From positions 1,116,001-1,180,000 of the forward strand of contig NZ_CP006942.1 of assembly GCF_000521605.1 (NCBI RefSeq): DNA of 64,000 nt, written 5' to 3'. This document shows positions 1 through 64,000 of the stretch, piece by piece. The stretch comes from Mannheimia sp. USDA-ARS-USMARC-1261. Lineage in GTDB: Bacteria; Pseudomonadota; Gammaproteobacteria; Enterobacterales; Pasteurellaceae. The translations under genes were made by a program, and so were the position numbers. Below the pieces are notes generated by a model. The model searched no databases. It saw nothing but the letters and a program-made list of their open reading frames with translations, and had not been told where the DNA came from. Every line of letters begins with the position of its first letter. Within the stretch, counting starts at the first letter, position 1.

Positions 1-1251
1 ACAAAATTGCATTAAATACTGGCGAGTAATAAGTTGATAAATCCGCTTTTCATTTTCCGTTAAATGTACAGTACCTTGCCTAGCGGTTGGGATTATCGCG
101 TGGTGTGCTTCGACCTCTTTATCATTCCAGCAACGATTACGGCGATTAGGATCAACAACCTCCAGTTTTTCTTGATATTCAGGCAGGTGATGGGCTATAG
201 CTGCCATTACTTTAAACCGATCATTAAAATGCTCTGTCGGTAAATAGCGATTATCTGAACGAGGGTAAGTAATCAGCTTGTGTGTTTCATAGAGTTTCTG
301 ACAAATATCAAGTACAGCTTGAGCAGAAAGCCCATATTTCCCTGCCGCCTCCATTTGTAATACAGAAAGCGAGTAGGGAAGTGGGGCTGTTTCCTTTTCG
401 ATTTTGTCTTGATAGTCAATAACTTTGGAAGGTTGGTTGATAATCCGTTTTACTACATTTTCCGCAAGCGGACGAGATAACACTCGCCCATCTTCGTCTT
501 GATAATCTTCACACGCTTTGCTTGGTTGCCATTGGGCTTTGAATTTTTCTTGTGTTTCCGGCACGACAATATGAGCGAAAACTTCAAAATAATCTTTTGG
601 AATAAAGTTTTCGATCTCCAGATCACGGCGGACGATTAAACCCAACACAGGGGTTTGCACTCGACCAACAGATAATACGCCCTTGTAGCCCGCCCAACGC
701 CCTTGTAGTGTATAAGCTCTTGTCATATTAATACCGTAAAGCCAATCCGCTCTGGCACGAGCAAGAGCAGAGGTTGAAAGCGGTATAAAATCACTATTTT
801 TTTGCAATTTTTCAATCGCACGGCTTACCGCAGTTGGATTGAGGTCGCTGACTAAACAACGTTGAATTTGGCTTTTACGCTCAGGTGGTAAATTGAGATA
901 ACCAAAAACTTCATCTACCAAAAGTTGCCCTTCACGATCCGGGTCGCCTGCATTCACTAAAATATCGGCTTTCTTGATGAGCCTTTCGACTACTTTAAAT
1001 TGCTTTAGCGTTTCTTTTTTGGGAATGAGTTTCCATTGCTCAGGCACAATCGGCAAGTGTTCCATTCGCCACATTTTAAAGCGTTCGTCATAGGCGTCAG
1101 GTTCGGCTTGTTCTAATAGATGACCAATACACCACGTTACGGTATCGTGTTCTCCGCATTGAATAAAGCCGTCGCCTCTTGTATGTGGTTTTGGCAATAC
1201 ATCGGCAATGGCTCTGGCAAGACTGGGTTTTTCGGCTACAAATAAACGCAT
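1..1251 (-). CDS. topB: DNA topoisomerase III, N-terminal 417 residues (cut by window edge)
   Basis: Type IA topoisomerase that decatenates DNA by passing strands through a transient single-strand break. Reading the minus strand from the ATG at 1251 gives an open frame to the window edge that begins [20 protein letters not shown], the Toprim start of TopB. The acidic metal motif [10 protein letters not shown] follows, and the catalytic tyrosine lies in [12 protein letters not shown]. The part seen covers the Toprim domain and most of the catalytic core; the C-terminal part lies outside the window. It is the last gene in a run of minus-strand genes after mepA. The length and motifs fit TopB rather than TopA, which would carry zinc fingers further on. 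Confidence is high for the family; the gene is truncated only by the window. Confidence 0.95.
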
Positions 1252-1273
1252 AATAGTAAAACTTTCAAGAAAT

Positions 1274-1304
1274 TTAACCGCTTGTTGTGCTTACAAGCGG
1301 TTAA
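1274..1304. terminator. Hairpin of two inverted uptake-signal copies between mepA and topB
   Basis: TTAACCGCTTGT (1274-1285) pairs perfectly with ACAAGCGGTTAA (1293-1304) over a 7-nt loop. Both arms contain the uptake-signal core. It sits just after the mepA stop. On the minus strand the tract after the hairpin is only weakly T-rich, so termination may be partial and topB may still be read through. Confidence 0.55.
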
Positions 1305-1324
1305 AAAAAGGTGTTGTTTTGCAA

Positions 1325-2152
1325 TTAATTTAAACCTTGTTCAGATAAAATCATCTGACACTGAACAGGTGGTGTGGGTAATACTTTTGTAGTTGGTGTG
1401 CCTGTATCTGGCTTAGGCTCAAACCAAGAGTAAAGCTCTTCACCACAGCCATCACCTGCTGGAACAGGAGCTTGATTTTCACAACTTGCGGCATCAGCAG
1501 GACAGGTTAAGCGAATGTGGAAATGCGAGTCGTGTCCATACCAAGGACGGATTTTACGCAACCAGCCACGATCACTTCCTGCTGTTTGGCAAAGTTTTAC
1601 TTTAATCGCAGGGTTTACGAAAATACGATCTACTCGGCTGTCTGAAGCTGCCAATTTAATTAAATGGGTATGGTGCTGATTCCATAAATTGTCATCAACT
1701 CGCTGTGTATTGCGATTAACCATAATAGTGGCTAACCCGGCTGGGTTTTTGGCGGTTTCATCATCCATAGGTCCAAACCTTAACCAAATATCGGCATCCA
1801 ACCCTGTTTGGTGAGATGCGTGTCCTGATGAAAAACGTCCGCCCGCAGGCATTCCCATATCGCCAATTAAAATAGTCGGGATTCCTGTTGCTTTCGTTTT
1901 TTTCCCTAAGTTGGTGAGATAATCGAGCAACTGTGGATGTCCGTAATAGCGGTTTCTTGCAGAACGGATTACTTGGTAGCCCTCGCCTTTTAAAGCTAAT
2001 GGCTCTGCTCCAATAATGCAACCATTGCTGTATCCACCAATAGATTGAGCTTTACCTTGCACCGGGGTTTTGATTTTTTCCCATTGAGTTGCATTGGCTG
2101 TGATAGCAGCGATCGCTAGGCTTGATATAAAGACTGTTTTAAGTAAATTCAT
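1325..2152 (-). CDS. mepA: Penicillin-insensitive murein endopeptidase MepA
   Basis: Periplasmic zinc metalloprotease (M74 family) that cuts the D-Ala-meso-DAP cross-links of peptidoglycan. The 275-residue product starts with a signal peptide (MNLLKTVFISSLAIAAITANA). The metal motif GHASHQTGLDADIW lies at about residues 110-123, and the second metal motif WYGHDSHFHIRL lies in the C-terminal half. I chose the start at 2152 rather than a start ten codons upstream, because only this one gives a clean signal peptide and has a GGAAAAA ribosome site. It follows aroC and precedes topB on the same strand. The length is close to the usual 270-280 residues. Confidence 0.95.
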   Translation of the reverse strand: MNLLKTVFISSLAIAAITANATQWEKIKTPVQGKAQSIGGYSNGCIIGAEPLALKGEGYQVIRSARNRYYGHPQLLDYLTNLGKKTKATGIPTILIGDMGMPAGGRFSSGHASHQTGLDADIWLRFGPMDDETAKNPAGLATIMVNRNTQRVDDNLWNQHHTHLIKLAASDSRVDRIFVNPAIKVKLCQTAGSDRGWLRKIRPWYGHDSHFHIRLTCPADAASCENQAPVPAGDGCGEELYSWFEPKPDTGTPTTKVLPTPPVQCQMILSEQGLN

Positions 2153-2243
2153 CGTTTTTCCGAGTTTATATAAGTAATTCAAGCGGTTAAATTTGAGGAT
2201 TTTTTTGCAAAAAAGAACAAGAAATCAACCGCTTGAGCTTAGT

Positions 2244-3326
2244 TTAGCGGCATTGAGCCTTAAATCTAAGTAAATGATCCAACAAGACGATTGCCATCAT
2301 AGCCTCTGCAATCGGCACAGCACGAATTCCCACACAAGGATCGTGTCTGCCTTTAGTAACGACTTCAACAGGCTCATTATTTTTATTCACGCTTTTACCC
2401 GGAATAGTAATGCTTGATGTGGGCTTGAGTGCAATGTTTGCAATAATCGGCTGACCAGAGCTGATCCCGCCTAAAATACCACCTGCGTGGTTAGATAAAA
2501 AACCTTCAGGGGTCATTTCATCACGATGCTCACTACCACGTTGTTCCACCACTGCAAAACCATCGCCAATTTCGACCGCTTTCACCGCGTTAATAGACAT
2601 TAAGGCGTGGGTGAGATCGGCATCTAAGCGGTCAAACACCGGCTCACCTAAGCCAACAGGTACATTTTCTGCAATTACAGTTAGTTTTGCACCAATGGAA
2701 TCGCCCTCTTTTTTCAACTCACGAATTAAGGTGTCAAAGCCTTCAATCGCCACAGGATCAGGGCAGAAGAAAGGATTACTATTGACAGCTTGCCAATCAA
2801 TCTGTTCAATATTCTCAACCGTTTTCGGGTTAATTTTTACATTACCAATTTGTGATAAATAGCCACGTACTTCAATGCCGAATTGCTCACGCAAATATTT
2901 TTTTGCAATAGCACCTGCGGCAACACGCATTGCGGTTTCTCGAGCAGAGGAACGACCACCACCACGATAATCACGAATGCCGTATTTTTGTTGATAGGTA
3001 TAATCTGCGTGTCCCGGTCTGAATTTTTCGGCAATATCGCCGTAATCTTGCGAGCGTTGATCGCCATTTTTAATGATTAAACCAATGCTCGTGCCGGTTG
3101 TTTTTCCTTCAAACACACCCGATAAAATTTGTACTTCGTCATCTTCTCGGCGAGGGGTGGTGTAGCGTGAAGTACCGGGTTTACGGCGGTCTAAATCAGG
3201 CTGTAAATCAGCTTCACTTAATTCCATATTTGGTGGCACACCATCTACGATACAGCCTAATGCAATACCGTGTGATTCGCCAAAAGTGGTTACTTTAAAT
3301 AATTGTCCGATGCTGTTGCCTGCCAT
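2244..3326 (-). CDS. aroC: Chorismate synthase
   Basis: Last common step of the shikimate pathway: converts 5-enolpyruvylshikimate-3-phosphate to chorismate, using reduced FMN. The 360-residue protein starts [20 protein letters not shown] and carries the family signatures GESHG near residue 20, the [12 protein letters not shown] stretch near residue 120, and the C-terminal GRHDPCVG region. The length is normal. Its ATG lies two bases after the stop of the upstream channel gene, and AAAGGA at the end of that gene serves as ribosome site, so the two are translationally coupled. Chorismate also feeds menaquinone synthesis, and menE lies two genes upstream. Confidence 0.98.
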
Positions 3327-3328
3327 TT

Positions 3329-6300
3329 TTAGTCCTTTTCTTTTGTTGTTATGTTATTAGGTAGTTCAAAATCAAAGCGTTTTGAACCTACTTTAATTTC
3401 ATCTTGTGTATCGTTATTTTTGATATAAACATCTAATTGGTTAAATGCAATATCAATATTATGCTCATTAAAGACCTGATGAATACGCGTATTGAGTGCA
3501 TCAATAGTTGGGTTACGATCAGATAAATCATTCACATAAGCCCTTAATTCGTGATCCAATGTGCTTGCCCCAAATGTGAGGAAATAAGCTCTTGGTTGTG
3601 GATCTTTCAGCACTTTCGGATTTTCTTCTGCTACTTGTAGTAACAAGCGTTTAACTAACTCTACATCAGATCCGTAAGCAACACCAACTTGAACAATAAT
3701 ACGGGTTGCGGTGCTGCTTAATGCCCAGTTTACCAAACGTTCGGTTACGAAAGCTTTGTTTGGTACGATAACTTCTTTACCATCAAAATCAACTAATGTG
3801 GTGGCTCGAATACGAATTTTTGAGACTGTACCACTATATGTGCCGATTGTAATAGTATCGCCAATACGCATTGGGCGTTCAAATAAGATGATAATACCTG
3901 AAACGAAGTTTGCAAAGATTTCTTGCATACCAAAACCCAGACCGACGGAAAGTGCGGTGAGTAACCATTGGAGCTTACTCCAAGATACTCCTAATGTACC
4001 GAAGGCAAATATTGCTCCTAACGCAATAATTAAATAGGTTAAGAGCGTGGTAATTGTATAGGGTGTACCTTGCGATAACTTGAAGTGAGAGAAAATAAGT
4101 GCTTCGAGTAAACCGCCTAAGTTTCTGATCAACACTACCATCACCACAATAATGAGAATAGCAGTGAGCAAATTCAGCAGCGTGATAGATTCCATCACAA
4201 TGCCGGCTTCTGTAGTTACACTTTGCTGCCACAAGGTTACGCCGTCTAAGTAGAGAGCAACGGTAATTAAATCCGACCATACCCAGTAGAGTAGCACGAA
4301 TAAGCCAATCCAAAGTACGAAATCGGTTAACTTCAACATCTGATTTTTCACTTCGCTTACAGCAATAGAATCCTCTTTTAACTCAAACGGAATTTCCACA
4401 CCATCCGGGTTTTCATTATTTTGTTCCGCCTTGGCACGAGCTTTAGCTTCAGCCGCTTCTCTTTTTTCTTGTAGACGTCTGTAAGCAAGACGACGTGCGG
4501 AAATAGAAAATGCACGGTAGAGAACATTGCGGACGATAATCCAAGTAATAATTGCAAAATAGGAGGCAATTAAATGCTCAATAATCACTAATGCTGTGTA
4601 GTAATAACCCAGTACAATAAGAATAATCAGAACAACCGGAGCAATGAGCAAGACTAATTTCACAATCGTTAGAAGAATACTTTTCGATTCTTTGGTTTCT
4701 TGATGCGTTACATTTTCATAAGTAGAAATAGCTTGCCTGAAGGCTGGAGCAATCATCCAGATCATTAAAATTAAGACGAGGATTGTCATTGTTTGCCCAA
4801 GCACATCGTAAGAAATACCCGTTTCTAATTTTGTGAAAATAGAGGTATTAAGCAATAACGCAATTAACCAAACTGAGCGTCTTAAAATATTTCGGAAAAT
4901 TTCATTACTTTTTTGTGGCATATTAAAATGGATATGCCCAATGCCGTGAGGGCGTAACATCGCCACTAAGAAAGCAAAGTAAAGCCAATAAGTCGCCATT
5001 TTTAATCCCCAAGCCCAGACTTCTTGTGGATTTTCTAATGAAATATAAGTAACGGCGATAAACCCTGCTAAGAAAATAAATGTACTTGGTAAGCAAAGCA
5101 CTACAGTCCAAAAAATAGCAAGTGGTGTATTCCATTGGCTATCAGTTGCAACAATCTTTAATCGGTTATTAATATGGTGCAGCTTTTGCTTAATGTTATC
5201 TTTTTGGCGGTTAATAAAGGCTGCAAGTAATAATAAAATAGTAACTAAAACACCTGCTGGCACAATATTATCACGCCAATTTGAGAAGTTGAGTTTTTTA
5301 CCGATATCAAGAATTTGATAGTGAACGACATCAATAAATTTACTAAACCACTCTAAGTCCATCGGGCTATTACTTTTTACCCAGAAACTTTGTTGTTGCA
5401 GTTTTTGTTGTAACGTATCACTAATGGTTTGAACCTGTTGTTGGTTCAATTCAATATTAATCAATAAATTAAGCTGATTGTTTAACGACTTAATCATTTC
5501 AGACAAAGTTGTTGAACGCTCTTGCAAAATCGTGGTTAGTTGTTGTTTCTCTTGAGCTGTAAATGTGGTTTTACCATCTTGTTCCAATTTACTAATATAG
5601 GCATTGATATTAGAGAAAGAATCTTTAAACTCGGTAATATCAAAAACACGCACCCGCAAATCGGTAATTTGTTTAGAAATGCCCGAAATCATTTCATCTT
5701 GCGGTAATGATTGTTTTTGTTTATTGATAATACGAGAAAGCACCAATGTGCCTTGTAATGAACTAATTTGCTCTTCAATATTACGTTGGGTTTGTTGAAG
5801 GTTATCAAGCACACTTTTAATACGCAAATTATCTTGTGATAATTGCGTCATATCTTTCGTTTGTTTTAGTAATTCTTGTGTAACTTTTGTGTTTATATCT
5901 AATTCACGCAAAATAATAGGGTTAGCTGTTGCATTATTTTGCTGATTTTGAACCGCTTGTGCTTGCTCTAATTTATTTTTAGACTCTTCTACAATCTGAT
6001 TGTTGATTGCTGTTTGTAAATTAGCAATTTCAGCTTGTAGATTTTGCTGTTCTTGCTTTTTTTCCTCTAGTTGAGAAGAGTAAACCGCAGCTAAGCTATC
6101 ACTTCCATTTAGCAATGCTTGGTTATAGGTGTTTTTTAATTCAATGAGTTCCAGCTCAGCTTCTAACTTAGCTTGAAGTTCGCTTTGAATATTGGCAGTC
6201 GAAAGCTGGGTATTAATTTCCTGCCTACGTTTTACCATCTCGGTTAATGCAGTTTGAGCTTTGTCAGGAGCAGTATTTTGAGCGACTAAATTATTATTGA

Positions 6301-6712
6301 TTAGGCTTAAATCGTGCTGTACCGTTTCAAGTTTAGCCTGTGATGCAGTGAGTTCTTTTTGTAAATCAGTGGTTGATTTTTGCGTTAAAGTTTCTACGCT
6401 CGGTACGACAACCGCTTTCAATTTTTCAAGATTGTTTTGACTGGCAGTTAAGGCTTTTTGAGATTCTTGAATAGATTTACTCAATGCTTCATTGTCCGCT
6501 TTTTGTTTCTCAATTTGGGAGAGAAGCGACAAGGTATCCTCAAGTGTTTGAACTAAGGCTTTATTATTTGCATCAGCTTGATCTAATTTTTTAGCATTAT
6601 CAAGTTGGCTTTGAACTGCTTTTTGGAGCGGAATTTCAGCTAAGGCAGAGCTATTTGTAGCGAATATCAGCCCCAAACTGAGAAAAACGGTTTTTAACAT
6701 CGGTTTAAGCAT
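3329..6712 (-). CDS. Mechanosensitive channel of the MscK/KefA (large MscS) family
   Basis: Large inner-membrane channel that probably opens on hypo-osmotic shock. The 1127-residue product has a signal peptide ([25 protein letters not shown]). A glutamine-rich, coiled-coil periplasmic region fills about residues 30-460, followed by about eleven hydrophobic segments. A C-terminal MscS core starts near [20 protein letters not shown], with the glycine/alanine-rich pore helix followed by [15 protein letters not shown]. The start at 6712 has an AAGGAA site six bases upstream and overlaps the end of menE by eight bases; a second ATG four codons later is possible. It is the MscK/YjeP/YbiO type, but reading by eye does not separate these paralogues, so no symbol is given. 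Confidence 0.9.
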
Positions 6713-8138
6713 AGATTTCCTTTATTCTTTTATTCTGTATATCTTGTTGTAATTGTTTACGTGAAATTTTGATTGCCCCTTGCATTTGGTATTGTTCAAT
6801 ATCCAGCAAGTAATAAGCAACAGGCTGTTTAAATTTCTCTAACTTATCAGACAACCAAATTTTTAATTTATTAACCTCTTGTTCTAAATTAGGCTGTTTG
6901 AATTGTACAATTGCAATCGGACGTTGCCCGAATTCATTGTCATCAATCGGCAGAACAAACACTTGCTCCACAAGGTTAGAACGAAAAATGATCTGTTCGA
7001 TCTCTTCAGGTTGAATATTCTCGCCACCCGAAATGAACATATTATCTAATCGCCCTTTTATTACAAGTTGTTTTTTGCTGTTCCATTCGCCCCTGTCTTT
7101 GGTGGCAAACCAGCCCTGTTCATTTACAAGCGGTCGAATTTTACTATTTTTTTTACAATGGCTTTTTTGCCAATAACCTAAAGCCAGTGGCTTACCTCTT
7201 ACCCAAACTTCGCCGTTTTCCAGTTTGACTTCTCGGTATTTTAAAGGGAACCCCACATTATCCAGCTCATTTTCTACGGCACAAATGGTAGATGCCATTT
7301 CTGTCATACCATAACCGGAAAAGGTAGTAATGCCTTTCTGTTGGGCTTGAGCCACAAGTTCTGATGGAATAGCTGTGCCACCTAATAAACATTTTTGACT
7401 TACCGGATAGTCTAATTGAGCTAGATAGCGTTGTAATTGTGTTGGCACAAGCGATGCGTGGCTGACTTGTTTAAGCAAACTAAAAAAGGCATCTTTGCTT
7501 TCATTCACATAAAGCGTTGCTCCTTTGAGTAGCCAACGCCATACAATGCCTTGCCCTGAAACGTGGAACAATGGCAAGCTCAATAGCCAAGAATGTGTTT
7601 TTTCAAATTCCATCAATTCACTCACGCCTTCGGCACTATATAAATGAGCAGAAATTGAATGCACCACTGCTTTAGGCATACCGGTTGAGCCGGAGGTTAA
7701 GGTGAGCGTGGCAGGTTGTTCAAAATCAAGCTTAGGTAAAGGGTTACAAGCGGTTGTTTCTGCCGAAAAATTTGCAAAAGTGTCATCGGTAATAAAAACA
7801 TCAACGCTTGTTTCTTCTAATATAGTTTGTTGTTGTGCTTGAGTTTGTGCCGGGTTGAGCATTAAGATTTTTGCTCCTAGCGAGAGCGTGGCACAATAAG
7901 CAAGTAATCCGCAAAAACGATTAACACCACAATAAGCTACTAAACATTCATCTGTAACGTTTTGAGCTTTTAAGATAGAGCAAACTTGTTGCAGTAAATA
8001 TTGAAATTCTGCCCAATTAAGTTGAGCAGGAAGATGAGGGAAATAATCGTTTTTTTCTTTTTCCCGAATAATGGCAATATTTTGGGCTGTGTTTTCAGCC
8101 CAAAATTGAGTAGGAAATAGGGGAGAATGAAGCACCAT
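6705..8138 (-). CDS. menE: o-Succinylbenzoate-CoA ligase
   Basis: Menaquinone synthesis: ATP-dependent activation of o-succinylbenzoate to its CoA ester. The 477-residue acyl-adenylating enzyme has the P-loop-like TLTSGSTGMPKAVVHS at about residues 145-160, the GYGMTEMAS adenylate motif, and the hinge motif GRLDNMFISGGENI with the following acidic residues near the C-terminus. Its length is slightly above the E. coli enzyme (about 450). Assignment to MenE rather than another small acyl-CoA ligase rests on overall resemblance and on Pasteurellaceae using menaquinones. No other men gene is nearby. Its last codons overlap the channel gene downstream; seqA lies seven bases upstream. Confidence 0.85.
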   Translation of the reverse strand: MVLHSPLFPTQFWAENTAQNIAIIREKEKNDYFPHLPAQLNWAEFQYLLQQVCSILKAQNVTDECLVAYCGVNRFCGLLAYCATLSLGAKILMLNPAQTQAQQQTILEETSVDVFITDDTFANFSAETTACNPLPKLDFEQPATLTLTSGSTGMPKAVVHSISAHLYSAEGVSELMEFEKTHSWLLSLPLFHVSGQGIVWRWLLKGATLYVNESKDAFFSLLKQVSHASLVPTQLQRYLAQLDYPVSQKCLLGGTAIPSELVAQAQQKGITTFSGYGMTEMASTICAVENELDNVGFPLKYREVKLENGEVWVRGKPLALGYWQKSHCKKNSKIRPLVNEQGWFATKDRGEWNSKKQLVIKGRLDNMFISGGENIQPEEIEQIIFRSNLVEQVFVLPIDDNEFGQRPIAIVQFKQPNLEQEVNKLKIWLSDKLEKFKQPVAYYLLDIEQYQMQGAIKISRKQLQQDIQNKRIKEIYA

Positions 8139-8144
8139 TACTTG

Positions 8145-8714
8145 TTATTTGAAAAGTGCTTGAATACGCTCAATCAGTTTAACAGGCACTTGCATCGATT
8201 CCATCACGCCTTTTAGAATAAGCCCTTTACGAGCTGTATTATTATTTGTAATCACCCAAAATGGGGAATCAGGAATCTGTTTTGCTTTCACGCCACTGCC
8301 TGTTGCTAGAATTTCTTCTTCACTTTGAGAGAAATAGATGCGTTCATTACCACGCACATTTTCGGTTGCTTTGGCAAAAGCGGTAGGATTAGAGCGATAT
8401 AATGCGGCTAATAACATAATAAAACGCACAACATTTTTATTTTCGTTCATAAAATGTTCTGATTTTAAAATATCTTCCAATTTAGCGACAGTTTTCTCTG
8501 CATTTGAATCATCTTTTTTGCTTGTTGCACGAGAAGGTGTTTTAACCAGTTCTTTTAACTCGTTGATCATATGCTCTTGAACTAACACAAAAGGCTGAGG
8601 CGATTGCGGTAATCTTAGTAAACGACGCAAGATATCTGATGCCGTTTCACCAATAGATTGTGTACGACTGGCAATATATTGATATAATTCATCATCAATT
8701 TCGATTCTTTTCAT
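8145..8714 (-). CDS. seqA: Negative modulator of replication initiation SeqA
   Basis: Binds hemimethylated GATC sites and sequesters oriC after initiation. The 189-residue protein has the N-terminal multimerisation region MKRIEIDDELYQYIASRTQS, a Ser/Lys/Asn-rich linker, and a C-terminal DNA-binding domain with GNERIYFS and the final PVKLIERIQALFK. I start it at 8714, where GAGGA sits seven bases upstream; a longer reading would add 20 unrelated hydrophobic residues. It is divergent from the ybfF esterase gene, the same pairing as in enterics. Presence of SeqA implies Dam methylation in this organism. Confidence 0.95.
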   Translation of the reverse strand: MKRIEIDDELYQYIASRTQSIGETASDILRRLLRLPQSPQPFVLVQEHMINELKELVKTPSRATSKKDDSNAEKTVAKLEDILKSEHFMNENKNVVRFIMLLAALYRSNPTAFAKATENVRGNERIYFSQSEEEILATGSGVKAKQIPDSPFWVITNNNTARKGLILKGVMESMQVPVKLIERIQALFK

Positions 8715-8832
8715 CGGGATCCTCATTCTTTTTAAACATAAAATAGCAGTAATTATATATGCTATTATACGCATTTCTTTGCGTTTTTATAGAGGATCTT
8801 GCTTGAAAATTTATGCTAAAAAAGACAGTTAT

Positions 8833-9615
8833 ATGACACAAAAATCAGGTTTAAATTTTCTTTATCAACCGTCTGCAAATAAACCAAACGCTCAAACGAT
8901 GGTGTTTTTACACGGGTTATTTGGCGATATGAATAACTTAGGTGTTATTGCCAAGTCGTTTGCAGAAGATTACGCTGTGCTGAGAGTGGATCTCAGAAAT
9001 CACGGAGGATCTTTTCATTCCTCTGAAATGGATTATTCTTTGATTGCTCAAGATTTAAAAGCGTTATTAATTGAACAAAATATCCAAAATGCAATTATTG
9101 TAGGGCATTCAATGGGGGGCAAGAGTGCGATGGCATTAGCTAATCTTGCTCCGGAATTGGTTGATAAATTAATTGTGATTGATATTGCCCCTGTAACCTA
9201 CACGCAAAACCGCCATAAACAGATTATTGAAGGCTTATTTGCGGTAAAAGCGGCAAAGCCTCAAACTCGGCAACAAGCAAAATTGGTAATGGCAGAGCAT
9301 ATTTCAGATGAAGGTGTTCAGCAATTTATGCTGAAATCCTTTGATGCTCAAAGCGAACAATCCTTCCGATTTAATTTAACGGCACTACATCAGAATTACC
9401 AAAATTTAATGGATTGGAATGGCGTGTTTGTGGATAAACCAACGCTTTTTATTAAAGGAGCGTTGTCGGATTATATTCAGGCAGAACATACGGAAACCAT
9501 ATTGAAACAATTTCCGCAAGCGAAATCCTTTATTGTGGCAAATGCCGATCACTGGGTTCACGCTGAAAAACCGGAAGCCGTTGTACGAGCAATTAATAAA
9601 TTTTTAGGGAAATAA
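8833..9615 (+). CDS. ybfF: Alpha/beta-hydrolase esterase YbfF
   Basis: Cytoplasmic esterase of the alpha/beta-hydrolase fold; the enteric homologue hydrolyses short acyl esters and acyl-CoA in vitro. The 260-residue product has the oxyanion strand VFLHGLFGDMNNLG, the nucleophile elbow VGHSMGGKSAM, and a late ADHWVHAEKP histidine. The start at 8833 (MTQKSGLN) is chosen because the hydrolase fold begins soon after it; a frame extension to 8779 exists but reads through the divergent seqA promoter region. A TTG at 8803 behind GAGGAT is a possible alternative. cmoA follows three bases after its stop. Confidence 0.9.
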   Translation: MTQKSGLNFLYQPSANKPNAQTMVFLHGLFGDMNNLGVIAKSFAEDYAVLRVDLRNHGGSFHSSEMDYSLIAQDLKALLIEQNIQNAIIVGHSMGGKSAMALANLAPELVDKLIVIDIAPVTYTQNRHKQIIEGLFAVKAAKPQTRQQAKLVMAEHISDEGVQQFMLKSFDAQSEQSFRFNLTALHQNYQNLMDWNGVFVDKPTLFIKGALSDYIQAEHTETILKQFPQAKSFIVANADHWVHAEKPEAVVRAINKFLGK

Positions 9616-10347
<732 letters not shown>

Positions 10348-10477
10348 CAAGCGGTAACAAAAAGCATCACTTTTAAGGATTGTGAATAATTTTTAATTAT
10401 TTTTTGCAAATTTTTGATAAATAACAACCGCTTGTACTTCATTTTTTTCTTTATAACAAAAGTTAGGTAGAATCGGT

Positions 10478-10483
10478 TATAAT
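10478..10483 (+). promoter_or_regulatory. Likely -10 box of purR
   Basis: A perfect TATAAT sits 30 bases before the purR ATG. I see no good -35 at the expected distance. No PurR operator of the ACGCAAACGTTTGCGT kind is visible, so autorepression as in E. coli is not evident here. GAGGAAAAGAG just before the ATG is the ribosome site. Confidence 0.5.
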
Positions 10484-10512
10484 GTACCCTTACTTAATTT
10501 GAGGAAAAGAGA

Positions 10513-11529
10513 ATGGCAACAATAAAAGATGTCGCTAAGCAGGCTGGGGTCTCAACCACAACGGTTTCACACGTTATTAATAAAACCCGTTTTGTGGCAG
10601 AAGATACCACTAAAGCTGTTTGGGAGGCAATTAAAACATTAAATTATTCTCCTAGTGCGGTGGCTCGTAGCTTAAAAATTAATACTACTAAATCTATTGG
10701 TATGATCATCACAACCAGTGAATCGCCATTTTTTGCAGAAATTGTGTTGGCAGTAGAGGAATTTTGCTACAGCAAAGGCTATTCGCTATTTTTATGTAAT
10801 ACCCAAAATAAACCGGAAAAAATCGAAAACCACTTAGATATGCTAATTAAAAAACGAGTGGACGGAATTTTAGTAATGTGTTCTGAATATACTGATAATT
10901 CCTTCGATATTTTTGAAACGACTAATATACCAAAGGTTATTATGGATTGGGGAATGACTGATTCTCGAGCTGATATGATTTTAGATCACGGTTTTGATGG
11001 CGGTTATTTAGCTACCCAACATTTAATTGAAAGTGGGCATAAAGAGATTGCGGTGATTACAGGTAATCTGGATAAAGAAATTGCAAGGACTCGCTTCGAG
11101 GGGGTAAAAAAAGCATTATCCGATGCGGGGTTACCTCTGCGAGATGAATGGATTCAAGAAGGCGACTTCGAGCCGGAAGGCGGCTATGAGTGTATGAATA
11201 ATCTCCTTAAAAATAAGGAATTACCGACAGCGGTATTTTGCTTTAACGATGTGATGGCATTGGGGGCAATTTCAGCTATTACCGAAAAAGGGTTAAATGT
11301 ACCGCAAGATATTTCTGTGATCGGGTATGATAATGTGCATAGCTCACGCTTTTATGCACCACCGCTCACCACAGTACATCAATCAAAATCACGTTTAGGA
11401 GCAGCTGCTTTAGAGCTATTACTAGAGCGTATAGAGAATAATGAAAAAGCAAAAGAACCTAAAGTTTTAGAGTTCTTCCCTGAATTAGTAAAACGCAAAT
11501 CAGTAAGAAATTTAACAATTAAGGAGTAA
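10513..11529 (+). CDS. purR: HTH-type purine repressor PurR
   Basis: LacI-family repressor of purine synthesis genes that binds DNA when loaded with hypoxanthine or guanine. The 338-residue product begins with the HTH region [20 protein letters not shown] and the hinge helix [10 protein letters not shown], followed by the two-lobed periplasmic-binding-protein fold with [12 protein letters not shown] and DISVIGYDN. The length is that of E. coli PurR (341), and the headpiece is nearly the PurR consensus. It is preceded by its own -10 box and followed one base later by dedA, so the two form an operon. Confidence 0.95.
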
Positions 11530-11530
11530 T

Positions 11531-12130
11531 ATGGAAACGTTAATTGAGTTTTTTAGTAGCTACGGATACTGGGCGGTATTTCTGGTTTTACTTGCGTGTG
11601 GTTTTGGTTTACCGATCCCGGAAGATATAACTTTAGTTTCAGGAGGGGTAATTTCAGGGTTAGGTTATACTAATGTGCATTGGATGCTTGTTGTCAGTAT
11701 GTTAGGCGTACTTATTGGCGATAGTACGATGTATTGGTTAGGCAGAATCTATGGCGAAAAAATTCTACAATTTCCGTTTATTCGAAAGATTGCTACGCCC
11801 GAGCGGTTTGCTATGGTGCAAGAACGTTTTGAAACACAGGGTCTGAAATTACTGTTTATGGCTCGCTTTTTACCAGGTTTACGAGCAGTCGTTTATCTAG
11901 TATCAGGAATTACGAGAAAAGTCAGCTTTGGAAAGTTCTTACTCGTTGATTTCTTTGCCGCAATTATTTCTGTGCCAATTTGGGTCTATTTAGGTGATTA
12001 TGGTGCATCTAACTTAGATTGGTTAAAAGAGCAAGTTAGCAATGGGCAACACGCTATTTTTGCCATTCTTGGTATTGTTATTTTGTTCTTCGGCTGGAAA
12101 TGGTATAAAAAGACAAAATCAGAAAAATAA
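11531..12130 (+). CDS. DedA-family inner-membrane protein
   Basis: Member of the DedA/SNARE-associated (VTT) family, which is needed for membrane lipid and proton-motive-force homeostasis and includes undecaprenyl-phosphate flippases. The 199-residue protein has the re-entrant motif GFGLPIPEDITLVSGG near the N-terminus and the second family motif FMARFLPGLRAVVYLVSG, plus four to five hydrophobic segments. The start lies one base after the purR stop with AAGGAG upstream. Which paralogue it corresponds to cannot be told by eye. A strong terminator follows, immediately before the left end of the integrated element. Confidence 0.88.
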   Translation: METLIEFFSSYGYWAVFLVLLACGFGLPIPEDITLVSGGVISGLGYTNVHWMLVVSMLGVLIGDSTMYWLGRIYGEKILQFPFIRKIATPERFAMVQERFETQGLKLLFMARFLPGLRAVVYLVSGITRKVSFGKFLLVDFFAAIISVPIWVYLGDYGASNLDWLKEQVSNGQHAIFAILGIVILFFGWKWYKKTKSEK

Positions 12131-12147
12131 ACACAGACTAAAACGAC

Positions 12148-12175
12148 AAAAGGCTATCAAATTTGATAGCCTTTT
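12148..12175 (+). terminator. Rho-independent terminator after purR-dedA
   Basis: A perfect 28-base palindrome: AAAAGGCTATCAAA followed by its complement TTTGATAGCCTTTT. The T-run at the 3' side ends the purR-dedA transcript, and the symmetry would let it act from either side. Only three bases separate it from the left attachment core. Confidence 0.9.
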
Positions 12176-12178
12176 GTT

Positions 12179-12190
12179 ACTAGCTGGACT
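12179..12190. repeat. Left attachment core (attL candidate)
   Basis: ACTAGCTGGACT is identical to 27442-27453, which lies inside tRNA-Val(GAC) (end of the T arm and start of the 3' acceptor strand). The identity stops on both sides, and the left copy does not carry the remaining acceptor bases or CCA. The core may therefore be short, or the left end may have diverged. Its position directly after the dedA terminator and before the first non-host DNA supports the role. Confidence 0.65.
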
Positions 12191-12248
12191 AGAATTTTTA
12201 TCATAACCAGTTGATTTCAAAAGATATTTTTTATTTATTTCTTTACCC

Positions 12249-12270
12249 GTGTTCCTAACTGTGTTCCTAA
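12249..12270. repeat. Two GTGTTCCTAA decamers (integrase arm-type site candidates, left)
   Basis: Identical decamers at 12249-12258 and 12261-12270, two bases apart, in the same orientation and spacing as the pair at 27291-27300 and 27303-27312. With three inverted copies just upstream of the integrase gene, this makes seven in total, confined to the two ends of the island. Confidence 0.7.
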
Positions 12271-12518
12271 AATAAAAAATCAATTCGGTGCGGGATATAT
12301 TTAGGAAAGTATCATAACCCCTCTACCAACATTTCACAAATTTTCCGCAAAAAAACTCTCAAAAAAAACTTTTTTAAAACTATCTCACTTTTCTCTATTC
12401 ACACTTTTTTGTATGTAACCCTTTGATTTTTATTTATTTTTTGTAAGTGCTTAAACACTTGTGAAGTGATAGGTTTCCCACTTTTTGATGCTGTTTGTAT
12501 GATTTTTGCGCATAAGAA

Positions 12519-12540
12519 AGCCTAGCGGGTGGGCCAGGCT
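12519..12540 (-). terminator. Terminator after the primase operon
   Basis: On the minus strand AGCCTGGC pairs with GCTAGGCT (one G-T wobble) over a six-base loop, followed by TTCTTATG. It lies six bases beyond the primase stop. Fourteen bases (AAAGCCTAGCGGGT, 12517-12530) are identical to the terminator beyond the integrase gene (25910-25923). Confidence 0.75.
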
Positions 12541-12546
12541 GTTGGT

Positions 12547-14343
12547 TTAGTCGTTCCATTCGTTTAAAGAATGGACGATATTGATGTAATAAATGTTGGT
12601 TACGTTGATGCCGTCCTTTATTCTCGTTCGTAAGGGCTGTTTGCTCCCTCGTTCTTTTAGTGCGTATTCAAATGCCTGTCTAAATCGGTTGCGTTGTAGT
12701 GGGTTGGGAATGCCCATTCGCTCGCAGTAATATAAGTAGGCAGAATGTAATGCCGTGCGGTGTGCATCCGGTCGTCGGCTACTTCCAAGGGTTAAGCCGT
12801 TGATGATTTCCCGTGCTTCGAAGTGTTTGGCAAATTGGAGAATGTGATCGTTCTCTTCTTTGACTTCGAGAGCTTCTTCACTGTGCTTTTGTGCTTCAAG
12901 CAGTTGCTTCGCCACGATTGGATCGGGAAATGCGTCTAGCAGTAAGCGCACAATTCCACCGGCTTCTTGTTCCAGTTTTTGCGGTAACTCAAAGTCTTTT
13001 TCTTCTTCACGCACCACTTTGTTAAATTGGAAGATAACACGCCGCCGTGAGGTGCCGCCTTTTTGCTCTTTGAAGATGATCGGGCTGTTGCCGGTAATCA
13101 AGAACACGGCTTTCACGGTGTCTTGGAATGCACCACGGTAGAGCGGGCGAAAGCTGATACTATCCCCGCCGGTGATTGATCGTAGAATGCCGCCGTCGCT
13201 GATATAGCTCTCTTGGTCGGGCGAATAGCACAGGGTTTTATCAATCAGGCCGCAGCGCATTGTCGGGTTCTCTAAATCCTTTAAGCTGATCGAAGCCGTG
13301 TTATCATCACCACCCGCCAAAATTCGGGCTAGGTGGTTGAATACGCTTTTACCCGTACCGCCTGCGCCGGTAATTTCAAGAAAAAGCTGCCATTCGTGGC
13401 GGTTGGTCAATATCATATATAACGCCGCCAGAATGCGCTGTTTTTTCTCGTCGTTGCTGTCGCTTACCCAATTCAGCCATTTGTCAAAGTTGGGCGTGGC
13501 GGTTTGGGTAGAGTAGTAATCGATATTGATGAACGACGTTAAAAAATGCCGTTCATCGTGCGGCATAAAGTCGCCCGTCTGTTTATGAAGTACGCCGTTA
13601 GCAAAGGCGAGTAAATGCGGATCGGCTTTGCTCATTGGTTCGCTTTCATATTTCAGCAGTTCAAGCAGATTTTTAATGTTGTTCGCACTGTAACGTGAAA
13701 CGCCTTTTGCCTTGAAGAAGGTCAAAAAGTTTCGCCCCATTTGGCTGTCTTCGACAATCTCCCATTTTTTGCCGGTGTAGTGGTAAATCGCTTTGCTTAG
13801 GTCGTTAATTCGCAGCGGTTTTTCATACCATTTCAAAAATTCGGCCAGTTTCTCATTGTCGCCCATTTCTTTAAATAGCGCAGTGAATTCAGCTCTGCGT
13901 TGCTCGTCGGTTTTACTGCTTTCTACAACCTGTTCCGCCAGAGTGCTATCTTGGCGCAGTCGGGCGATGTAGTCGCTGGCATTTTCCAGCACTTGCCCGA
14001 TATTGTCGTGAAATACCACCGTGCGCGCGTCGGTCAGTTTGGCAAGGTTTAAGCAGATCGCCGTCTTGTGGTGTTCGCTTAGGTTGCCGAATTGGTAAAT
14101 ATCGACCACCTGCCGATTTTGTGGCGCAATCCGCAGCTGTGAGATTTCTGCCAGTTGCTTGTCACCCAGCACGATCGGCGGTTGGTGGCGGTCTGTTTTA
14201 ATGGTTTCGCATAGAAAAATCCATTCTTGCCCATTACCACCGCCAAAGGCTTCCCACGCTTGCGAACCGGCTAAAATCGTCAGGGCGTGAAGTGGTTCGT
14301 CCTTTTGCTGTTTCAGGTGTGGCGCGTTCTTAATGTTTGCCAT
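12547..14343 (-). CDS. D5-type primase/helicase (SF3 ATPase), replication protein of the island
   Basis: Predicted replication initiator and helicase of the satellite. The 598-residue protein has a D5_N-like middle region around PHLLAFANGVLHKQTGDFMP (residues 242-261) and a Walker A motif GAGGTGKSVF at 326-335. Further SF3/D5 elements follow: the DKTLCYSPDQE Walker B-like region, FLITGNSP, and a SRRRVIFQF arginine-finger region. I do not see a clear Toprim or zinc motif in the first 230 residues, so primase activity is an inference from P4-alpha-like relatives. It is the last gene of the minus-strand operon, overlaps its upstream neighbour by 14 bases, and is followed by a terminator. Confidence 0.88.
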   Translation of the reverse strand: MANIKNAPHLKQQKDEPLHALTILAGSQAWEAFGGGNGQEWIFLCETIKTDRHQPPIVLGDKQLAEISQLRIAPQNRQVVDIYQFGNLSEHHKTAICLNLAKLTDARTVVFHDNIGQVLENASDYIARLRQDSTLAEQVVESSKTDEQRRAEFTALFKEMGDNEKLAEFLKWYEKPLRINDLSKAIYHYTGKKWEIVEDSQMGRNFLTFFKAKGVSRYSANNIKNLLELLKYESEPMSKADPHLLAFANGVLHKQTGDFMPHDERHFLTSFINIDYYSTQTATPNFDKWLNWVSDSNDEKKQRILAALYMILTNRHEWQLFLEITGAGGTGKSVFNHLARILAGGDDNTASISLKDLENPTMRCGLIDKTLCYSPDQESYISDGGILRSITGGDSISFRPLYRGAFQDTVKAVFLITGNSPIIFKEQKGGTSRRRVIFQFNKVVREEEKDFELPQKLEQEAGGIVRLLLDAFPDPIVAKQLLEAQKHSEEALEVKEENDHILQFAKHFEAREIINGLTLGSSRRPDAHRTALHSAYLYYCERMGIPNPLQRNRFRQAFEYALKERGSKQPLRTRIKDGINVTNIYYINIVHSLNEWND

Positions 14344-14749
14344 TACTGCCCCCTTGTGCTTGGTTTTCCAGTAGTTCCAGTGAAAACGCCATTTGTTGGC
14401 GCAGCTGTTTAAATTGCTCTACCAAAAAGCACATCACTGTACTGTACAGCAGAAATTCTTGAACCTGTTTTGCTGTCGGCTCGTCTTCGTCTCGTGGTGC
14501 TTTGGGCATTTGTGCCAGTAGTACGCGCTCAAATACTGCCAATTCATCTATACACTTTTTTGCTGAATTTGGGCGAACAAGGGCGATATGGGCTAAATTC
14601 TCACCCAGCTCATCTAATACGGCAGCAGTAAACGGGAAAGGCGGTAATCTTGTGCCTTGTTCAAAGTTGCTAGACGTAATCGCGATAGATTGCTGTTCAG
14701 CTTCGTTAAAGTCGCTCCAATCAAGTAGGGCTTCTTGTTGATTACACAT
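14330..14749 (-). CDS. Unknown 139-residue island protein
   Basis: Not recognised. Starts MCNQQEALLDWSDFNEAEQQ; mostly helical, with a leucine/glutamine-rich C-terminal third. It is sandwiched in the replication operon: its ATG overlaps the stop of the upstream small gene (AAAAATGTGTAA with a GGGGG ribosome site), and its own end overlaps the primase start. That coupling indicates a real translated gene. A role alongside the primase is only inferred from position. Confidence 0.7.
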   Translation of the reverse strand: MCNQQEALLDWSDFNEAEQQSIAITSSNFEQGTRLPPFPFTAAVLDELGENLAHIALVRPNSAKKCIDELAVFERVLLAQMPKAPRDEDEPTAKQVQEFLLYSTVMCFLVEQFKQLRQQMAFSLELLENQAQGGSNGKH

Positions 14750-15021
14750 TTTTACCCCCTTTAACTTTCACCGATTGTGTAAGTTGTGCCTGTAAGTAGG
14801 TTTCGCGGTTGAAATGGTAAAGTTTATCCGCTGATTTCTTCGCGTGGTCTAGCAAGGTTTGCGCCGTCCATAGCAGATTTCCGACAATTTCAGGATTTGC
14901 GGTAAACTCGTTTTCATTGTTGCAGTAGTCCACGCTCATAAAATCAATCAGCGCGCTTACTTGCGTTAAGTGCTGATTAAGTTCGTTCAGTTAATTGTGA
15001 AAGGGTCTCTAAATTACGCAT
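14742..15021 (-). pseudogene. Small replication-operon gene broken by a 4-base duplication
   Basis: From the ATG at 15021 the frame reads MRNLETLSQLTE and then stops after two further codons. Directly downstream, in another frame, ELNQHLTQVSALIDF continues into MSVDYCNNENEFTANPEI and runs to the stop at 14742. The break coincides with a tandem GAACGAAC at 14981-14988; removing one GAAC restores one frame of about 92 residues. The upstream gene's stop overlaps the 15021 ATG (AAAAATGCGTAA) exactly as at the next gene boundary, which supports 15021 as the true start. An internal ATG at 14939 might still give a 65-residue product. Function unknown. Confidence 0.75.
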
Positions 15022-15208
15022 TTTTGCCCCCTTCTGCAAAGTCTTGGATTTGGTTCACGGTCTCGGTTAAAGATTTCGCAATCAGCTCTAAACTGTCTTG
15101 GAACTCTCCGGCTTTGGCTACGCTGGGATTGACCTTGCTTAGTAGGTTGAGCAGTGAAACGGTATTCCATAGTGCGCCGATTTGGTCTTGTAGGATTGGT
15201 TTACGCAT
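15014..15208 (-). CDS. Unknown 64-residue island protein
   Basis: Not recognised; starts MRKPILQDQIGALWNTVSLL and looks alpha-helical. AAGGGAG six bases before the ATG is a strong ribosome site, and the stop overlaps the next start, so it is translated as part of the operon. Its end (GGKNA) resembles the end of the following gene (GGKNV), because both stretches double as the ribosome site of the next gene. Confidence 0.7.
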   Translation of the reverse strand: MRKPILQDQIGALWNTVSLLNLLSKVNPSVAKAGEFQDSLELIAKSLTETVNQIQDFAEGGKNA

Positions 15209-15650
15209 AGAAAGCTCCCTTTTCAGCAGAAAGAACGAAAAGGAATGCGGTTAATTTGGCAATAATGCCTTTTGGGGTTTGGGTTGATTTGTTCATAGCT
15301 TCAAGTGTTCTAGTTAGTGATAGGGATTTATCGCTGAAAGGGTGCGATAAGGGTTCAACTGCTACACTTGAATAGCCCCCCTTATTCGTGCGGATACAAT
15401 CCGCCTTATTTCGGGGTGTCGCCCTTACCGCAAAATCTGAATAGATCACGGGTGTAGTAAGCCCGTGAGTTTGGTGAATTTCAGGTAAAAAAATACCGCT
15501 TGTGTAACGGTTGCGGTTGCCGTCAAGTGTAGTAGTGTTTTCATCATACCCGCAACTGCTCGCTTTTGGCAAGCTGTGATTTTGTACATTCATTGGATTT
15601 TTTGGTTTATTTTGTACAATCTTTTTGGCTTGTAGGATTGAATTACTCAT
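15201..15650 (-). CDS. Unknown 149-residue island protein
   Basis: Not recognised. Low in hydrophobic residues and rich in Ser, Thr and Asn in the first two thirds, ending in a more hydrophobic segment (GIIAKLTAFLFVLSAEKGAFYA). It overlaps the genes on both sides by eight bases. An uptake-signal core lies inside it (15495-15503). The composition is odd for a globular protein, so the reading frame should be treated with some caution. Confidence 0.55.
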   Translation of the reverse strand: MSNSILQAKKIVQNKPKNPMNVQNHSLPKASSCGYDENTTTLDGNRNRYTSGIFLPEIHQTHGLTTPVIYSDFAVRATPRNKADCIRTNKGGYSSVAVEPLSHPFSDKSLSLTRTLEAMNKSTQTPKGIIAKLTAFLFVLSAEKGAFYA

Positions 15651-16152
15651 ACATCACCCCCTTACAAGCGGTCAGTTTTGCCTGTTTTTGCGCAAGAAAC
15701 GCATTGGAATAGCGGGCGATACAGATTGCGCTTTCTGAAAGTTGTAAACGTTGGCGGGCTTCCTGTTCGGAATTGGCGCGGATAGTAATTTTTAGGCGTG
15801 AGCCGGTAAGGAATTTGAATAGCATTGCTAATAGCTCCATTTGTGATTTTTGAAGAGCTATCGCTAAACTTTCCAGGGTTTGGGCGATAGCGTGCAACGG
15901 GCTGGAAAACTGCGACAAATGGAACACAGCAAAGGGCGAACCTTTCCCATTACACGCTACCATAGAGAGAAATCCGGCAAATCCATTTTTGGATTGGCTG
16001 TTTTCTTTGGGTGTGCGTGTGCTACAAACAAAAATAGCACGGTTTGACGGCGTGCTTTTGTTCGCCATTTGTAATTTGTTCGAGTTTCCAGGCTCGGCTG
16101 TGGATTTTGCCACAGCAATTGTAATATAAATCGCTTTGGTTAAAGGTGTCAA
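15643..16152 (-). CDS. Ash/Icd-like small regulatory protein of P4-type elements (tentative)
   Basis: First gene of the primase operon. The open frame starts with TTG at 16152; the first in-frame ATG is at 16068 (MANKSTPSNRAIF). Neither has a strong ribosome site, so the start is uncertain. The central IFVCSTRTPKENSQ...FLSMVACNGKGSPFAVFHLSQ and the later LKITIRANSEQEARQRL resemble, in my memory, the small Ash and Icd-like (host division inhibitor-like) proteins carried by P4-like elements. I could not align them, so the name is weak. An uptake-signal core occurs inside the gene (15664-15672). Confidence 0.45.
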   Translation of the reverse strand: MTPLTKAIYITIAVAKSTAEPGNSNKLQMANKSTPSNRAIFVCSTRTPKENSQSKNGFAGFLSMVACNGKGSPFAVFHLSQFSSPLHAIAQTLESLAIALQKSQMELLAMLFKFLTGSRLKITIRANSEQEARQRLQLSESAICIARYSNAFLAQKQAKLTACKGVMYE

Positions 16153-16199
16153 ATGGTTTTTAGGTGAAATAAATTTATCTTCTTGTTATTTTTGATGAA

Positions 16200-16334
16200 T
16201 TTTGTTCATAATGGTGTTATAATGTTCTCGCATTTTAAGAAGTCCTATTCGGTAAATGTCATTTCATCAAGTGTAGTTTCTAGAAATCCTGTGGAAACGG
16301 GGAAAATGCGGCGAAGGAAATCGCCGCTTTTTTT
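16200..16334 (+). ncRNA. Possible plus-strand small RNA opposite to the operon
   Basis: The gap between the two minus-strand operon halves carries a TATAAT near 16218-16223 on the plus strand and, about 85 bases further, a strong plus-strand terminator (stem GCGGCGA/TCGCCGC at 16308-16327, then seven T). No plus-strand gene is credible here. In phage P4 a small RNA from the operon leader sets immunity, so an antisense or leader RNA controlling the primase operon is conceivable. The -35 element is poor, and this is inference from signals only. Confidence 0.35.
16308..16334 (+). terminator. Strong terminator reading on the plus strand
   Basis: GCGGCGA, a six-base loop, TCGCCGC, then TTTTTTT. 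The T-run is on the plus strand; on the minus strand only ATTTTCC follows. It overlaps the last bases of the minus-strand gene ending at 16333, so it may also slow transcription from that side. Confidence 0.8.
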
Positions 16335-16677
16335 ATACCTGCTTTCCAAGCTGTGTAATAGCGTGTTGAATTTGGCTTTCACTAAACGGCGTGAAATTTG
16401 CGTAACTTTTGCGATTTCTCCCAGCTTGTAGTTTGCTGTTATAAAGCTGTGCTAATTTGTGGATTTGTTCCGCATTAGCTGCTTTATAGCTGGTGTAGGG
16501 TCGCCCAGCCGGTGAGGTGTGGCGCACGTGTATCAGTTCTTCATCGATAAGCTTTTCAATATCGTAAGCGTAGTTGCGGGCGTTCAGGTGGTAGCCGTCT
16601 TCGATAAAGTCTTTTTCAGTAAAACCGTGCTGCGGGTGAGTGATCAGACGTTGAATTGCTTTCATTATCACAGACAT
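16333..16677 (-). CDS. Small winged-helix-like protein of unknown role
   Basis: A 114-residue product starting MSVIMKAIQRLITHPQHGFTEKDFIEDG. The pattern of short helices followed by a basic hairpin (HVRHTSPAGRPYTSYKA) suggests a winged helix, but no family is recognised. The start at 16677 has GGGGG just upstream, which also forms the end of the AlpA-like gene, so the two are coupled. Position behind AlpA suggests a regulatory role. Confidence 0.6.
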   Translation of the reverse strand: MSVIMKAIQRLITHPQHGFTEKDFIEDGYHLNARNYAYDIEKLIDEELIHVRHTSPAGRPYTSYKAANAEQIHKLAQLYNSKLQAGRNRKSYANFTPFSESQIQHAITQLGKQV

Positions 16678-16679
16678 AA

Positions 16680-16907
16680 TTACCCCCTTTTCGCTTCTTG
16701 CGCCGCAATCCATTCGCGGATTTCGGATAAATTCCAGCGAATATGATTTTGTGATAGGCGGATAGGTTTCGGGAAGGTCGGATCGTCTTTCATCAAGCTG
16801 TTTAGCTTGGTGCGTTTAATGCCGATCATCGTCATTGTGTCTTGGGTTGTTCCCCATACTGCTTCCGCAGTAGGGGCTTTATGGGGTGGGATATGAGAAA
16901 GTGTCAT
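16680..16907 (-). CDS. alpA: AlpA-family regulator
   Basis: Small MerR-like winged-helix protein. In P4-like satellites and PICIs of Gram-negative bacteria AlpA proteins switch on excision or late genes. The 75-residue product has the AlpA layout: TTQDTMTMIGIKRTKLNSLM helix-turn-helix, then the wing DPTFPKPIRLSQNHIRWNLSEIREWI. Unusually for such islands it is not next to the integrase gene; the head and packaging genes lie between. About 130 bases without a gene separate it from the accessory gene upstream. Confidence 0.8.
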   Translation of the reverse strand: MTLSHIPPHKAPTAEAVWGTTQDTMTMIGIKRTKLNSLMKDDPTFPKPIRLSQNHIRWNLSEIREWIAAQEAKRG

Positions 16908-17038
16908 TGTAAATCCTCTCTTAACTTAACTTTTGATTGATTAAGCAACGTTGCGAGAGGGATTTTTACTGATTTAGTTTAGATGATGAATGATCGTCTA
17001 AGCCTTAGAAGCGTGTTTGTAGGTTTACAAGGTTGTTT

Positions 17039-17662
17039 CTAAGCCTTATGTGTTTTTTTATCAACGATTTTGCCATTTCTGCGGCATTTATCCGCCGGTA
17101 ATGGATCAATTTGATTAAGAACTTTTTTAATCGCCCCGTCTTTTTCTGTGATCGTGTATTTTTTTCGGATAAGGGCGATCATTTCATCATAGGTGGTTTC
17201 TAATCTTTTCTCCCATTCTTCTTCCGCCACTTCTTTTACTCTTGCCACATAATCACGAGTCGTATTTTTTAATCGAATATTCAATTTTCCGTTAATTATT
17301 TGATTTAGTTCCAGTTGTTTATAAATACTGGTGGCGTGGATATTTATTCCTGTTAATAATAAATTAAAACCAGGGGAAAAGGGTGTGAGTAATGCGTCTA
17401 TGCCTTGTTTTAGGCCAGCTTTTATTTCTTCACTTAACTCATCAGAGGAAGAAATAATAGAGAGTAGTTCATTTTTACTGTTTTCTTGTTCTTTTAGTAA
17501 TTGAGCTATATTATCTAATGCCATTCTAATATCCGTAATGTCATTTCTTCCTTTATTATTATCAATGTTTTGTATTACACTTTCTATAAAGTCATCATCA
17601 TTCATATTGTCCAATGCGTGTAATGTAGCGTGAAACCCCTTGTCAATTAAGTAATAAATCAT
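17039..17662 (-). CDS. Unknown 207-residue accessory protein
   Basis: Not recognised. Rich in Asp, Asn, Ile and Lys (e.g. ALDNMNDDDFIESVIQNIDN), predicted helical, with a basic C-terminus (ADKCRRNGKIVDKKTHKA). A glycine/leucine stretch near the middle (PGFNLLLTGINI) might be a weak membrane or core segment. It is visibly more AT-rich than the capsid genes. Its ATG overlaps the end of a 30-codon frame. Its place between the packaging module and AlpA is where accessory cargo is expected. Confidence 0.6.
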   Translation of the reverse strand: MIYYLIDKGFHATLHALDNMNDDDFIESVIQNIDNNKGRNDITDIRMALDNIAQLLKEQENSKNELLSIISSSDELSEEIKAGLKQGIDALLTPFSPGFNLLLTGINIHATSIYKQLELNQIINGKLNIRLKNTTRDYVARVKEVAEEEWEKRLETTYDEMIALIRKKYTITEKDGAIKKVLNQIDPLPADKCRRNGKIVDKKTHKA

Positions 17663-17735
17663 CTGATGTTAATTCTTCTTTTTCGACTAATGCGAGATAT
17701 TCTTCTACTGATGGTTCTTTTTTTAATTTAGACAT
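17643..17735 (-). CDS. Putative 30-residue protein ahead of the accessory gene
   Basis: Frame MSKLKKEPSVEEYLALVEKE and ten more residues, acidic, with AGGA about ten bases upstream of the ATG. It overlaps the start of the 207-residue gene by 20 bases, in another frame. It could be a translational leader that couples to that gene, or an antitoxin-like peptide. No family match is known to me. Confidence 0.4.
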   Translation of the reverse strand: MSKLKKEPSVEEYLALVEKEELTSDDLLLN

Positions 17736-17866
17736 TTTAAATTTATCCTGTTGTGTTATAATTCTCTTCGCTAACTTTGAGTAGCAATAGGGGAAGGGTA
17801 AAACCTTCATTTAAAATTTTATTGGACAAAGTAAGCAGTAAATAAATTGGTTATCGTAATTTAAAA

Positions 17867-17899
17867 AGCCGATAGTTGTGAAACTAACGGCTTTTTTTT
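17867..17899. terminator. Terminator inside the accessory block
   Basis: AGCCGATAGT pairs with ACTAACGGCT (one mismatch) over a six-base loop. A run of eight T follows on the plus strand, and TTTTTAAATTACG follows on the minus strand. On the minus strand it would end the transcript from the packaging genes and separate it from the 207-residue gene. It overlaps the stop codon of the 47-codon gene. Confidence 0.6.
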
Positions 17900-18027
17900 C
17901 TGATAACTTCTTGTGTTCTTGCCCGTGATTGCTCGGCGGTAAAAACTCGCCCAGCCTTAACATCTTCTTGCCCACGGCGGATTTTTTCCGCTAGAAATTC
18001 ATCGTAGCCTTGTTCTTTAAGTAGCAT
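17884..18027 (-). CDS. Small antitoxin/stability-determinant-like protein, 47 residues
   Basis: Reads MLLKEQGYDEFLAEKIRRGQ, then EDVKAGRVFTAEQSRARTQE and VIRKKSR. The (K/R)xxxG...DxKAGRV pattern is typical of short RelB/ParD-like antitoxins and 'stability determinant' proteins. GGGGCG stands eight bases before the ATG. No toxin gene with a recognisable fold is adjacent, so either it is an orphan or the partner is the unknown 207-residue protein downstream. The terminator hairpin overlaps its stop. Confidence 0.5.
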   Translation of the reverse strand: MLLKEQGYDEFLAEKIRRGQEDVKAGRVFTAEQSRARTQEVIRKKSR

Positions 18028-18091
18028 TTTTCGCCCCTTGTGTTATCGCTTGTTAAGTAACAATAGCACAGAAACGACAAAAAAAGAACAG

Positions 18092-18565
18092 TTACCGCCA
18101 TTTCGCCATTGATTGCTGCATTGTCGCAATATAGACGTTTTTCGCTTCGTTGATTGCCCGTGCTTCGCCGGCATTTTTGGCTTTTTCCATAAAGTGCGCA
18201 CCTTTCATTTTCTTAGTACCTCGGTCAAGCATAAACCAGTAAAACGGGTCTGTTTTGTCTTTGGTGTTGGCTGATACTGCTGCCATTTTCTTTCCACCTG
18301 CGCGGCGTATTCTGATCACGCCTTTTCCGCTTAATTGCCCGTCTTTGCTTTTGATTTTTATCCGGTGGCGCAAGTTGTTTTTCACTGTGCCTTTTTGGCG
18401 GTATTCCGTACTTTTCCCTAAAACCGGAATAAGCGGCTTAGCGATATTCTTATATAATTTCACGCCTGCTTTTAAACCTTCGCGCATTGCTTTTTTCTGC
18501 GCGCTGGCTAGGTCGTTTTGAAATTGGGTTAATTTTTTTGAAATTAAATCGGCAAAACCAGCCAT
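18092..18565 (-). CDS. HK97 gp10-like neck/tail-completion protein
   Basis: Protein that in HK97-type phages sits between head and tail. The 157-residue product has the N-terminal helix LISKKLTQFQNDLASAQKKAMREGLKAG and the basic RHRIKIKSKDG region. A fold motif YWFMLDRGTKKMKGAHFMEKAKNAGEA follows, which is the FxExGT...PFLRPA signature of the family in a diverged form. The start is three bases after the upstream gene with GGGG upstream. It is separated from the other connector genes by the terminase genes, which is unusual. Confidence 0.7.
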   Translation of the reverse strand: MAGFADLISKKLTQFQNDLASAQKKAMREGLKAGVKLYKNIAKPLIPVLGKSTEYRQKGTVKNNLRHRIKIKSKDGQLSGKGVIRIRRAGGKKMAAVSANTKDKTDPFYWFMLDRGTKKMKGAHFMEKAKNAGEARAINEAKNVYIATMQQSMAKWR

Positions 18566-18568
18566 ATA

Positions 18569-18832
18569 TTACCCCTTGATTTTATTTAATCGTTCTAGTT
18601 TTTTGTTTAGACGTTGAATAAGTAAATCATTCCCTAGTGTAAATTCTTGCTTCTGTTTGTTTACGGCAATCATTATTCGCTTTTTTAAGCAGATTTTTAA
18701 TTCATTCAGCGGATAGGGTTCTTTATCATTCCACAAGCTCATAAAAGTATAAGGTGGTGTGCCACGATGTAAGTAATAATCTATGGCGAGATCCATTAAA
18801 ACAAAATTATTTTTAGCAATTTTTGCTTTCAT
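18569..18832 (-). CDS. Unknown 87-residue island protein
   Basis: Not recognised. Starts MKAKIAKNNFVLMDLAIDYY and ends in a basic, leucine-rich helix (IQRLNKKLERLNKIKG). AAGGAC lies nine bases before the ATG. It sits between TerL and the gp10-like gene, is AT-richer than TerL, and is probably cotranscribed with them. Confidence 0.6.
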   Translation of the reverse strand: MKAKIAKNNFVLMDLAIDYYLHRGTPPYTFMSLWNDKEPYPLNELKICLKKRIMIAVNKQKQEFTLGNDLLIQRLNKKLERLNKIKG

Positions 18833-18864
18833 TTTGGTGTCCTTATTTTAGGGTTAAATTAAAG

Positions 18865-20544
18865 TTATAAATCTATTCCGTTGAATTGACTTAATTCATT
18901 TTTTTGCTGCTCGCTCATATCAAAGGCTAAATCACCGTGTTCAAGCTGATAAGTGCCGAGAGCCATTAGAAAGGCGATCGCAGGGTCGATTTTATTTGCG
19001 GATTTCTTTTTATTCGGTTTGATGTTGGCGTTTGCGTCGGTTTCCATAACCACGTTTGACAATGCCCACGCAAGCACGGGGTCGCCGTTATGCTCAATCA
19101 TCTGCCGATTTATCAACACTTCCGCCGATTTTGCCACGGGGCTGTAACGCTGGTAGGTTTGCGGAAACGGCTCAACGTCCAGCCCGTAGCCTTGTAGCTG
19201 GGTACGTAGGTGGGTGGCGTTCCACACGTCGAAGCCGATCATCTTGATTTCCCATTTCTCGCTGTCTTTGAATATCTCGTCGCGGATTTGGTCGTAGTCG
19301 ATACAGTCGCCCTTGGTAATGCGTAGCCAGCCCATTCTTGCCCACTGGCGATAGATAGCGCGGTTTTTGTTGGCCACGTTTTCAAGCTGATATTCGGGAA
19401 TGTAGTGCCGTGTGATAATCCGTGCTTTGTTGTCGTCAGTCGGGAAAATGTAGCAGACGCTCGTCAAGTCGTTGGTGCTGGATAGGTCTAGCCCCATATA
19501 GCACACTTTGCCGTGTAATTCTTCTTCGTTATAGCTCCGCTCGCACGCTTTCCAGTTGCCTTCGCCTAGCCACGGCGTAGTACCATTGCACCACACATTA
19601 AAGCGTTTGGTGAGCATTTCCACCCATTCCGACGGAATACCACGGGCTTTTGCGATGGTGTTTTCAAAATCGGCATAGGGTATCGATTTACCGATATTCG
19701 GATTGGCTTTGATCCACATTTCGGGGCTATCAACTTCGCTTTCGTCGTCCAATTCGAAAATCAGAATAAAAATGCTCTCGTTTTTTTCCGTGCCGTCTAA
19801 AATTTGGCAGCAGTAATCATAGTGCTGCTTACAGGCGGAAATCGTATTACTGCCGGCGGTGGTAATGGCGAATAGTAGCCCTTCCGGTCGCGCACCTTGC
19901 CCCAGTTCCAGCGCAGAATAGACGCTGTTATCGGGGTGTAGGTGGTATTCGTCCACGATCGCAAGACTGGGGTTTGTGCCTTCTATGGTGCTGGATTTCG
20001 CCGCAAGCGGTCGCATTAGGCTGTTTTTTTGCGAATAGAGCATTTTATGCTGTTGAATGGTGAGCCGTTTTTTCAGCGGGGCGGATAACTGCGCCATTTT
20101 CTTGGCATCATCAAACACAATCCGCGCCTGATCACGGCTTACGGCGGCGGTGTAAATATCTTGCTGACCGTTTTCCATTACTAGAAACCAGTTCGCCAGC
20201 ACGGCCGCCACGGTCGATTTCGCATTTTTCCGCGCCACTTGGACGTAAGCCGAACGATATTTGCGCAAGCCACTTTCGGCGTGTTTAAAGCCGAGTAGGT
20301 TCGCAAAAAGAAAGATCTGCCAGTCTGAAAGCTCTATCGGCTGTTTGTACAAATGCCCCTTGACGTGCGGACAAAGGCGGGAAAATTTGATGAATTTTTC
20401 CACCGTTTCTACATCGAAAACGTAAGCAGGGTTGGCTAAGTCGGCAAAGTAGCGCGCGACGGCTTGCTTTATACGGCGGCAAGCGTTGATTTCGCCACTT
20501 TCTACCGCCACGGCGTAGGCGTGCCACGGTTTTTCGTTCGTCAT
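18865..20544 (-). CDS. Terminase large subunit (HK97 type)
   Basis: ATP-driven motor and nuclease that cuts and packages DNA into proheads. The 559-residue protein has the ATPase motif VARKNAKST at 103-111, the Walker B SLAIVDEYH at about 193-201, and a coupling motif AITTAGS. The RNase H-like nuclease half contains MGLDLSSTNDLTS and later acidic residues (IGFDVWNATH). The length is typical of Terminase_1 proteins of cos-type HK97-like phages. ATGA overlap joins it to TerS. No frameshift is seen, so packaging by this subunit should be possible. Confidence 0.93.
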   Translation of the reverse strand: MTNEKPWHAYAVAVESGEINACRRIKQAVARYFADLANPAYVFDVETVEKFIKFSRLCPHVKGHLYKQPIELSDWQIFLFANLLGFKHAESGLRKYRSAYVQVARKNAKSTVAAVLANWFLVMENGQQDIYTAAVSRDQARIVFDDAKKMAQLSAPLKKRLTIQQHKMLYSQKNSLMRPLAAKSSTIEGTNPSLAIVDEYHLHPDNSVYSALELGQGARPEGLLFAITTAGSNTISACKQHYDYCCQILDGTEKNESIFILIFELDDESEVDSPEMWIKANPNIGKSIPYADFENTIAKARGIPSEWVEMLTKRFNVWCNGTTPWLGEGNWKACERSYNEEELHGKVCYMGLDLSSTNDLTSVCYIFPTDDNKARIITRHYIPEYQLENVANKNRAIYRQWARMGWLRITKGDCIDYDQIRDEIFKDSEKWEIKMIGFDVWNATHLRTQLQGYGLDVEPFPQTYQRYSPVAKSAEVLINRQMIEHNGDPVLAWALSNVVMETDANANIKPNKKKSANKIDPAIAFLMALGTYQLEHGDLAFDMSEQQKNELSQFNGIDL

Positions 20545-20900
20545 AGGGTGTCTAATTCGTCTTGTTCTTGGGTATCGATTGGCGTTTTGCGACGACTCAC
20601 AGGGTCAAAACCGAGTAGGGAAGACATCTTAATGATGATTTTCTCCGCTTCGCTTTTGGCCGTCAGTGCCGGATTGCGTGCTTCTGTGCCTTGGCTGTTG
20701 GTAATGCTAAAACCACGCTCCGCCAAGTCTTGAACCGCGCGGCGGTAAAGCGAATAGTTCACGCAATAAAGCTCTAAGTTAGTGTAGTCTTCATCGGTAA
20801 TATCGCCACGCTCAGCAAGTACTGCGATTTTGCGTTGCCATTGCTCGCGCGCGATTTCATCTAAATAGCTCGGGGCTTCGGGGATGTTCTTTTTTGTCAT
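20541..20900 (-). CDS. Terminase small subunit, P27 family
   Basis: DNA-recognition subunit of the packaging enzyme. The 119-residue protein shows the P27/Terminase_4 pattern: PSYLDEIAREQWQRKIAVLAERG at the start, an LELYCVNYSLYRRAVQDL helix, and the NPALTAKSEAEKIIIKMSSLLGFDP conserved block. The length fits. It overlaps TerL by four bases, and the structured gene-free stretch just before it is the natural place for its cos site. Confidence 0.88.
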   Translation of the reverse strand: MTKKNIPEAPSYLDEIAREQWQRKIAVLAERGDITDEDYTNLELYCVNYSLYRRAVQDLAERGFSITNSQGTEARNPALTAKSEAEKIIIKMSSLLGFDPVSRRKTPIDTQEQDELDTL

Positions 20901-21144
20901 TCTGTTTTCTGTCTATATTTTCTAAAAAATTGTCGTGCGTAAAAATTTGATTGGGGGGCGGTTCTTAGCGGTTGAGCTTTTCTTTCCAAAACTCCCCCCA
21001 CTGGCTGAAATTGTTTAATTTTTGCGCGAAGCTCAAATTTGAGCTTTGTTTATTTATTAAACGAAGTCCAAAGTTGGATTTCGTTCATTTATTCAGCCAA
21101 TCCAAATTTCGATTGGCTAAGGTATCAGGGTTTTCTTTATCCCT
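20901..21144. other. Structured non-coding stretch between HNH and TerS (cos region candidate)
   Basis: Gene-free 244 bases. Three hairpins follow each other: the palindrome AAGCTCAAATTTGAGCTT at 21029-21046; ACGAAGTCC/GGATTTCGT at 21061-21084; AGCCAATC/GATTGGCT at 21095-21118. Nearer TerS, two GC-rich blocks can pair: GGGGGG near 20953 and CCCCCC near 20994. In HK97-like cos phages the HNH gene, cos site and terS lie in this order, so the cleavage site could be here. The exact cut position cannot be read from sequence. Confidence 0.5.
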
Positions 21145-21501
21145 TCACTTCTTCGCACCATATCCGCGTTTGTCTATCTCTCGTGTCTTGTAGCTGTGGC
21201 AATCACGGCAAAGGGCTTGATGATTAGACTGCACCCAGAATAGAGGGTCGGCTTGCCCATTCTCTACGGGCTTGATATGGTCTATCACGGTTGCCGGTGT
21301 GTAATCGCCTTTGGCTAAACACATCACACACAGGGGATGTTGAGCTAAGTAGCCTTTGCGGTACTTTGTCCACTGGTGATCGTAGCCACGCTTTGCCGCA
21401 CTTTCGCGGGTGTCCTTCGGTTTGTGTTCATCACATCGCCCAGACTTGACGCGGTTACGGCAACCGGGGAAGGTGCAACGGCGCAAGGGTTGAAACGGCA
21501 T
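21145..21501 (-). CDS. HNH endonuclease of the packaging module
   Basis: In HK97-like phages an HNH nuclease assists terminase at cos. The 118-residue product begins MPFQPLRRCTFPGCRNRVKS and has two zinc-binding Cys pairs (CTFPGC and the CVMCL/CRDC pair), with the HNH core VIDHIKPVENGQADPLFWVQSNHQALCRDCH. I start it at 21501, where GGAG stands nine bases upstream; the upstream extension overlaps the previous gene's end. It lies next to the terminase genes, as usual for this family. Confidence 0.9.
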   Translation of the reverse strand: MPFQPLRRCTFPGCRNRVKSGRCDEHKPKDTRESAAKRGYDHQWTKYRKGYLAQHPLCVMCLAKGDYTPATVIDHIKPVENGQADPLFWVQSNHQALCRDCHSYKTREIDKRGYGAKK

Positions 21502-21512
21502 TCTGTCAGCTC

Positions 21513-21818
21513 CTAATAGATTGCCGGTTCGCGGTATGGCTTCCATAACGCACTAATCGCAAATGGCACTTCATACAGTTGAACGTCGGCCACGGCTTCA
21601 CGGTTTGCGTATAAATGCCCGATCAACATCAGGCAACCGACCTTAATCCCCTTTGTGAAGATTACGGTTTTATCGGTGGTCGTATCGCCCCACGTTTTGC
21701 CGATATAGTTCTGCGCCACTTCTTCCGCACTCTCCGCCAAGAGTTCAAGCAGTTCATCGTCTAAGCTATGCTCTACGCGCAAGTGTGCTTTAATTTCGTC
21801 TAAGTCAATATTAGCCAT
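21513..21818 (-). CDS. Head-tail connector protein (HK97 gp6 type)
   Basis: Ring protein that extends the portal. The 101-residue product MANIDLDEIKAHLRVEHSLD, then DELLELLAESAEEVAQNYIG, is the standard start of the gp6-like connector family, with ALWKPYREP-type ending. AGGAGA stands eight bases before the ATG at 21818; the 39 extra in-frame residues upstream overlap the previous gene and are unlike the family. It overlaps the adaptor gene by eight bases. Confidence 0.85.
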   Translation of the reverse strand: MANIDLDEIKAHLRVEHSLDDELLELLAESAEEVAQNYIGKTWGDTTTDKTVIFTKGIKVGCLMLIGHLYANREAVADVQLYEVPFAISALWKPYREPAIY

Positions 21819-22182
21819 TGTGCGCTTCTCCTTCTTTACACATAAGCTGTAATTCTTCGTGGCGTTCGTGAAAGTCGATAACATCAAAAATCGAAAATAT
21901 CCGCTCGCCGTACTTAATCCGCATTTTTCGAACAATCACTAAATCAGGGCGATAGCGCACCCGAATACGGGTGATGTTCTCGCCGATTTGAAAAGCACCA
22001 CTAAAATACTCACGCCCTGAAATCGGTTCGATACTGGCTCTTAATGTGATGACATCTTGCCAATTCTGCTTCATCGTAGATCCGCTGCGAATAATCTTGC
22101 CTTGGTTATCCGGTTTCGCTGGCGCAATTCGTTGAAGCGTGATCACCTTATCGAATTTTCCGGCTCTAACCATTCGCGCCAT
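21811..22182 (-). CDS. Head closure / head-tail adaptor protein
   Basis: 123-residue member of the phage head-tail joining family (SPP1 gp16 / HK97 gp7 like). The features are MVRAGKFDKVITLQR at the start, WQDVITLRASIEPISGREYF, ITRIRVRYRPDL, and the closing IFSIFDVIDFHERHEELQLMC. It begins 17 bases inside the end of the portal reading frame. Translation coupling to the frameshifted portal would still work, because the downstream portal frame stays open up to it. Confidence 0.85.
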   Translation of the reverse strand: MARMVRAGKFDKVITLQRIAPAKPDNQGKIIRSGSTMKQNWQDVITLRASIEPISGREYFSGAFQIGENITRIRVRYRPDLVIVRKMRIKYGERIFSIFDVIDFHERHEELQLMCKEGEAHNG

Positions 22183-23376
22183 TTTCGCCCCCTTGCTTGA
22201 CTTCTACGGTCTGTTTCCACGCTTGCGAATACTCATCACCGCCAACATAAGGCAATAGCCCTTCACGCTTACGCGCTTCATTCGGGGAAAGAATGCCCGC
22301 CTTAATAGCGGTTTCGTAGCTTTGATATCGCTCTTGCTGATTGGTGCGCAGTAAGTCGCTGGTGTCGAACTCAATCACGTACCGCTTCCTGCTTTGGCTA
22401 TTGAGATCAATCATCAAGGCATCTTTTAATTGCTGTTCAAAATTGACTAAATGCGGGCGCAAGGTTTGCCCCAAGAACGCACGGCTGGCTTCGCTGAAAT
22501 TGGCGTAGCTGGAATGCGAATAATCTTGTAGGAAAATGGGCGAAATGTTGAAAATGCGCGCCACATCTTCAATCGTGAATTTTCGGCTGGCCAACCATTC
22601 CGCATCTTGGTTACTCATTCCCAACTGTTTGTATTCCATACCGCCTTCTAAAATCGGCGTTTTACCGGCATTCTTCGCCCCTTGATAGCGTTTCAAGGCT
22701 TCGATTGCCTTTTGACCTTTGGCTTGATCGAACCATTCCGCCTGGTCACAATACCGCCCGCCATTAAGCCGTTTTTCATAATGCTTGCGCCGTGCTTCTG
22801 TTGGGCAAGGCCTAATCCCACTGCTTCACGGCAGACGGTAATCGGCGAACGCCCCATAAAGCCGTCGTGGCTGGCGTGGCGTAGGTGTAGCACTTCATCT
22901 TGAAGATAGGTGCTTACTTTGCCGTTGAAGTCTGTGATTTGATACAGATATGCGCCCGTGGTGGTGCGTTGGACGTTTACCGCGTGCGGCGGGTAGGGGG
23001 GCAGGCTTTCCGGTTGCCCTTTATCATTCCAGCCGATCACGGCGTATGCGTTGCCGGTTAAAAGAACGTGGCGCATCATCACTTCTTTAAACTGGTAGGG
23101 CGTTTGGTTGCGGTTCGGCATTTCATTCAGCAGATATTCCACCGAATGATTTTCTACCCGTTCGCGCCCGTCGGCGTTCACTTCGAACAGATAGCAAGGC
23201 ATACTTGCCACCGCTTGCGCAATCACATTGACTGCATTCAATACCGCGGGCAGGGCTTCGGCGGTTTGTGGGCTAACATATTCGCCCGCGCCGGTATTGG
23301 CTGCGCCGATAATCCCCAGCACATCATCCACCGTAAAAGAACGGGTTTCAGGCTTCTTCTTAAAAAATCCAAACAT
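22166..23376 (-). pseudogene. Portal protein, split by a one-base frameshift
   Basis: HK97-type portal through which DNA enters the head. The first frame runs from 23376 (MFGFFKKKPETRSF, GGAGGG seven bases upstream) through the conserved YQFKEVMMRHVLLTGNAYAV and ITVCREAVGLGLAQQKHGAS blocks, then leaves the family after GGIVT at about 22745. It stops at 22693. In the next frame AEWFDQAKGQKAIEALKRYQ picks up directly and runs through MEYKQLGMSNQDAEWLASRK to the stop at 22166. Exactly one base is missing at about 22738-22745 (CCAGGCGG on the minus strand). Together the parts make about 404 residues, normal for this family. Either a real disabling mutation or a sequencing error is possible. Confidence 0.88.
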
Positions 23377-23378
23377 CG

Positions 23379-23948
23379 TTAGCCCTCCGCCACAGCCAAC
23401 CATTTACGGCGGTTTTCGTCTTGCCAGTTTGCGGATTTTTCGCTTTTTGCGACCGCTTGCGAACGTTTCAAAATGGCTAGACTGCTGTCCGGATATGCCG
23501 GAATGCTGGTTACGGTAATTTCGAATAGTTCTGCTTCGGTCACGGTGCGCAAATTCGGCTCTACGGAAAAATCCCACTCGTTCTTTTTGGCAATGAAACC
23601 AAAGGACATTCCGCGAATGTCGCCACGTTCCACGCTTACCAGCAGATCGCGCCCTAGTTGGTTATCCGGTGGGGTGAGTTCAAAACGTAAACCAATCGCG
23701 TCTTCTTGTAGTGAAAGTGTACCGCTTGATGTGCGTCCAAGCAGTTTTGTATGGTCGTGTTCAAACAGCGCGCGCACATCTTGCCCACCCGTCAAAGAAT
23801 GGCTAAACGCATTCGGGGCGAAACGTTCGATATATTCGCCCCACAGCAATTCACTGTCTTTATTCCACTGCACCACATAGCCGGTGAGCTTCTTGTTTTC
23901 GCTGTCTGCGGTCAGCGTACTGATGCGGATCTCTAATTCTGTTGTCAT
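23379..23948 (-). CDS. Prohead (head maturation) protease
   Basis: Serine protease of the HK97 prohead family that removes the scaffolding part of the capsid protein. The 189-residue product has the typical start TELEIRISTLTADSENKKLTGYVVQWN, the catalytic histidine in ALFEHDHTKLLGRT, and the catalytic serine in GDIRGMSFGF, followed by the TEAELFEITVTSIPAY block. The stop lies two bases before the portal ATG, and GTGGCGGAGGG at its end is the portal ribosome site. Confidence 0.92.
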   Translation of the reverse strand: MTTELEIRISTLTADSENKKLTGYVVQWNKDSELLWGEYIERFAPNAFSHSLTGGQDVRALFEHDHTKLLGRTSSGTLSLQEDAIGLRFELTPPDNQLGRDLLVSVERGDIRGMSFGFIAKKNEWDFSVEPNLRTVTEAELFEITVTSIPAYPDSSLAILKRSQAVAKSEKSANWQDENRRKWLAVAEG

Positions 23949-24000
23949 CGTATTTCCTTAGACAAAAAAGGGGCGAAAATCGCCCCTGTGGTGGTTATGC

Positions 24001-25188
24001 TTAGGCTTTACCTTCAAGCACCTTGATAGCGTTGCTATCGACCACGCCACCGCCTAAATACTTATCCGTGTGGACTTTATAGAAGCCCGGTTCGGTAATG
24101 TTGTCAGGGCGAGTGCGCACGCCGGTTTCGTGATCCACGATTGTATAACCACGTTTGAAATCACCTACCGCTAAGAATGGCTGTTCGACCGCCACATCCG
24201 GCATTGTTTCAAGGTAATAGACCGGCAAGCCTAACAGTGTGGACGGTGCGCCCGCTTGTAAGCCGTCGCGCCAAATGTAATCGCCGTTGCCGTTCTTCAA
24301 TTTCTGAATAGTACCGGCGGTTTGTGAGTTCATAACCCACACTGCATTTTTGCGATAACCGGCTTTGAGTGAGTAGAGTAGATCGATTAGCACATCCGCA
24401 TTCAGTTTGTCGGTTTTCACTTCCATTTTTTGAAGTGTGCCGAATGCGCGGGTTTTGTCGTTGTCGGTAGTGCGTGGGTAGTGTAAAAAGCCTTTAGCCA
24501 TTTTCTCGCCCGTACCGTTCACAAGATCGCTTTCTTCGGTTTCGGCGAAAGTATCTGTAATTTCATCTGTCAGCCAGCCGAGAATATCTACGCCGCCAAA
24601 ATCTAAAATCTCTTGCGTGGTTTTTGGATACGCAAAGACATTGTGAACAGCGATCGTGACTTCGTTCATTTTCGGCGTGTTTGTACCGGTGCGCGCTTCG
24701 CCTTCTGTACCACGGCCAACGGTTGCACCACCCGCAGAAACGAGTTTTTTATACTCTTTCGCTCCCACCGGCAAACGTACGGTATGCGCAAGTGAGCGCA
24801 TTACGCTTTCATCGGCAAGGCGTTTCATCACTTCGCCGTCTAACTGTGGGATAACTGAATAGCCCCCATCTGCACCGCCATTCGTATTTGTCGCTAGTGT
24901 GCGCAGTTCGCCCGTTTTAATCCAGTGGCGTAATTCATCATTACTTGGGGCTTTTGTGGCTTTCTCGGCTTTCTGATAAGCCGGATTACTGCGCTCTTCT
25001 TCGGTGACGCTTTCCAAGCGTTCGATCTCGGTTTTGAGTTCGTCCACTTTTGCTTTTAAGGCATCAAATTTACCGCCTTCTTCTTCATTCAAAGAGCGAT
25101 TTTCTTTGTCGGCATTCGCCAGCATTTCGCGCATTTGCTCAACCGCTTGCGCTTTTTGTTGGCGTAGTTCTTGGAGTTTTTTAAACAT
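24001..25188 (-). CDS. Major capsid protein, HK97 fold
   Basis: The 395-residue protein begins with a coiled-coil delta (scaffold) domain, MFKKLQELRQQKAQAVEQMR up to about residue 100, rich in Glu, Lys and Gln. The capsid domain follows: NTNGGADGGYSVIPQ, LVNGTGEKMAKGFLHY, AVWVMNSQTAGTIQKLKNGNG, LLGLPVYYLETMPDV and AVGDFKRGYTIVDHETG, all standard family blocks. The start at 25188 has AAGGAAA seven bases upstream; an ATG two codons earlier is too close to that site. It is unusual that it precedes protease and portal instead of following them. Confidence 0.95.
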   Translation of the reverse strand: MFKKLQELRQQKAQAVEQMREMLANADKENRSLNEEEGGKFDALKAKVDELKTEIERLESVTEEERSNPAYQKAEKATKAPSNDELRHWIKTGELRTLATNTNGGADGGYSVIPQLDGEVMKRLADESVMRSLAHTVRLPVGAKEYKKLVSAGGATVGRGTEGEARTGTNTPKMNEVTIAVHNVFAYPKTTQEILDFGGVDILGWLTDEITDTFAETEESDLVNGTGEKMAKGFLHYPRTTDNDKTRAFGTLQKMEVKTDKLNADVLIDLLYSLKAGYRKNAVWVMNSQTAGTIQKLKNGNGDYIWRDGLQAGAPSTLLGLPVYYLETMPDVAVEQPFLAVGDFKRGYTIVDHETGVRTRPDNITEPGFYKVHTDKYLGGGVVDSNAIKVLEGKA

Positions 25189-25615
25189 TAGCATTTTCCT
25201 TATGATTAAGTGTTTGGAATTGATAGCGAACGCGATACGTTAATGCCGAACTCACCCACGCATTATTTTCTGTGTCGTATTCGTAATCGTAAGATTGATT
25301 GAAATCGGCGGTTAGCGAGAAGTTGTCGAAGTCGTGGAATAAGATTGCTTGATTGATTTTCTCATTCAGCTCATCTAAAACGGCTTCGCCTTGGTGGAAA
25401 GGTAAGTAAGTCAAAATGACTAGATCAGCTTCCCACTCGATATTTCCAATCGTAACGGGCTGCCCTTCTGCGCCATTGAGATAAACCGCAATCATCGGCA
25501 ATTCATCATCGAGATTGAGAATTTTCGGTAATCCATTGTGGAAATAGGTAACTTCTTCAATTTCACCGCTTAAAAAGTTGATAACTTCTTGTCTAATTTT
25601 GTTATGGATTAGCAT
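25181..25615 (-). CDS. gpU-like tail terminator / neck protein
   Basis: The 144-residue product (from 25615; five further residues are possible upstream) resembles lambda gpU. It has ELPMIAVYLNGAEGQP in the middle, WEADLVILTYLPFHQGEAVLDEL, and the closing YDYEYDTENNAWVSSALTYRVRYQ. gpU caps the tail tube and docks it to the head. In an island without tails it would be the part that fits the home-made head to a helper's tail. It overlaps the capsid start by eight bases and is the first gene of the head operon. Confidence 0.7.
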   Translation of the reverse strand: MLIHNKIRQEVINFLSGEIEEVTYFHNGLPKILNLDDELPMIAVYLNGAEGQPVTIGNIEWEADLVILTYLPFHQGEAVLDELNEKINQAILFHDFDNFSLTADFNQSYDYEYDTENNAWVSSALTYRVRYQFQTLNHKENANV

Positions 25616-25778
25616 CAAAACCCCGCTCAAAAATCCGTTAAATCCTTATTCTAAGGATTTAAAAATTGAACTTGAATAGGCTGTTTTCTGTGCGAAAAAA
25701 TACGATAAAAAATGAAAGCTAAATTTACATTTCTTTTCAGATAGGATGTTTTCTTGTTTGGTAGTAGGTTTGAGATAA

Positions 25779-25872
25779 ATCACTTTATCACTTATAACTC
25801 ACTTCTATATTTTCCTTTATATATCAATCATTTATTTCTTTTTTAATTGAAAAAGTGAGAAAGTGAGTTATA
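25779..25872. repeat. GTGA-type direct and inverted repeats (iteron- or operator-like)
   Basis: On one side ATCACTTT, ATCACTTA and ACTCACTT follow each other (about 25779-25804); on the other AAGTGAGA and AAGTGAGT stand in tandem (about 25853-25868). TATAACTCACTT (25793-25804) and AAGTGAGTTATA (25861-25872) are perfect 12-base inverted repeats. This clustered octamer pattern is typical of protein-binding sites such as replication iterons or operators of the head operon. Confidence 0.6.
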
Positions 25873-25910
25873 TATAAGAAATAATATATAAAAAGAGATA
25901 AGTAAAAATA

Positions 25911-25934
25911 AAGCCTAGCGGGTTTGCTAGGCTT
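25911..25934 (-). terminator. Terminator after the integrase gene
   Basis: On the minus strand AAGCCTAGC pairs perfectly with GCTAGGCTT around a six-base loop, followed by TATTTTTAC. It lies eight bases beyond the integrase stop. Its sequence shares 14 bases with the terminator beyond the primase gene. Confidence 0.85.
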
Positions 25935-25941
25935 GGAAGGT

Positions 25942-27180
25942 TTAGGGGAGTTTTGCCAGTATCGAGAAAGTGGAGCATTGTTCTACATAATCGCCCCACG
26001 CCTGCATTACAGGCTTACGCTGCTCTAAATAGGTTGAACGGTTATAAACTTGGCTTACTTCGCTGCCGACTGCGTGAGCTAAACAGGCTTCAGCCACCTC
26101 ATAGCCTACGCCATTTTCAGCAAGCCACGTTCGCGCCACTGCGCGCAATCCGTGCGCAGTCTGTCTGCCGGCATATCCCATCGAATTTATCGCTTTGTTT
26201 GCTGTTTCTTTATTCATCGGCTGGTTTGGCTTGCTGTAATGCGGAAACACAAAACGAGAATTACCGGAAATCGCTTTCATCTTCTCTAAAATAGCAATGG
26301 CTTGAGTAGAAAGCGGTACAGTATGCGAATTTGCGCCTTTCTTCGTCTTCTTCATCTTGTCGGCTGGTATCGTCCATAGCTTTTCTAACCAGTCAATTTC
26401 GCACCATTCGACGCTTACCGCTTCTGCGGGGCGAACCATTGTCAAAAGCTCCCATTGGATCAAAATCTTTGTAACTAAATCGCGGTTAGAGTTATGAAGA
26501 GTGTTCAGAAATTCCGGTAACTCTTCGGGGCGAATAGCCGGATTGTTCTGCTTAGGCTTCTTACTGAATGCTTCGCCGACCTTCTCACAGTAGTTAAACT
26601 GTAATAAGCCGGTATTCACGGCATAATTTAGAATTTGATTGGTCAAACGGATCAGGCGGTGCAGTGTGTCGCTTTCCCCGGCTGCATTTAACGGTTTGAG
26701 CGTTTCCACAAGTAAATATGGCGTGATTGCATTAATAGGATGATGACCTAGCTTTTGAAAGAGGTATTTTTCCAGCCGTTGCCAATTCTTTTCCATTGTG
26801 AGCGGTTCGACATCATTTTGCCGTTTAACCCGCCAATTCTCGGCAACTTTATAAAAAGTGCTTGAACGAGTTTGTAGGTCTGCGATTTTTTGTTCTTTTT
26901 GATGTATCTGCGGATCGATATTTTGAGCCAATAAAGCCCGATATTCATCGCGCTTTGCTCTTGCCTGCGCAAGAGAAATTTCAGGATAAGCACCAATCCC
27001 TAAATTTGTGCGTTTGGGTGGCTCTGTCAAAGGTCGATAGTAATTGAAAAGCCAAGATTTTGAGCCATTAGACTTTACACGCAAAAAAAGCCCTTGCCCA
27101 TCCATTAGACTGTAATCTTTCTCTTTGGGCTTAGCTTTATCTACTTCGGTATTTGTAAGGGGTTTTGTTACTCTTGCCAT
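25942..27180 (-). CDS. int: P4-type tyrosine integrase
   Basis: Site-specific recombinase that inserts the element into tRNA-Val and, with a helper factor, excises it. The 412-residue protein has the arm-binding N-terminal domain (KPLTNTEVDKAKPKEKDYSLMDGQGLFLRV, then LGIGAYPEISLAQARAKRDE), a SAM-like core-binding domain and the catalytic domain. I see the first Arg in LLTMVRPAEAVSVEW, the HGLRAVARTW His-Arg box and the tyrosine in YNRSTYLEQR. It lies next to the tRNA, with five arm-type decamers between its ATG and the tRNA; the nearest is three bases before the start codon, so integrase may repress its own gene. Confidence 0.95.
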   Translation of the reverse strand: MARVTKPLTNTEVDKAKPKEKDYSLMDGQGLFLRVKSNGSKSWLFNYYRPLTEPPKRTNLGIGAYPEISLAQARAKRDEYRALLAQNIDPQIHQKEQKIADLQTRSSTFYKVAENWRVKRQNDVEPLTMEKNWQRLEKYLFQKLGHHPINAITPYLLVETLKPLNAAGESDTLHRLIRLTNQILNYAVNTGLLQFNYCEKVGEAFSKKPKQNNPAIRPEELPEFLNTLHNSNRDLVTKILIQWELLTMVRPAEAVSVEWCEIDWLEKLWTIPADKMKKTKKGANSHTVPLSTQAIAILEKMKAISGNSRFVFPHYSKPNQPMNKETANKAINSMGYAGRQTAHGLRAVARTWLAENGVGYEVAEACLAHAVGSEVSQVYNRSTYLEQRKPVMQAWGDYVEQCSTFSILAKLP

Positions 27181-27183
27181 AAT

Positions 27184-27312
27184 TTAGGAACACGGGAATT
27201 TTAGGAACACGAAAAATAAAAACTTTGTAAGCCTTGCTATTCAAGGCTTGTGAGATTTTTAGGAACACAGAATTTTACGTATTATAACCTGTGTTCCTAA
27301 CTGTGTTCCTAA
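27184..27312. repeat. Five GTGTTCCTAA decamers (integrase arm-type site candidates, right)
   Basis: Three copies in the orientation TTAGGAACAC at 27184-27193, 27201-27210 and 27259-27268, and two as GTGTTCCTAA at 27291-27300 and 27303-27312. The last two and their context (27291-27315) are identical to 12249-12273 at the other end. They occupy the place where lambda/P4-type integrases bind with their N-terminal domain. Confidence 0.7.
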
Positions 27313-27376
27313 AATCTGCGGTTAAACGCGAAAAAATACAGTAGGAAATGATCAGTAAAAAGGGCTTAAAAACACG

Positions 27377-27401
27377 AAATCCCTTGATAATCAAGGGATT
27401 T
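27377..27401. terminator. Perfect hairpin between island end and tRNA-Val
   Basis: AAATCCCTTGA, loop TAA, TCAAGGGATTT: an 11-base perfect stem 34 bases beyond the tRNA 3' end. On the minus strand it lies where tRNA-Val transcription should end, but the T-run is short (ATTTCG). It is on the island side of the attachment core, so it would have been brought in by the element. Confidence 0.5.
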
Positions 27402-27434
27402 GCGAAAGGTTGCGTTAAGTTACGCTAGGAATAA

Positions 27435-27511
27435 TGGTGCGACTAGCTGGACTCGAACCAGTGACCCCCACCATGTCAAGGTGGTGCTCTAACCAACTGA
27501 GCTATAGTCGC
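27435..27511 (-). tRNA. tRNA-Val (anticodon GAC)
   Basis: 77 bases including an encoded CCA. The acceptor stem is GCGACTA/TAGTCGC with discriminator A; the D arm is GCTCAGTTGGTTAGAGC; the anticodon arm CCACC-TTGACAT-GGTGG gives anticodon GAC; the T arm contains GGTTCGAGTCC. The body closely resembles E. coli tRNA-Val(GAC). It is intact despite the insertion, because the element supplies the 3' end. Confidence 0.97.
27442..27453. repeat. Right attachment core (attR candidate) inside tRNA-Val
   Basis: ACTAGCTGGACT, identical to 12179-12190. It covers the 3' half of the T stem and the first part of the 3' acceptor strand of tRNA-Val(GAC), the usual crossover place for P4-type integrases. Confidence 0.65.
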
Positions 27512-27574
27512 ATTGATGGGATGCATTCTATTGGAAAAAATAGTGCTATGCAATATGCTTTTTCTTGAGTGCTT

Positions 27575-28387
27575 TTATTTTAAACGCTTTTGTGTGAAAA
27601 TTTGTTTATCTTCCCAGCGGAGCATTGTTAAATGGCTTCCCCACGCACAGCCGGTATCTAAAGCGTGAATGTTTGGATAAAAGCATTTCCCCATTAAACT
27701 TGCCCAATGCCCAAAAATAATTTCTTGCTTTTTATAGAGTGGATTATCTAATTCAAACCAAGCTACAAGTTCTTTAGGAGCTTCTTCAACTGGTAATTTA
27801 CATTCAAAATCTAACCGCTTGTCAGTGTAGCAAAAACGCATACGAGTAAATACATTGATGATATAACGCCAGCGTTCAATGCCTTGTAATTCATCAGACC
27901 AACGTTGAGGATTATTTTCATACATTTGAGTGATATAATTAGCATATTGTGAACTTTGCAGCAAAGTTTCGGCTTCTTTAGCACAATTTAATGTGGTTGC
28001 TAAATCCCATTCCGGGCTAATACCAGCGTGAACGAGCAGAAATTTATGGGTTGGATGATAGATTGCAAGCGGTTGATTTCTCAGCCAATTTTGCAATTCA
28101 AGGCGATCTTCTGCTTGAAAAATAGGCTCGACTTTATCGTTCGGCTTTACTCGTTTTATACCGAGTAACGTAGCAAGTAAATGTAAATCGTGATTGCCTA
28201 AAACAGTTTTAGCATTGTTGGCAGGATCTTTTACAAAACGAAGGCAAGCGAGAGAATCTTCGCCACGGGCAACTAAATCGCCCGTTAAAAAAAGTTTGTC
28301 TTGCTTAGGGTCATAATTCACTTTTTCTAATAAAAGTTGGAATTCGTTAAAGCAGCCGTGTAAGTCGCCAACGATATAGGTTGCCAT
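27575..28387 (-). CDS. apaH: Bis(5'-nucleosyl)-tetraphosphatase, symmetrical (ApaH)
   Basis: Splits Ap4A into two ADP and helps control stress dinucleotides and RNA caps. The metallophosphoesterase motifs are [10 protein letters not shown] near the N-terminus, [13 protein letters not shown] and [11 protein letters not shown], and later LLVHAGISP and FGHWASLMG. The start at 28387 ([11 protein letters not shown]) is preferred over one five codons upstream because the fold begins there. The length is 270 residues, normal. It stands alone behind rnb. Confidence 0.96.
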
Positions 28388-28440
28388 TAGTGATTTCCCC
28401 AAAATAGGGTAAGGGCTAATTGCAATTAGCCCTTACAAGT

Positions 28441-30417
28441 TTAGATGATATTCCCCACAATCGAACGTGTTTCTAAGCGAACTTCGGTGAGTTTCACTTT
28501 AACCTCTTGCCCGATTTGGTAGACTTTTTCGCCTTTGATGTAAATTGCCAGTTCTTCTTGGCGGTATTCCATTTCATCTTTATTGTCGTGTAACGTTGAG
28601 AATGGAACAAAAATTTGAGCCCCATTTTGAATGACTTTGGCACGTAAGCCACCGCGAGAAACATCTGCAATTTCGCACTCAAATTCGACCGCTTGTTCTA
28701 CCATCGGGAACAGGTAGCGGGCGTAGAGCCAATCGGCAATATCACGTTCTACCAAGCGGTTCTGGCGACGGGCTTCTTGCAAACGAGTGAGTACGCTTTC
28801 TTCCACAGTTGAAGCTTGTTTGCCTAACAACACTTGCTTGATTAAACGGTGATTTACCATATCGCCATATTTACGGATTGGTGATGTCCAAGTGGCATAG
28901 TGGCTGATACCTAAGCCAAAATGTGGAGCAACCTCAGATTTAAATTCTGCAAAAGTGAGATATCGGCGTAAGCGAAGTTCTAAGAATTTCTCCGGGAAAT
29001 CTTGAATATCACGCTGCATTTCACAATAGCCTTCTAGTGTTGCTAAACGTTCGGCTGAGTAGCGTTCCGCTAGTTCATCACGATTTTCATCTGTCGCTAA
29101 GGTTTGAAGCAAAAATGATTTTACCAATTCATAGTTTTTCGGATCAAAACCTGAGTGAGTGTTAAATACGCCTGTTTGTGCGTTCTGGCTTAAGAATTTG
29201 GCACAACTGATATTGGCGATAATCATTGATTCTTCAATCATCTGATTTGCAATGCGACGATATTCAATGTGAATATCTTTCACCGAGCCATCTTCATTTA
29301 ATTCAAAGGTATAATCGCCTTGTTCTTTGAATAAAAGGGCATTTTTTGCACGCCATTGAATGCGGGCTTGCGTAAATTGATGTAATAAGTCGATTTGTTG
29401 TTTGGTTTCTTCTGACTCTGGTTGCCACGCATTTGTTGCACCTTCAAGGTAGTCAGATACATTGTCATAAGCCAGCCTGTCTTTTGACTCAATCCAAGCA
29501 GAGGTAAAGGTTGCATCTTTAGTGAAGTTGCCTTCCAAATCCGTTTCAATAAAAGAAACTAATGCCGGGCGTTTTTCATTTGGCACAAGCGAGCAGAGAT
29601 CATCAGATAACTCACGTGGTAACATTGGAATATTAAAGCCCGGTAAATAGTTTGTGAAACAGCGTTGGCGAGCCGCTTTCTCGATGTTAGAATTTTCAGG
29701 GATATAAGCGGTTGGATCAGCAATTGCTACGACTAAACGCCAGCCTGTTTGAACATCATTTTCTTTGATTGGCTCAATGTATAATGCATCGTCCATATCT
29801 TGTGTGCTTGGGCTATCGATCGTGGTGAAGTAAAGATGAGTTAAATCTTCACGGGCTAATTCATCGTGCAATTCGTAGCTTTTTTCATTGGCAACAGGTT
29901 CACGGGGCTGCTCGTGGCGTGCAAGTGTTACCCACCAAGGGGCAAAATTATCGCCCTCTTTACAAATAAATTGAGTTACTTGGGCAAAGAAAAAACGGTC
30001 ATCACGCAAAGGGTGTGTTTTAAGTTGTGCAACAACCCAATCGCCATTTTCTAATTTTTCGGTTACTTTTTTGTGTGTATTCGCAGGGATATTTTGCTTG
30101 ATGCTTGGGTGATCGACTGCTAATTGCAATTTTCCTTCTTTATTTAAACGCACTTGAGCAATAAATCTGTCAAGCATAGGTTCAAGCAGGGAGTCAATTT
30201 CTACTTGTTCTTTATCGCCATCACGTTTTACCACCGCTTTGACTAAATCGCCGTGCATTATTTTTTTCATTTCCATCGGTGGAATGAAATAGCTTTTTTT
30301 ATCGCATTCTAAAAAACCAAATGCTTTATCAGAGGCTTTAACTGTGCCTTCTACATATTCTTTGCTTGCTTCAATTTGTTGTTTGAGTTGAGCTAAAAGA
30401 GGATTGTCTTGAAACAT
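28441..30417 (-). CDS. rnb: Exoribonuclease II (RNase II)
   Basis: Processive 3'-5' RNA exonuclease. The 658-residue product starts MFQDNPLLAQLKQQIEASKE, the usual Pasteurellaceae start, with cold-shock domains first. The catalytic RNB motif FTTIDSPSTQDMDDALYIEP provides the acidic metal ligands, and a C-terminal S1 domain (ECEIADVSRGGLRAKVIQNG) follows. Thirteen extra upstream codons are left out. It lies downstream of fabI in the same direction, an arrangement also known in Haemophilus. Confidence 0.96.
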   Translation of the reverse strand: MFQDNPLLAQLKQQIEASKEYVEGTVKASDKAFGFLECDKKSYFIPPMEMKKIMHGDLVKAVVKRDGDKEQVEIDSLLEPMLDRFIAQVRLNKEGKLQLAVDHPSIKQNIPANTHKKVTEKLENGDWVVAQLKTHPLRDDRFFFAQVTQFICKEGDNFAPWWVTLARHEQPREPVANEKSYELHDELAREDLTHLYFTTIDSPSTQDMDDALYIEPIKENDVQTGWRLVVAIADPTAYIPENSNIEKAARQRCFTNYLPGFNIPMLPRELSDDLCSLVPNEKRPALVSFIETDLEGNFTKDATFTSAWIESKDRLAYDNVSDYLEGATNAWQPESEETKQQIDLLHQFTQARIQWRAKNALLFKEQGDYTFELNEDGSVKDIHIEYRRIANQMIEESMIIANISCAKFLSQNAQTGVFNTHSGFDPKNYELVKSFLLQTLATDENRDELAERYSAERLATLEGYCEMQRDIQDFPEKFLELRLRRYLTFAEFKSEVAPHFGLGISHYATWTSPIRKYGDMVNHRLIKQVLLGKQASTVEESVLTRLQEARRQNRLVERDIADWLYARYLFPMVEQAVEFECEIADVSRGGLRAKVIQNGAQIFVPFSTLHDNKDEMEYRQEELAIYIKGEKVYQIGQEVKVKLTEVRLETRSIVGNII

Positions 30418-30508
30418 ATTTTGAATTCTTTTATAAATAAACAAGCCCTCTTTCAAGAAAATTCCGGAAAGAGGGACAAGCGGTTACATTTTTTTAATTT
30501 TTTGCAAA

Positions 30509-31300
30509 TTATTCTTCTTCGCCTAATTCGCCCATTGCCATTACACTGAAGCCTGCATCAACGTGTAATACTTCGCCTGTTACACCTGATGATAAATCTG
30601 AGCATAAGAATGCAGCTGAATTACCCACATCATCGATAGTAACGGTACGGCGTAAAGCGGCGGTTTTCTCAAATGCAGCAAGCATTTTCTTGAAGTTTTT
30701 GATACCTGATGCCGCTAATGTGCGGATCGGACCTGCTGAAATTGCATTTACACGAATGCCATCTTTACCTAAATCCGCTGCCATTACACGAGTTGCCGCT
30801 TCTAATGATGCTTTTGCCAAACACATTACGTTGTAGTTCGGAATTGCACGCTCTGCACCTAAGTAGGTTAAAGTTAATAATGCAGCGTTTTCATTTAAGA
30901 ATGGGCGTGCAGCTTGAGCCATTGCCACAAAGCTGTATGCACTGATGTCGTGAGCAATGCGGTAGCCTTCACGGGTTGCTGCGTTTACGTAATCGCCGTC
31001 TAATTGGTCGCCCGGGGCGAATGCGATTGCGTGAACGAAACCGTCAAATTTTTCCCAATGTTTGCTTAATTCAGTGAAGCATTCTGTGATGCTTTCATCG
31101 GTTGCTACATCTAATGGAAGTACGATGTCTGAACCAAATTCTTTGGCAAACTCTTCAACACGCGGTTTTAATTTATCGTTTAAGTAGGTGAAAGCTAATT
31201 CCGCACCTTGTTGCTTCATTGCATTTGCAATACCGTAAGCGATTGAACGGTTACTTGCTAAACCTGTTACTAAAATGCGTTTGCCAGTTAAGATACCCAT
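30509..31300 (-). CDS. fabI: Enoyl-[acyl-carrier-protein] reductase (NADH) FabI
   Basis: Last reduction of each fatty-acid elongation cycle; the target of triclosan-type inhibitors. The 263-residue short-chain dehydrogenase has [13 protein letters not shown] at the nucleotide site, [10 protein letters not shown], the FabI-type catalytic Tyr...Lys ([22 protein letters not shown]), and [14 protein letters not shown]. The start at 31300 has GAGGAAT eight bases upstream; 24 upstream codons are rejected. The length matches E. coli FabI (262). Confidence 0.98.
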
Positions 31301-31398
31301 AAAAATTCCTCTATTTGTATTAATCGGGGTCAAAATTGTGTCGATTATAGCGGATATAGTGAATGTGGGCAAATGGAGTTAATGGCTCATCGGATCAG

Positions 31399-31434
31399 AA
31401 ATCCCTTCTTGACTGATTATCTAAGAAGGGATTT
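31399..31434. terminator. Hairpin after fnr
   Basis: AAATCCCTTCTT pairs with AAGAAGGGATTT over a 12-base loop, ten bases after the fnr stop. The T-run on the minus strand is short (TTTCTG), so its strength is uncertain. It separates fnr from fabI, which has its own ribosome site and presumably its own promoter. Confidence 0.55.
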
Positions 31435-31443
31435 TGAGAGAAA

Positions 31444-32217
31444 TTATGCAGTAGTTTGAGCAATAATATTTTGCTGTGGCTTAATTGCTCCGGCTAGTTC
31501 GGCTAACTCTTCCATACGATTAATATGAATATATTTGCCTTGTACGGAAATCATACCGCTTTTCTGGAAACGTCCAAGCAAACGGCTAATGGTTTCAATA
31601 GTAAGTCCTAAATAGTTGCCGATATCGCCACGCGTCATCGTTAGGCGGAACTCTTTTGCTGAAAAACCACGAGCGGAATAACGTTGGGAAAGGTTATATA
31701 AGAAAGCAGCTAATTTTTCTTCTGCATTCATTTTAGAGAGTAACAAAATCATTTCTTGATCGCTTTTAATTTCATTACTCATTAAACGCATAATTTGGTG
31801 GCGGATTTTAGGCATTTTGCCTGCAAGATCATCTAAGATATCAAACGGGATTTCACAAATCATCGAGGTTTCTAATGCTTGTGCATAACCTTCGTGTTGC
31901 ATATTAGTAATAGCATCAAAACCGATTAAATCGCCGGGTAGATGAAAACCTGTAATCTGCTCTTCACCGCTTTCGCTCAATGTATAGGCTTTTAATGTAC
32001 CGGAACGAATGGCATAAAGTGAACGAAGCTCATCGCCGGATTTAAAAATCACTTGTGATTTTTGAACCGGTTTTTTCCGCTCAATAATATTATCGAGTTG
32101 TGTTAGCTCATTTTCATTGAGTGTAAAAGGCAAGCAGAGCTGGCTAATGCTACAATTCTGACAATGAATTGTGCAAGCGTGGCGACCACTAATTTTCGAT
32201 TCTGATACAATTTTCAT
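31444..32217 (-). CDS. fnr: Fumarate/nitrate reduction regulator FNR
   Basis: Oxygen-sensing CRP-family regulator. The 257-residue product carries the Fe-S cysteines in [14 protein letters not shown] (residues 15-28) plus the later Cys in SMICEIPF. A cyclic-nucleotide-like beta-roll follows ([19 protein letters not shown]), and the FNR recognition helix lies in [20 protein letters not shown]. The start at 32217 is the first ATG; a TTG three codons upstream is possible. It is divergent from uspA, and an FNR-like box lies about 40 bases upstream, which suggests self-regulation as in E. coli. Confidence 0.97.
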
Positions 32218-32256
32218 TCTATTCAACCCTAGAAGCTTAGAAAAACATTTCTAAAT

Positions 32257-32270
32257 TTGATTTAGAACAA
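32257..32270. promoter_or_regulatory. FNR-box-like site upstream of fnr
   Basis: TTGAT TTAG AACAA matches the palindrome TTGAT-N4-ATCAA at nine of ten conserved positions. It lies 40-53 bases before the fnr ATG in the fnr-uspA intergenic region, so it could serve autoregulation of fnr. It is about 185 bases from the uspA start, less likely to act there. Confidence 0.55.
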
Positions 32271-32454
32271 AGTTTACCATTAAATTTTAATGAAGCAAAG
32301 TAGAGGCGAAAAAATTAATACTTCAAAAGGAGTAGGAATGAGTAGAAAAAATAGCGACAAATTTCTATTTTTGCGATCTACTTCAAGTTTTTATGTTTCA
32401 GAGTGTGTTAGTATGCCCTAAACCATTAAGATAAGTCTAAATAAGGAGATTATT

Positions 32455-32880
32455 ATGTATAAACATATTTTAGTGGCAGTTGATCTTTCAGAAGAAAGTT
32501 TGGTGCTAGTGCGTAAAGGTGCAGGATTAGCGGCAAAATGTGGAGCTAAACTTTCACTTATTCACGTTGATGTCAATTTCTCTGACTTATATACAGGATT
32601 AATTGATATTAATATGTCTTCGGTGCAAGATAGTGCGGCTGCAGAAACCAATACAGCTTTGGCAGAATTAGCAGCGAAGGTAGATTATCCGGTTTCTGAT
32701 TGTTTAAATGGTACAGGTGATTTCAGTCAAGTACTGGAAGAAGCAGTGGATAAACATAATGTTGATTTATTGATTACAGGGCATCATCAAGACTTCTGGA
32801 GCAAATTTATGTCTTCAACCCGTCAAGTAATGAATAATATTACAATTGATATGCTCGTTGTGCCATTATCAGAAGAGTAG
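32455..32880 (+). CDS. uspA: Universal stress protein A
   Basis: Small cytoplasmic protein induced on growth arrest. The 141-residue product has the UspA start MYKHILVAVDLSEESLVLV and the central VDLLITGHHQDFWSKFMSST-type loop with the conserved C-terminal MLVVPL. The ribosome site AAGGAG is five bases before the ATG. The length is normal. An inverted pair of uptake signals follows as terminator. Confidence 0.95.
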   Translation: MYKHILVAVDLSEESLVLVRKGAGLAAKCGAKLSLIHVDVNFSDLYTGLIDINMSSVQDSAAAETNTALAELAAKVDYPVSDCLNGTGDFSQVLEEAVDKHNVDLLITGHHQDFWSKFMSSTRQVMNNITIDMLVVPLSEE

Positions 32881-32902
32881 TTGTAAATTTTTAAAGAAAA
32901 TG

Positions 32903-32946
32903 AACCGCTTGAGGCGAAAACTGCTCTACAAGCGGTTATTTTTTAG
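32903..32946 (+). terminator. Uptake-signal-pair terminator after uspA
   Basis: AACCGCTTG (32903-32911) pairs with CAAGCGGTT (32929-32937), followed by ATTTTTTAG. Both arms are uptake-signal cores. It lies 22 bases after the uspA stop. Confidence 0.75.
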
Positions 32947-33073
32947 CAAAAATTTGCAAAATATTTTTACTATCTAACAAATAAGCCGAACTAAACTAAC
33001 AAAATGGCATAAAAAATGTGTAAAATAGAAGGTAGATCAAAGTTTAACTTCTATTTTCAAAAGAGTATTTTTA

Positions 33074-35698
33074 ATGAAAACAACTTCAGAAATCAGACAA
33101 TCGTTTTTAGAGTTTTTCCAAACAAAAGGGCATACCATTGTTCCAAGCAGTTCACTTGTGCCTGAAAATGACCCGACATTACTATTTACAAATGCGGGTA
33201 TGAACCAATTCAAAGATGTTTTTCTCGGTTTAGAAAAACGCCCTTACACGCGTGCAACCACCGCTCAACGTTGTGTGCGTGCCGGTGGTAAACATAATGA
33301 CCTAGAAAATGTAGGTTACACCGCTCGCCACCATACTTTCTTTGAAATGATGGGAAATTTCAGCTTTGGCGATTATTTCAAACAAGATGCGATTAAATTT
33401 GGTTGGGAATATTTAACATCGCCACAATGGCTAGGTTTACCAAAAGAAAAATTATACGTTACTGTTTATGAAACCGATGATGAAGCCTATGAGATTTGGA
33501 ATAAAGAAGTAGGTGTTCCAACAGATCATATTATTCGTATTGGTGATAATAAAGGTGCTCCTTATGCGTCAGACAACTTCTGGGCGATGGGTGATACCGG
33601 TCCGTGCGGTCCTTGTACGGAAATTTTCTACGATCACGGACCAGATCATTGGGGCGGCTTACCGGGTTCACCTGAAGAAGACGGCGACCGTTATATCGAG
33701 GTTTGGAATATCGTATTTATGCAATTCAACCGCTTAGCAGACGGTACAATGGAAAAACTACCAAAACCGTCTGTGGATACCGGTATGGGCTTAGAACGTA
33801 TGACGGCTGTGATGCAACACGTCAATTCTAACTACGAAACGGATATTTTCCAAACGCTTATTAAAGAAACTGCAAATCTGTTAGATGTACAAGATTTAGA
33901 TAATAAATCATTGCGTGTTATTGCTGATCATATCCGTGCTTGTTCATACTTAGTTGCTGATGGTGTTGTGCCATCTAATGAAGGTCGCGGTTATGTGTTG
34001 CGTCGCATTATTCGTCGTGCAGTTCGACACGGGAACTTACTCGGTGCGAAATCAGCATTTTTCTATCAATTAGTGCCGACATTGGCAAAAGTGATGGGAG
34101 CAGCCGGCGAAGTTGTTGCACAAAAGCAAGCTCATATTCAAAAAACATTAAAAGCAGAAGAAGAGCAGTTTGCTCGTACATTGGAGCGTGGCTTAAATTT
34201 ATTAGAAGAAGCCTTAGCGAAAGTGGAAAACAACACACTTTCCGGCGATGTGGCATTTAAACTTTACGATACTTATGGTTTCCCGCTTGATTTAACTGCT
34301 GATGTTTGTCGTGAGAGAAACATCGTGATTGATGAGAAAGGCTTTGAGGCAGAAATGACCGCACAGCGTGAGCGAGCGAAAGCCAGCAGCAATTTCGGTG
34401 TAGATTACAATAATGTGATTAAAGTAGAAGGACAAACCAAGTTTTTAGGTTATGAGCAAACTGCTTATAACGCAAAAGTAGTGGGTTTATTCTGCAATGG
34501 TGTTGCGGTTGAAAAAATCGAATCAGGTGATAATGCGGTTGTGATTTTAGACCAAACGCCATTTTATGCTGAATCAGGTGGTCAAGTAGGCGATACAGGT
34601 GAAATTAGTTCGCCATTAGGTTTATTCCAAGTGAATGATACCCAAAAATACGGTCAAGTTTGGGGGCATATTGGGCAACTTAACGGCGGAGTATTAGCAG
34701 TTGGTGATGTGGTTTCTGCATTGGTAAATGTAGAACGTCGTCAGGCAATCACATCAAACCACAGTGCAACACATTTACTGCACGCAGCACTTCGTCAAGT
34801 ATTAGGCGACCACGTTGCACAAAAAGGCTCTTTAGTGTCTGAAGATAGCTTGCGTTTTGATTTCTCTCAACCAGAAGCAATTGCAAAAGCTGATTTAGAA
34901 GAAATTGAGCGTATTGTTAATGCGAAGATCCGTGAAAATATCCAAGTTCAAATTGAAACAATGGGTATTGAACAAGCAAAAGAAAAAGGGGCAATGGCAC
35001 TATTTGGCGAGAAATACGGTGATGTAGTTCGCGTGGTTGAAATGGGACCATTCTCAATTGAGTTGTGTGGTGGTATTCACGTCAGACAAACTGGTGATAT
35101 CGGCTTATTTAAATTTGTATCTGAAGGGGCAGTCGCAGCCGGTATTCGTCGTGTAGAAGCAGTAACAGGTGAAAAAGCGATTGCATTATTACATAGCCAA
35201 CAACAAGTGCTAAATCAAATTGCGGAACTTCTGAAAGCAGATCAAGCTTCAATTGTGGAGAAAATTCAGCAATTACAAGATAAAGCGAAAAAAGCAGAGA
35301 AAGAGCTACAAAGCCTGAAAGAAAAGCAAGCTGCACAAGCGGGTGGAGAGTTAGCAAAATCGGCAAAACAGATTAATGGTGTGAATATCATCATTGAAAA
35401 ACTGGATAATGTGGATAGTAAAGCACTCCGCACAATGGTGGATGATCTGAAAAATCAACTTGGTTCCGGAATAATTGCCTTTGCTACTGAAACTGAAGGT
35501 AAGGTAAGCCTTATTGTAGGTGTAACTAAAGATTTAACAGCAAAAGTAAATGCAGGTGAATTAGTTGGTGTAATGGCAGCCGCAGTTGGTGGAAAAGGTG
35601 GCGGTCGTCCGGATATGGCAATGGCTGGTGGTTCTGAACCACAAAATATTCCACAAGCATTGAGTCTTGCTCAAGAATGGATTGTTCAAAGAATTTAA
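33074..35698 (+). CDS. alaS: Alanyl-tRNA synthetase
   Basis: Charges tRNA-Ala. The 874-residue product has the class II core ([20 protein letters not shown] at the start, [17 protein letters not shown] motif 3). The editing domain has the zinc motif [13 protein letters not shown] and [12 protein letters not shown] coiled-coil region near residue 740 and the C-terminal [15 protein letters not shown] complete it. The length is that of the E. coli enzyme. It is followed by a terminator and csrA, the same neighbour order as in enterics. Confidence 0.98.
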
Positions 35699-35710
35699 TA
35701 AAATAATAAC

Positions 35711-35731
35711 AAGGCGGGATAAACTCGCCTT
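35711..35731 (+). terminator. Hairpin between alaS and csrA
   Basis: AAGGCG pairs with CGCCTT over nine bases, followed by CAAAAATTT rather than a clean T-run. Weak; some alaS transcripts may read into csrA. Confidence 0.45.
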
Positions 35732-35780
35732 CAAAAATTTACTCTATAAAAAAGAGTTTTTAACCCAGTAGGAGACAATT

Positions 35781-35963
35781 ATGCTTATTCTAACTCGTAA
35801 GATTGGGGAGGTTTTACTCGTAGGAGACAATGTTGAGATCACGGTACTCAACATTCGAGGAAACCAAGTGAAATTAGGTGTGAATGCACCAAAAGAAATC
35901 TCAGTTCACCGTCAAGAGATCTATGAAAGGATTAAAGCCTCAGCAGAAGAGGATAAATTCTGA
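35781..35963 (+). CDS. csrA: Carbon storage regulator CsrA
   Basis: RNA-binding dimer that represses or stabilises mRNAs at GGA motifs. The 60-residue protein begins [20 protein letters not shown] and contains [20 protein letters not shown], the conserved core including the RNA-contacting Arg. AGGAGA stands six bases before the ATG. That sequence resembles a CsrA target, so self-control is possible. Confidence 0.98.
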
Positions 35964-35992
35964 TTATTTATTAACCTCACAAGGAACATACT

Positions 35993-37351
35993 ATGGGAAA
36001 ACTCACTTGTTTTAAAGCGTATGATATTCGCGGTCAATTAGGCACTGAATTGAATACGGATATTGCATATCGTATCGGACGTGCTTTTGGGCAATATCTA
36101 AAGCCAAAATCAATCGTAGTAGGTGGAGATGTTCGTTTAACCAGCAACGAACTAAAAAGTGCAGTTACAAACGGACTATTGGATTCAGGCGTTGATGTTA
36201 TCGACTTAGGTTTAACCGGTACAGAAGAGGTTTATTTTGCTACCTCTTTCTTGAAAACCGATGGTGGTATTCAAGTAACGGCAAGTCATAATCCGATGGA
36301 TTATAACGGTATGAAATTAGTACGTGAAGGTTCTCGCCCGATTAGTGCCGATACAGGCTTAGCCGATATTCAACGTTGGGCAGAGGAGAATAATTTCCCA
36401 GCTGTTGAAAAACGTGGTAAATACACACAAAAATCAGTACAAGGTGAGTATGTTGAGCATTTACTTTCTTACATTGATTTAAGCAAGCTGACACCTAAAA
36501 AATTAGTCATTAATTCAGGTAATGGAGCTGCAGGGCAAATCATTGATGCGATTGAAGCACAATTTAAAGCTCAACAAGTGCCGGTTGAATTTATTAAAGT
36601 TCATAATAATCCGGATGGCAATTTCCCAAATGGTATTCCTAACCCAATTCTGCACGAAAACCGTGAAGATTCTATTAAAGCTGTTTTAGAAAACAACGCC
36701 GATATTGGTATTGCCTTTGACGGTGATTTTGACCGGTGTTTCTTCTTTGATGAAAAGGGCGGCTTTATTGAAGGTTATTATGTGGTAGGTTTACTATCGC
36801 AAGCCTTCTTAGTTAAAAATAAAGGGGCGAAGATTATCTACGATCCTCGCTTGATTTGGAATACAGAAGAACTGATTCGTGAAGCAGGCGGTGAGCCGGT
36901 AATGTCTAAATCGGGGCATTCATTCATTAAAGAGAAAATGCGTGCAGTAGATGCGATTTATGGTGGTGAAATGTCAGCACATCACTACTTCCGTGATTTC
37001 TTCTATTGTGATAGTGGTATGATCCCTTGGCTACTAACGCTAGAGTTATTATGTACTACCGGCAAATCACTCAGTGAGTTAGTTGGCGAGCGTTTAGATA
37101 AATTCCCATCGCCAGGCGAAATTAACAGTAAATTAACTGATGCACAAGCCTCAATTGCTCGCGTAAAAGAAGCCTACAAAGACGGAAAGCTAGAAACTTT
37201 AGACGGCATTAGCGTTGAATTTGACAACTGGCGTTTTAACTTACGTAGTTCTAATACTGAACCAGTGGTTCGCTTAAATTTAGAGACGCGTGGTGATAAA
37301 GCCTTAATGCAACAAAAAACCGATGAAATTTTAGCCTTATTACGCCAATAA
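35993..37351 (+). CDS. manB: Phosphomannomutase / phosphoglucomutase
   Basis: Interconverts mannose-6-P and mannose-1-P (probably also the glucose forms) for polysaccharide sugar nucleotides. The 452-residue alpha-D-phosphohexomutase has the phosphoserine loop [11 protein letters not shown], the metal loop DGDFDRC, the sugar loop [12 protein letters not shown] and the phosphate loop RSSNTEP. The length matches ManB/CpsG (456) rather than Pgm (546). The neighbouring galU suggests shared use in surface sugar synthesis. The exact substrate is not decided by sequence. Confidence 0.9.
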
Positions 37352-37384
37352 TGCTTAAAATTTTGTAAAAAAATGAAAAAATAT

Positions 37385-37417
37385 GACCGCTTGCGATATA
37401 CTACAAGCGGTCTATTT
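37385..37417 (+). terminator. Uptake-signal-pair terminator after manB
   Basis: GACCGCTTG (37385-37393) pairs perfectly with CAAGCGGTC (37404-37412) over a ten-base loop, followed by TATTTTC. It separates manB from galU. Confidence 0.75.
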
Positions 37418-37450
37418 TCAATAAAACTTCACATATCATAAGGATTTCAA

Positions 37451-38338
37451 ATGAAAGTGATTATTCCCGTTGCAGGTCTTGGCACTCGTATGTTACCTGC
37501 AACAAAAGCTATTCCTAAAGAGATGCTTGTTCTTGCAGATAAGCCTTTAATTCAATACATTGTTAATGAATGTGTAGCAGCAGGTTTCAAAGAAATTGTG
37601 CTGGTAACACATTCTTCAAAAAATGCTATCGAAAACCACTTTGATACTTCTTTTGAGCTTGAAGCGATGCTTGAAAAGCGTGTTAAACGCCAATTATTAG
37701 ATGAAGTTCGTTCTATTATTCCAAAAGATGTGCGTTTGATTCACGTCCGTCAAGGTCAAGCAAAAGGCTTAGGACACGCGGTTTTATGTGGCAGAGCTGT
37801 AGTGGGTAATGAGCCATTTGCGGTAGTATTACCTGACGTATTATTAGGTGAATTCACAGCAGACCAAAAAACAGAAAACCTAGCCGCGATGGTTAAACGC
37901 TTTAAAGAGACCGGTCATAGTCAAATTATGGTTGCACCTGTGCCAATGGAAAATGTGAGCAGCTACGGTGTGGCTGATTGCAATGGGGTTGATATCCCGT
38001 TAGGTGGTTCAGCAGCGATTGCAAAAATGGTAGAAAAGCCGAGCGTAGAAGAAGCTCCTTCTAATCTTGCAGTTGTTGGGCGTTATGTATTCTCAGCAAA
38101 TATTTGGGAATTACTGGAGAAAACCCCAGTGGGTGTGGGGGATGAAATTCAGCTTACTGATGCGATCGATATGCTTATTCACCAAGAAACAGTTGAAGCT
38201 TTTAATATGACAGGTCGCTCGTTTGACTGTGGTGATAAAGTCGGTTATATGAAGGCTTTCGTTGAATACAGCTTAAACCACGATAAATGCGGAAAAGAAT
38301 TTAAGGCATTTATTAAAGACTTAGCGAAATCACTGTAA
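37451..38338 (+). CDS. galU: UTP-glucose-1-phosphate uridylyltransferase
   Basis: Makes UDP-glucose for lipooligosaccharide and capsule. The 295-residue product has the nucleotide-binding [32 protein letters not shown], and [11 protein letters not shown], typical of bacterial GalU. The length is normal. It is monocistronic, with a hairpin between it and the convergent priC. Confidence 0.97.
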
Positions 38339-38362
38339 CTAACTAAACGTTGTAATGAAAAT

Positions 38363-38383
38363 GGGCACATATTTAATGTGCCC
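38363..38383. terminator. Bidirectional terminator between galU and priC
   Basis: GGGCACAT, loop ATTTA, ATGTGCCC; a perfect 8-base stem in the gap between two convergent genes. Short A/T stretches flank it on both sides. Confidence 0.7.
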
Positions 38384-38385
38384 GT

Positions 38386-38904
38386 TTACTTAAATAATAA
38401 TTCCTGTTCTAAATCTTCAATCGCTTGGATACATTTCTTTTTGCGGTATTCTGTTTCTATAATTTGATTTTGCAGCTCTTGCTTTAATATCTCATTTTCC
38501 TGATTATAATTTTTCTCCATTAACCAACTCATCTTTTCATTTAATGCCCTTAATGCCTTACGATATTCTTGCAAACGTTTATTCGGTGAAAGAGCGTGAA
38601 TATTCGACGGAAATTGAAAGGAAGAATGAAACTGGGCTACTTTTTTTTGCTGATGAGTGTTTTTAATTGCACTATTAAGAGCATCAAATTGCTTAATCAG
38701 TTTTTCAGCGTAAAATTCACTATATGAAACATCTTCCTGAGCGAGTAGTTGCTCTGCTGTTTTTTCAATCTCGGCAACAAAGAATTTTACTAAACCAGAT
38801 TGTTTGGAAAAATAAGTTGAATTAAGTGTAATTTTTTGCTCAGAAAGAGGAAGTAGAGCAGCTAAATTTTGTTTTATCTGGGTAAGAAAAAAGTGTTTAT
38901 GCAT
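38386..38904 (-). CDS. priC: Primosomal replication protein PriC (N'')
   Basis: Helps reload DnaB at stalled forks. The 172-residue, all-helical product is rich in Lys, Gln and Leu. It contains LSPNKRLQEYRKALRALNEK and the closing QIIETEYRKKKCIQAIEDLE, which match the pattern of the PriC C-terminal half. The N-terminal half is diverged, as usual in this poorly conserved family, so the call rests on pattern and length (E. coli PriC 175). Confidence 0.72.
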   Translation of the reverse strand: MHKHFFLTQIKQNLAALLPLSEQKITLNSTYFSKQSGLVKFFVAEIEKTAEQLLAQEDVSYSEFYAEKLIKQFDALNSAIKNTHQQKKVAQFHSSFQFPSNIHALSPNKRLQEYRKALRALNEKMSWLMEKNYNQENEILKQELQNQIIETEYRKKKCIQAIEDLEQELLFK

Positions 38905-39057
38905 ATTTATTAGCTTGTAATAGAAATTTAGGCAATAAATTCATTTTATATAAATTTATGCTAGAAGCAAAATGTTCATCTGCAAGCGATTTATATTTCT
39001 CAAATACAGAATGTTTTTGAGTAAAAATCAATCTAAATTCAAATAAAATTTCAAAAA

Positions 39058-39073
39058 TGTGATCTACATCACA
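39058..39073. promoter_or_regulatory. CRP-binding site
   Basis: TGTGATCTACATCACA is a perfect TGTGA-N6-TCACA palindrome. It lies 154 bases before the small hydrophobic frame, about 180 bases before the inverted repeat and 330 bases before the porin ATG on one side. On the other side it is about 155 bases before priC. Which gene it serves depends on where the promoters are; the sequence match itself is exact. Confidence 0.75.
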
Positions 39074-39239
39074 AAATAAATGAACTTTTTCAAAATGTTG
39101 CAACGCTTGATTTTGACTGGATAAAAATCTTTATTTTTCAAGTGGTTATGTGATGCAGCCAAAATCAATTCAAATGAGCAAATTTCTCCAAATGAAATTG
39201 AGTGAATTTAACTTATTGATTTATAAGGAAATGCTCTTT

Positions 39240-39308
39240 ATGAGAATAGCATTCGGACTATTGACATTAACTTTTGTTTTTGCAATTATGCACCTGCAAG
39301 CAGTGTGA
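39240..39308 (+). CDS. Possible 22-residue membrane peptide
   Basis: MRIAFGLLTLTFVFAIMHLQ and two more residues, one continuous hydrophobic segment. AAGGAA lies ten bases before the ATG. A peptide of this kind could be a small membrane protein or a leader peptide for the porin region. It is unsupported beyond the ribosome site and hydrophobic pattern. Confidence 0.35.
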   Translation: MRIAFGLLTLTFVFAIMHLQAV

Positions 39309-39311
39309 GGC

Positions 39312-39374
39312 AATAGCTGATACACTGTGATTGGATTGTTGCTCTTACACCTTAACGAGGGTAACAGCTATTAT
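39312..39374 (+). repeat. Inverted repeat in the porin leader
   Basis: AATAGCTGATAC and GTAACAGCTATT pair over 11 of 12 bases with a 39-base interior, ending 28 bases before the porin ATG. It could fold in the mRNA leader and affect stability or small-RNA control, as is common for porin messages. Confidence 0.45.
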
Positions 39375-39402
39375 ATAACATAAAAAATCTAAGGTGAAAA
39401 TT

Positions 39403-40479
39403 ATGAAAAAAACATTAGTTGCATTAGCATTAACAGCGTTCGCAGCGTCAGCATCAGCAACAGTAGTTTATGATGCAGATGGTACAAAAGTAGATTTCTG
39501 GGGTTCTTTACGTTTAATCGTAGATAACCAAACTAAAAAAGAGGGTGGTAAAAAAGTTGCTAAGGAAGACAACGGCGATACCAAATTACGCAATGGCGGT
39601 ACTCGTTTTGGCGTGAAAGTAAACCACGCATTAAATGACAACGGTTTCTACGCATTAGGTGCATTACAAGTTCGTCTAAAAGGCAACCAAGATGCTGGCT
39701 TTGGTGATTTATATGCTCACCAAGCGTATGTTGGTTTAGGTCAAAAAGAGTATGGTCAGCTTACTTTTGGTAAACAACCGGTAATTGCTGATGATGTAGG
39801 TTTAGCAAATGACTACGCATACGGTTTATTAGATGACTATGTGCCAACTTCTAGCACAAGTGCTATTCGTTATGACTATAACGGTATTGAAGGTTTAACA
39901 TTAAGTGCTAACTATAACTTTAGCCAAACAGAAGAAAATAACGGTAAAAAACTTGTAACAGTTGATCCAGTTACTGGTGAAAAAGAAGGCTATAATATTA
40001 AAAACGGTTACGGTCTTGGTGCAATTTATGAAGTAAACAACTGGATCTTCCAAGGTGCTTACGGTCGTACGAACTATAAAACTGATTCAGCTGATAAAAT
40101 CCGTGCAAATGCATTTGATGCAGCAGTTGGCTATAACATCAACGATGCTGTGTTAGTAGGTGTTGATGGTGGCTACCGAGTTACTAAAGATGGCTCAGAA
40201 AAAGAGAAAGAATTCTACGTTGGTCCAATGGTTAAAGTTCAAGTAACTGATAAATCATCTGTTTATGCTAACTATAAGTATGGATATTCTAAAGACAACG
40301 ATGGTAAGAAAAATAAATCACACGGCTTCTTAGCTGGTACTGATTATAAATTCCACAAAAACGTAGTTGCTTTCGTTGAAGGTAAATATGTAACAGCAAG
40401 AGACCACAATGTAGATGGTTCTCGTTCTGCGAAAAAATCAGAACAAGCAATCGGTGTTGGTTTACGCGTAAACTGGTAA
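39403..40479 (+). CDS. General porin, OmpP2/OmpC-like 16-strand barrel
   Basis: Outer-membrane diffusion channel. The 358-residue precursor has a signal peptide MKKTLVALALTAFAASASA, then alternating beta-strand pattern (TVVYDADGTKVDFWGSLRLI), the QAYVGLGQKEYGQLTFGKQP block typical of gammaproteobacterial porins, and a C-terminal aromatic-ending strand IGVGLRVNW. The start at 39403 is taken because AAGGTG precedes it and the signal peptide begins there. Charged loops such as TKKEGGKKVAKEDNG are likely surface loops. It resembles Haemophilus P2 but the symbol cannot be fixed. Confidence 0.93.
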   Translation: MKKTLVALALTAFAASASATVVYDADGTKVDFWGSLRLIVDNQTKKEGGKKVAKEDNGDTKLRNGGTRFGVKVNHALNDNGFYALGALQVRLKGNQDAGFGDLYAHQAYVGLGQKEYGQLTFGKQPVIADDVGLANDYAYGLLDDYVPTSSTSAIRYDYNGIEGLTLSANYNFSQTEENNGKKLVTVDPVTGEKEGYNIKNGYGLGAIYEVNNWIFQGAYGRTNYKTDSADKIRANAFDAAVGYNINDAVLVGVDGGYRVTKDGSEKEKEFYVGPMVKVQVTDKSSVYANYKYGYSKDNDGKKNKSHGFLAGTDYKFHKNVVAFVEGKYVTARDHNVDGSRSAKKSEQAIGVGLRVNW

Positions 40480-40502
40480 TTACTGATTTGTTAATCTAAT
40501 TT

Positions 40503-40535
40503 AACCCCTAACAAATTTTTGTTAGGGGTTTTATT
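40503..40535 (+). terminator. Terminator after the porin gene
   Basis: AACCCCTAACAAA pairs with TTTGTTAGGGGTT, a 13-base perfect stem, followed by TTATTTT. Strong, as expected for a highly expressed porin. Confidence 0.9.
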
Positions 40536-40653
40536 TTGCGTATTTTTTAGAAAATACGACCGCTTGCCGGGTAAAATAATTTCCCTATCACTCTACCATT
40601 TCCCTATTTTTCGGATAGAATATAATCATTATTTTTAGTACAAGAGGTGAAAA

Positions 40654-41736
40654 ATGACAGAGGTTTATAACTTCAGTGCAGGTCCGGCAATGATGCCGAA
40701 AAAAGTGTTAGAAAAAGCACAACACGAATTATTAAATTGGTTAGATCAAGGCATTTCGGTAATGGAAGTAAGCCATCGTGGTAAATTGTTTATGGAGTTA
40801 GCGGCTCAATCTGAGGCTGATTTGCGTAAACTTTATAATGTGCCGGAAAATTACCGCATTCTCTTTTTGCAAGGCGGAGCAAGAGGTCAGTTTGCGGCTA
40901 TTCCAATGAATTTGATTGGCAAAAAAGGCAAAGCTCTTTATTTAAATTCAGGGCATTGGTCTGCAACTGCGGCAAAAGAAGCTCGTAACTTCACCGAAAT
41001 TGATGAAATTAATATTTTAGAGACCGATCCGCAACTAAAAGTAAACCGCTTAGATTTTAGTGATATTGCTGATCAGTATGATTATGTGCATTACTGCACA
41101 AACGAAACTATTAGCGGTGTTGAAATTGTTGATATTCCGAATGTAGGTAACACGCCGCTAGTGGCGGATATGTCATCAAATATTTTGTCTCGTGGTATTG
41201 ATATTAGTAAGTTTGGGGTAATTTATGCAGGTGCTCAGAAAAATCTAGGACCGGCAGGTATTACGATCGTGATTATTCGTGATGATTTAATCGGCAATGC
41301 CCGCAAAGACACGCCTTCTATTTGGAATTATGCGGTTCAGCGTGATGCGGATTCAATGATTAATACGCCACCTACTTTTGCTTGGTATTTGTGTTCATTA
41401 GTATTCAAACATTTACTGGCAGAAGGTGGATTAAAAGCTACAGAAGAGCGTAACTTAGCGAAAGCAACGTTGTTATATGATTATTTAGATAGCTCAAAAT
41501 TCTATTACAACACAGTTGCAAAAGAAAACCGCTCATTGATGAATGTAACCTTTACCACGGGTAATGATGAATTAAATGCAAAATTTGTAAGTGATGCGAC
41601 CGCTTGTGGCTTACAAGCCTTGAAAGGACATAAAGTGTTAGGTGGAATGCGTGCTTCAATTTATAACGCAATGCCGATTGAAGGGGTTAAAGCGTTAATT
41701 GAGTTTATGAAAGAATTTGAACAACGTAATGCTTAA
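40654..41736 (+). CDS. serC: Phosphoserine aminotransferase
   Basis: PLP enzyme of serine synthesis, also used for pyridoxal phosphate synthesis. The 360-residue product has the start YNFSAGPAMMPKKVLEKAQ, the LQGGARGQFAA loop, and the lysine region FGVIYAGAQKNLGPAG. AGAGGTG is seven bases before the ATG. The length matches SerC (362). It stands alone, with a terminator before the convergent yrbG. Confidence 0.97.
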   Translation: MTEVYNFSAGPAMMPKKVLEKAQHELLNWLDQGISVMEVSHRGKLFMELAAQSEADLRKLYNVPENYRILFLQGGARGQFAAIPMNLIGKKGKALYLNSGHWSATAAKEARNFTEIDEINILETDPQLKVNRLDFSDIADQYDYVHYCTNETISGVEIVDIPNVGNTPLVADMSSNILSRGIDISKFGVIYAGAQKNLGPAGITIVIIRDDLIGNARKDTPSIWNYAVQRDADSMINTPPTFAWYLCSLVFKHLLAEGGLKATEERNLAKATLLYDYLDSSKFYYNTVAKENRSLMNVTFTTGNDELNAKFVSDATACGLQALKGHKVLGGMRASIYNAMPIEGVKALIEFMKEFEQRNA

Positions 41737-41747
41737 ATAGAAAGATT

Positions 41748-41772
41748 AAGAGCCACATTTGTGGCTCTTTTA
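41748..41772. terminator. Bidirectional terminator between serC and yrbG
   Basis: AAGAGCCAC, loop ATTT, GTGGCTCTT, then TTAGTTT on the plus strand and AATCTTTC on the minus strand. It lies in the 43-base gap between convergent genes. Confidence 0.8.
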
Positions 41773-41779
41773 GTTTATA

Positions 41780-42757
41780 TTAGATAGCAGTTTTAAACAG
41801 ATAGAAGTTATAACCTACATAGGCTATGAAAAGAATAAATCCTTCTAAGCGGTTAATTCTTCCACCTTCCGGTCGGCGATAGATATTCAAGCCAAACACA
41901 AAAAGTAAGAAGGTTAGAGCAGACATAATCACAATATCACGAGAGAATACTTCTGCAGCTGCTTGCATTGGTTCAATTGCACCAGCAATACCTACCACCG
42001 CTAGGGTATTGAATAAGTTAGAACCGATGATGTTGCCTAATGCTAAATCCACCTCACCTTTACGAGCAGCAGCAATAGATGATGCTAATTCAGGTAAAGA
42101 TGTACCCACTGCTACAATGGTTAAACCAATCACTAAATCGCTTACACCAAAGAATTTTGCAACTTCAACTGCTCCCCAAACCAAAAATTGAGAACTTACA
42201 ACTAAAAGCACTAAGCCAATAATCAGCCATAAAATAGATTTGCCTAAACTCATTTCTGAGCTACTTTCTAATTCAGCATCAACATCAATTGCTAACGCAT
42301 CATTTTTACTTTTCATTGCGGTAATGACTGTCCAAACCATATAAACTGCAAATACAGCAAGTAAAATAATCGCATCTAAGCGGGTAACATCGGCATCATA
42401 AAGTAAATAGGCTGAAAGTAGCGTAACTGCCATTAAAATAGGTAATTCCTTTTTCAATACTTCGGAATTTACCATTAATGGTTTAATAAGGGCGGTTAAA
42501 CCTAAAATAAGAGCAATATTGGTAATATTTGAGCCATAAGCATTACCAAGTGCAATGCCGGGAGAGCCACTTAATGCAGATGAAGCTGAAACAATCATCT
42601 CTGGGGCTGATGTACCAAAGCCGATGACGACAATTCCAATTAATAATGGTGTCATACCAAAATGTTTAGCCGTAGATGCTGCCCCATCAACGAAACGGTC
42701 AGCACTCCAAACTAACACAATTAAGCCACCGATAATGGCAGCAAGAGCAAGAGTCAT
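41780..42757 (-). CDS. yrbG: Calcium/sodium antiporter family protein YrbG
   Basis: CaCA-superfamily inner-membrane antiporter with two homologous halves. The 325-residue product has the alpha-repeat motifs VVIGFGTSAPEMIVS (residues about 45-60) and IVAVGTSLPELASS in the second half, with SALSGSPGIALGNAYGSNITN and AARKGEVDLALGNIIGSNLFN matching each other. About ten membrane segments. An acidic loop (DVDAELESSSEMS) separates the halves. Ions transported are inferred from the family. Confidence 0.9.
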   Translation of the reverse strand: MTLALAAIIGGLIVLVWSADRFVDGAASTAKHFGMTPLLIGIVVIGFGTSAPEMIVSASSALSGSPGIALGNAYGSNITNIALILGLTALIKPLMVNSEVLKKELPILMAVTLLSAYLLYDADVTRLDAIILLAVFAVYMVWTVITAMKSKNDALAIDVDAELESSSEMSLGKSILWLIIGLVLLVVSSQFLVWGAVEVAKFFGVSDLVIGLTIVAVGTSLPELASSIAAARKGEVDLALGNIIGSNLFNTLAVVGIAGAIEPMQAAAEVFSRDIVIMSALTFLLFVFGLNIYRRPEGGRINRLEGFILFIAYVGYNFYLFKTAI

Positions 42758-42869
42758 AAATTATCCTTCTATTACAAAATGAGAGTGCATTATAGCTTGT
42801 TGTGTAAAAATAAATATAGGCAAAGCGAAATAAATCGCCTATTATTTTGAAAAATTTGGACGAGTAAAT

Positions 42870-45434
42870 ATGAAAAATAGCAACGAATTAAAAACGCTTT
42901 TAGCTGAATTTACGGAAAAGCAAAAACAGGCATTTTCAACTACAGGTGTAATGGATCTCATTACTGAGCGTAGCCGTTTTTGCGATGAAATTTTGCTCAC
43001 GCTTTGGCAACAATACGGGCTGGAAAAGCGTGAAGATCTTGCATTATTAGCGGTTGGAGGTTATGGGCGAGAAGAAATGTTTCCGCTCTCTGATCTTGAT
43101 ATTTTAGTACTGTCTGAAAAGCCATTAGATGAAACCACACAACAATTACTGAATGAATTATTTAATTTGCTGTGGGATAGCAAATTACAGTTAGGAACAA
43201 GTGTTCGAACCCTTGATGAATGTATTACAATCGGGAAAGCTGAAATTTCAGTTGCTACCAATATGTTGGAAGGGCGTTTTCTATTCGGCAATCATCAGCT
43301 TTGGATTAGATTAAAAGAGGCAATATATCAGCCGGATTTTTGGGAAATTGATGCATTTTTTAAAGCAAAAATGGACGAAAAAAATGCTCGTTATGCCCGC
43401 TATCATAATACCAGTTACAACCTTGAGCCTGATTTAAAACACAGCCCAGGAGGGTTGCGAGATCTGAATTTGATCTCTTGGATTATGCTACGTCAATACG
43501 GTGTACATTCATTCATTGATTTGCTCAATAAAGGGTTGCTCTATTCCGAAGAATATAAAGAATTAATGGCAGCACAAGCGGTGCTTTTTCGTATGCGTTT
43601 TGCACTTCACTTGCAGCTTAAACGTTACGATAACCGTTTGAGGTTTGATAGACAGCTACAACTCAGTGAATTTTTAGGCTATCAAGGCGATGGTAATCAA
43701 GCGGTTGAAATGATGATGCGTGATTACTTCCAAGCTACAAAATCCATTTCTCAACTCAGCCAGCTCATACTGAATGGTTTTGAGCAGATCCATTTATGCA
43801 ATTTGCAAAAAACAGGTGAAAAACAACCGCTTGATCCTTATTTTTATCAGCAAAATCAGATGGTATTTATTGAAGATCGTCGCATTTTCAAAAATCATCC
43901 CACTACAATGTTGGATTTATTCTTCCATCTTACGCATTTCCCACAATTAGCTGCGAGTGCAGATACATTAAGGCAACTGCGTTTATCTCTCCAGCAGCAA
44001 GAGCAAGCTCTTTGTGAAAATGAGAAAATGAGAGAAAAATTTGTGCAACTCTTCCACCAACCTAAAGTGGTATCCAGAGCGATTTTGCCAATGCACCAAT
44101 TAGGTTTTTTGACAGCCTATTTACCACAATGGAAAGGCATTGAAGGGCTGATGCAGTTTGATTTGTTCCATATTTATACCGTAGATGAACATACGGTTCG
44201 GGTAATGCTGAATTTAGAAAACTTTGCTGAGAATACGCAAGATTCTATTTTTCCTCTCGCTAACAGTTTATTTTCACAGTTATCGGATAAGCACGGCTTG
44301 ATTTATCTTGCCGCTCTTTTCCACGATATTGCAAAGGGCAGAGATGGCGACCACGCTAAAGTTGGGGCGGAGGATATGCGTGAATTTGCCAAATTACACG
44401 CATTTAACCAAGAGCAAACTGATTATATGACTTGGCTTGTGGAAGAACATTTGATGATGTCGATTACGGCTCAACGGCGTGATATTCACGATCCGGAAGT
44501 AGTGCGTGCATTTGCAAAAAAAGTGAAAAATTCGACCGCTTTATCTTCATTGCTTTGTTTAACGGTTGCCGATATTTGTGCAACCAGCGAGAGTTTATGG
44601 AATGATTGGAAAGCCTCACTTTTTACCCAACTTTACCAATTCACGTTGCAGCAATTAGCGGAAAATTTAGATTACGAAGCGGTAGCAAAAGAGCATCGCT
44701 TGCAAGCATTGGAATTGATGAAATTGGTACTTTCTGCAGATGAAAGAAAGCGATTAGCAACCTTTTGGCAACCTTGCCCGCAAAGCTATTTTTTACGCCA
44801 TAAACCCACTCAATTGGTGTGGCACGCATTAAGTTATATTAAAAATCGCGAACTGCCAATGGTGTTAATCAGCAACGATTATGCAAGGGGCGGAACAGAA
44901 ATTTTTGTTTGTTGCCAAGATCAGCCTCAACTTTTTGCTCGTATCGCTCATTTATTAAGCCAAAAGAAAATCAGCATTCACGATGCTCAAATTATTACCA
45001 GCGAAAACGGCTTGGTATTAGACAGTTTTATTGTAACTGAACGTAATGGAGAAGATTTAACCGACGAAAGAAGTCTGCAAATTCAGCAATCTTTGATAAA
45101 AATGTTAGCAATGCCGCACAATCAGACTAGGTTTATTAAAAAGCCTGTTAAGCACGCGTCATTTAAACGTAAAACAAGGTTACGTTTTCTTCCTCAATCA
45201 TCAAAACAGCAAACTGAATTTGAGTTATTTACCCTTGATCGAGATGGATTATTGGCTCAAGTTGGCTATATTTTTAATCGACTAAACTTGAATTTATTAA
45301 ATGCGAAAATTACTACTATTGGCGAGAGAGTAGAGGATTTCTTTGTGGTAAATAATGCTGAAGGAAAAGCACTCTCGGAACAAGAGCAGTTGGTACTTCA
45401 AGAAACAATAATGAGAGAACTGGATAGTGAATAG
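42870..45434 (+). CDS. glnD: Bifunctional uridylyltransferase / uridylyl-removing enzyme GlnD
   Basis: Nitrogen sensor that adds or removes UMP from PII proteins. The 854-residue product has the nucleotidyltransferase motif GGYGREEMFPLSDLDILV at residues 63-80. The HD hydrolase domain has AALFHDIAKGRDGDHAKVGA, and two C-terminal ACT domains follow (RIAHLLSQKKISIHDAQIIT; GLLAQVGYIFNRLNLNLLNA). The length is near the E. coli protein (890). No PII gene is nearby. Confidence 0.96.
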   Translation: MKNSNELKTLLAEFTEKQKQAFSTTGVMDLITERSRFCDEILLTLWQQYGLEKREDLALLAVGGYGREEMFPLSDLDILVLSEKPLDETTQQLLNELFNLLWDSKLQLGTSVRTLDECITIGKAEISVATNMLEGRFLFGNHQLWIRLKEAIYQPDFWEIDAFFKAKMDEKNARYARYHNTSYNLEPDLKHSPGGLRDLNLISWIMLRQYGVHSFIDLLNKGLLYSEEYKELMAAQAVLFRMRFALHLQLKRYDNRLRFDRQLQLSEFLGYQGDGNQAVEMMMRDYFQATKSISQLSQLILNGFEQIHLCNLQKTGEKQPLDPYFYQQNQMVFIEDRRIFKNHPTTMLDLFFHLTHFPQLAASADTLRQLRLSLQQQEQALCENEKMREKFVQLFHQPKVVSRAILPMHQLGFLTAYLPQWKGIEGLMQFDLFHIYTVDEHTVRVMLNLENFAENTQDSIFPLANSLFSQLSDKHGLIYLAALFHDIAKGRDGDHAKVGAEDMREFAKLHAFNQEQTDYMTWLVEEHLMMSITAQRRDIHDPEVVRAFAKKVKNSTALSSLLCLTVADICATSESLWNDWKASLFTQLYQFTLQQLAENLDYEAVAKEHRLQALELMKLVLSADERKRLATFWQPCPQSYFLRHKPTQLVWHALSYIKNRELPMVLISNDYARGGTEIFVCCQDQPQLFARIAHLLSQKKISIHDAQIITSENGLVLDSFIVTERNGEDLTDERSLQIQQSLIKMLAMPHNQTRFIKKPVKHASFKRKTRLRFLPQSSKQQTEFELFTLDRDGLLAQVGYIFNRLNLNLLNAKITTIGERVEDFFVVNNAEGKALSEQEQLVLQETIMRELDSE

Positions 45435-45438
45435 TAAA

Positions 45439-45469
45439 ACCGCTTGTAGTGATGAATTACAAGCGGTTG
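45439..45469. terminator. Uptake-signal-pair terminator between glnD and zapG
   Basis: AACCGCTTGTA (45439-45449) pairs with TACAAGCGGTT (45459-45469), followed by GTTTTTGG; it lies between convergent genes and can serve both. Confidence 0.8.
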
Positions 45470-45484
45470 TTTTTGGGAAAAATT

Positions 45485-45880
45485 TTACGATTTTAATAAG
45501 CCGGAAGAACCTTCGGAGTAATCTCTTGGTTGATCTTCTTCTGTTTTTTCAGGTTGAACAGGCAGCTGAGTTTGTTGGAAAAACTCAATACTTTTAGCAT
45601 TTTCCGGTAATAACTTTTCAGAACTTTGAGCTAAATGGGCATACAGTTTTTTATAATCAGCCGCTAACGTTGAAAGTAATTGAGCGGATTGCTCGAAATG
45701 TTGCTCAAGTTGTTGTTTTTGTTCATCAAATTGTGTTTTGGTTTGTTTAAGTTCTCGCTCTAATTCGTGTTGCTTCCTTACATTACTATTAAATACACGC
45801 ACTAGGGTACAACCTACCACAGCTCCCACAATAAATGCAGCGGCAATTGCTGCCCAAACATCACTTGTCCATTGTTCCAT
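45485..45880 (-). CDS. zapG: ZapG/YhcB-type membrane protein (DUF1043)
   Basis: Inner-membrane protein linked to cell division and envelope growth in enterics. The 131-residue product has one N-terminal membrane segment (WAAIAAAFIVGAVVGCTLVR), then a coiled coil with repeated Gln/Glu/Lys (KQHELERELKQTKTQFDEQK) and a disordered, Pro/Glu-rich tail. Two adjacent ATG codons (45883 and 45880) follow AAGGAG; 45880 has the better spacing. It is divergent from rplM, as in E. coli, where yhcB also lies near rplM-rpsI, which supports the call. Confidence 0.87.
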   Translation of the reverse strand: MEQWTSDVWAAIAAAFIVGAVVGCTLVRVFNSNVRKQHELERELKQTKTQFDEQKQQLEQHFEQSAQLLSTLAADYKKLYAHLAQSSEKLLPENAKSIEFFQQTQLPVQPEKTEEDQPRDYSEGSSGLLKS

Positions 45881-46031
45881 CATAAACTCCTTATGTTTAA
45901 GTAGTGAATTTATGGTCCTATTTTTAACATTTTGGCTTTTATTTGAAAAGCTCCAAATGATTAAAATGTGATATAGGTTCAATTTTAAAGAATAAGTCTA
46001 AAAAATATTAGATTTTTGGCTAAAAAGTCTG

Positions 46032-46603
<572 letters not shown>

Positions 46604-46618
46604 TCACGGAGCAGAAAA

Positions 46619-47014
46619 ATGACAGCAGCAAATCAAAACTACGGCACAGGTCGCCGCAAAAGCTCTTCAGCTCGTGTATTTATCAAACCGGGCAGTGGTA
46701 ACATTACCATTAACCAACGTTCTTTAGAGGTTTACTTCGGTCGTGAAACTTCACGTATGATCGTTCGTCAACCATTAGAGTTAGTTGAATTAACAGATAA
46801 ATTAGACCTATACATCACTGTAACCGGTGGTGGTATTTCTGGTCAAGCGGGTGCAATCCGTCACGGTATCACTCGTGCATTAATGGAATACGATGAAACT
46901 CTACGCCCAGCACTTCGTGCAGCAGGCTTCGTTACTCGTGACGCACGTCGCGTTGAACGTAAAAAAGTGGGTTTACACAAAGCACGTCGTCGTCCACAAT
47001 ACTCAAAACGTTAA
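46619..47014 (+). CDS. rpsI: 30S ribosomal protein S9
   Basis: Small-subunit protein whose C-terminal tail reaches the P-site tRNA. 131 residues with [19 protein letters not shown] at the start, [19 protein letters not shown] in the middle and the conserved basic end [11 protein letters not shown]. It lies 15 bases after rplM with CACGGAG as ribosome site. Followed by a strong terminator. Confidence 0.99.
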
Positions 47015-47033
47015 TTTTATTTTCGTTTTCAGC

Positions 47034-47061
47034 AAAAAAGGCAGGAGTTCCTGCCTTTTTT
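47034..47061 (+). terminator. Terminator after rpsI
   Basis: AAAAAAGGCAGG, short loop, CCTGCCTTTTTT: nearly a perfect palindrome with T- and A-runs, so it may act for the convergent VanZ-like gene too. Confidence 0.9.
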
Positions 47062-47074
47062 ATTATCTATAACA

Positions 47075-47437
47075 TTATCTTTTATAAAGATATTTCACCA
47101 TTAACAGTGCAATTCCTGCACCGCATAAATCAGCTAATCCATCTAACCAAGAACCTTGTCTGGTTTCAGTAAAAGTTGCTTGTCCTAATTCCGTTCCAAA
47201 TGCATAAAATAGTGCAAAAGTCATCAATCCTAAATAAGGTATGGCTCTATTTGATTGGATAGTCGCTCTTGCCATTAGCCAAATCTGTATAAAAAAGATG
47301 ACAAAATGCCCGATTTTATCAAAATGTGGAAAGGGCGGTAGCTCGTTACTACTTTTACGAAAAATTAAGCTGTAAATACTAATGACAAACCAAAGTAGAG
47401 CTAAGAGAGCGTATTTATTCATTTTTAAATATTTCAT
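47075..47437 (-). CDS. VanZ-like membrane protein
   Basis: 120 residues with four hydrophobic segments. The VanZ-family signature consists of FPHFDKIGHFVIFFIQIWLM, then a TFALFYAFGTELGQ helix with the conserved Glu and a polar turn, and the final TRQGSWLDGLADLCGAGIAL, where Asp residues near the helix start are conserved. The function of chromosomal VanZ-like proteins is not settled (some confer teicoplanin tolerance). Start 47437 or, five codons later, 47422; neither has a good ribosome site. Confidence 0.8.
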   Translation of the reverse strand: MKYLKMNKYALLALLWFVISIYSLIFRKSSNELPPFPHFDKIGHFVIFFIQIWLMARATIQSNRAIPYLGLMTFALFYAFGTELGQATFTETRQGSWLDGLADLCGAGIALLMVKYLYKR

Positions 47438-47453
47438 AGAAAAATATAAAAAA

Positions 47454-47499
47454 ACAAGCGGTCATTTTAGTAAAAAATTTACCCAAAATAACCGCTTGT
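47454..47499. repeat. Inverted uptake-signal pair between lysC and the VanZ-like gene
   Basis: ACAAGCGGT (47454-47462) and ACCGCTTGT (47491-47499) frame a 28-base interior; placed 12 bases after the lysC stop on the minus strand, where a terminator is expected. Confidence 0.65.
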
Positions 47500-47511
47500 A
47501 AACGCTAGATG

Positions 47512-48864
47512 TTACTCGAATAAACCTTTGTGGAGTGAGCGAACAACGTCATCCGCTTCTTCATTTTTCACTAAGGTACAAACGTTATTTGTGCTTGCAC
47601 CATAGCTGATGAGACGGACATTATAGTTTTCAAGGGTTTGGAATAGACGTTTTGCTACACCGGACTGTGTATGCAAATTGTTTCCGATAATCGCGACTAA
47701 CGCTAAATCATTTTCTACTTGAACGTTGCAGTAAGCGTTTAATTCATCTAATAACTCTTTAGATAACATATCTGCACCTGAAGATGCTGAGCCGGTTTTG
47801 TCTAATGTTAAGGCAATGCTAACTTCAGAGGTTGTAATCACATCAACTGAAATTTTATGTTTAGCTAAAATTGCAAATACATTGGCTAAGAAACCTTGAG
47901 CGTGTAGCATCGAAAGACTTGAGAGTGTCAATAAGATTTGGTTACGACGTAACGCAAGTGCACGGAACGTTGGGCGAGGTTGAGGATCTCGGGTTACCCA
48001 AGTGCCGCCTTGTTCAGGGGCTTTACTTGAACCTACGTATACAGGAATATTACTACGCACTGCCGGTAATAATGTTGCCGGGTGAAGCACTTTTGCACCG
48101 AAAGTCGCCATTTCTGCTGCTTCGTTAAATGCCATTGTATCAATACGTTGTGCATTTGGTACAACTCGTGGATCAGTTGTGTAGATGCCGGGAACATCCG
48201 TCCAAATTAATACATCATTAGCATTTAATACTTCGGCTAATAAGGCGGCAGAGTAATCTGAACCACCACGACCTAGAGTTGTGGTTTTGCCTTCATCATC
48301 ACGACCGATAAAACCTTGAGTAACTACGATTTTACCTGCTTCAATAAGTGGTTTGATAACTTTATCGGATTGTTGTTGGGTTTTTTCGTCGTTTGGGGCA
48401 GCTTTACCGTAGTGGTTATCCGTCGCTACAATGTCTCGCACATCAACCCATACGGCTGGGTGTCCACGCTCAATTAGTAATTGGGTAAAGATTTTGGTGG
48501 ACATCATCTCGCCGTGGCTGATTAATTCATCGCTTAATGCCGCAGAAGTCGCAAGGCTTGCAGATTCTGCTAGGGCTTCAATACGATCTAATAATTCGTC
48601 AATTTCAGCACGAACGCTGTCTTGGTGTTGCAGTTTTTCAATGATGTTGTATTGAATTTGGCGAACGGCTGTAATGATTTCATCACGTTTTTCTTTTTCA
48701 CAACCATTTGCGAGCTCAACTAAATAGTTTGTAACACCGGCAGAAGCAGAAAGTACCACGACACGAGTGTTGGCATCTGCAATCACGATGTTTGCCGATG
48801 AGGTCATTGCATCAAAATTAGCAACGCTGGTACCACCAAATTTAGCCACAGAAAGATGAGACAT
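47512..48864 (-). CDS. lysC: Aspartate kinase III, lysine-sensitive
   Basis: First step of the aspartate amino-acid family. The 450-residue product has the kinase start SVAKFGGTSVANFDAMTSSA, VVVLSASAGVTNYL, the TLGRGGSDYSAALLAEVLNA loop, and two C-terminal ACT domains (FLANVFAILAKHKISVDVIT). The length equals E. coli LysC (449) and there is no homoserine-dehydrogenase fusion. A lysine riboswitch precedes it, which confirms lysine control. Confidence 0.96.
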   Translation of the reverse strand: MSHLSVAKFGGTSVANFDAMTSSANIVIADANTRVVVLSASAGVTNYLVELANGCEKEKRDEIITAVRQIQYNIIEKLQHQDSVRAEIDELLDRIEALAESASLATSAALSDELISHGEMMSTKIFTQLLIERGHPAVWVDVRDIVATDNHYGKAAPNDEKTQQQSDKVIKPLIEAGKIVVTQGFIGRDDEGKTTTLGRGGSDYSAALLAEVLNANDVLIWTDVPGIYTTDPRVVPNAQRIDTMAFNEAAEMATFGAKVLHPATLLPAVRSNIPVYVGSSKAPEQGGTWVTRDPQPRPTFRALALRRNQILLTLSSLSMLHAQGFLANVFAILAKHKISVDVITTSEVSIALTLDKTGSASSGADMLSKELLDELNAYCNVQVENDLALVAIIGNNLHTQSGVAKRLFQTLENYNVRLISYGASTNNVCTLVKNEEADDVVRSLHKGLFE

Positions 48865-48975
48865 AATAAAATTTCCTTAAAACAAAATAAATGAATGTTG
48901 TGTTAGGGGATATTCGGAAAGGAAATTTGAGTAGATTATACGGTTTGATTAGAGAACCAATTAATCAGAGCACTC

Positions 48976-49158
48976 CATTTAATATTTGCTATTAAATGAC
49001 AGCTGATAGGATTCAACCTGCTCAGCCGATGTTAATTCCAGTCTAGTGAATTCACACCTCGGCAATCACTCCCATCACTTAATTTTCAAACGGTCCTAGT
49101 TACCTCAAATTAAGTTGCCTGAGTGTTGCACCTCTCCTGTAATGGCAATGCCATTACT
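48976..49158 (-). promoter_or_regulatory. Lysine riboswitch (L box) controlling lysC
   Basis: Read on the minus strand, the leader shows the L-box landmarks in order: AGGAGAGGTGC at the 5' side (around 49137), CAACACTCAGG, AACTAGGACC, GTGATGGGAG, TTGCCGAGGTG, CTGG, CATCGGCTGAGC, and the closing CTATCAGCTGTCA (to about 48999). The hairpin CATTTAATA/TATTAAATG (48976-48998) directly follows and could be part of the expression platform. Boundaries are approximate. It would lower lysC expression when lysine is plentiful. Confidence 0.85.
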
Positions 49159-49433
49159 CTTTTTTCAATGGATTGAAAAAACGGTATAGAAATACCTTTT
49201 TATCTGAGTTTTGTCAATGAATATTTGAAAAAACTTAGGGGGAGCAGTGAAAACAAGCGGTTATTTTTTCGTAAAATTTTACAAGAATTTGACCGCTTGA
49301 ATAGTGAGTTTAAAATTTTACTCTAAAATTTTTTTTGAAATGGATCACAAAACTTAATTTAGGTGATTGTCTTTAAAATGCTTTTTTTCTATTCTATTTC
49401 TACTCAATATGAGTTAATTAATTGGAGGTTTGT
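49159..49433. other. Intergenic region between the lysC leader and the PTS gene
   Basis: 275 bases without a gene. It carries the lysC promoter, an inverted uptake-signal pair (49253-49261 and 49291-49299) and a CRP-like site ahead of the PTS gene. The uptake pair lies between divergent genes, so it cannot be a terminator for either. No open frame of note. Confidence 0.6.
49334..49349 (+). promoter_or_regulatory. CRP-like site upstream of the PTS permease gene
   Basis: TTTGA-AATGGA-TCACA differs from TGTGA-N6-TCACA at one position. It lies 85 bases before the ATG, a position suited to activation of a PTS sugar permease when glucose is low. Confidence 0.6.
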
Positions 49434-50882
49434 ATGAGTGTTTTAGGTTATCTACAAAAAATCGGTAGAGCCTTAATGGTGCCTGTGGCGGCTTTACCGG
49501 CAGCGGCACTATTAATGGGGATTGGTTATTGGATCGACCCGGACGGCTGGGGGGCAAACAGCCAGCTGGCAGCGTTACTGATCAAATCAGGGGCGGCAAT
49601 CATTGATAATATGTCCATTTTATTTGCGGTGGGTGTTGCCTTTGGTATGTCTAAAGAAAAAGACGGTGCAGCTGCGTTGTCTGGTTTAGTAGGCTATTTA
49701 GTCATCACCACCTTACTTGCACCAGGAGCGGTAGCACAATTACAAGGCATTGCAGTCGATCAAGTACCGGCAGCATTCGGCAAAATCAACAACCAATTTA
49801 TCGGGATTTTAGTGGGTGTGATTTCAGCGGAACTTTATAACCGTTTCTACCAAGTGGAATTGCCGAAAGCGTTATCCTTCTTTAGCGGTAAACGTTTAGT
49901 GCCGATTGTTGTATCGGTTGTGATGATCGTGGTTGCGTTTATTCTATTGTACGTATGGCCGGTGATTTTTGGTGGATTAGTATCTTTTGGTGAATCAATC
50001 AAAGATATGGGTTCAGTCGGTGCAGGTATTTATGCTTTCTTCAACCGTTTATTAATTCCTGTTGGCTTACACCACGCACTTAACTCGGTGTTCTGGTTTG
50101 ATGTAGCAGGTATTAACGATATACCAAACTTCTTAGGAGGAGCGAAGTCGTTAGCGGAAGGTAAAGCAGTAGTAGGTGTAACCGGTATGTACCAAGCCGG
50201 CTTCTTCCCTGTGATGATGTTTGGTTTACCGGCAGCGGCATTAGCGATTTATCATAGTGCAAAACCGGCTAAAAAAGTGCAAGTTGCATCAATTATGTTT
50301 GCGGCGGCTTTAGCTTCATTCTTCACCGGTATTACTGAGCCACTTGAGTTTGCCTTTATGTTTGTAGCCCCTGTGCTTTATGTGGTGCACGCATTATTAA
50401 CCGGGCTTTCGGTGTATATTGCCGCTTCAATGGAGTGGATTGCAGGCTTTGGCTTTAGTGCAGGTTTAGTGGACTTAGTGTTATCTAGCCGCAACCCGCT
50501 TGCCGTTCAATGGTATATGTTGTTGGTGCAAGGTTTGGTGTTCGCTGTGATTTACTATGCGTTATTCCGCATTGTAATTCGTGCGTTTAACTTAAAAACG
50601 CCGGGACGTGAAGACGATACTGAAACACAAGCGGTCAATACCACATCTCATCAAGAACGAGCAAAACAGTTTATTGATGCTTTAGGCGGTAAAGAAAACT
50701 TGCTCAATATTGATGCTTGTATTACCCGTTTACGTTTAACTCTAGCGGATATGTCGAAAGTCAATGATGCACAATTAAAAGTATTGGGTTCGAAAGGCAA
50801 TATCAAATTAGGGGAAAATGCGTTCCAAGTGATTTTGGGAACAGAAGCGGAATTTGTTGCAGATGCAATGAAGAAACTTTAA
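49434..50882 (+). CDS. nagE: PTS permease EIICB, N-acetylglucosamine (NagE) type
   Basis: Takes up and phosphorylates a sugar, probably N-acetylglucosamine. The 482-residue product has the glucose-family EIIC domain (SVLGYLQKIGRALMVPVAAL; RLLIPVGLHHALNSVFWFDV; FFTGITEPLEFAFMFVAPVL), the linker FNLKTPGRED, and an EIIB domain with the phosphorylated cysteine in NIDACITRLRL. It lacks the fused EIIA of E. coli NagE, so it must use a separate EIIA (Crr). The NSVFWFDVAGIND stretch is more NagE-like than PtsG-like. GGAGG stands six bases before the ATG at 49434. A CRP-like site lies upstream. Confidence 0.82.
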   Translation: MSVLGYLQKIGRALMVPVAALPAAALLMGIGYWIDPDGWGANSQLAALLIKSGAAIIDNMSILFAVGVAFGMSKEKDGAAALSGLVGYLVITTLLAPGAVAQLQGIAVDQVPAAFGKINNQFIGILVGVISAELYNRFYQVELPKALSFFSGKRLVPIVVSVVMIVVAFILLYVWPVIFGGLVSFGESIKDMGSVGAGIYAFFNRLLIPVGLHHALNSVFWFDVAGINDIPNFLGGAKSLAEGKAVVGVTGMYQAGFFPVMMFGLPAAALAIYHSAKPAKKVQVASIMFAAALASFFTGITEPLEFAFMFVAPVLYVVHALLTGLSVYIAASMEWIAGFGFSAGLVDLVLSSRNPLAVQWYMLLVQGLVFAVIYYALFRIVIRAFNLKTPGREDDTETQAVNTTSHQERAKQFIDALGGKENLLNIDACITRLRLTLADMSKVNDAQLKVLGSKGNIKLGENAFQVILGTEAEFVADAMKKL

Positions 50883-50897
50883 AACTGAATCAATAAA

Positions 50898-50943
50898 CAA
50901 GCGGTCAATTTTTCGCAAAATTTTGCAAGAAATTGACCGCTTG
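50898..50943. terminator. Uptake-signal-pair terminator after nagE
   Basis: CAAGCGGTCAATT (50898-50910) pairs perfectly with AATTGACCGCTTG (50931-50943), with an inner GCAAAATTTTGC palindrome. It is a double hairpin between two convergent genes. Confidence 0.8.
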
Positions 50944-50947
50944 AATT

Positions 50948-51277
50948 TTATGCTTTTTTATTTGTTGGTGCTTGTTTATGTGCAGCCATTTTTTGGCGAA
51001 TTTCACGGCGTTGTTTTGACAGTTCTGCGTTACGAATCATATAATCATCAACACGGTTTTCGTAGTCATCACGCATATTGGCAATAATAACTCGAATTTC
51101 TTCAATAGACATTTCATCTGTAATGTATTGGGTTAGATTATCCAATAACAATACACGTTTTTGGTTATCACGAATTTTGCGATCGTTATCAGCAGTTTCT
51201 CGGTGTAATTTGTTTTTTAGACGATAAAGATGCACATATTCCAACATATCGTGGAATGATTTATTGACTTCAGACAT
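50948..51277 (-). CDS. Conserved small helical protein, function unknown
   Basis: 109 residues starting [20 protein letters not shown], all helical and highly charged, with a basic C-terminus ([20 protein letters not shown]). I recognise the sequence type as a small protein conserved in Pasteurellaceae but know of no function. The start at 51277 has AGAGAGG eight bases upstream; a longer frame upstream is rejected. It is divergent from ppx. Confidence 0.75.
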
Positions 51278-51469
51278 AAAGACCTCTCTTAGTTGAGTTT
51301 TATTGAAAATAATTAAGTAAATCCTAGTCTTTTTCTGCCAATTCGTCAAAAAATTTTGTGTTAATTTTATGATTTAAATCTGTTATCAAAAAGTTCGTTA
51401 AATTTTGTAGTGATATTTAGCTTAAAAATGGTAATATCTTATCATTTATAGTTATTAAGGGATTTTGTT

Positions 51470-52972
51470 ATGTCATCAAATATCGCTCCTCGTGAATTTG
51501 CTGCAATTGATTTAGGCTCAAACAGCTTTCATATGATTGTAGCCCGTATTGTGAATGGCTCAATTCAAGTCCTTTCTCGTCTTAAACGCCGTGTCCGATT
51601 AGCCGATGGGCTTGATGAAAATTTAATACTTAGTCAAGAAGCTATCGACAGAGGTGTCGATTGCTTGGCATTATTTGCTAAACGCTTAAAAGGCTTTTCT
51701 CCGGAGAATGTGAAGGTAGTCGGTACTTATACGCTACGAAGAGCTTCAAATAAACAAGATTTTCTTGACCAAGCAAAAGCGGTTTTTCCTTATTCTATCT
51801 CTATTATTTCGGGGCAAGAAGAAGCCCGATTGATTTATTCAGGGGTTAGCCACACACAATCTGAAACGGGTAGAAAACTCGTAGTAGATATTGGTGGTGG
51901 TTCAACAGAAATTACCATTGGCGACAACTTTAATCCAATTCGGGCGGAAAGTCGTCATATGGGGTGTGTAAGTTTTGCTAAACGTTTTTTCCCAAAAGGT
52001 GAGCTAACTATTGAGCTTTTTGATAGTGCTTATCAACTTGCAATGGAAAAAATTGAAGATTTGATGTGGGAATATCAAGAATTAGGCTGGGAACACGCAC
52101 TGGGTTCTTCAGGCACAATCAAAACCGTTCATCAAGTTCTCATTGCTAATGGCTATCGTGATGGATTAATTACCGAACCTCGTTTGCAAAAAATGATTGA
52201 TTTATGTTTGGAATTTAAATCGTTACACGACATAAAAATGCGAGGGCTATTGGAAGAACGAGCAGATGTATTAGTGCCTGGTTTAGCTATTTTATTAGCA
52301 CTTTTCCATACTTTTAAAATTGAGACTTTGCGTTATTCTAACGGTGCTTTGCGAGAGGGGGTGATGTATGGGTTGGAAAAAAGTTTCCAAGTAGGCGATA
52401 TTCGCCAACGCACAGCCGAAGCTTTAGTTGAGCAGTTTGATTTAGATAAAAAACAAGCCGCAAGAGTAGAAAAAACAGCATTTATACTTTTTGACCAAAT
52501 TAGATGTTGGAAAAATCGTCGCCAAATTGAAGATTTTCGTTCTATGCTGAAGTGGGCAAGTCTATTGCACGAAATTGGTATTGTAGTTAATCATAATAAT
52601 GTTCATCGCCACTCCGCTTATTTGATTTCAAATAGAGATTTACCGGGTTTTGATTTTGAACAACAGACATTGTTAGCGGTGTTAATGCGGTATCATCTTA
52701 AAGGATTCAAACGTTCTGATATTCGTAGCATTAATCGCTACCAATATCGTGATATCTTAACCCTAGTTCGTTTATTTAGGTTAGCGGTGCTACTTAATCG
52801 TTCCCGTCAAGCCACGATTGAGCCAAAGCAGATTTTTCTTACCATTGAAAATAACGATTGGAATTTAGTATTTAATGAGAGCTTTTTAAGCCAGAACCCA
52901 TTAGTATTAGCTGATCTAGAAGATGAGCAAAAGACATTATCTACGGCAGATCTTTCTTTAACTATTTCTTAA
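51470..52972 (+). CDS. ppx: Exopolyphosphatase
   Basis: Removes terminal phosphates from polyphosphate. The 500-residue ASKHA-fold protein begins REFAAIDLGSNSFHMIVARI and contains ISGQEEARLIYSGVSHTQ, VVDIGGGSTEITIG and ALGSSGTIKTVH. The Ppx-type C-terminal HD-like part follows (MLKWASLLHEIGIVVNHNNV then HRHSAYLISNRDLPGFD). It follows E. coli Ppx closely through all blocks, so Ppx is preferred over GppA, although the two overlap in activity. No ppk next to it. Confidence 0.9.
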   Translation: MSSNIAPREFAAIDLGSNSFHMIVARIVNGSIQVLSRLKRRVRLADGLDENLILSQEAIDRGVDCLALFAKRLKGFSPENVKVVGTYTLRRASNKQDFLDQAKAVFPYSISIISGQEEARLIYSGVSHTQSETGRKLVVDIGGGSTEITIGDNFNPIRAESRHMGCVSFAKRFFPKGELTIELFDSAYQLAMEKIEDLMWEYQELGWEHALGSSGTIKTVHQVLIANGYRDGLITEPRLQKMIDLCLEFKSLHDIKMRGLLEERADVLVPGLAILLALFHTFKIETLRYSNGALREGVMYGLEKSFQVGDIRQRTAEALVEQFDLDKKQAARVEKTAFILFDQIRCWKNRRQIEDFRSMLKWASLLHEIGIVVNHNNVHRHSAYLISNRDLPGFDFEQQTLLAVLMRYHLKGFKRSDIRSINRYQYRDILTLVRLFRLAVLLNRSRQATIEPKQIFLTIENNDWNLVFNESFLSQNPLVLADLEDEQKTLSTADLSLTIS

Positions 52973-52998
52973 TAAAGATAATCTTCATTCACTATTTT

Positions 52999-53023
52999 CA
53001 TTAACGCCATTAAGGCGTTAATG
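52999..53023 (+). terminator. Hairpin after ppx
   Basis: CATTAACGCC, loop ATTAA, GGCGTTAATG, followed by ATTTCCTTT. A perfect 10-base stem 26 bases after the ppx stop. Confidence 0.75.
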
Positions 53024-53175
53024 ATTTCCTTTGCTAATAAAATTTGATCTACTTCGCATTTTTGAAATTTTCTTATTGAGATTATTCTGTTAAGCAATTA
53101 TTCTTCTTTTATTGGAGTATATCTTCATAAATGAGTGTTTGTGGAGTAATACGTCATAGCATATTTTATGAATAG

Positions 53176-53655
<480 letters not shown>

Positions 53656-53664
53656 GAGGCGAAA

Positions 53665-54534
53665 ATGTCTGCTAGAGGAAAAATTCTGAATACAATTAGT
53701 TCTCTACAAAGCAGTTTGACAAAAACGGAAAAGAAAATAGCAGCGGTAATTTTATCTCAACCCGAATTACTGAGCCAATGTTCTTTATCTGAAGTTTCGA
53801 AGCACTTAGATGTCGGTGAGGCAACGTTTATTCGTTTTTGTCGTACGTTAGGATTTAAAGGCTATACCGATTTCAAATTGGAATTGGCAATAGAACTTGC
53901 TACTCAAAATCAAGATAAACGTGTTTTGTTAGATACAGATGTATCTGAAGGAGACACATCAAAAGATATTGCTAATAAACTAAAAAACAGTTTGGATAGT
54001 GCAATTAGTGAAACCATTAATCTACTTGATTTTGATGTACTGGAAAAAGTTGTACAGGAGTTACGAAAAGCTAAAAGAATATTTTTATTCGGTGTAGGCT
54101 CTTCAGGGCTAACGGCAGAAGATGCTAAGCATAAATTAATGCGTATCGGGCTACAAACTGATGCAGTAACCAACAACCATTTTATGTATATGCAAGCTGC
54201 TCTTGTTGAAGAAGGTGATTTAGTCATTGGTATAAGCCACTCGGGGTATTCTGAGGAAGTGGTGAAATCACTCCGTTTCTCTCGGGCTAATAAAGCTACT
54301 ACAGTTGCAATTACGCATAACTTGCGTTCCCCTGTAACGGAAGAAGCAAATTATGTATTAATTAATGGTAATCGACAAGGGCATATGCAAGGGGACTCTA
54401 TCGGTACAAAAATGTCGCAACTTTTTGTATTGGATTTAATTTACACCTTGTTAGTAAAAGCTGAGCCTGAAAATGCCTTAAAACAAAAACAAAAAACCTT
54501 GAACGTGATTTTAGAGCAGAGAGTTAAAGGCTAG
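53665..54534 (+). CDS. RpiR-family regulator (SiaR/NanR-like)
   Basis: Sugar-phosphate-responsive transcription factor. The 289-residue product has the N-terminal HTH (KTEKKIAAVILSQPELLSQC; VGEATFIRFCRTLGFKGYTD) and a SIS sugar-phosphate isomerase domain (AKRIFLFGVGSSGLTAEDAK; LVIGISHSGYSEEVVKSLRF). It resembles the Haemophilus sialic acid regulator SiaR in type and in its pairing with yhcH, but this is not proof of ligand. GGAGGCG is the ribosome site; it forms an operon with yhcH. Confidence 0.85.
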   Translation: MSARGKILNTISSLQSSLTKTEKKIAAVILSQPELLSQCSLSEVSKHLDVGEATFIRFCRTLGFKGYTDFKLELAIELATQNQDKRVLLDTDVSEGDTSKDIANKLKNSLDSAISETINLLDFDVLEKVVQELRKAKRIFLFGVGSSGLTAEDAKHKLMRIGLQTDAVTNNHFMYMQAALVEEGDLVIGISHSGYSEEVVKSLRFSRANKATTVAITHNLRSPVTEEANYVLINGNRQGHMQGDSIGTKMSQLFVLDLIYTLLVKAEPENALKQKQKTLNVILEQRVKG

Positions 54535-54543
54535 ACTTAAATA

Positions 54544-54582
54544 AGAAAACCTTTGGTTAATTTGATTAGACAAAGGTTTTCT
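54544..54582. terminator. Terminator after the RpiR regulator
   Basis: AGAAAACCTTTG pairs with CAAAGGTTTTCT over 15 bases; perfect 12-base stem between convergent genes. Confidence 0.8.
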
Positions 54583-54597
54583 CATATTACAAGCGGT

Positions 54598-55509
54598 CTA
54601 TTTTTTCTTAAATTTTACTAATTTTAATGCGACGCTTGAGCCAAAAATAACAACACAGGCAAAGCCCATTTGTGCCATAGAAATGCGTTCGCCGAGTACA
54701 ATGTAAGCAATAATGGCAGTTGAAACGGGCATTAATAGCTCCAAGACTTGATAAGTTACCAGACCTTGAGTTTGGATTATATGAAATGTAAGCACCATTC
54801 CAGCAACAATAGCATAAATACCCACAGCTATTAGCGTGAATAAAAGCCAGCTTGGCGTTGCAAAAATTTCATCAATTTTGCCCGCTTGTAGGCTTAGTAA
54901 CAGGCTTGAAATGGAGGTGGTTAATGAGGTTACACAGCTTAGCGTAAAAACGTTAAGCTCTCGGCTGAATTTTACGACTAAATTTTGAATATTGCGGATA
55001 ATAATCGAAAGAAATAGGAAAAATGAGCCTAAAACAAACCCTTCTCCTACAGAAATAGTTTTGCCATACCAGACAAAGCCTAATGAACCAAGAATGGTTA
55101 AGACTGAGCCAAACCAAAAACGTTTATTTTTAATCCTTTCCCTTTCATCTTTAAAGAATAGAGCTGCAATGATTACGCCGAAGGGCATTGCTAATACGCC
55201 AAAAATTGAGGCGGTAACTGCACTGGTAATTTTCACTCCTTTTAACCAAAAATACATATTGGCAGACATCATTAATCCGACAAATAACGCAATTGCAATC
55301 AGTTTCGGGCTTCTAACAAACTGAGTGAGTGATGAACGGAATTTCCATAGAATCAACAATAATAAGGCTAAACCGCCTACAAGAAATCTAACACCATTGT
55401 TATTAAGTGGATCAAAATGTAGGCTTAAAAATCGCAGCAATACGATATTTAAACCAATACCCAAAACATAGAGCAGATTAGTGAAGATTAACTGATGAGA
55501 AAGAGGCAT
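54598..55509 (-). CDS. EamA (DMT superfamily) transporter
   Basis: Probable inner-membrane metabolite exporter or importer with about ten helices in two EamA repeats. 303 residues; typical blocks are NGVRFLVGGLALLLLILWKF, SAVTASIFGVLAMPFGVIIA and VLELLMPVSTAIIAYIVLGE followed by RISMAQMGFACVVIFGS. Substrate unknown. It lies alone, convergent to the regulator gene. Confidence 0.85.
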   Translation of the reverse strand: MPLSHQLIFTNLLYVLGIGLNIVLLRFLSLHFDPLNNNGVRFLVGGLALLLLILWKFRSSLTQFVRSPKLIAIALFVGLMMSANMYFWLKGVKITSAVTASIFGVLAMPFGVIIAALFFKDERERIKNKRFWFGSVLTILGSLGFVWYGKTISVGEGFVLGSFFLFLSIIIRNIQNLVVKFSRELNVFTLSCVTSLTTSISSLLLSLQAGKIDEIFATPSWLLFTLIAVGIYAIVAGMVLTFHIIQTQGLVTYQVLELLMPVSTAIIAYIVLGERISMAQMGFACVVIFGSSVALKLVKFKKK

Positions 55510-55597
55510 AAATTACATATAGCTCGGTTTAACACCGAGCGTTAAGGCATAAGAAATGTGCGTAGAATAGCAAGAAAAGTGGTTATTTTACAGCAGA

Positions 55598-55816
55598 TTA
55601 TGATGTTTTTTCATCAAGAGGGGTAATGTTGGTAGCTGATGCACCTCTATCGCCTTGTACTAATTCAAATTGTACTTTTTGCCCCACTTTTAATGAGCGA
55701 TAGCCTTCTGTTTTGATTTCAGAAAAATGAGCGAAAATATCACCCTCACATACATCCGATGTAATAAAACCAAATCCTTTTACATTGTTAAACCATTTAA
55801 CAATACCGATATCCAT
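55598..55816 (-). CDS. cspD: Cold-shock-domain protein, CspD-like
   Basis: Small RNA/DNA-binding protein. 72 residues with RNP1 KGFGFITS and RNP2 DIFAHFS, start MDIGIVKWFNNVKGFGFI. It is close to the CspD group by its length and by the variant IGIVKWFNNVKGFGFI start rather than the CspA start, so CspD is likely. In E. coli CspD inhibits replication in stationary phase. AGGGAGA precedes the ATG. Confidence 0.82.
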   Translation of the reverse strand: MDIGIVKWFNNVKGFGFITSDVCEGDIFAHFSEIKTEGYRSLKVGQKVQFELVQGDRGASATNITPLDEKTS

Positions 55817-55920
55817 ATAAATCTCCCTAAATAAATGAATGACGATAATCGGATTGTAAATAAAATGCTTAAAAGCTCAACTATCAAAGTGTGGAAATTA
55901 GACAGAGATCACAAAAATTT

Positions 55921-56493
55921 TTAGAAAATTGATGTTTCTAATCTGATGCTCCCATCTTCCACGACTATTGCTTTACCAAATTTTTTAACCATCGCTTCTT
56001 TCATTTTACTTTCATCTAAGGTGTAAACAGGTGTGCTGTTTAAAAAACCGGCTAATCCTTCTGCAAGCATCGGTAAGAACATTTGAAGCTCAGACTGATA
56101 TTTGGCTGGCGTTGCAGACCAGCTCAGCAATCGTACATCTTTTAAGAATAATGCACCTCTTTGTGGATCGTAGTAGGGCGTAGTGTCCATATTTAAATGA
56201 ATCGAAGCATCATATTTTTTGCCTCTGGCTTTTAAAATGCCATCCACTGCCCCTGAAATGGCAACTTTCTTTTCTTTTGTTCTACCAATTTGGCTAGTGA
56301 GTGAATGAAGGCGATAATCTAATTCAAATAACTGCGGAATACCGACTTTATCTTGAAGAGGTACTTTTTCACTTAATTTAGTTGCTAAATAATCATTAAT
56401 TTCCTGTTCACTAATACTCAGCATATTGGCATTAGCCGAAAGTATTGCGGCTGATGCAATAAATAAAGCGGTAAATTTGCGTAAAATTTTCAT
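55921..56493 (-). CDS. DUF1439 (YceB-like) exported protein
   Basis: 190-residue protein with a signal peptide (KFTALFIASAAILSANANML) and the DUF1439 pattern SISEQEINDYLATKLSEKVP at the start of the mature part, then LHLNM-type strands and the closing EDGSIRLETSIF. E. coli YceB is a lipoprotein, but here no lipobox cysteine is seen, so it should be soluble or anchored in another way. Function unknown. Confidence 0.8.
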   Translation of the reverse strand: MKILRKFTALFIASAAILSANANMLSISEQEINDYLATKLSEKVPLQDKVGIPQLFELDYRLHSLTSQIGRTKEKKVAISGAVDGILKARGKKYDASIHLNMDTTPYYDPQRGALFLKDVRLLSWSATPAKYQSELQMFLPMLAEGLAGFLNSTPVYTLDESKMKEAMVKKFGKAIVVEDGSIRLETSIF

Positions 56494-56585
56494 AATTTAT
56501 TCTTTAAAATTAGGTTTAATAGTTTAAACAAGGTAAAATGTACTTGGCTATCATAGCCCATATTTTATGTTAGGACATACAAAAA

Positions 56586-56726
56586 ATGAAAAAATTCTTA
56601 TTATGCGTTAGCATTTTAACTATTGTTGCTTGCTCATCAACTGGCGTGGGGGGTAATGTAGGAGTCGGTGGTGGCTCAAATGGTGTTGGAATCGGCTTAG
56701 GCGTTGGCACAGGCTTTAGATTCTAA
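56586..56726 (+). CDS. Tiny glycine-rich lipoprotein, 46 residues
   Basis: MKKFLLCVSILTIVACSSTG is followed by repeated glycine/valine (VGGNVGVGGGSNGVGIGLGV, ending TGFRF). The lipobox IVAC is clear, giving a mature lipoprotein of about 31 residues. TTAGGACATAC lies before the ATG (GGAC at a long distance), so translation initiation is not strong. The gene sits divergent from the DUF1439 gene and before tgt. Function unknown. Confidence 0.7.
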   Translation: MKKFLLCVSILTIVACSSTGVGGNVGVGGGSNGVGIGLGVGTGFRF

Positions 56727-56782
56727 TTTGTAAATTTTTAGCGGATTTTGACCGCTTTCACGAACTGTTTATTTGTGGATAG

Positions 56783-57940
<1,158 letters not shown>

Positions 57941-57952
57941 CAAGGAGTTTAT

Positions 57953-58465
57953 ATGCAACAACTTGAACCGCAAACCTTTGCAAGCTGGGCTGAACCCATT
58001 GATATGTTGTATGCTTGCCATAGCAAAGTAAAAAGTTTCTGCAAACAATTGCAAATTTTGCCTGATTACCTTGAAAAGAATGGGGTAAACCAGGCAGTAA
58101 AAAATGATGTTCAGCAGATCTTAAATTACTTCAACATATCCGCTCCTCTTCATCACGAAGACGAAGAAGATGATTTCTTCCCAGAGTTGATTAAAGTGCA
58201 GCCTCAAGCTCAAACTGATGTGGATGAGTTAGAACGCCAGCACGTTCATTTGCATAAAAACTGGGACGATTTATCTGCACAGCTTGAAGCTTTGCTCGCA
58301 GGCGAACGAGAAAATATCGATAGAGACTTAATCGAGCGTTTTGTGGCAGGTTATGACGTGCATATTGCGATTGAAGAGCCACTTTTCGAGCTAGGGCGTG
58401 AGTATTTAGCAGAAGATAAGCTCTCGGCGATGGGTAAAATTATGGCAGACCGCCGTAAATTATAA
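57953..58465 (+). CDS. Hemerythrin-domain protein
   Basis: Four-helix iron protein of the HHE type; may sense or bind oxygen, NO or iron. The 170-residue product has ACHSKVKSFCKQL in helix A, SAPLHHEDEEDDFFPELIK with the HxxxE ligands, ERQHVHLHKNWDD, and VHIAIEEPLFELGREYLA. GGAG precedes the ATG by 8 bases. It lies 12 bases after tgt, so both may share a transcript, ending in a strong terminator. Confidence 0.85.
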   Translation: MQQLEPQTFASWAEPIDMLYACHSKVKSFCKQLQILPDYLEKNGVNQAVKNDVQQILNYFNISAPLHHEDEEDDFFPELIKVQPQAQTDVDELERQHVHLHKNWDDLSAQLEALLAGERENIDRDLIERFVAGYDVHIAIEEPLFELGREYLAEDKLSAMGKIMADRRKL

Positions 58466-58476
58466 TTTCAATGAAT

Positions 58477-58504
58477 AAGGCGAACGAATTGTTCGCCTTT
58501 TGTA
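58477..58504 (+). terminator. Terminator after the hemerythrin gene
   Basis: AAGGCGAAC, loop GAATT, GTTCGCCTT, then TTG. It ends ten bases before the start of the next gene, whose own promoter must overlap or precede this hairpin. Confidence 0.75.
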
Positions 58505-58514
58505 TGTCAAAACG

Positions 58515-58730
58515 ATGAAATATTCCTTAGATTTAACAGGCTATAGTTGTCCGCTTCCCTTATTAATGACTAAAAAAGCGATGAACGATCTTAAAAAAGG
58601 AGATAGTTTAGAGCTGGTGCTTAATCAGCAGAGTAGTCTTACTGATTTTGAATTGCTTGCTCAAGAGCAGAATTGGCAATTTGAAATTATCGAACAAGCG
58701 GTCGAAAATCGGGTTATTTTTACCAAATAA
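58515..58730 (+). CDS. TusA-family sulfur carrier
   Basis: 71 residues with the family core MKYSLDLTGYSCPLPLLMTK, where the Cys-Pro-x-Pro site carries the persulfide, and the beta strand GDSLELVLN. TusA proteins bring sulfur to tRNA thiolation or molybdopterin; YeeD-type paralogues serve other routes. The start at 58515 is the first ATG; a TTG five codons upstream lies in the terminator. It is convergent to the YhbP-like gene, one base away. Confidence 0.85.
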   Translation: MKYSLDLTGYSCPLPLLMTKKAMNDLKKGDSLELVLNQQSSLTDFELLAQEQNWQFEIIEQAVENRVIFTK

Positions 58731-58731
58731 T

Positions 58732-59163
58732 CTATTCTCTTTCCCAAATCGTCTTTTTTGCAAATATTATTTTATTGCTTGTATGTTTGATCGTATTAAA
58801 AGAAAGTTCCCACACATCGCTTGGTTTTAAGCGTGCAAGCGGGTGTTTTTCGTAATAAATTTGCAAAGCGATGTTTCTTGTATGCTCATCTTCCAAGCAG
58901 TTTGTAATGGCTGAAAACTGCACGCCTTCAATTTCGCTGATATTTTCCACTTGATTGCAAATCGTGCCGACAATATGCGGATTCTCTAACATCAACATTG
59001 CGTGTTGGGTCGTTTTGGCGGTTAAAATAATCAAGCGGATATTTTCGGCATCAAAGGCGTAAAAACAGCTTGCCGACCAAAAATCAGTTTGGTTATGAGT
59101 AGCAAAATTCACAACGTGATGAGATTGAATAAATTCAACAATATTTTGGGGTAGAGAGGACAT
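58732..59163 (-). CDS. YhbP-like FMN-binding split-barrel protein
   Basis: 143 residues of the YhbP/UPF0306 type, related to pyridoxamine-phosphate oxidase folds. Core: HHVVNFATHNQTDFWSASCF, RLIILTAKTTQHAMLMLENP, IVGTICNQVENISEIEGVQF. Function unknown; flavin or haem binding is only inferred from the fold. Its ATG lies directly before the ubiX stop. Confidence 0.78.
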   Translation of the reverse strand: MSSLPQNIVEFIQSHHVVNFATHNQTDFWSASCFYAFDAENIRLIILTAKTTQHAMLMLENPHIVGTICNQVENISEIEGVQFSAITNCLEDEHTRNIALQIYYEKHPLARLKPSDVWELSFNTIKHTSNKIIFAKKTIWERE

Positions 59164-59727
59164 TTACTCCCCCCAATGTGGGATATTAGGAATTTCAATA
59201 TCTAACAGTGAAAGAGCGTGAGCAACGCTATGGGTTACCATCTCATCAAGGTTAGTTGGCTTTTGATAAAAGGCAGGAATAGGAGGGAAAATAATTCCGC
59301 CCATTTCAGTGACTTTTCGCATATTATCAATGTGAGCAAGATTAAGTGGAGCTTCTCTTACCATCAAGACCAATTTACGGCGTTCTTTTAGCACTACATC
59401 AGCGGCACGGGTAAGTAGATTATCGCTAAAACCATTCGCAATAGAGGCAAGTGTTCGCATAGAGCAAGGAGCAATAATCATACCTGCGGTTTTAAATGAG
59501 CCACTTGCAATGCTTGCTCCTACATTGTGCAGAGAATGCACTTCATCAGCTAAATGGTATAAGGTTTCCCGTTCATAATCTGTCTCCAGTGTTCGGGTAA
59601 GTTCAGCCCCTTTTGTGATGACCAGATGGGTTTCAATATCGTCAAAAGGCTTGAGTAACTCAAGCACTTTATAGCCGTATTGAAAACCGCTTGCACCGCT
59701 AATGCCGACAATAATACGCTTTTTCAT
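59164..59727 (-). CDS. ubiX: Flavin prenyltransferase UbiX
   Basis: Makes prenylated FMN, the cofactor of the UbiD decarboxylase in quinone synthesis. The 187-residue product has the flavoprotein fold with [59 protein letters not shown], and [14 protein letters not shown] start it at 59727 (MKKRIIVG); eight upstream codons belong to the previous gene's end. The ubiD gene is not in this window. Confidence 0.95.
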
Positions 59728-59729
59728 TA

Positions 59730-60443
59730 TTAACTCACTAATTGTTCCCAAAGATAAGAGATTGGCATCGCTAAAAGTAATGCAGGCAACATATTTGCCA
59801 CCGGGAAAGTTTTAATTCCACAAATGCGAAAACCTGTTGCAAAGAGGAGTAATCCCCCTGTTGCCGAAAAATCAGCTAACATATTCGGTGTGGTAAGCGG
59901 CATTATGATTGATGCAAGCAAAACCAATATCACTTGAATCATCACAAGTGGTAGGGCAACGGTCGTAACAACATAACCTAATGATGTTGCAAAGATCATT
60001 GCCGTAAAGAAATCCAAGATAGATTTAATGTATAGAATACTTGGATCGCCTGTTATCCCTTCGTTTATTGCACCAAAAATGCCTGTTCCACTTACACAGA
60101 AAAGCACGAGAATCGCAATAAATTTTTCTAGAAATTCTTCTTGAGAAAGTGAATGTCTTGGCGGAAAAATATTATTGATTATACTTTGTGCTGAGCTCGC
60201 GGCTTTTCCGATCTTCTTTTCAAGATAGATTAACTCGCCAATAATTGTGCCAAGAATTAAGGCTAGTGCAACGGCAGACATATATTTTACCGAAGCAGTT
60301 AGCATCATTCCTAAGCCGAAACAGCATAAACCAAAGATCAGCGGTAATGTGATGCGAAGCCGTTCAGGTAGACGACTACCTAAATAAGCCCCTAATAAAC
60401 CGCCTAAAATAACTGCTCCTGCATTAACAAAAGGTCCGAGCAT
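59730..60443 (-). CDS. DUF554-family membrane protein
   Basis: 237 residues with about seven hydrophobic segments, starting [20 protein letters not shown], with [40 protein letters not shown] and [20 protein letters not shown], the standard DUF554/YdfK/YqgA blocks. Predicted transporter-like, substrate unknown. Its end is two bases from the ubiX start. Confidence 0.85.
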
Positions 60444-60450
60444 AATAATC

Positions 60451-60822
60451 CTATTTAAATGTTGCAGTAAGCATAATCATCATAAATGAGAATACTGAAA
60501 GTAAATAGAATTTTAATGAGAACGGCTGTCCTTTTTTGAAGGCTTTAGTGGCAAAAACAATGTATAGCACTAAAAATAACACTTTAGGTAATAACCAGCT
60601 AAATTGTGCTAAGGTAAAAAATTCATACGAGAGAAAAATAACGACCGCAGCAATACCGGTTACCAATAAAATGGTATCAACAATATGAGGTGCAATCCGT
60701 AAAACGGCATATTGTCTCCAATCAACCGCTTTAGCGGCTAAAAAACCACGCACTAGCAATAATACTAAGCTGATGTAAGCTAAGCCAAAATGGGCTTTAA
60801 GAATAGTTGATAGGTACTCCAT
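60451..60822 (-). CDS. SirB2-family membrane protein
   Basis: 123 residues with four hydrophobic segments, of the SirB2 type: LKAHFGLAYISLVLLLVRGF, RIAPHIVDTILLVTGIAAVV and KVLFLVLYIVFATKAFKKGQ. Despite the name, no invasion role is established outside Salmonella. It lies five bases before the darP end, in a tight minus-strand cluster. Confidence 0.85.
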   Translation of the reverse strand: MEYLSTILKAHFGLAYISLVLLLVRGFLAAKAVDWRQYAVLRIAPHIVDTILLVTGIAAVVIFLSYEFFTLAQFSWLLPKVLFLVLYIVFATKAFKKGQPFSLKFYLLSVFSFMMIMLTATFK

Positions 60823-60827
60823 AATAA

Positions 60828-61358
60828 TTACTCCGCAATTTCAGTTTTTAAATATTGATAAATTTCACGATAATTTTTAGCCGGTTTATTCGTCTCACGC
60901 TCTTTAATTGCCCCACGAATTAAATTGCGTAAATGCTGGCGATCTAAACTCGGATATTCATTTAACAAATTATCAAGGGAAGCATCACCCATTGCAATGA
61001 GTTGATCTCGCACTAATTCTAGTTTATGCAACAACGCCTGTTGCTGATTATGGCGATTTTTCACTTTATCTAACGCTTCTTGAATAGGTTCAGGATCTCG
61101 ATTTCGCAATAATTTCCCGATAAATTGAATTTGGCGACGGCGAGCTTCCATTTTAAACCCTTGTGCTTGGCGAATTGCCTCTTTTAGCTCATCATCAAGC
61201 GGAATTTTTTCTAAATTTTGCGGTGTTAATTCAATTAACTCTGCTCCAATTTTTTTTAAATGCTCGGAATCTCGTTTAATTTCACTTTTACTGACCCAGA
61301 TGATTTCTTCATCATCATCTGTCCAGTCAATCTCATTTTTGCTACGTTTTCTAGCCAT
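60828..61358 (-). CDS. darP: DarP (YjgA) ribosome-assembly protein
   Basis: Promotes 50S subunit assembly. 176 residues: [20 protein letters not shown] at the start, then [40 protein letters not shown] and [20 protein letters not shown], all typical of the family. Basic helices bind rRNA. It is divergent from pmbA, the same pairing (yjgA-pmbA) as in E. coli. Confidence 0.93.
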
Positions 61359-61458
61359 TCTCTATCCTTTTTCGTATAAATTCTAAAAAATGCCATATTC
61401 TAGCAGAAATTTGAGTTAGAATATATTCCAACAAATTGAAATCATTAATGGAAAAAGA

Positions 61459-62808
61459 ATGTCGATTACAGATAAACAAACTTTACAACAGCAAGAACAG
61501 GAATTACAACAAGCGGTTGAATTTGCCTTAAATTTTGCAAAAAAAGCAGGTGCAGAAGCAGAAGTTGGCATTACAAAAGTGGCTGGGCTTTCGGTTTCAA
61601 GCCGTTTGGAACAAGTGGAAAACATTGAATTCAATAATGATGGCTCGCTTGGGATTTCGGTCTATTTAGGCAAACGCAAAGGCAATGCCTCAACATCTGA
61701 TCTACAACCAGCCTCTATTCAAAAAACGGTAGAAGCGGCATTAGCTATTGCCAAATATACGTCAGAGGATGATTGTACAGGACTTGCTGATAAAGAGATG
61801 TTAGCGTTTGACGCTCCTGATTTAGATCTTTATCATCAAGCCGATATTTCTGTTGATCAAGCGGTAGAACTTGCGATTGAAGCTGAACATTATGGTTTGA
61901 ATACTGATGATCACATTGTAAACAGTGAGGGAGCAACCTTTAATTCTCATAGTGGCGTACGCGTTTATGGCAATACGCACGGAATGCTACAGAGCTATCT
62001 TTCCAGCCGCTATTCACTTTCTTGTAGCCTTATTTCAGAATATAAAGACCAACTGGAGCGTGATTATGAGTACACTATTTCTCGTGAGTTTGGCAAATTG
62101 CGACCTGCAAAATGGGTGGGCGAACAAGCGGCAATTAAAGCGGTAGAGAGACTTAACCCACAACGAATTAAGACTGCCGAAATGCCGGTGATTTTTTACA
62201 ATGATGTAGCAACAGGCTTAATCGGGCACTTGGCAGCAGCAATTAGCGGCGGGGCGTTATACCGTAAATCCAGTTTCTTATTAGATAAATTAGGTGAACA
62301 AATTTTGCCTGACTGGTTTGCGATTTCAGAACGTCCGCACTTGTTACGCCAGTTAGCCTCTTCTGCTTTTGATAGCGAAGGCGTTATCACGCAAAACCGT
62401 GAAATTATTACTGATGGTGTGCTACAAACTTATTTAATGACAAGTTACTCCGGGCGAAAAATGGGCTTGAAAAGCACAGGACACGCAGGCGGCATTCATA
62501 ACTGGCTAGTTAAGCCTAATCGTCAAGGTGGCTTAAATGCTTTACTCAAAGAGATGGGGTCGGGCTTATTAGTAACAGAAATGCTTGGTTCAGCAATTAA
62601 TAGCGTTACAGGTGAATATTCACGTGGTGCTGCAGGTTTCTGGGTCGAGAACGGCGAAATTCAATACCCTGTAGCGGAAATCACTATTGCAGGACAGCTA
62701 CAGGATATGTATAAACATTTAGTGGCTGTGAGCGATGATATTGAATACCGCTCAAACATTCAAACCGGATCAATTTTATTAGAAAAAATGATGGTTTCGG
62801 GCGAATAA
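61459..62808 (+). CDS. pmbA: Metalloprotease subunit PmbA (TldE)
   Basis: Partner of TldD in a protease that degrades small peptides and matures microcins. 449 residues, with AGAEAEVGITKVAGLSVSSR and ENIEFNNDGSLGISVYLGKR near the start and the C-terminal GMKST-like GLKSTGHAGGIHNWLVKPNR and GSAINSVTGEYSRGAAGFWV. Normal length. tldD is not in the window. Confidence 0.95.
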   Translation: MSITDKQTLQQQEQELQQAVEFALNFAKKAGAEAEVGITKVAGLSVSSRLEQVENIEFNNDGSLGISVYLGKRKGNASTSDLQPASIQKTVEAALAIAKYTSEDDCTGLADKEMLAFDAPDLDLYHQADISVDQAVELAIEAEHYGLNTDDHIVNSEGATFNSHSGVRVYGNTHGMLQSYLSSRYSLSCSLISEYKDQLERDYEYTISREFGKLRPAKWVGEQAAIKAVERLNPQRIKTAEMPVIFYNDVATGLIGHLAAAISGGALYRKSSFLLDKLGEQILPDWFAISERPHLLRQLASSAFDSEGVITQNREIITDGVLQTYLMTSYSGRKMGLKSTGHAGGIHNWLVKPNRQGGLNALLKEMGSGLLVTEMLGSAINSVTGEYSRGAAGFWVENGEIQYPVAEITIAGQLQDMYKHLVAVSDDIEYRSNIQTGSILLEKMMVSGE

Positions 62809-62865
62809 TTTGCAAAATTTTTAGTAAAAAAGCCCGCTTGTAATCAATTTTATTTGGAGAAATCA

Positions 62866-63405
62866 ATGAAAAAACACCATATCGAAACCTTATACTCTAA
62901 AGATGAAGTATTAACTCGCATTAATGAGTTAGCAAAAGAAATCAATCAATATTATCAGCAAAAACAGTGCCAAAATCTTGTTGTGGTCGGCTTGTTACGT
63001 GGCTCATTTATGTTTATGGCAGATTTAGTGAGAAAGCTTGAGTTACCTGTGGAAGTGGATTTTTTAACTGCATCAAGCTATGGAAGTAGTACGGAATCCA
63101 GCCGTGATGTAAAAATTCTGAAAGATTTAGATGGCGATATTCAAGGAAAAGATGTCTTGATTGTAGAAGATATTATTGATACCGGCTTCACTTTAAGCAA
63201 AGTAGGGGAAATTCTCAAATTACGCGATCCAAATTCTCTTACAATTTGTACTTTACTTGATAAACCTTCCCGTCGCGAAGTAGATGTTCCTGTAAAATGG
63301 GTAGGTTTTGAAATTCCGGATGAATTTGTAGTTGGCTATGGTATCGATTACGCTCAAAAATACCGTAATTTAGATTATATCGGGAAAGTGGTGATTGAAG
63401 AGTAA
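62866..63405 (+). CDS. hpt: Hypoxanthine phosphoribosyltransferase
   Basis: Purine salvage. 179 residues with the PRPP-binding motif [20 protein letters not shown], the early [20 protein letters not shown] and the flexible loop [20 protein letters not shown] is seven bases before the ATG at 62866; the four codons added by an upstream TTG are left out. It lies close to the tRNA-Ile2 gene, which is on the other strand. Confidence 0.95.
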
Positions 63406-63418
63406 TTAATAGTATAGA

Positions 63419-63494
63419 TGGTCCCCCCAGCCGGACTTGAACCAGCGACCAAGCGATTATGAGTCGCCTGCTCTAACCACTGAGCTATGGGGGG
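63419..63494 (-). tRNA. tRNA-Ile2 (anticodon CAU, lysidine-modified)
   Basis: 76 bases including CCA. Acceptor CCCCCCA/TGGGGGG with discriminator A, D arm GCTCAGTGGTTAGAGC, anticodon loop CTCATAA giving CAU. The stem GGCGA/TCGCT and the GGTCGCTGGTTCAAGTCC part match E. coli tRNA-Ile2 rather than elongator or initiator tRNA-Met. After TilS changes C34 to lysidine it reads AUA as Ile. Automatic tools often label it Met. Confidence 0.88.
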
Positions 63495-63580
63495 ATAAAG
63501 TGATGTGGATTATAGAGAAAAACCGAGTAGTCGTCTAGTAGCAGAAGATTACTCGGTTAATTATTAAGCGAGGTGGAATA

Positions 63581-64000
63581 TTATTCTTCTTTCCAAATTA
63601 AGGTTGCCATTCGTCCTGTTTGCTTATCCCTACGATAAGAGAAAAATAAATCTTCTTGGGTATAGGTGCAGTATTCTCCGCCTGAAATCTCGGTAATGCC
63701 AAGTTTATTGAGGCGTTGAGTGGCAATTTGGTAAAGATTTCCCAAAAACTTACCGCTTGTAGAGTTATCTTGAATAAAAGCTTCTTCTGCTCTTGGATCA
63801 AACGCACAGAATTGTTCAATTACTTCTTTTCCGACTTGGAAGGCTTTTGCTCCGATTGCAGGACCTAACCAAGCTGAAATTTCGTTGCTTGGACATTGAA
63901 ATTTTTCAACGGTTGCTTCTAGCACGCCATCGCATAATCCTCGCCAGCCTGCGTGGGCGGCTGCAATTTCTTCTCCATCTTTACTGACAAAAAGTACAGG
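63581..64000 (-). CDS. pgeF: Polyphenol oxidase / laccase-domain protein (YfiH, PgeF), C-terminal 139 residues
   Basis: The frame is open to the window edge and ends at 63581. It contains PVLFVSKDGEEIAAAHAGWR, ending G of the conserved AHAGWRG motif, then VEKFQCPSNEISAWLGPAIG, GNLYQIATQRLNKLGI, ISGGEYCTYTQEDLFFSYRR and RMATLIW. These provide the zinc/copper ligands (His, Cys, His) of the YfiH fold. Enteric PgeF corrects peptidoglycan precursors carrying wrong residues, and relatives act on purine nucleosides. The N-terminal part lies outside the window. Confidence 0.9.
   Translation of the reverse strand, partial: PVLFVSKDGEEIAAAHAGWRGLCDGVLEATVEKFQCPSNEISAWLGPAIGAKAFQVGKEVIEQFCAFDPRAEEAFIQDNSTSGKFLGNLYQIATQRLNKLGITEISGGEYCTYTQEDLFFSYRRDKQTGRMATLIWKEE

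What the first reader, a model, noticed from the sequence alone, without database searches (positions are those of the whole stretch)
12179..27453. A capsid-forming satellite (cf-PICI-like) in tRNA-Val of a Pasteurellaceae
Seen: one integrated 15.3-kb block encoding integrase, AlpA, a D5-type primase/helicase and a full head and packaging set (capsid, protease, portal, connectors, HNH, TerS, TerL), all on one strand. No tape measure, tail tube, baseplate, fibre, holin/endolysin or CI/Cro genes are present. Known: cf-PICIs make their own capsids and package their own DNA but take tails from a helper phage. Inference: this is such an element, and the gpU-like and gp10-like proteins are the adaptors to the borrowed tail.
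Basis: partly seen in the sequence, partly recalled or inferred. Interest (0 to 1): 0.88.

Follow-up and report, generated by a model that had tools for sequence, protein, structure and literature searches.

The report
Capsid-forming phage satellite, portal frameshifted
A 15-kb stretch of this bacterial chromosome is a parasite of viruses that makes its own virus head but must borrow most of a tail from a real virus; it belongs to a known family, but its lineage also carries the proteins that finish and cap a tail, and in this copy one head gene is broken.

Summary
The block is real and its ends are right: a 15.3-kb island in a tRNA-Val gene with integrase, AlpA, D5 primase/helicase and an HK97-type head and packaging module. 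It belongs to the capsid-forming PICI (cf-PICI) lineage: capsid and large terminase are 59% and 67% identical to those of an E. coli O157:H7 element, against 34-39% for the best listed full-length phages. Gene order capsid-protease-portal-HNH-TerS-TerL holds in 75 of 77 loci with all core hits (the other two are records cut open) and is the reverse of the resident prophage's; a decayed prophage is very unlikely. Two points were missed. The portal gene is split by a frameshift that most relatives lack, so this copy may be unable to package. [quoted passage not shown] Some relatives also carry a tape measure or a gpI-like protein; no tail tube or J tip was found in a satellite operon. Best reading: a cf-PICI variant that caps and finishes borrowed tails itself. 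Two resident prophages could be helpers; none is shown.

The parts
12179..12190 (.). attR-like 12-base core, far end of the element
   Evidence: identical to 27442-27453; empty sites in three same-genus genomes
12250..12270 (.). two 9-base repeats TGTTCCTAA, probable integrase arm sites
12547..14343 (-). D5-type primase/helicase, 598 aa
   Evidence: phrog_864 1.2e-89; Pfam D5_N 2.3e-15
14330..14749 (-). small protein of the replication region, 139 aa, unknown
   Evidence: ORF; hits in 7 of 24 chosen relatives
14742..14939 (-). small ORF, 65 aa, unknown
15014..15208 (-). small ORF, 64 aa, unknown
15201..15650 (-). 149-aa ORF, unknown
   Evidence: hits in 7 of 24 chosen relatives
15643..16152 (-). 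Ash-family protein, 169 aa
   Evidence: Pfam Phage_ASH 1.3e-7
16333..16713 (-). 126-aa ORF, unknown, next to AlpA
   Evidence: 14 of 31 Pasteurellaceae loci
16680..16907 (-). AlpA-type regulator/excisionase, 75 aa
   Evidence: PHROG; Pfam PF05930 1.2e-10
17039..17662 (-). 207-aa protein of the variable slot before alpA
   Evidence: one distant homologue, L206, besides the identical L181
17643..17810 (-). 55-aa ORF, unknown
18092..18565 (-). Neck1 / tail-completion protein, 157 aa
   Evidence: phrog_5 2.8e-8; AlphaFold2 model pLDDT 89; best structural match SaPI1 neck entry, Z 6.4
18569..18832 (-). 87-aa ORF, unknown
   Evidence: 7 of 31 Pasteurellaceae loci
18865..20544 (-). terminase large subunit, 559 aa
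   Evidence: phrog_9 1.5e-172; 67% to the O157:H7 element
20541..20900 (-). terminase small subunit, 119 aa
   Evidence: phrog_83 2.2e-37
20901..21144 (-). non-coding HNH-TerS junction with conserved motif (13-mer at 20935-20947), candidate cos site
   Evidence: 13-mer in 47 of 90 satellite loci, 0 of 20 phage/prophage stretches
21145..21546 (-). HNH endonuclease, 133 aa
   Evidence: phrog_144 1.5e-36
21513..21935 (-). head-tail adaptor Ad1
   Evidence: phrog_40 1.4e-32
21811..22182 (-). head closure protein Hc1
   Evidence: phrog_25 3.5e-22
22166..22696 (-). portal, C-terminal piece (other reading frame)
   Evidence: phrog_12 6.1e-49
22693..23403 (-). portal, N-terminal piece; gene split by a frameshift
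   Evidence: phrog_12 1.2e-55
23379..23948 (-). head maturation protease, 189 aa
   Evidence: phrog_80 1e-55
24001..25194 (-). HK97-fold major capsid protein, 397 aa
   Evidence: Pfam Phage_capsid 1.8e-63; PDB 9gyi_B 6.5e-142
25181..25630 (-). lambda gpU-type tail terminator, 149 aa
   Evidence: Pfam Phage_tail_U 2.1e-22; phrog_37 1.2e-27; lambda gpU structures 4.6e-10
25942..27180 (-). tyrosine integrase, 412 aa
   Evidence: Pfam
27184..27312 (.). five 9-base repeats TTAGGAACA/TGTTCCTAA, probable integrase arm sites
27435..27511 (-). tRNA-Val(gac), target; att core at 27442-27453

Best explanation
An integrated cf-PICI. Shown: it sits in tRNA-Val, has its own integrase and AlpA, a D5 primase/helicase, and an HK97-type head and packaging set of a satellite lineage separate from phages. 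Inferred: when a helper phage grows, AlpA switches the island on; it is cut out, copies itself, builds small heads and fills them with its own DNA by HNH/TerS/TerL acting at the HNH-TerS junction; Hc1 and Ad1 close the head. The helper gives tail tube, tape measure, tip and lysis. The island's Neck1 and gpU-type terminator then cap the borrowed tube and dock it on the island's head, so that the tail is taken before, not after, it is finished. In this copy the portal is frameshifted, so unless that is a sequencing error or is bypassed, the island should be able to excise and replicate but not to package.
For: Capsid 59% and TerL 67% identical to the O157:H7 element, whose capsid protein equals PDB 9gyi_B letter for letter. 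In the phage collection 5 of 2935 records with a TerL match reach 60-80%; the next listed full-length match is 34%; for the capsid 4 of 416, then at most 39% in the list. Order capsid-protease-portal-HNH-TerS-TerL on one strand in 75 of 77 loci with all seven test hits, of 90 examined; the other two are linear records cut between HNH and TerS. The resident prophage has TerL-portal-protease-capsid. Candidate cos motif shared with Enterobacterales satellites, absent from 20 phage/prophage stretches. att core and empty sites. gpU and/or Neck1 in 35 of 46 distinct Pasteurellaceae-type elements, the window among them. In 20 of 20 gpU-bearing phage loci the Neck1 gene lies just upstream of gpU; in the window they lie at opposite ends of the late operon.
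Against: The portal is in two frames, and 0 of 37 matched ORFs of this window's flanks show such a break against a same-genus genome, so it is probably real and this copy probably inactive. Packaging, induction and tail capture are untested. 11 of 46 Pasteurellaceae-type elements have neither gpU nor Neck1, so the pair is not essential to the life style. A gpU outside the satellite is no commoner in genomes with a gpU-bearing satellite: 3 of 22, against 18 of the other 118 (my count; fragments in G087 left aside).
Confidence: 0.86

Rival explanations
1. A decayed prophage that has lost its tail and lysis genes.
For: All head genes are phage-like; one is frameshifted; such head modules occur in HK97-type phages.
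Against: The same compact block with the same gene order recurs in 75 of 77 loci of two bacterial orders, and the window copy has its own integrase, AlpA and primase; sequence gap to phages; the order capsid-protease-portal is the reverse of the resident prophage's; no locus was seen to continue into a tail module in its own operon.
Confidence: 0.04
2. A cf-PICI in which gpU and Neck1 are weapons: they cap or jam helper tails to hinder the helper, rather than serve in the satellite's own particle.
For: A satellite protein can block helper tail assembly (Rta of PLE11; PMC12987554, passages); the two genes are dispensable for the family.
Against: They lie inside the satellite's late structural operon, next to capsid and TerL, and are kept as satellite lineages over many genera, as expected of particle parts.
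Confidence: 0.15
3. An active cf-PICI whose portal break is only a sequencing or assembly error.
For: Most relatives have an intact portal: 74 of 87 loci, the window counted, give one stretch of at least 360 residues; no other named gene of the island was seen to be split.
Against: 0 of 37 matched flank ORFs in the window are broken; the IMG/VR copy L181 is 100% identical over 12,439 bases, break included, though it may be the same assembly; seven other loci also show portal pieces in different frames.
Confidence: 0.25

Closest known systems
cf-PICI of E. coli O157:H7 (L150, between roxA and phoQ; I take it, from memory, to be EcCIEDL933)
   Same: integrase, AlpA (Pfam 5.4e-17), DUF927 protein in the primase place, capsid, protease, portal, closure, connector, HNH, TerS, TerL in the same head-module order; capsid 59%, TerL 67% identical
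   Different: there the order is int-alpA-primase-head module; here int-head module-alpA-primase. It has no gpU and no Neck1; only a 93-aa ORF follows TerL before phoQ.
P. multocida elements Pmp8 and Pmp7 (deposited as phages) and PmCI172
   Same: Pmp8: 15.3 kb, same gene order including gpU first and Neck1 after TerL, TerL 79%. PmCI172: a PICI with a capsid-protein homologue, 38-39 nm heads on a contractile tail of a Mu-family helper's kind (PMC6092414, section read)
   Different: Pmp8 has an intact 403-aa portal and an integrase stretch facing the other way; whether PmCI172 is of this sequence lineage was not testable here.
PLE of Vibrio cholerae (chimeric tails)
   Same: a satellite supplies some tail parts (tape measure, hub, and a predicted chaperone) and the helper the rest (PMC12987554, passages)
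   Different: unrelated lineage that uses the helper's capsid proteins; here the supplied parts are terminator and neck, and the capsid is the satellite's own.
MulchRoom/MiniFlayer satellites of Streptomyces phages
   Same: own capsid and packaging genes; in MulchRoom a tail like the helper's (PMC10690885, passages)
   Different: no similarity to cf-PICIs reported there; no primase; virulent helpers.

Membership tests
cf-PICI | own major capsid protein, maturation protease, portal and head-tail connectors (PMC10690885 wording) | tested here: inconclusive
   all genes present, but the portal is frameshifted in this copy; one stretch of 360 residues or more in 74 of 87 loci of the lineage
cf-PICI | own packaging set: TerS, TerL, HNH | tested here: met
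   candidate cos motif
cf-PICI | no tail tube, tape measure, tip or lysis genes; depends on helper tails | tested here: met
   0 of 36 tail/lysis query proteins hit the block; gpU and Neck1 are present, so dependence is on most, not all, of the tail
cf-PICI | integrase, AlpA-type regulator and primase of its own | tested here: met
cf-PICI | size about 14 kb on average (PMC10803314) | tested here: met
   15.3 kb between att cores
cf-PICI | head genes group with known cf-PICIs apart from phages | tested here: met
   59-67% to the O157:H7 element, itself named a cf-PICI by me from memory and gene set; gap to phages; no tree of capsids was built
cf-PICI | induced by a helper phage; DNA packed in small satellite-made capsids on helper tails | not testable with these tools
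   needs experiment
PICI (general) | own attachment site not used by prophages (PMC6092414) | tested here: inconclusive
   satellites also lie beside a tRNA-Val(gac) in L123, L124, L125 and L127, a second att copy being seen only in L127; use of the site by prophages was not searched
complete or decayed prophage | phage late-gene order with tail and lysis genes, or their remnants, in the same block | tested here: not met

The most novel reading that the evidence does not exclude
A lineage of cf-PICIs steals unfinished rather than finished tails. Each such element brings a part that decides when the tail stops growing or how its tip is built: terminator gpU and/or Neck1 in most Pasteurellaceae elements, a plug-in tape measure in some, a lambda gpI-type tip-assembly protein in others, without tube, chaperone or J tip as far as searched. 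These parts reprogramme helper tails so that they fit satellite heads only. Tape measures in cf-PICIs were already noted (PMC12987554, legend of Extended Data Fig. 10); the terminator/neck pair and gpI I did not find in print, within the searches (no search was made for gpI or for neck proteins, and the founding cf-PICI paper could not be read).
Probability: 0.4. Interest if true: 0.75.

Novelty: new variant of a known kind. Interest (0 to 1): 0.5.

Why it matters
cf-PICIs are said to need only tails from a helper, and how a satellite head fits a phage tail is a point that can be tested. Here a whole lineage carries the two proteins at the head-tail joint, split to the ends of its late operon and evolving apart from the phages' own copies. 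Deleting two small genes in an intact relative would test directly whether the satellite takes finished tails or finishes them itself. The frameshifted portal also gives a natural case of an island that may still excise and replicate but not spread.

Tried and rejected
Rejected: decayed prophage (see rivals). Direct DNA relatives in the phage collection: none at megablast level for the whole block. Programmed frameshift in the portal: not pursued; most relatives read it in one frame. An alternative tail terminator in the gpU-less Pasteurellaceae elements: I looked at the ORFs of 108-144 aa in the slot after TerL or Neck1; they look like membrane proteins by eye, and two of them gave no Pfam match over its cut-off; no terminator search of all of them was made. 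Defence genes in the variable slot: PADLOC gave only weak hits, best 0.0032. Link between gpU-bearing satellites and gpU-bearing prophages in the same genome: none (3 of 22 against 18 of 118, my count). Capsid model by AlphaFold2: mean pLDDT 43, not used. Neck1 profile against PDB sequences: no match; its structural match to the SaPI1 neck entry is modest (Z 6.4, rmsd 4.7 over 105 residues).

Limits of the counts: Pasteurellaceae-type was set as TerL at least 76% identical to the window, a line I drew after seeing the gap; one Pasteurellaceae locus with a broken TerL (L128) fell on the wrong side and I leave it out of the 66. Distinct means distinct capsid protein; loci without TerL or with under 900 bases beyond it were dropped. 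The earlier tally (gpU 22 and Neck1 18 of 31 Pasteurellaceae loci, 0 of 59 others) counts five loci of one genome apart. Figures 'of 24' come from 24 loci that I chose from those 31.
Full report
What is there. The window lies in a 2.39-Mb single-contig genome. Between 12179 and 27453 is an island bounded by a 12-base core, one copy of which lies in tRNA-Val(gac). Five same-genus stretches around dedA were fetched; in three the tRNA follows at once on the dedA terminator, so the island is an insertion; in the other two no tRNA was found in the stretch. The core is short and the tRNA remnant expected at the far end is partly lost; a sister element beside the same kind of tRNA (L127) keeps a longer match, 16 bases. 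Seven copies of TTAGGAACA or its complement, two at one end and five at the other, look like integrase arm sites. From the tRNA inwards, all on the minus strand: integrase; gpU; capsid; protease; portal; Hc1; Ad1; HNH; TerS; TerL; an 87-aa ORF; Neck1; a 55-aa and a 207-aa ORF; AlpA; a 126-aa ORF; Ash; four small ORFs; D5 primase.

Is it a satellite or a decayed prophage? The capsid protein is at least 60% identical to a copy in 34 of 140 genomes searched in the family, the window's own among them, by my count of the printed rows (43 of 140 at any level), and to a list of Enterobacterales loci. In the phage collection the capsid reaches 60-80% in 4 of 416 records and TerL in 5 of 2935; those listed are the 10.7-16.5-kb records Pmp7, Pmp8 and vB_KppS-Ant, the 106-kb record P12620-1 and a 3.8-kb fragment; the next listed full-length matches are 34-39%. 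Of 90 loci examined, 77 had all seven core hits, and 75 of these keep capsid-protease-portal-HNH-TerS-TerL in that order on one strand; the other two, L112 and L149, are linear records opened between HNH and TerS. The resident prophage of this genome has TerL, portal, protease and capsid in that order. So the module has an order of its own, kept across two bacterial orders.

Does the block ever continue into a tail? 27 tail and lysis proteins from the resident prophage, Pmp14, phi80 and a Mannheimia phage, and then nine more, J of two phages and tail or lysis proteins of the Mu-like prophage, were searched against 170 loci and the window block. gpU and Neck1 were not among the queries. The block has no hit. 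Tube and tail chaperone hit only L051 and L220, apparently the same element in two collections, as partial pieces on the other strand, 3 kb before gpU. A tail-tip set with J hits only L036, before the satellite's integrase. A holin-like hit in L110 and an endolysin-like hit in L089 lie on the other strand. The Mu-like queries hit nothing. Tape-measure and gpI hits are another matter (below). Limits: this is BLAST, and many loci end at contig or fetch limits.

Portal. The portal is read in two frames. With the Pmp8 portal as query, 74 of 87 loci, the window counted, give one piece of at least 360 residues; of the other 13, some are cut by contig ends, and eight, the window among them, show pieces in different frames. 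Against the matching region of a same-genus genome (G090), 37 of 41 ORFs had a match in the window and none needed more than one piece, so the break is not part of a general error rate. IMG/VR locus L181 is 100% identical over 12,439 bases, break included, but may be the same assembly.

Tail-completion genes. gpU matches Pfam Phage_tail_U (2.1e-22), phrog_37 tail terminator (1.2e-27) and lambda gpU structures (4.6e-10). Neck1 matches phrog_5 (2.8e-8); its AlphaFold2 model (pLDDT 89) has as best structural match a chain of the SaPI1 neck entry whose title names a tail completion protein (Z 6.4, modest). In trees of 39 rows each, satellite gpU falls on one side of phage gpU (one change, 82% of bootstrap trees). 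Satellite Neck1 is parted from the lambda-Z-like proteins of gpU phages by a 100/100 branch, with the resident prophage's Neck1, on a long branch, on the satellite side. So both look like old satellite lineages, not fresh loans from local prophages. In 20 of 20 gpU-bearing phage loci Neck1 lies just upstream of gpU; in the satellites that have both, gpU opens the late operon and Neck1 follows TerL. Among 46 distinct Pasteurellaceae-type elements 28 have gpU, 33 Neck1, 35 at least one, 10 no tail gene of the kinds tested, one a tape measure alone; among 66 of the other type none has gpU or Neck1 (L128 left out as misplaced). Within the head and neck module the tail-facing proteins differ most: median identity to the window, over the loci with a hit, is 36% for gpU, 49% for Neck1, 54-57% for Ad1 and Hc1, 62-66% for TerS and protease, 68% for capsid and 80% for HNH and TerL (24 loci chosen from 31). 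Regulatory and replication genes differ as much or more (Ash 39%, primase 39%), so fast change alone proves nothing about tails.

Other tail genes in relatives. A tape measure lies inside some satellites: L206 and L211 (912 aa, between HNH and TerS), L052/L251 (903 aa, same place), and after TerL in L112, L244, L253, L222, L227, L240 and L252 (PHROG on four of them, and on L112). L206 is 95.5% and 91.4% identical to Pmp8 on either side of an extra stretch of about 2.85 kb that holds the tape measure, so it comes and goes as a unit. In L222 and L240 an opposite-strand Fis-family ORF (Pfam HTH_8 1e-14; the host gene fis by my reading) follows the tape measure directly, and the integrase is at the other end, so the tape measure belongs to the satellite. 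A lambda gpI-type protein (phrog_32) lies in or within 3 kb after the head module in 17 of 66 other-type elements, and between capsid and protease in L041 and L123; the L123 copy is 84% identical to gpI of the prophage resident in the window's genome. Tape measures in cf-PICIs are already mentioned in print (PMC12987554, passages and legend seen).

Packaging site. The HNH-TerS junction carries a G-run, a C-run and AATTTTTACGCAC; the 13-mer is in the window at 20935 (minus strand), in 47 of 90 satellite loci and in none of 20 phage/prophage stretches, 339 kb in all against 1.6 Mb of satellite loci. In L111 the hit printed lies elsewhere in the element. I take the junction as the likely cos region; this is inference.

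Possible helpers. The genome holds an HK97-headed prophage with lambda-type tail tip at about 837-875 kb (tape measure 1141 aa, tube, J, holin, integrase) and a prophage with sheath and tape measure from about 2.076 Mb on, Mu-like by my reading of its layout and read only in part. The first is favoured a little: its gpI has a near copy in one satellite (L123), and a relative of its tail module lies next to a satellite in L036. Against that, a Mu-family phage is the reported helper of PmCI172 (PMC6092414), and the first prophage's own terminator is of another family (phrog_78). No helper is shown.

Literature. Passages seen: PMC11389934, PMC10803314, PMC10690885, PMC13230959, PMC12987554, PMC12846349, PMC12409344, PMC11364771, PMC13345588; passages and one section: PMC6092414. 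PMC13230959 uses 900 published cf-PICI capsids and PMC10803314 lists Pasteurella among cf-PICI hosts, so the kind is known in this family of bacteria. The founding paper (10.1016/j.chom.2022.12.001) is not held.

Verdict. A cf-PICI of the Pasteurellaceae lineage, probably disabled in this copy, whose lineage mostly carries its own tail terminator and/or neck protein. The class is known; the tail-completion pair makes it a variant worth testing.

Noticed in passing
L206 4482-7327 against L111 (Pmp8): A stretch of about 2.85 kb with a tape-measure gene sits as a plug-in between HNH and TerS in one satellite and is missing from a close relative.
   Followed up: partly
L056 16371-16970, L041 11235-12029, L123 13353-13964 and others: A lambda gpI-type tail assembly protein inside cf-PICIs, after TerL or between capsid and protease.
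   Followed up: partly
window 17039-17810: Variable slot between neck1 and alpA: proteins of about 200-350 aa differ widely between elements, but several ends look by eye like a helix-turn-helix; some elements hold an exonuclease-like gene there.
   Followed up: no
L032-L036 (Pasteurellaceae bacterium Macca): One genome carries many copies and pieces of the satellite (14 matches in G087), and L033 reads as two in tandem.
   Followed up: no
L149 (PQ569648.1, 86271-106503): The 106-kb record of Klebsiella phage P12620-1 ends in a cf-PICI-like block; a joined record or a real co-packaged satellite.
   Followed up: no
OR544138, OR544139, LR881103: Pmp7, Pmp8 and vB_KppS-Ant are deposited as phages but have the gene set of this satellite family, Pmp7 in part.
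   Followed up: partly
G000:C1 about 837-875 kb and from 2.076 Mb: Two resident prophages, one HK97/lambda-like and one Mu-like by layout.
   Followed up: partly
L150 12206-13363: The O157:H7 satellite capsid protein is identical to PDB entry 9gyi chain B; I could not read the entry's title.
   Followed up: partly
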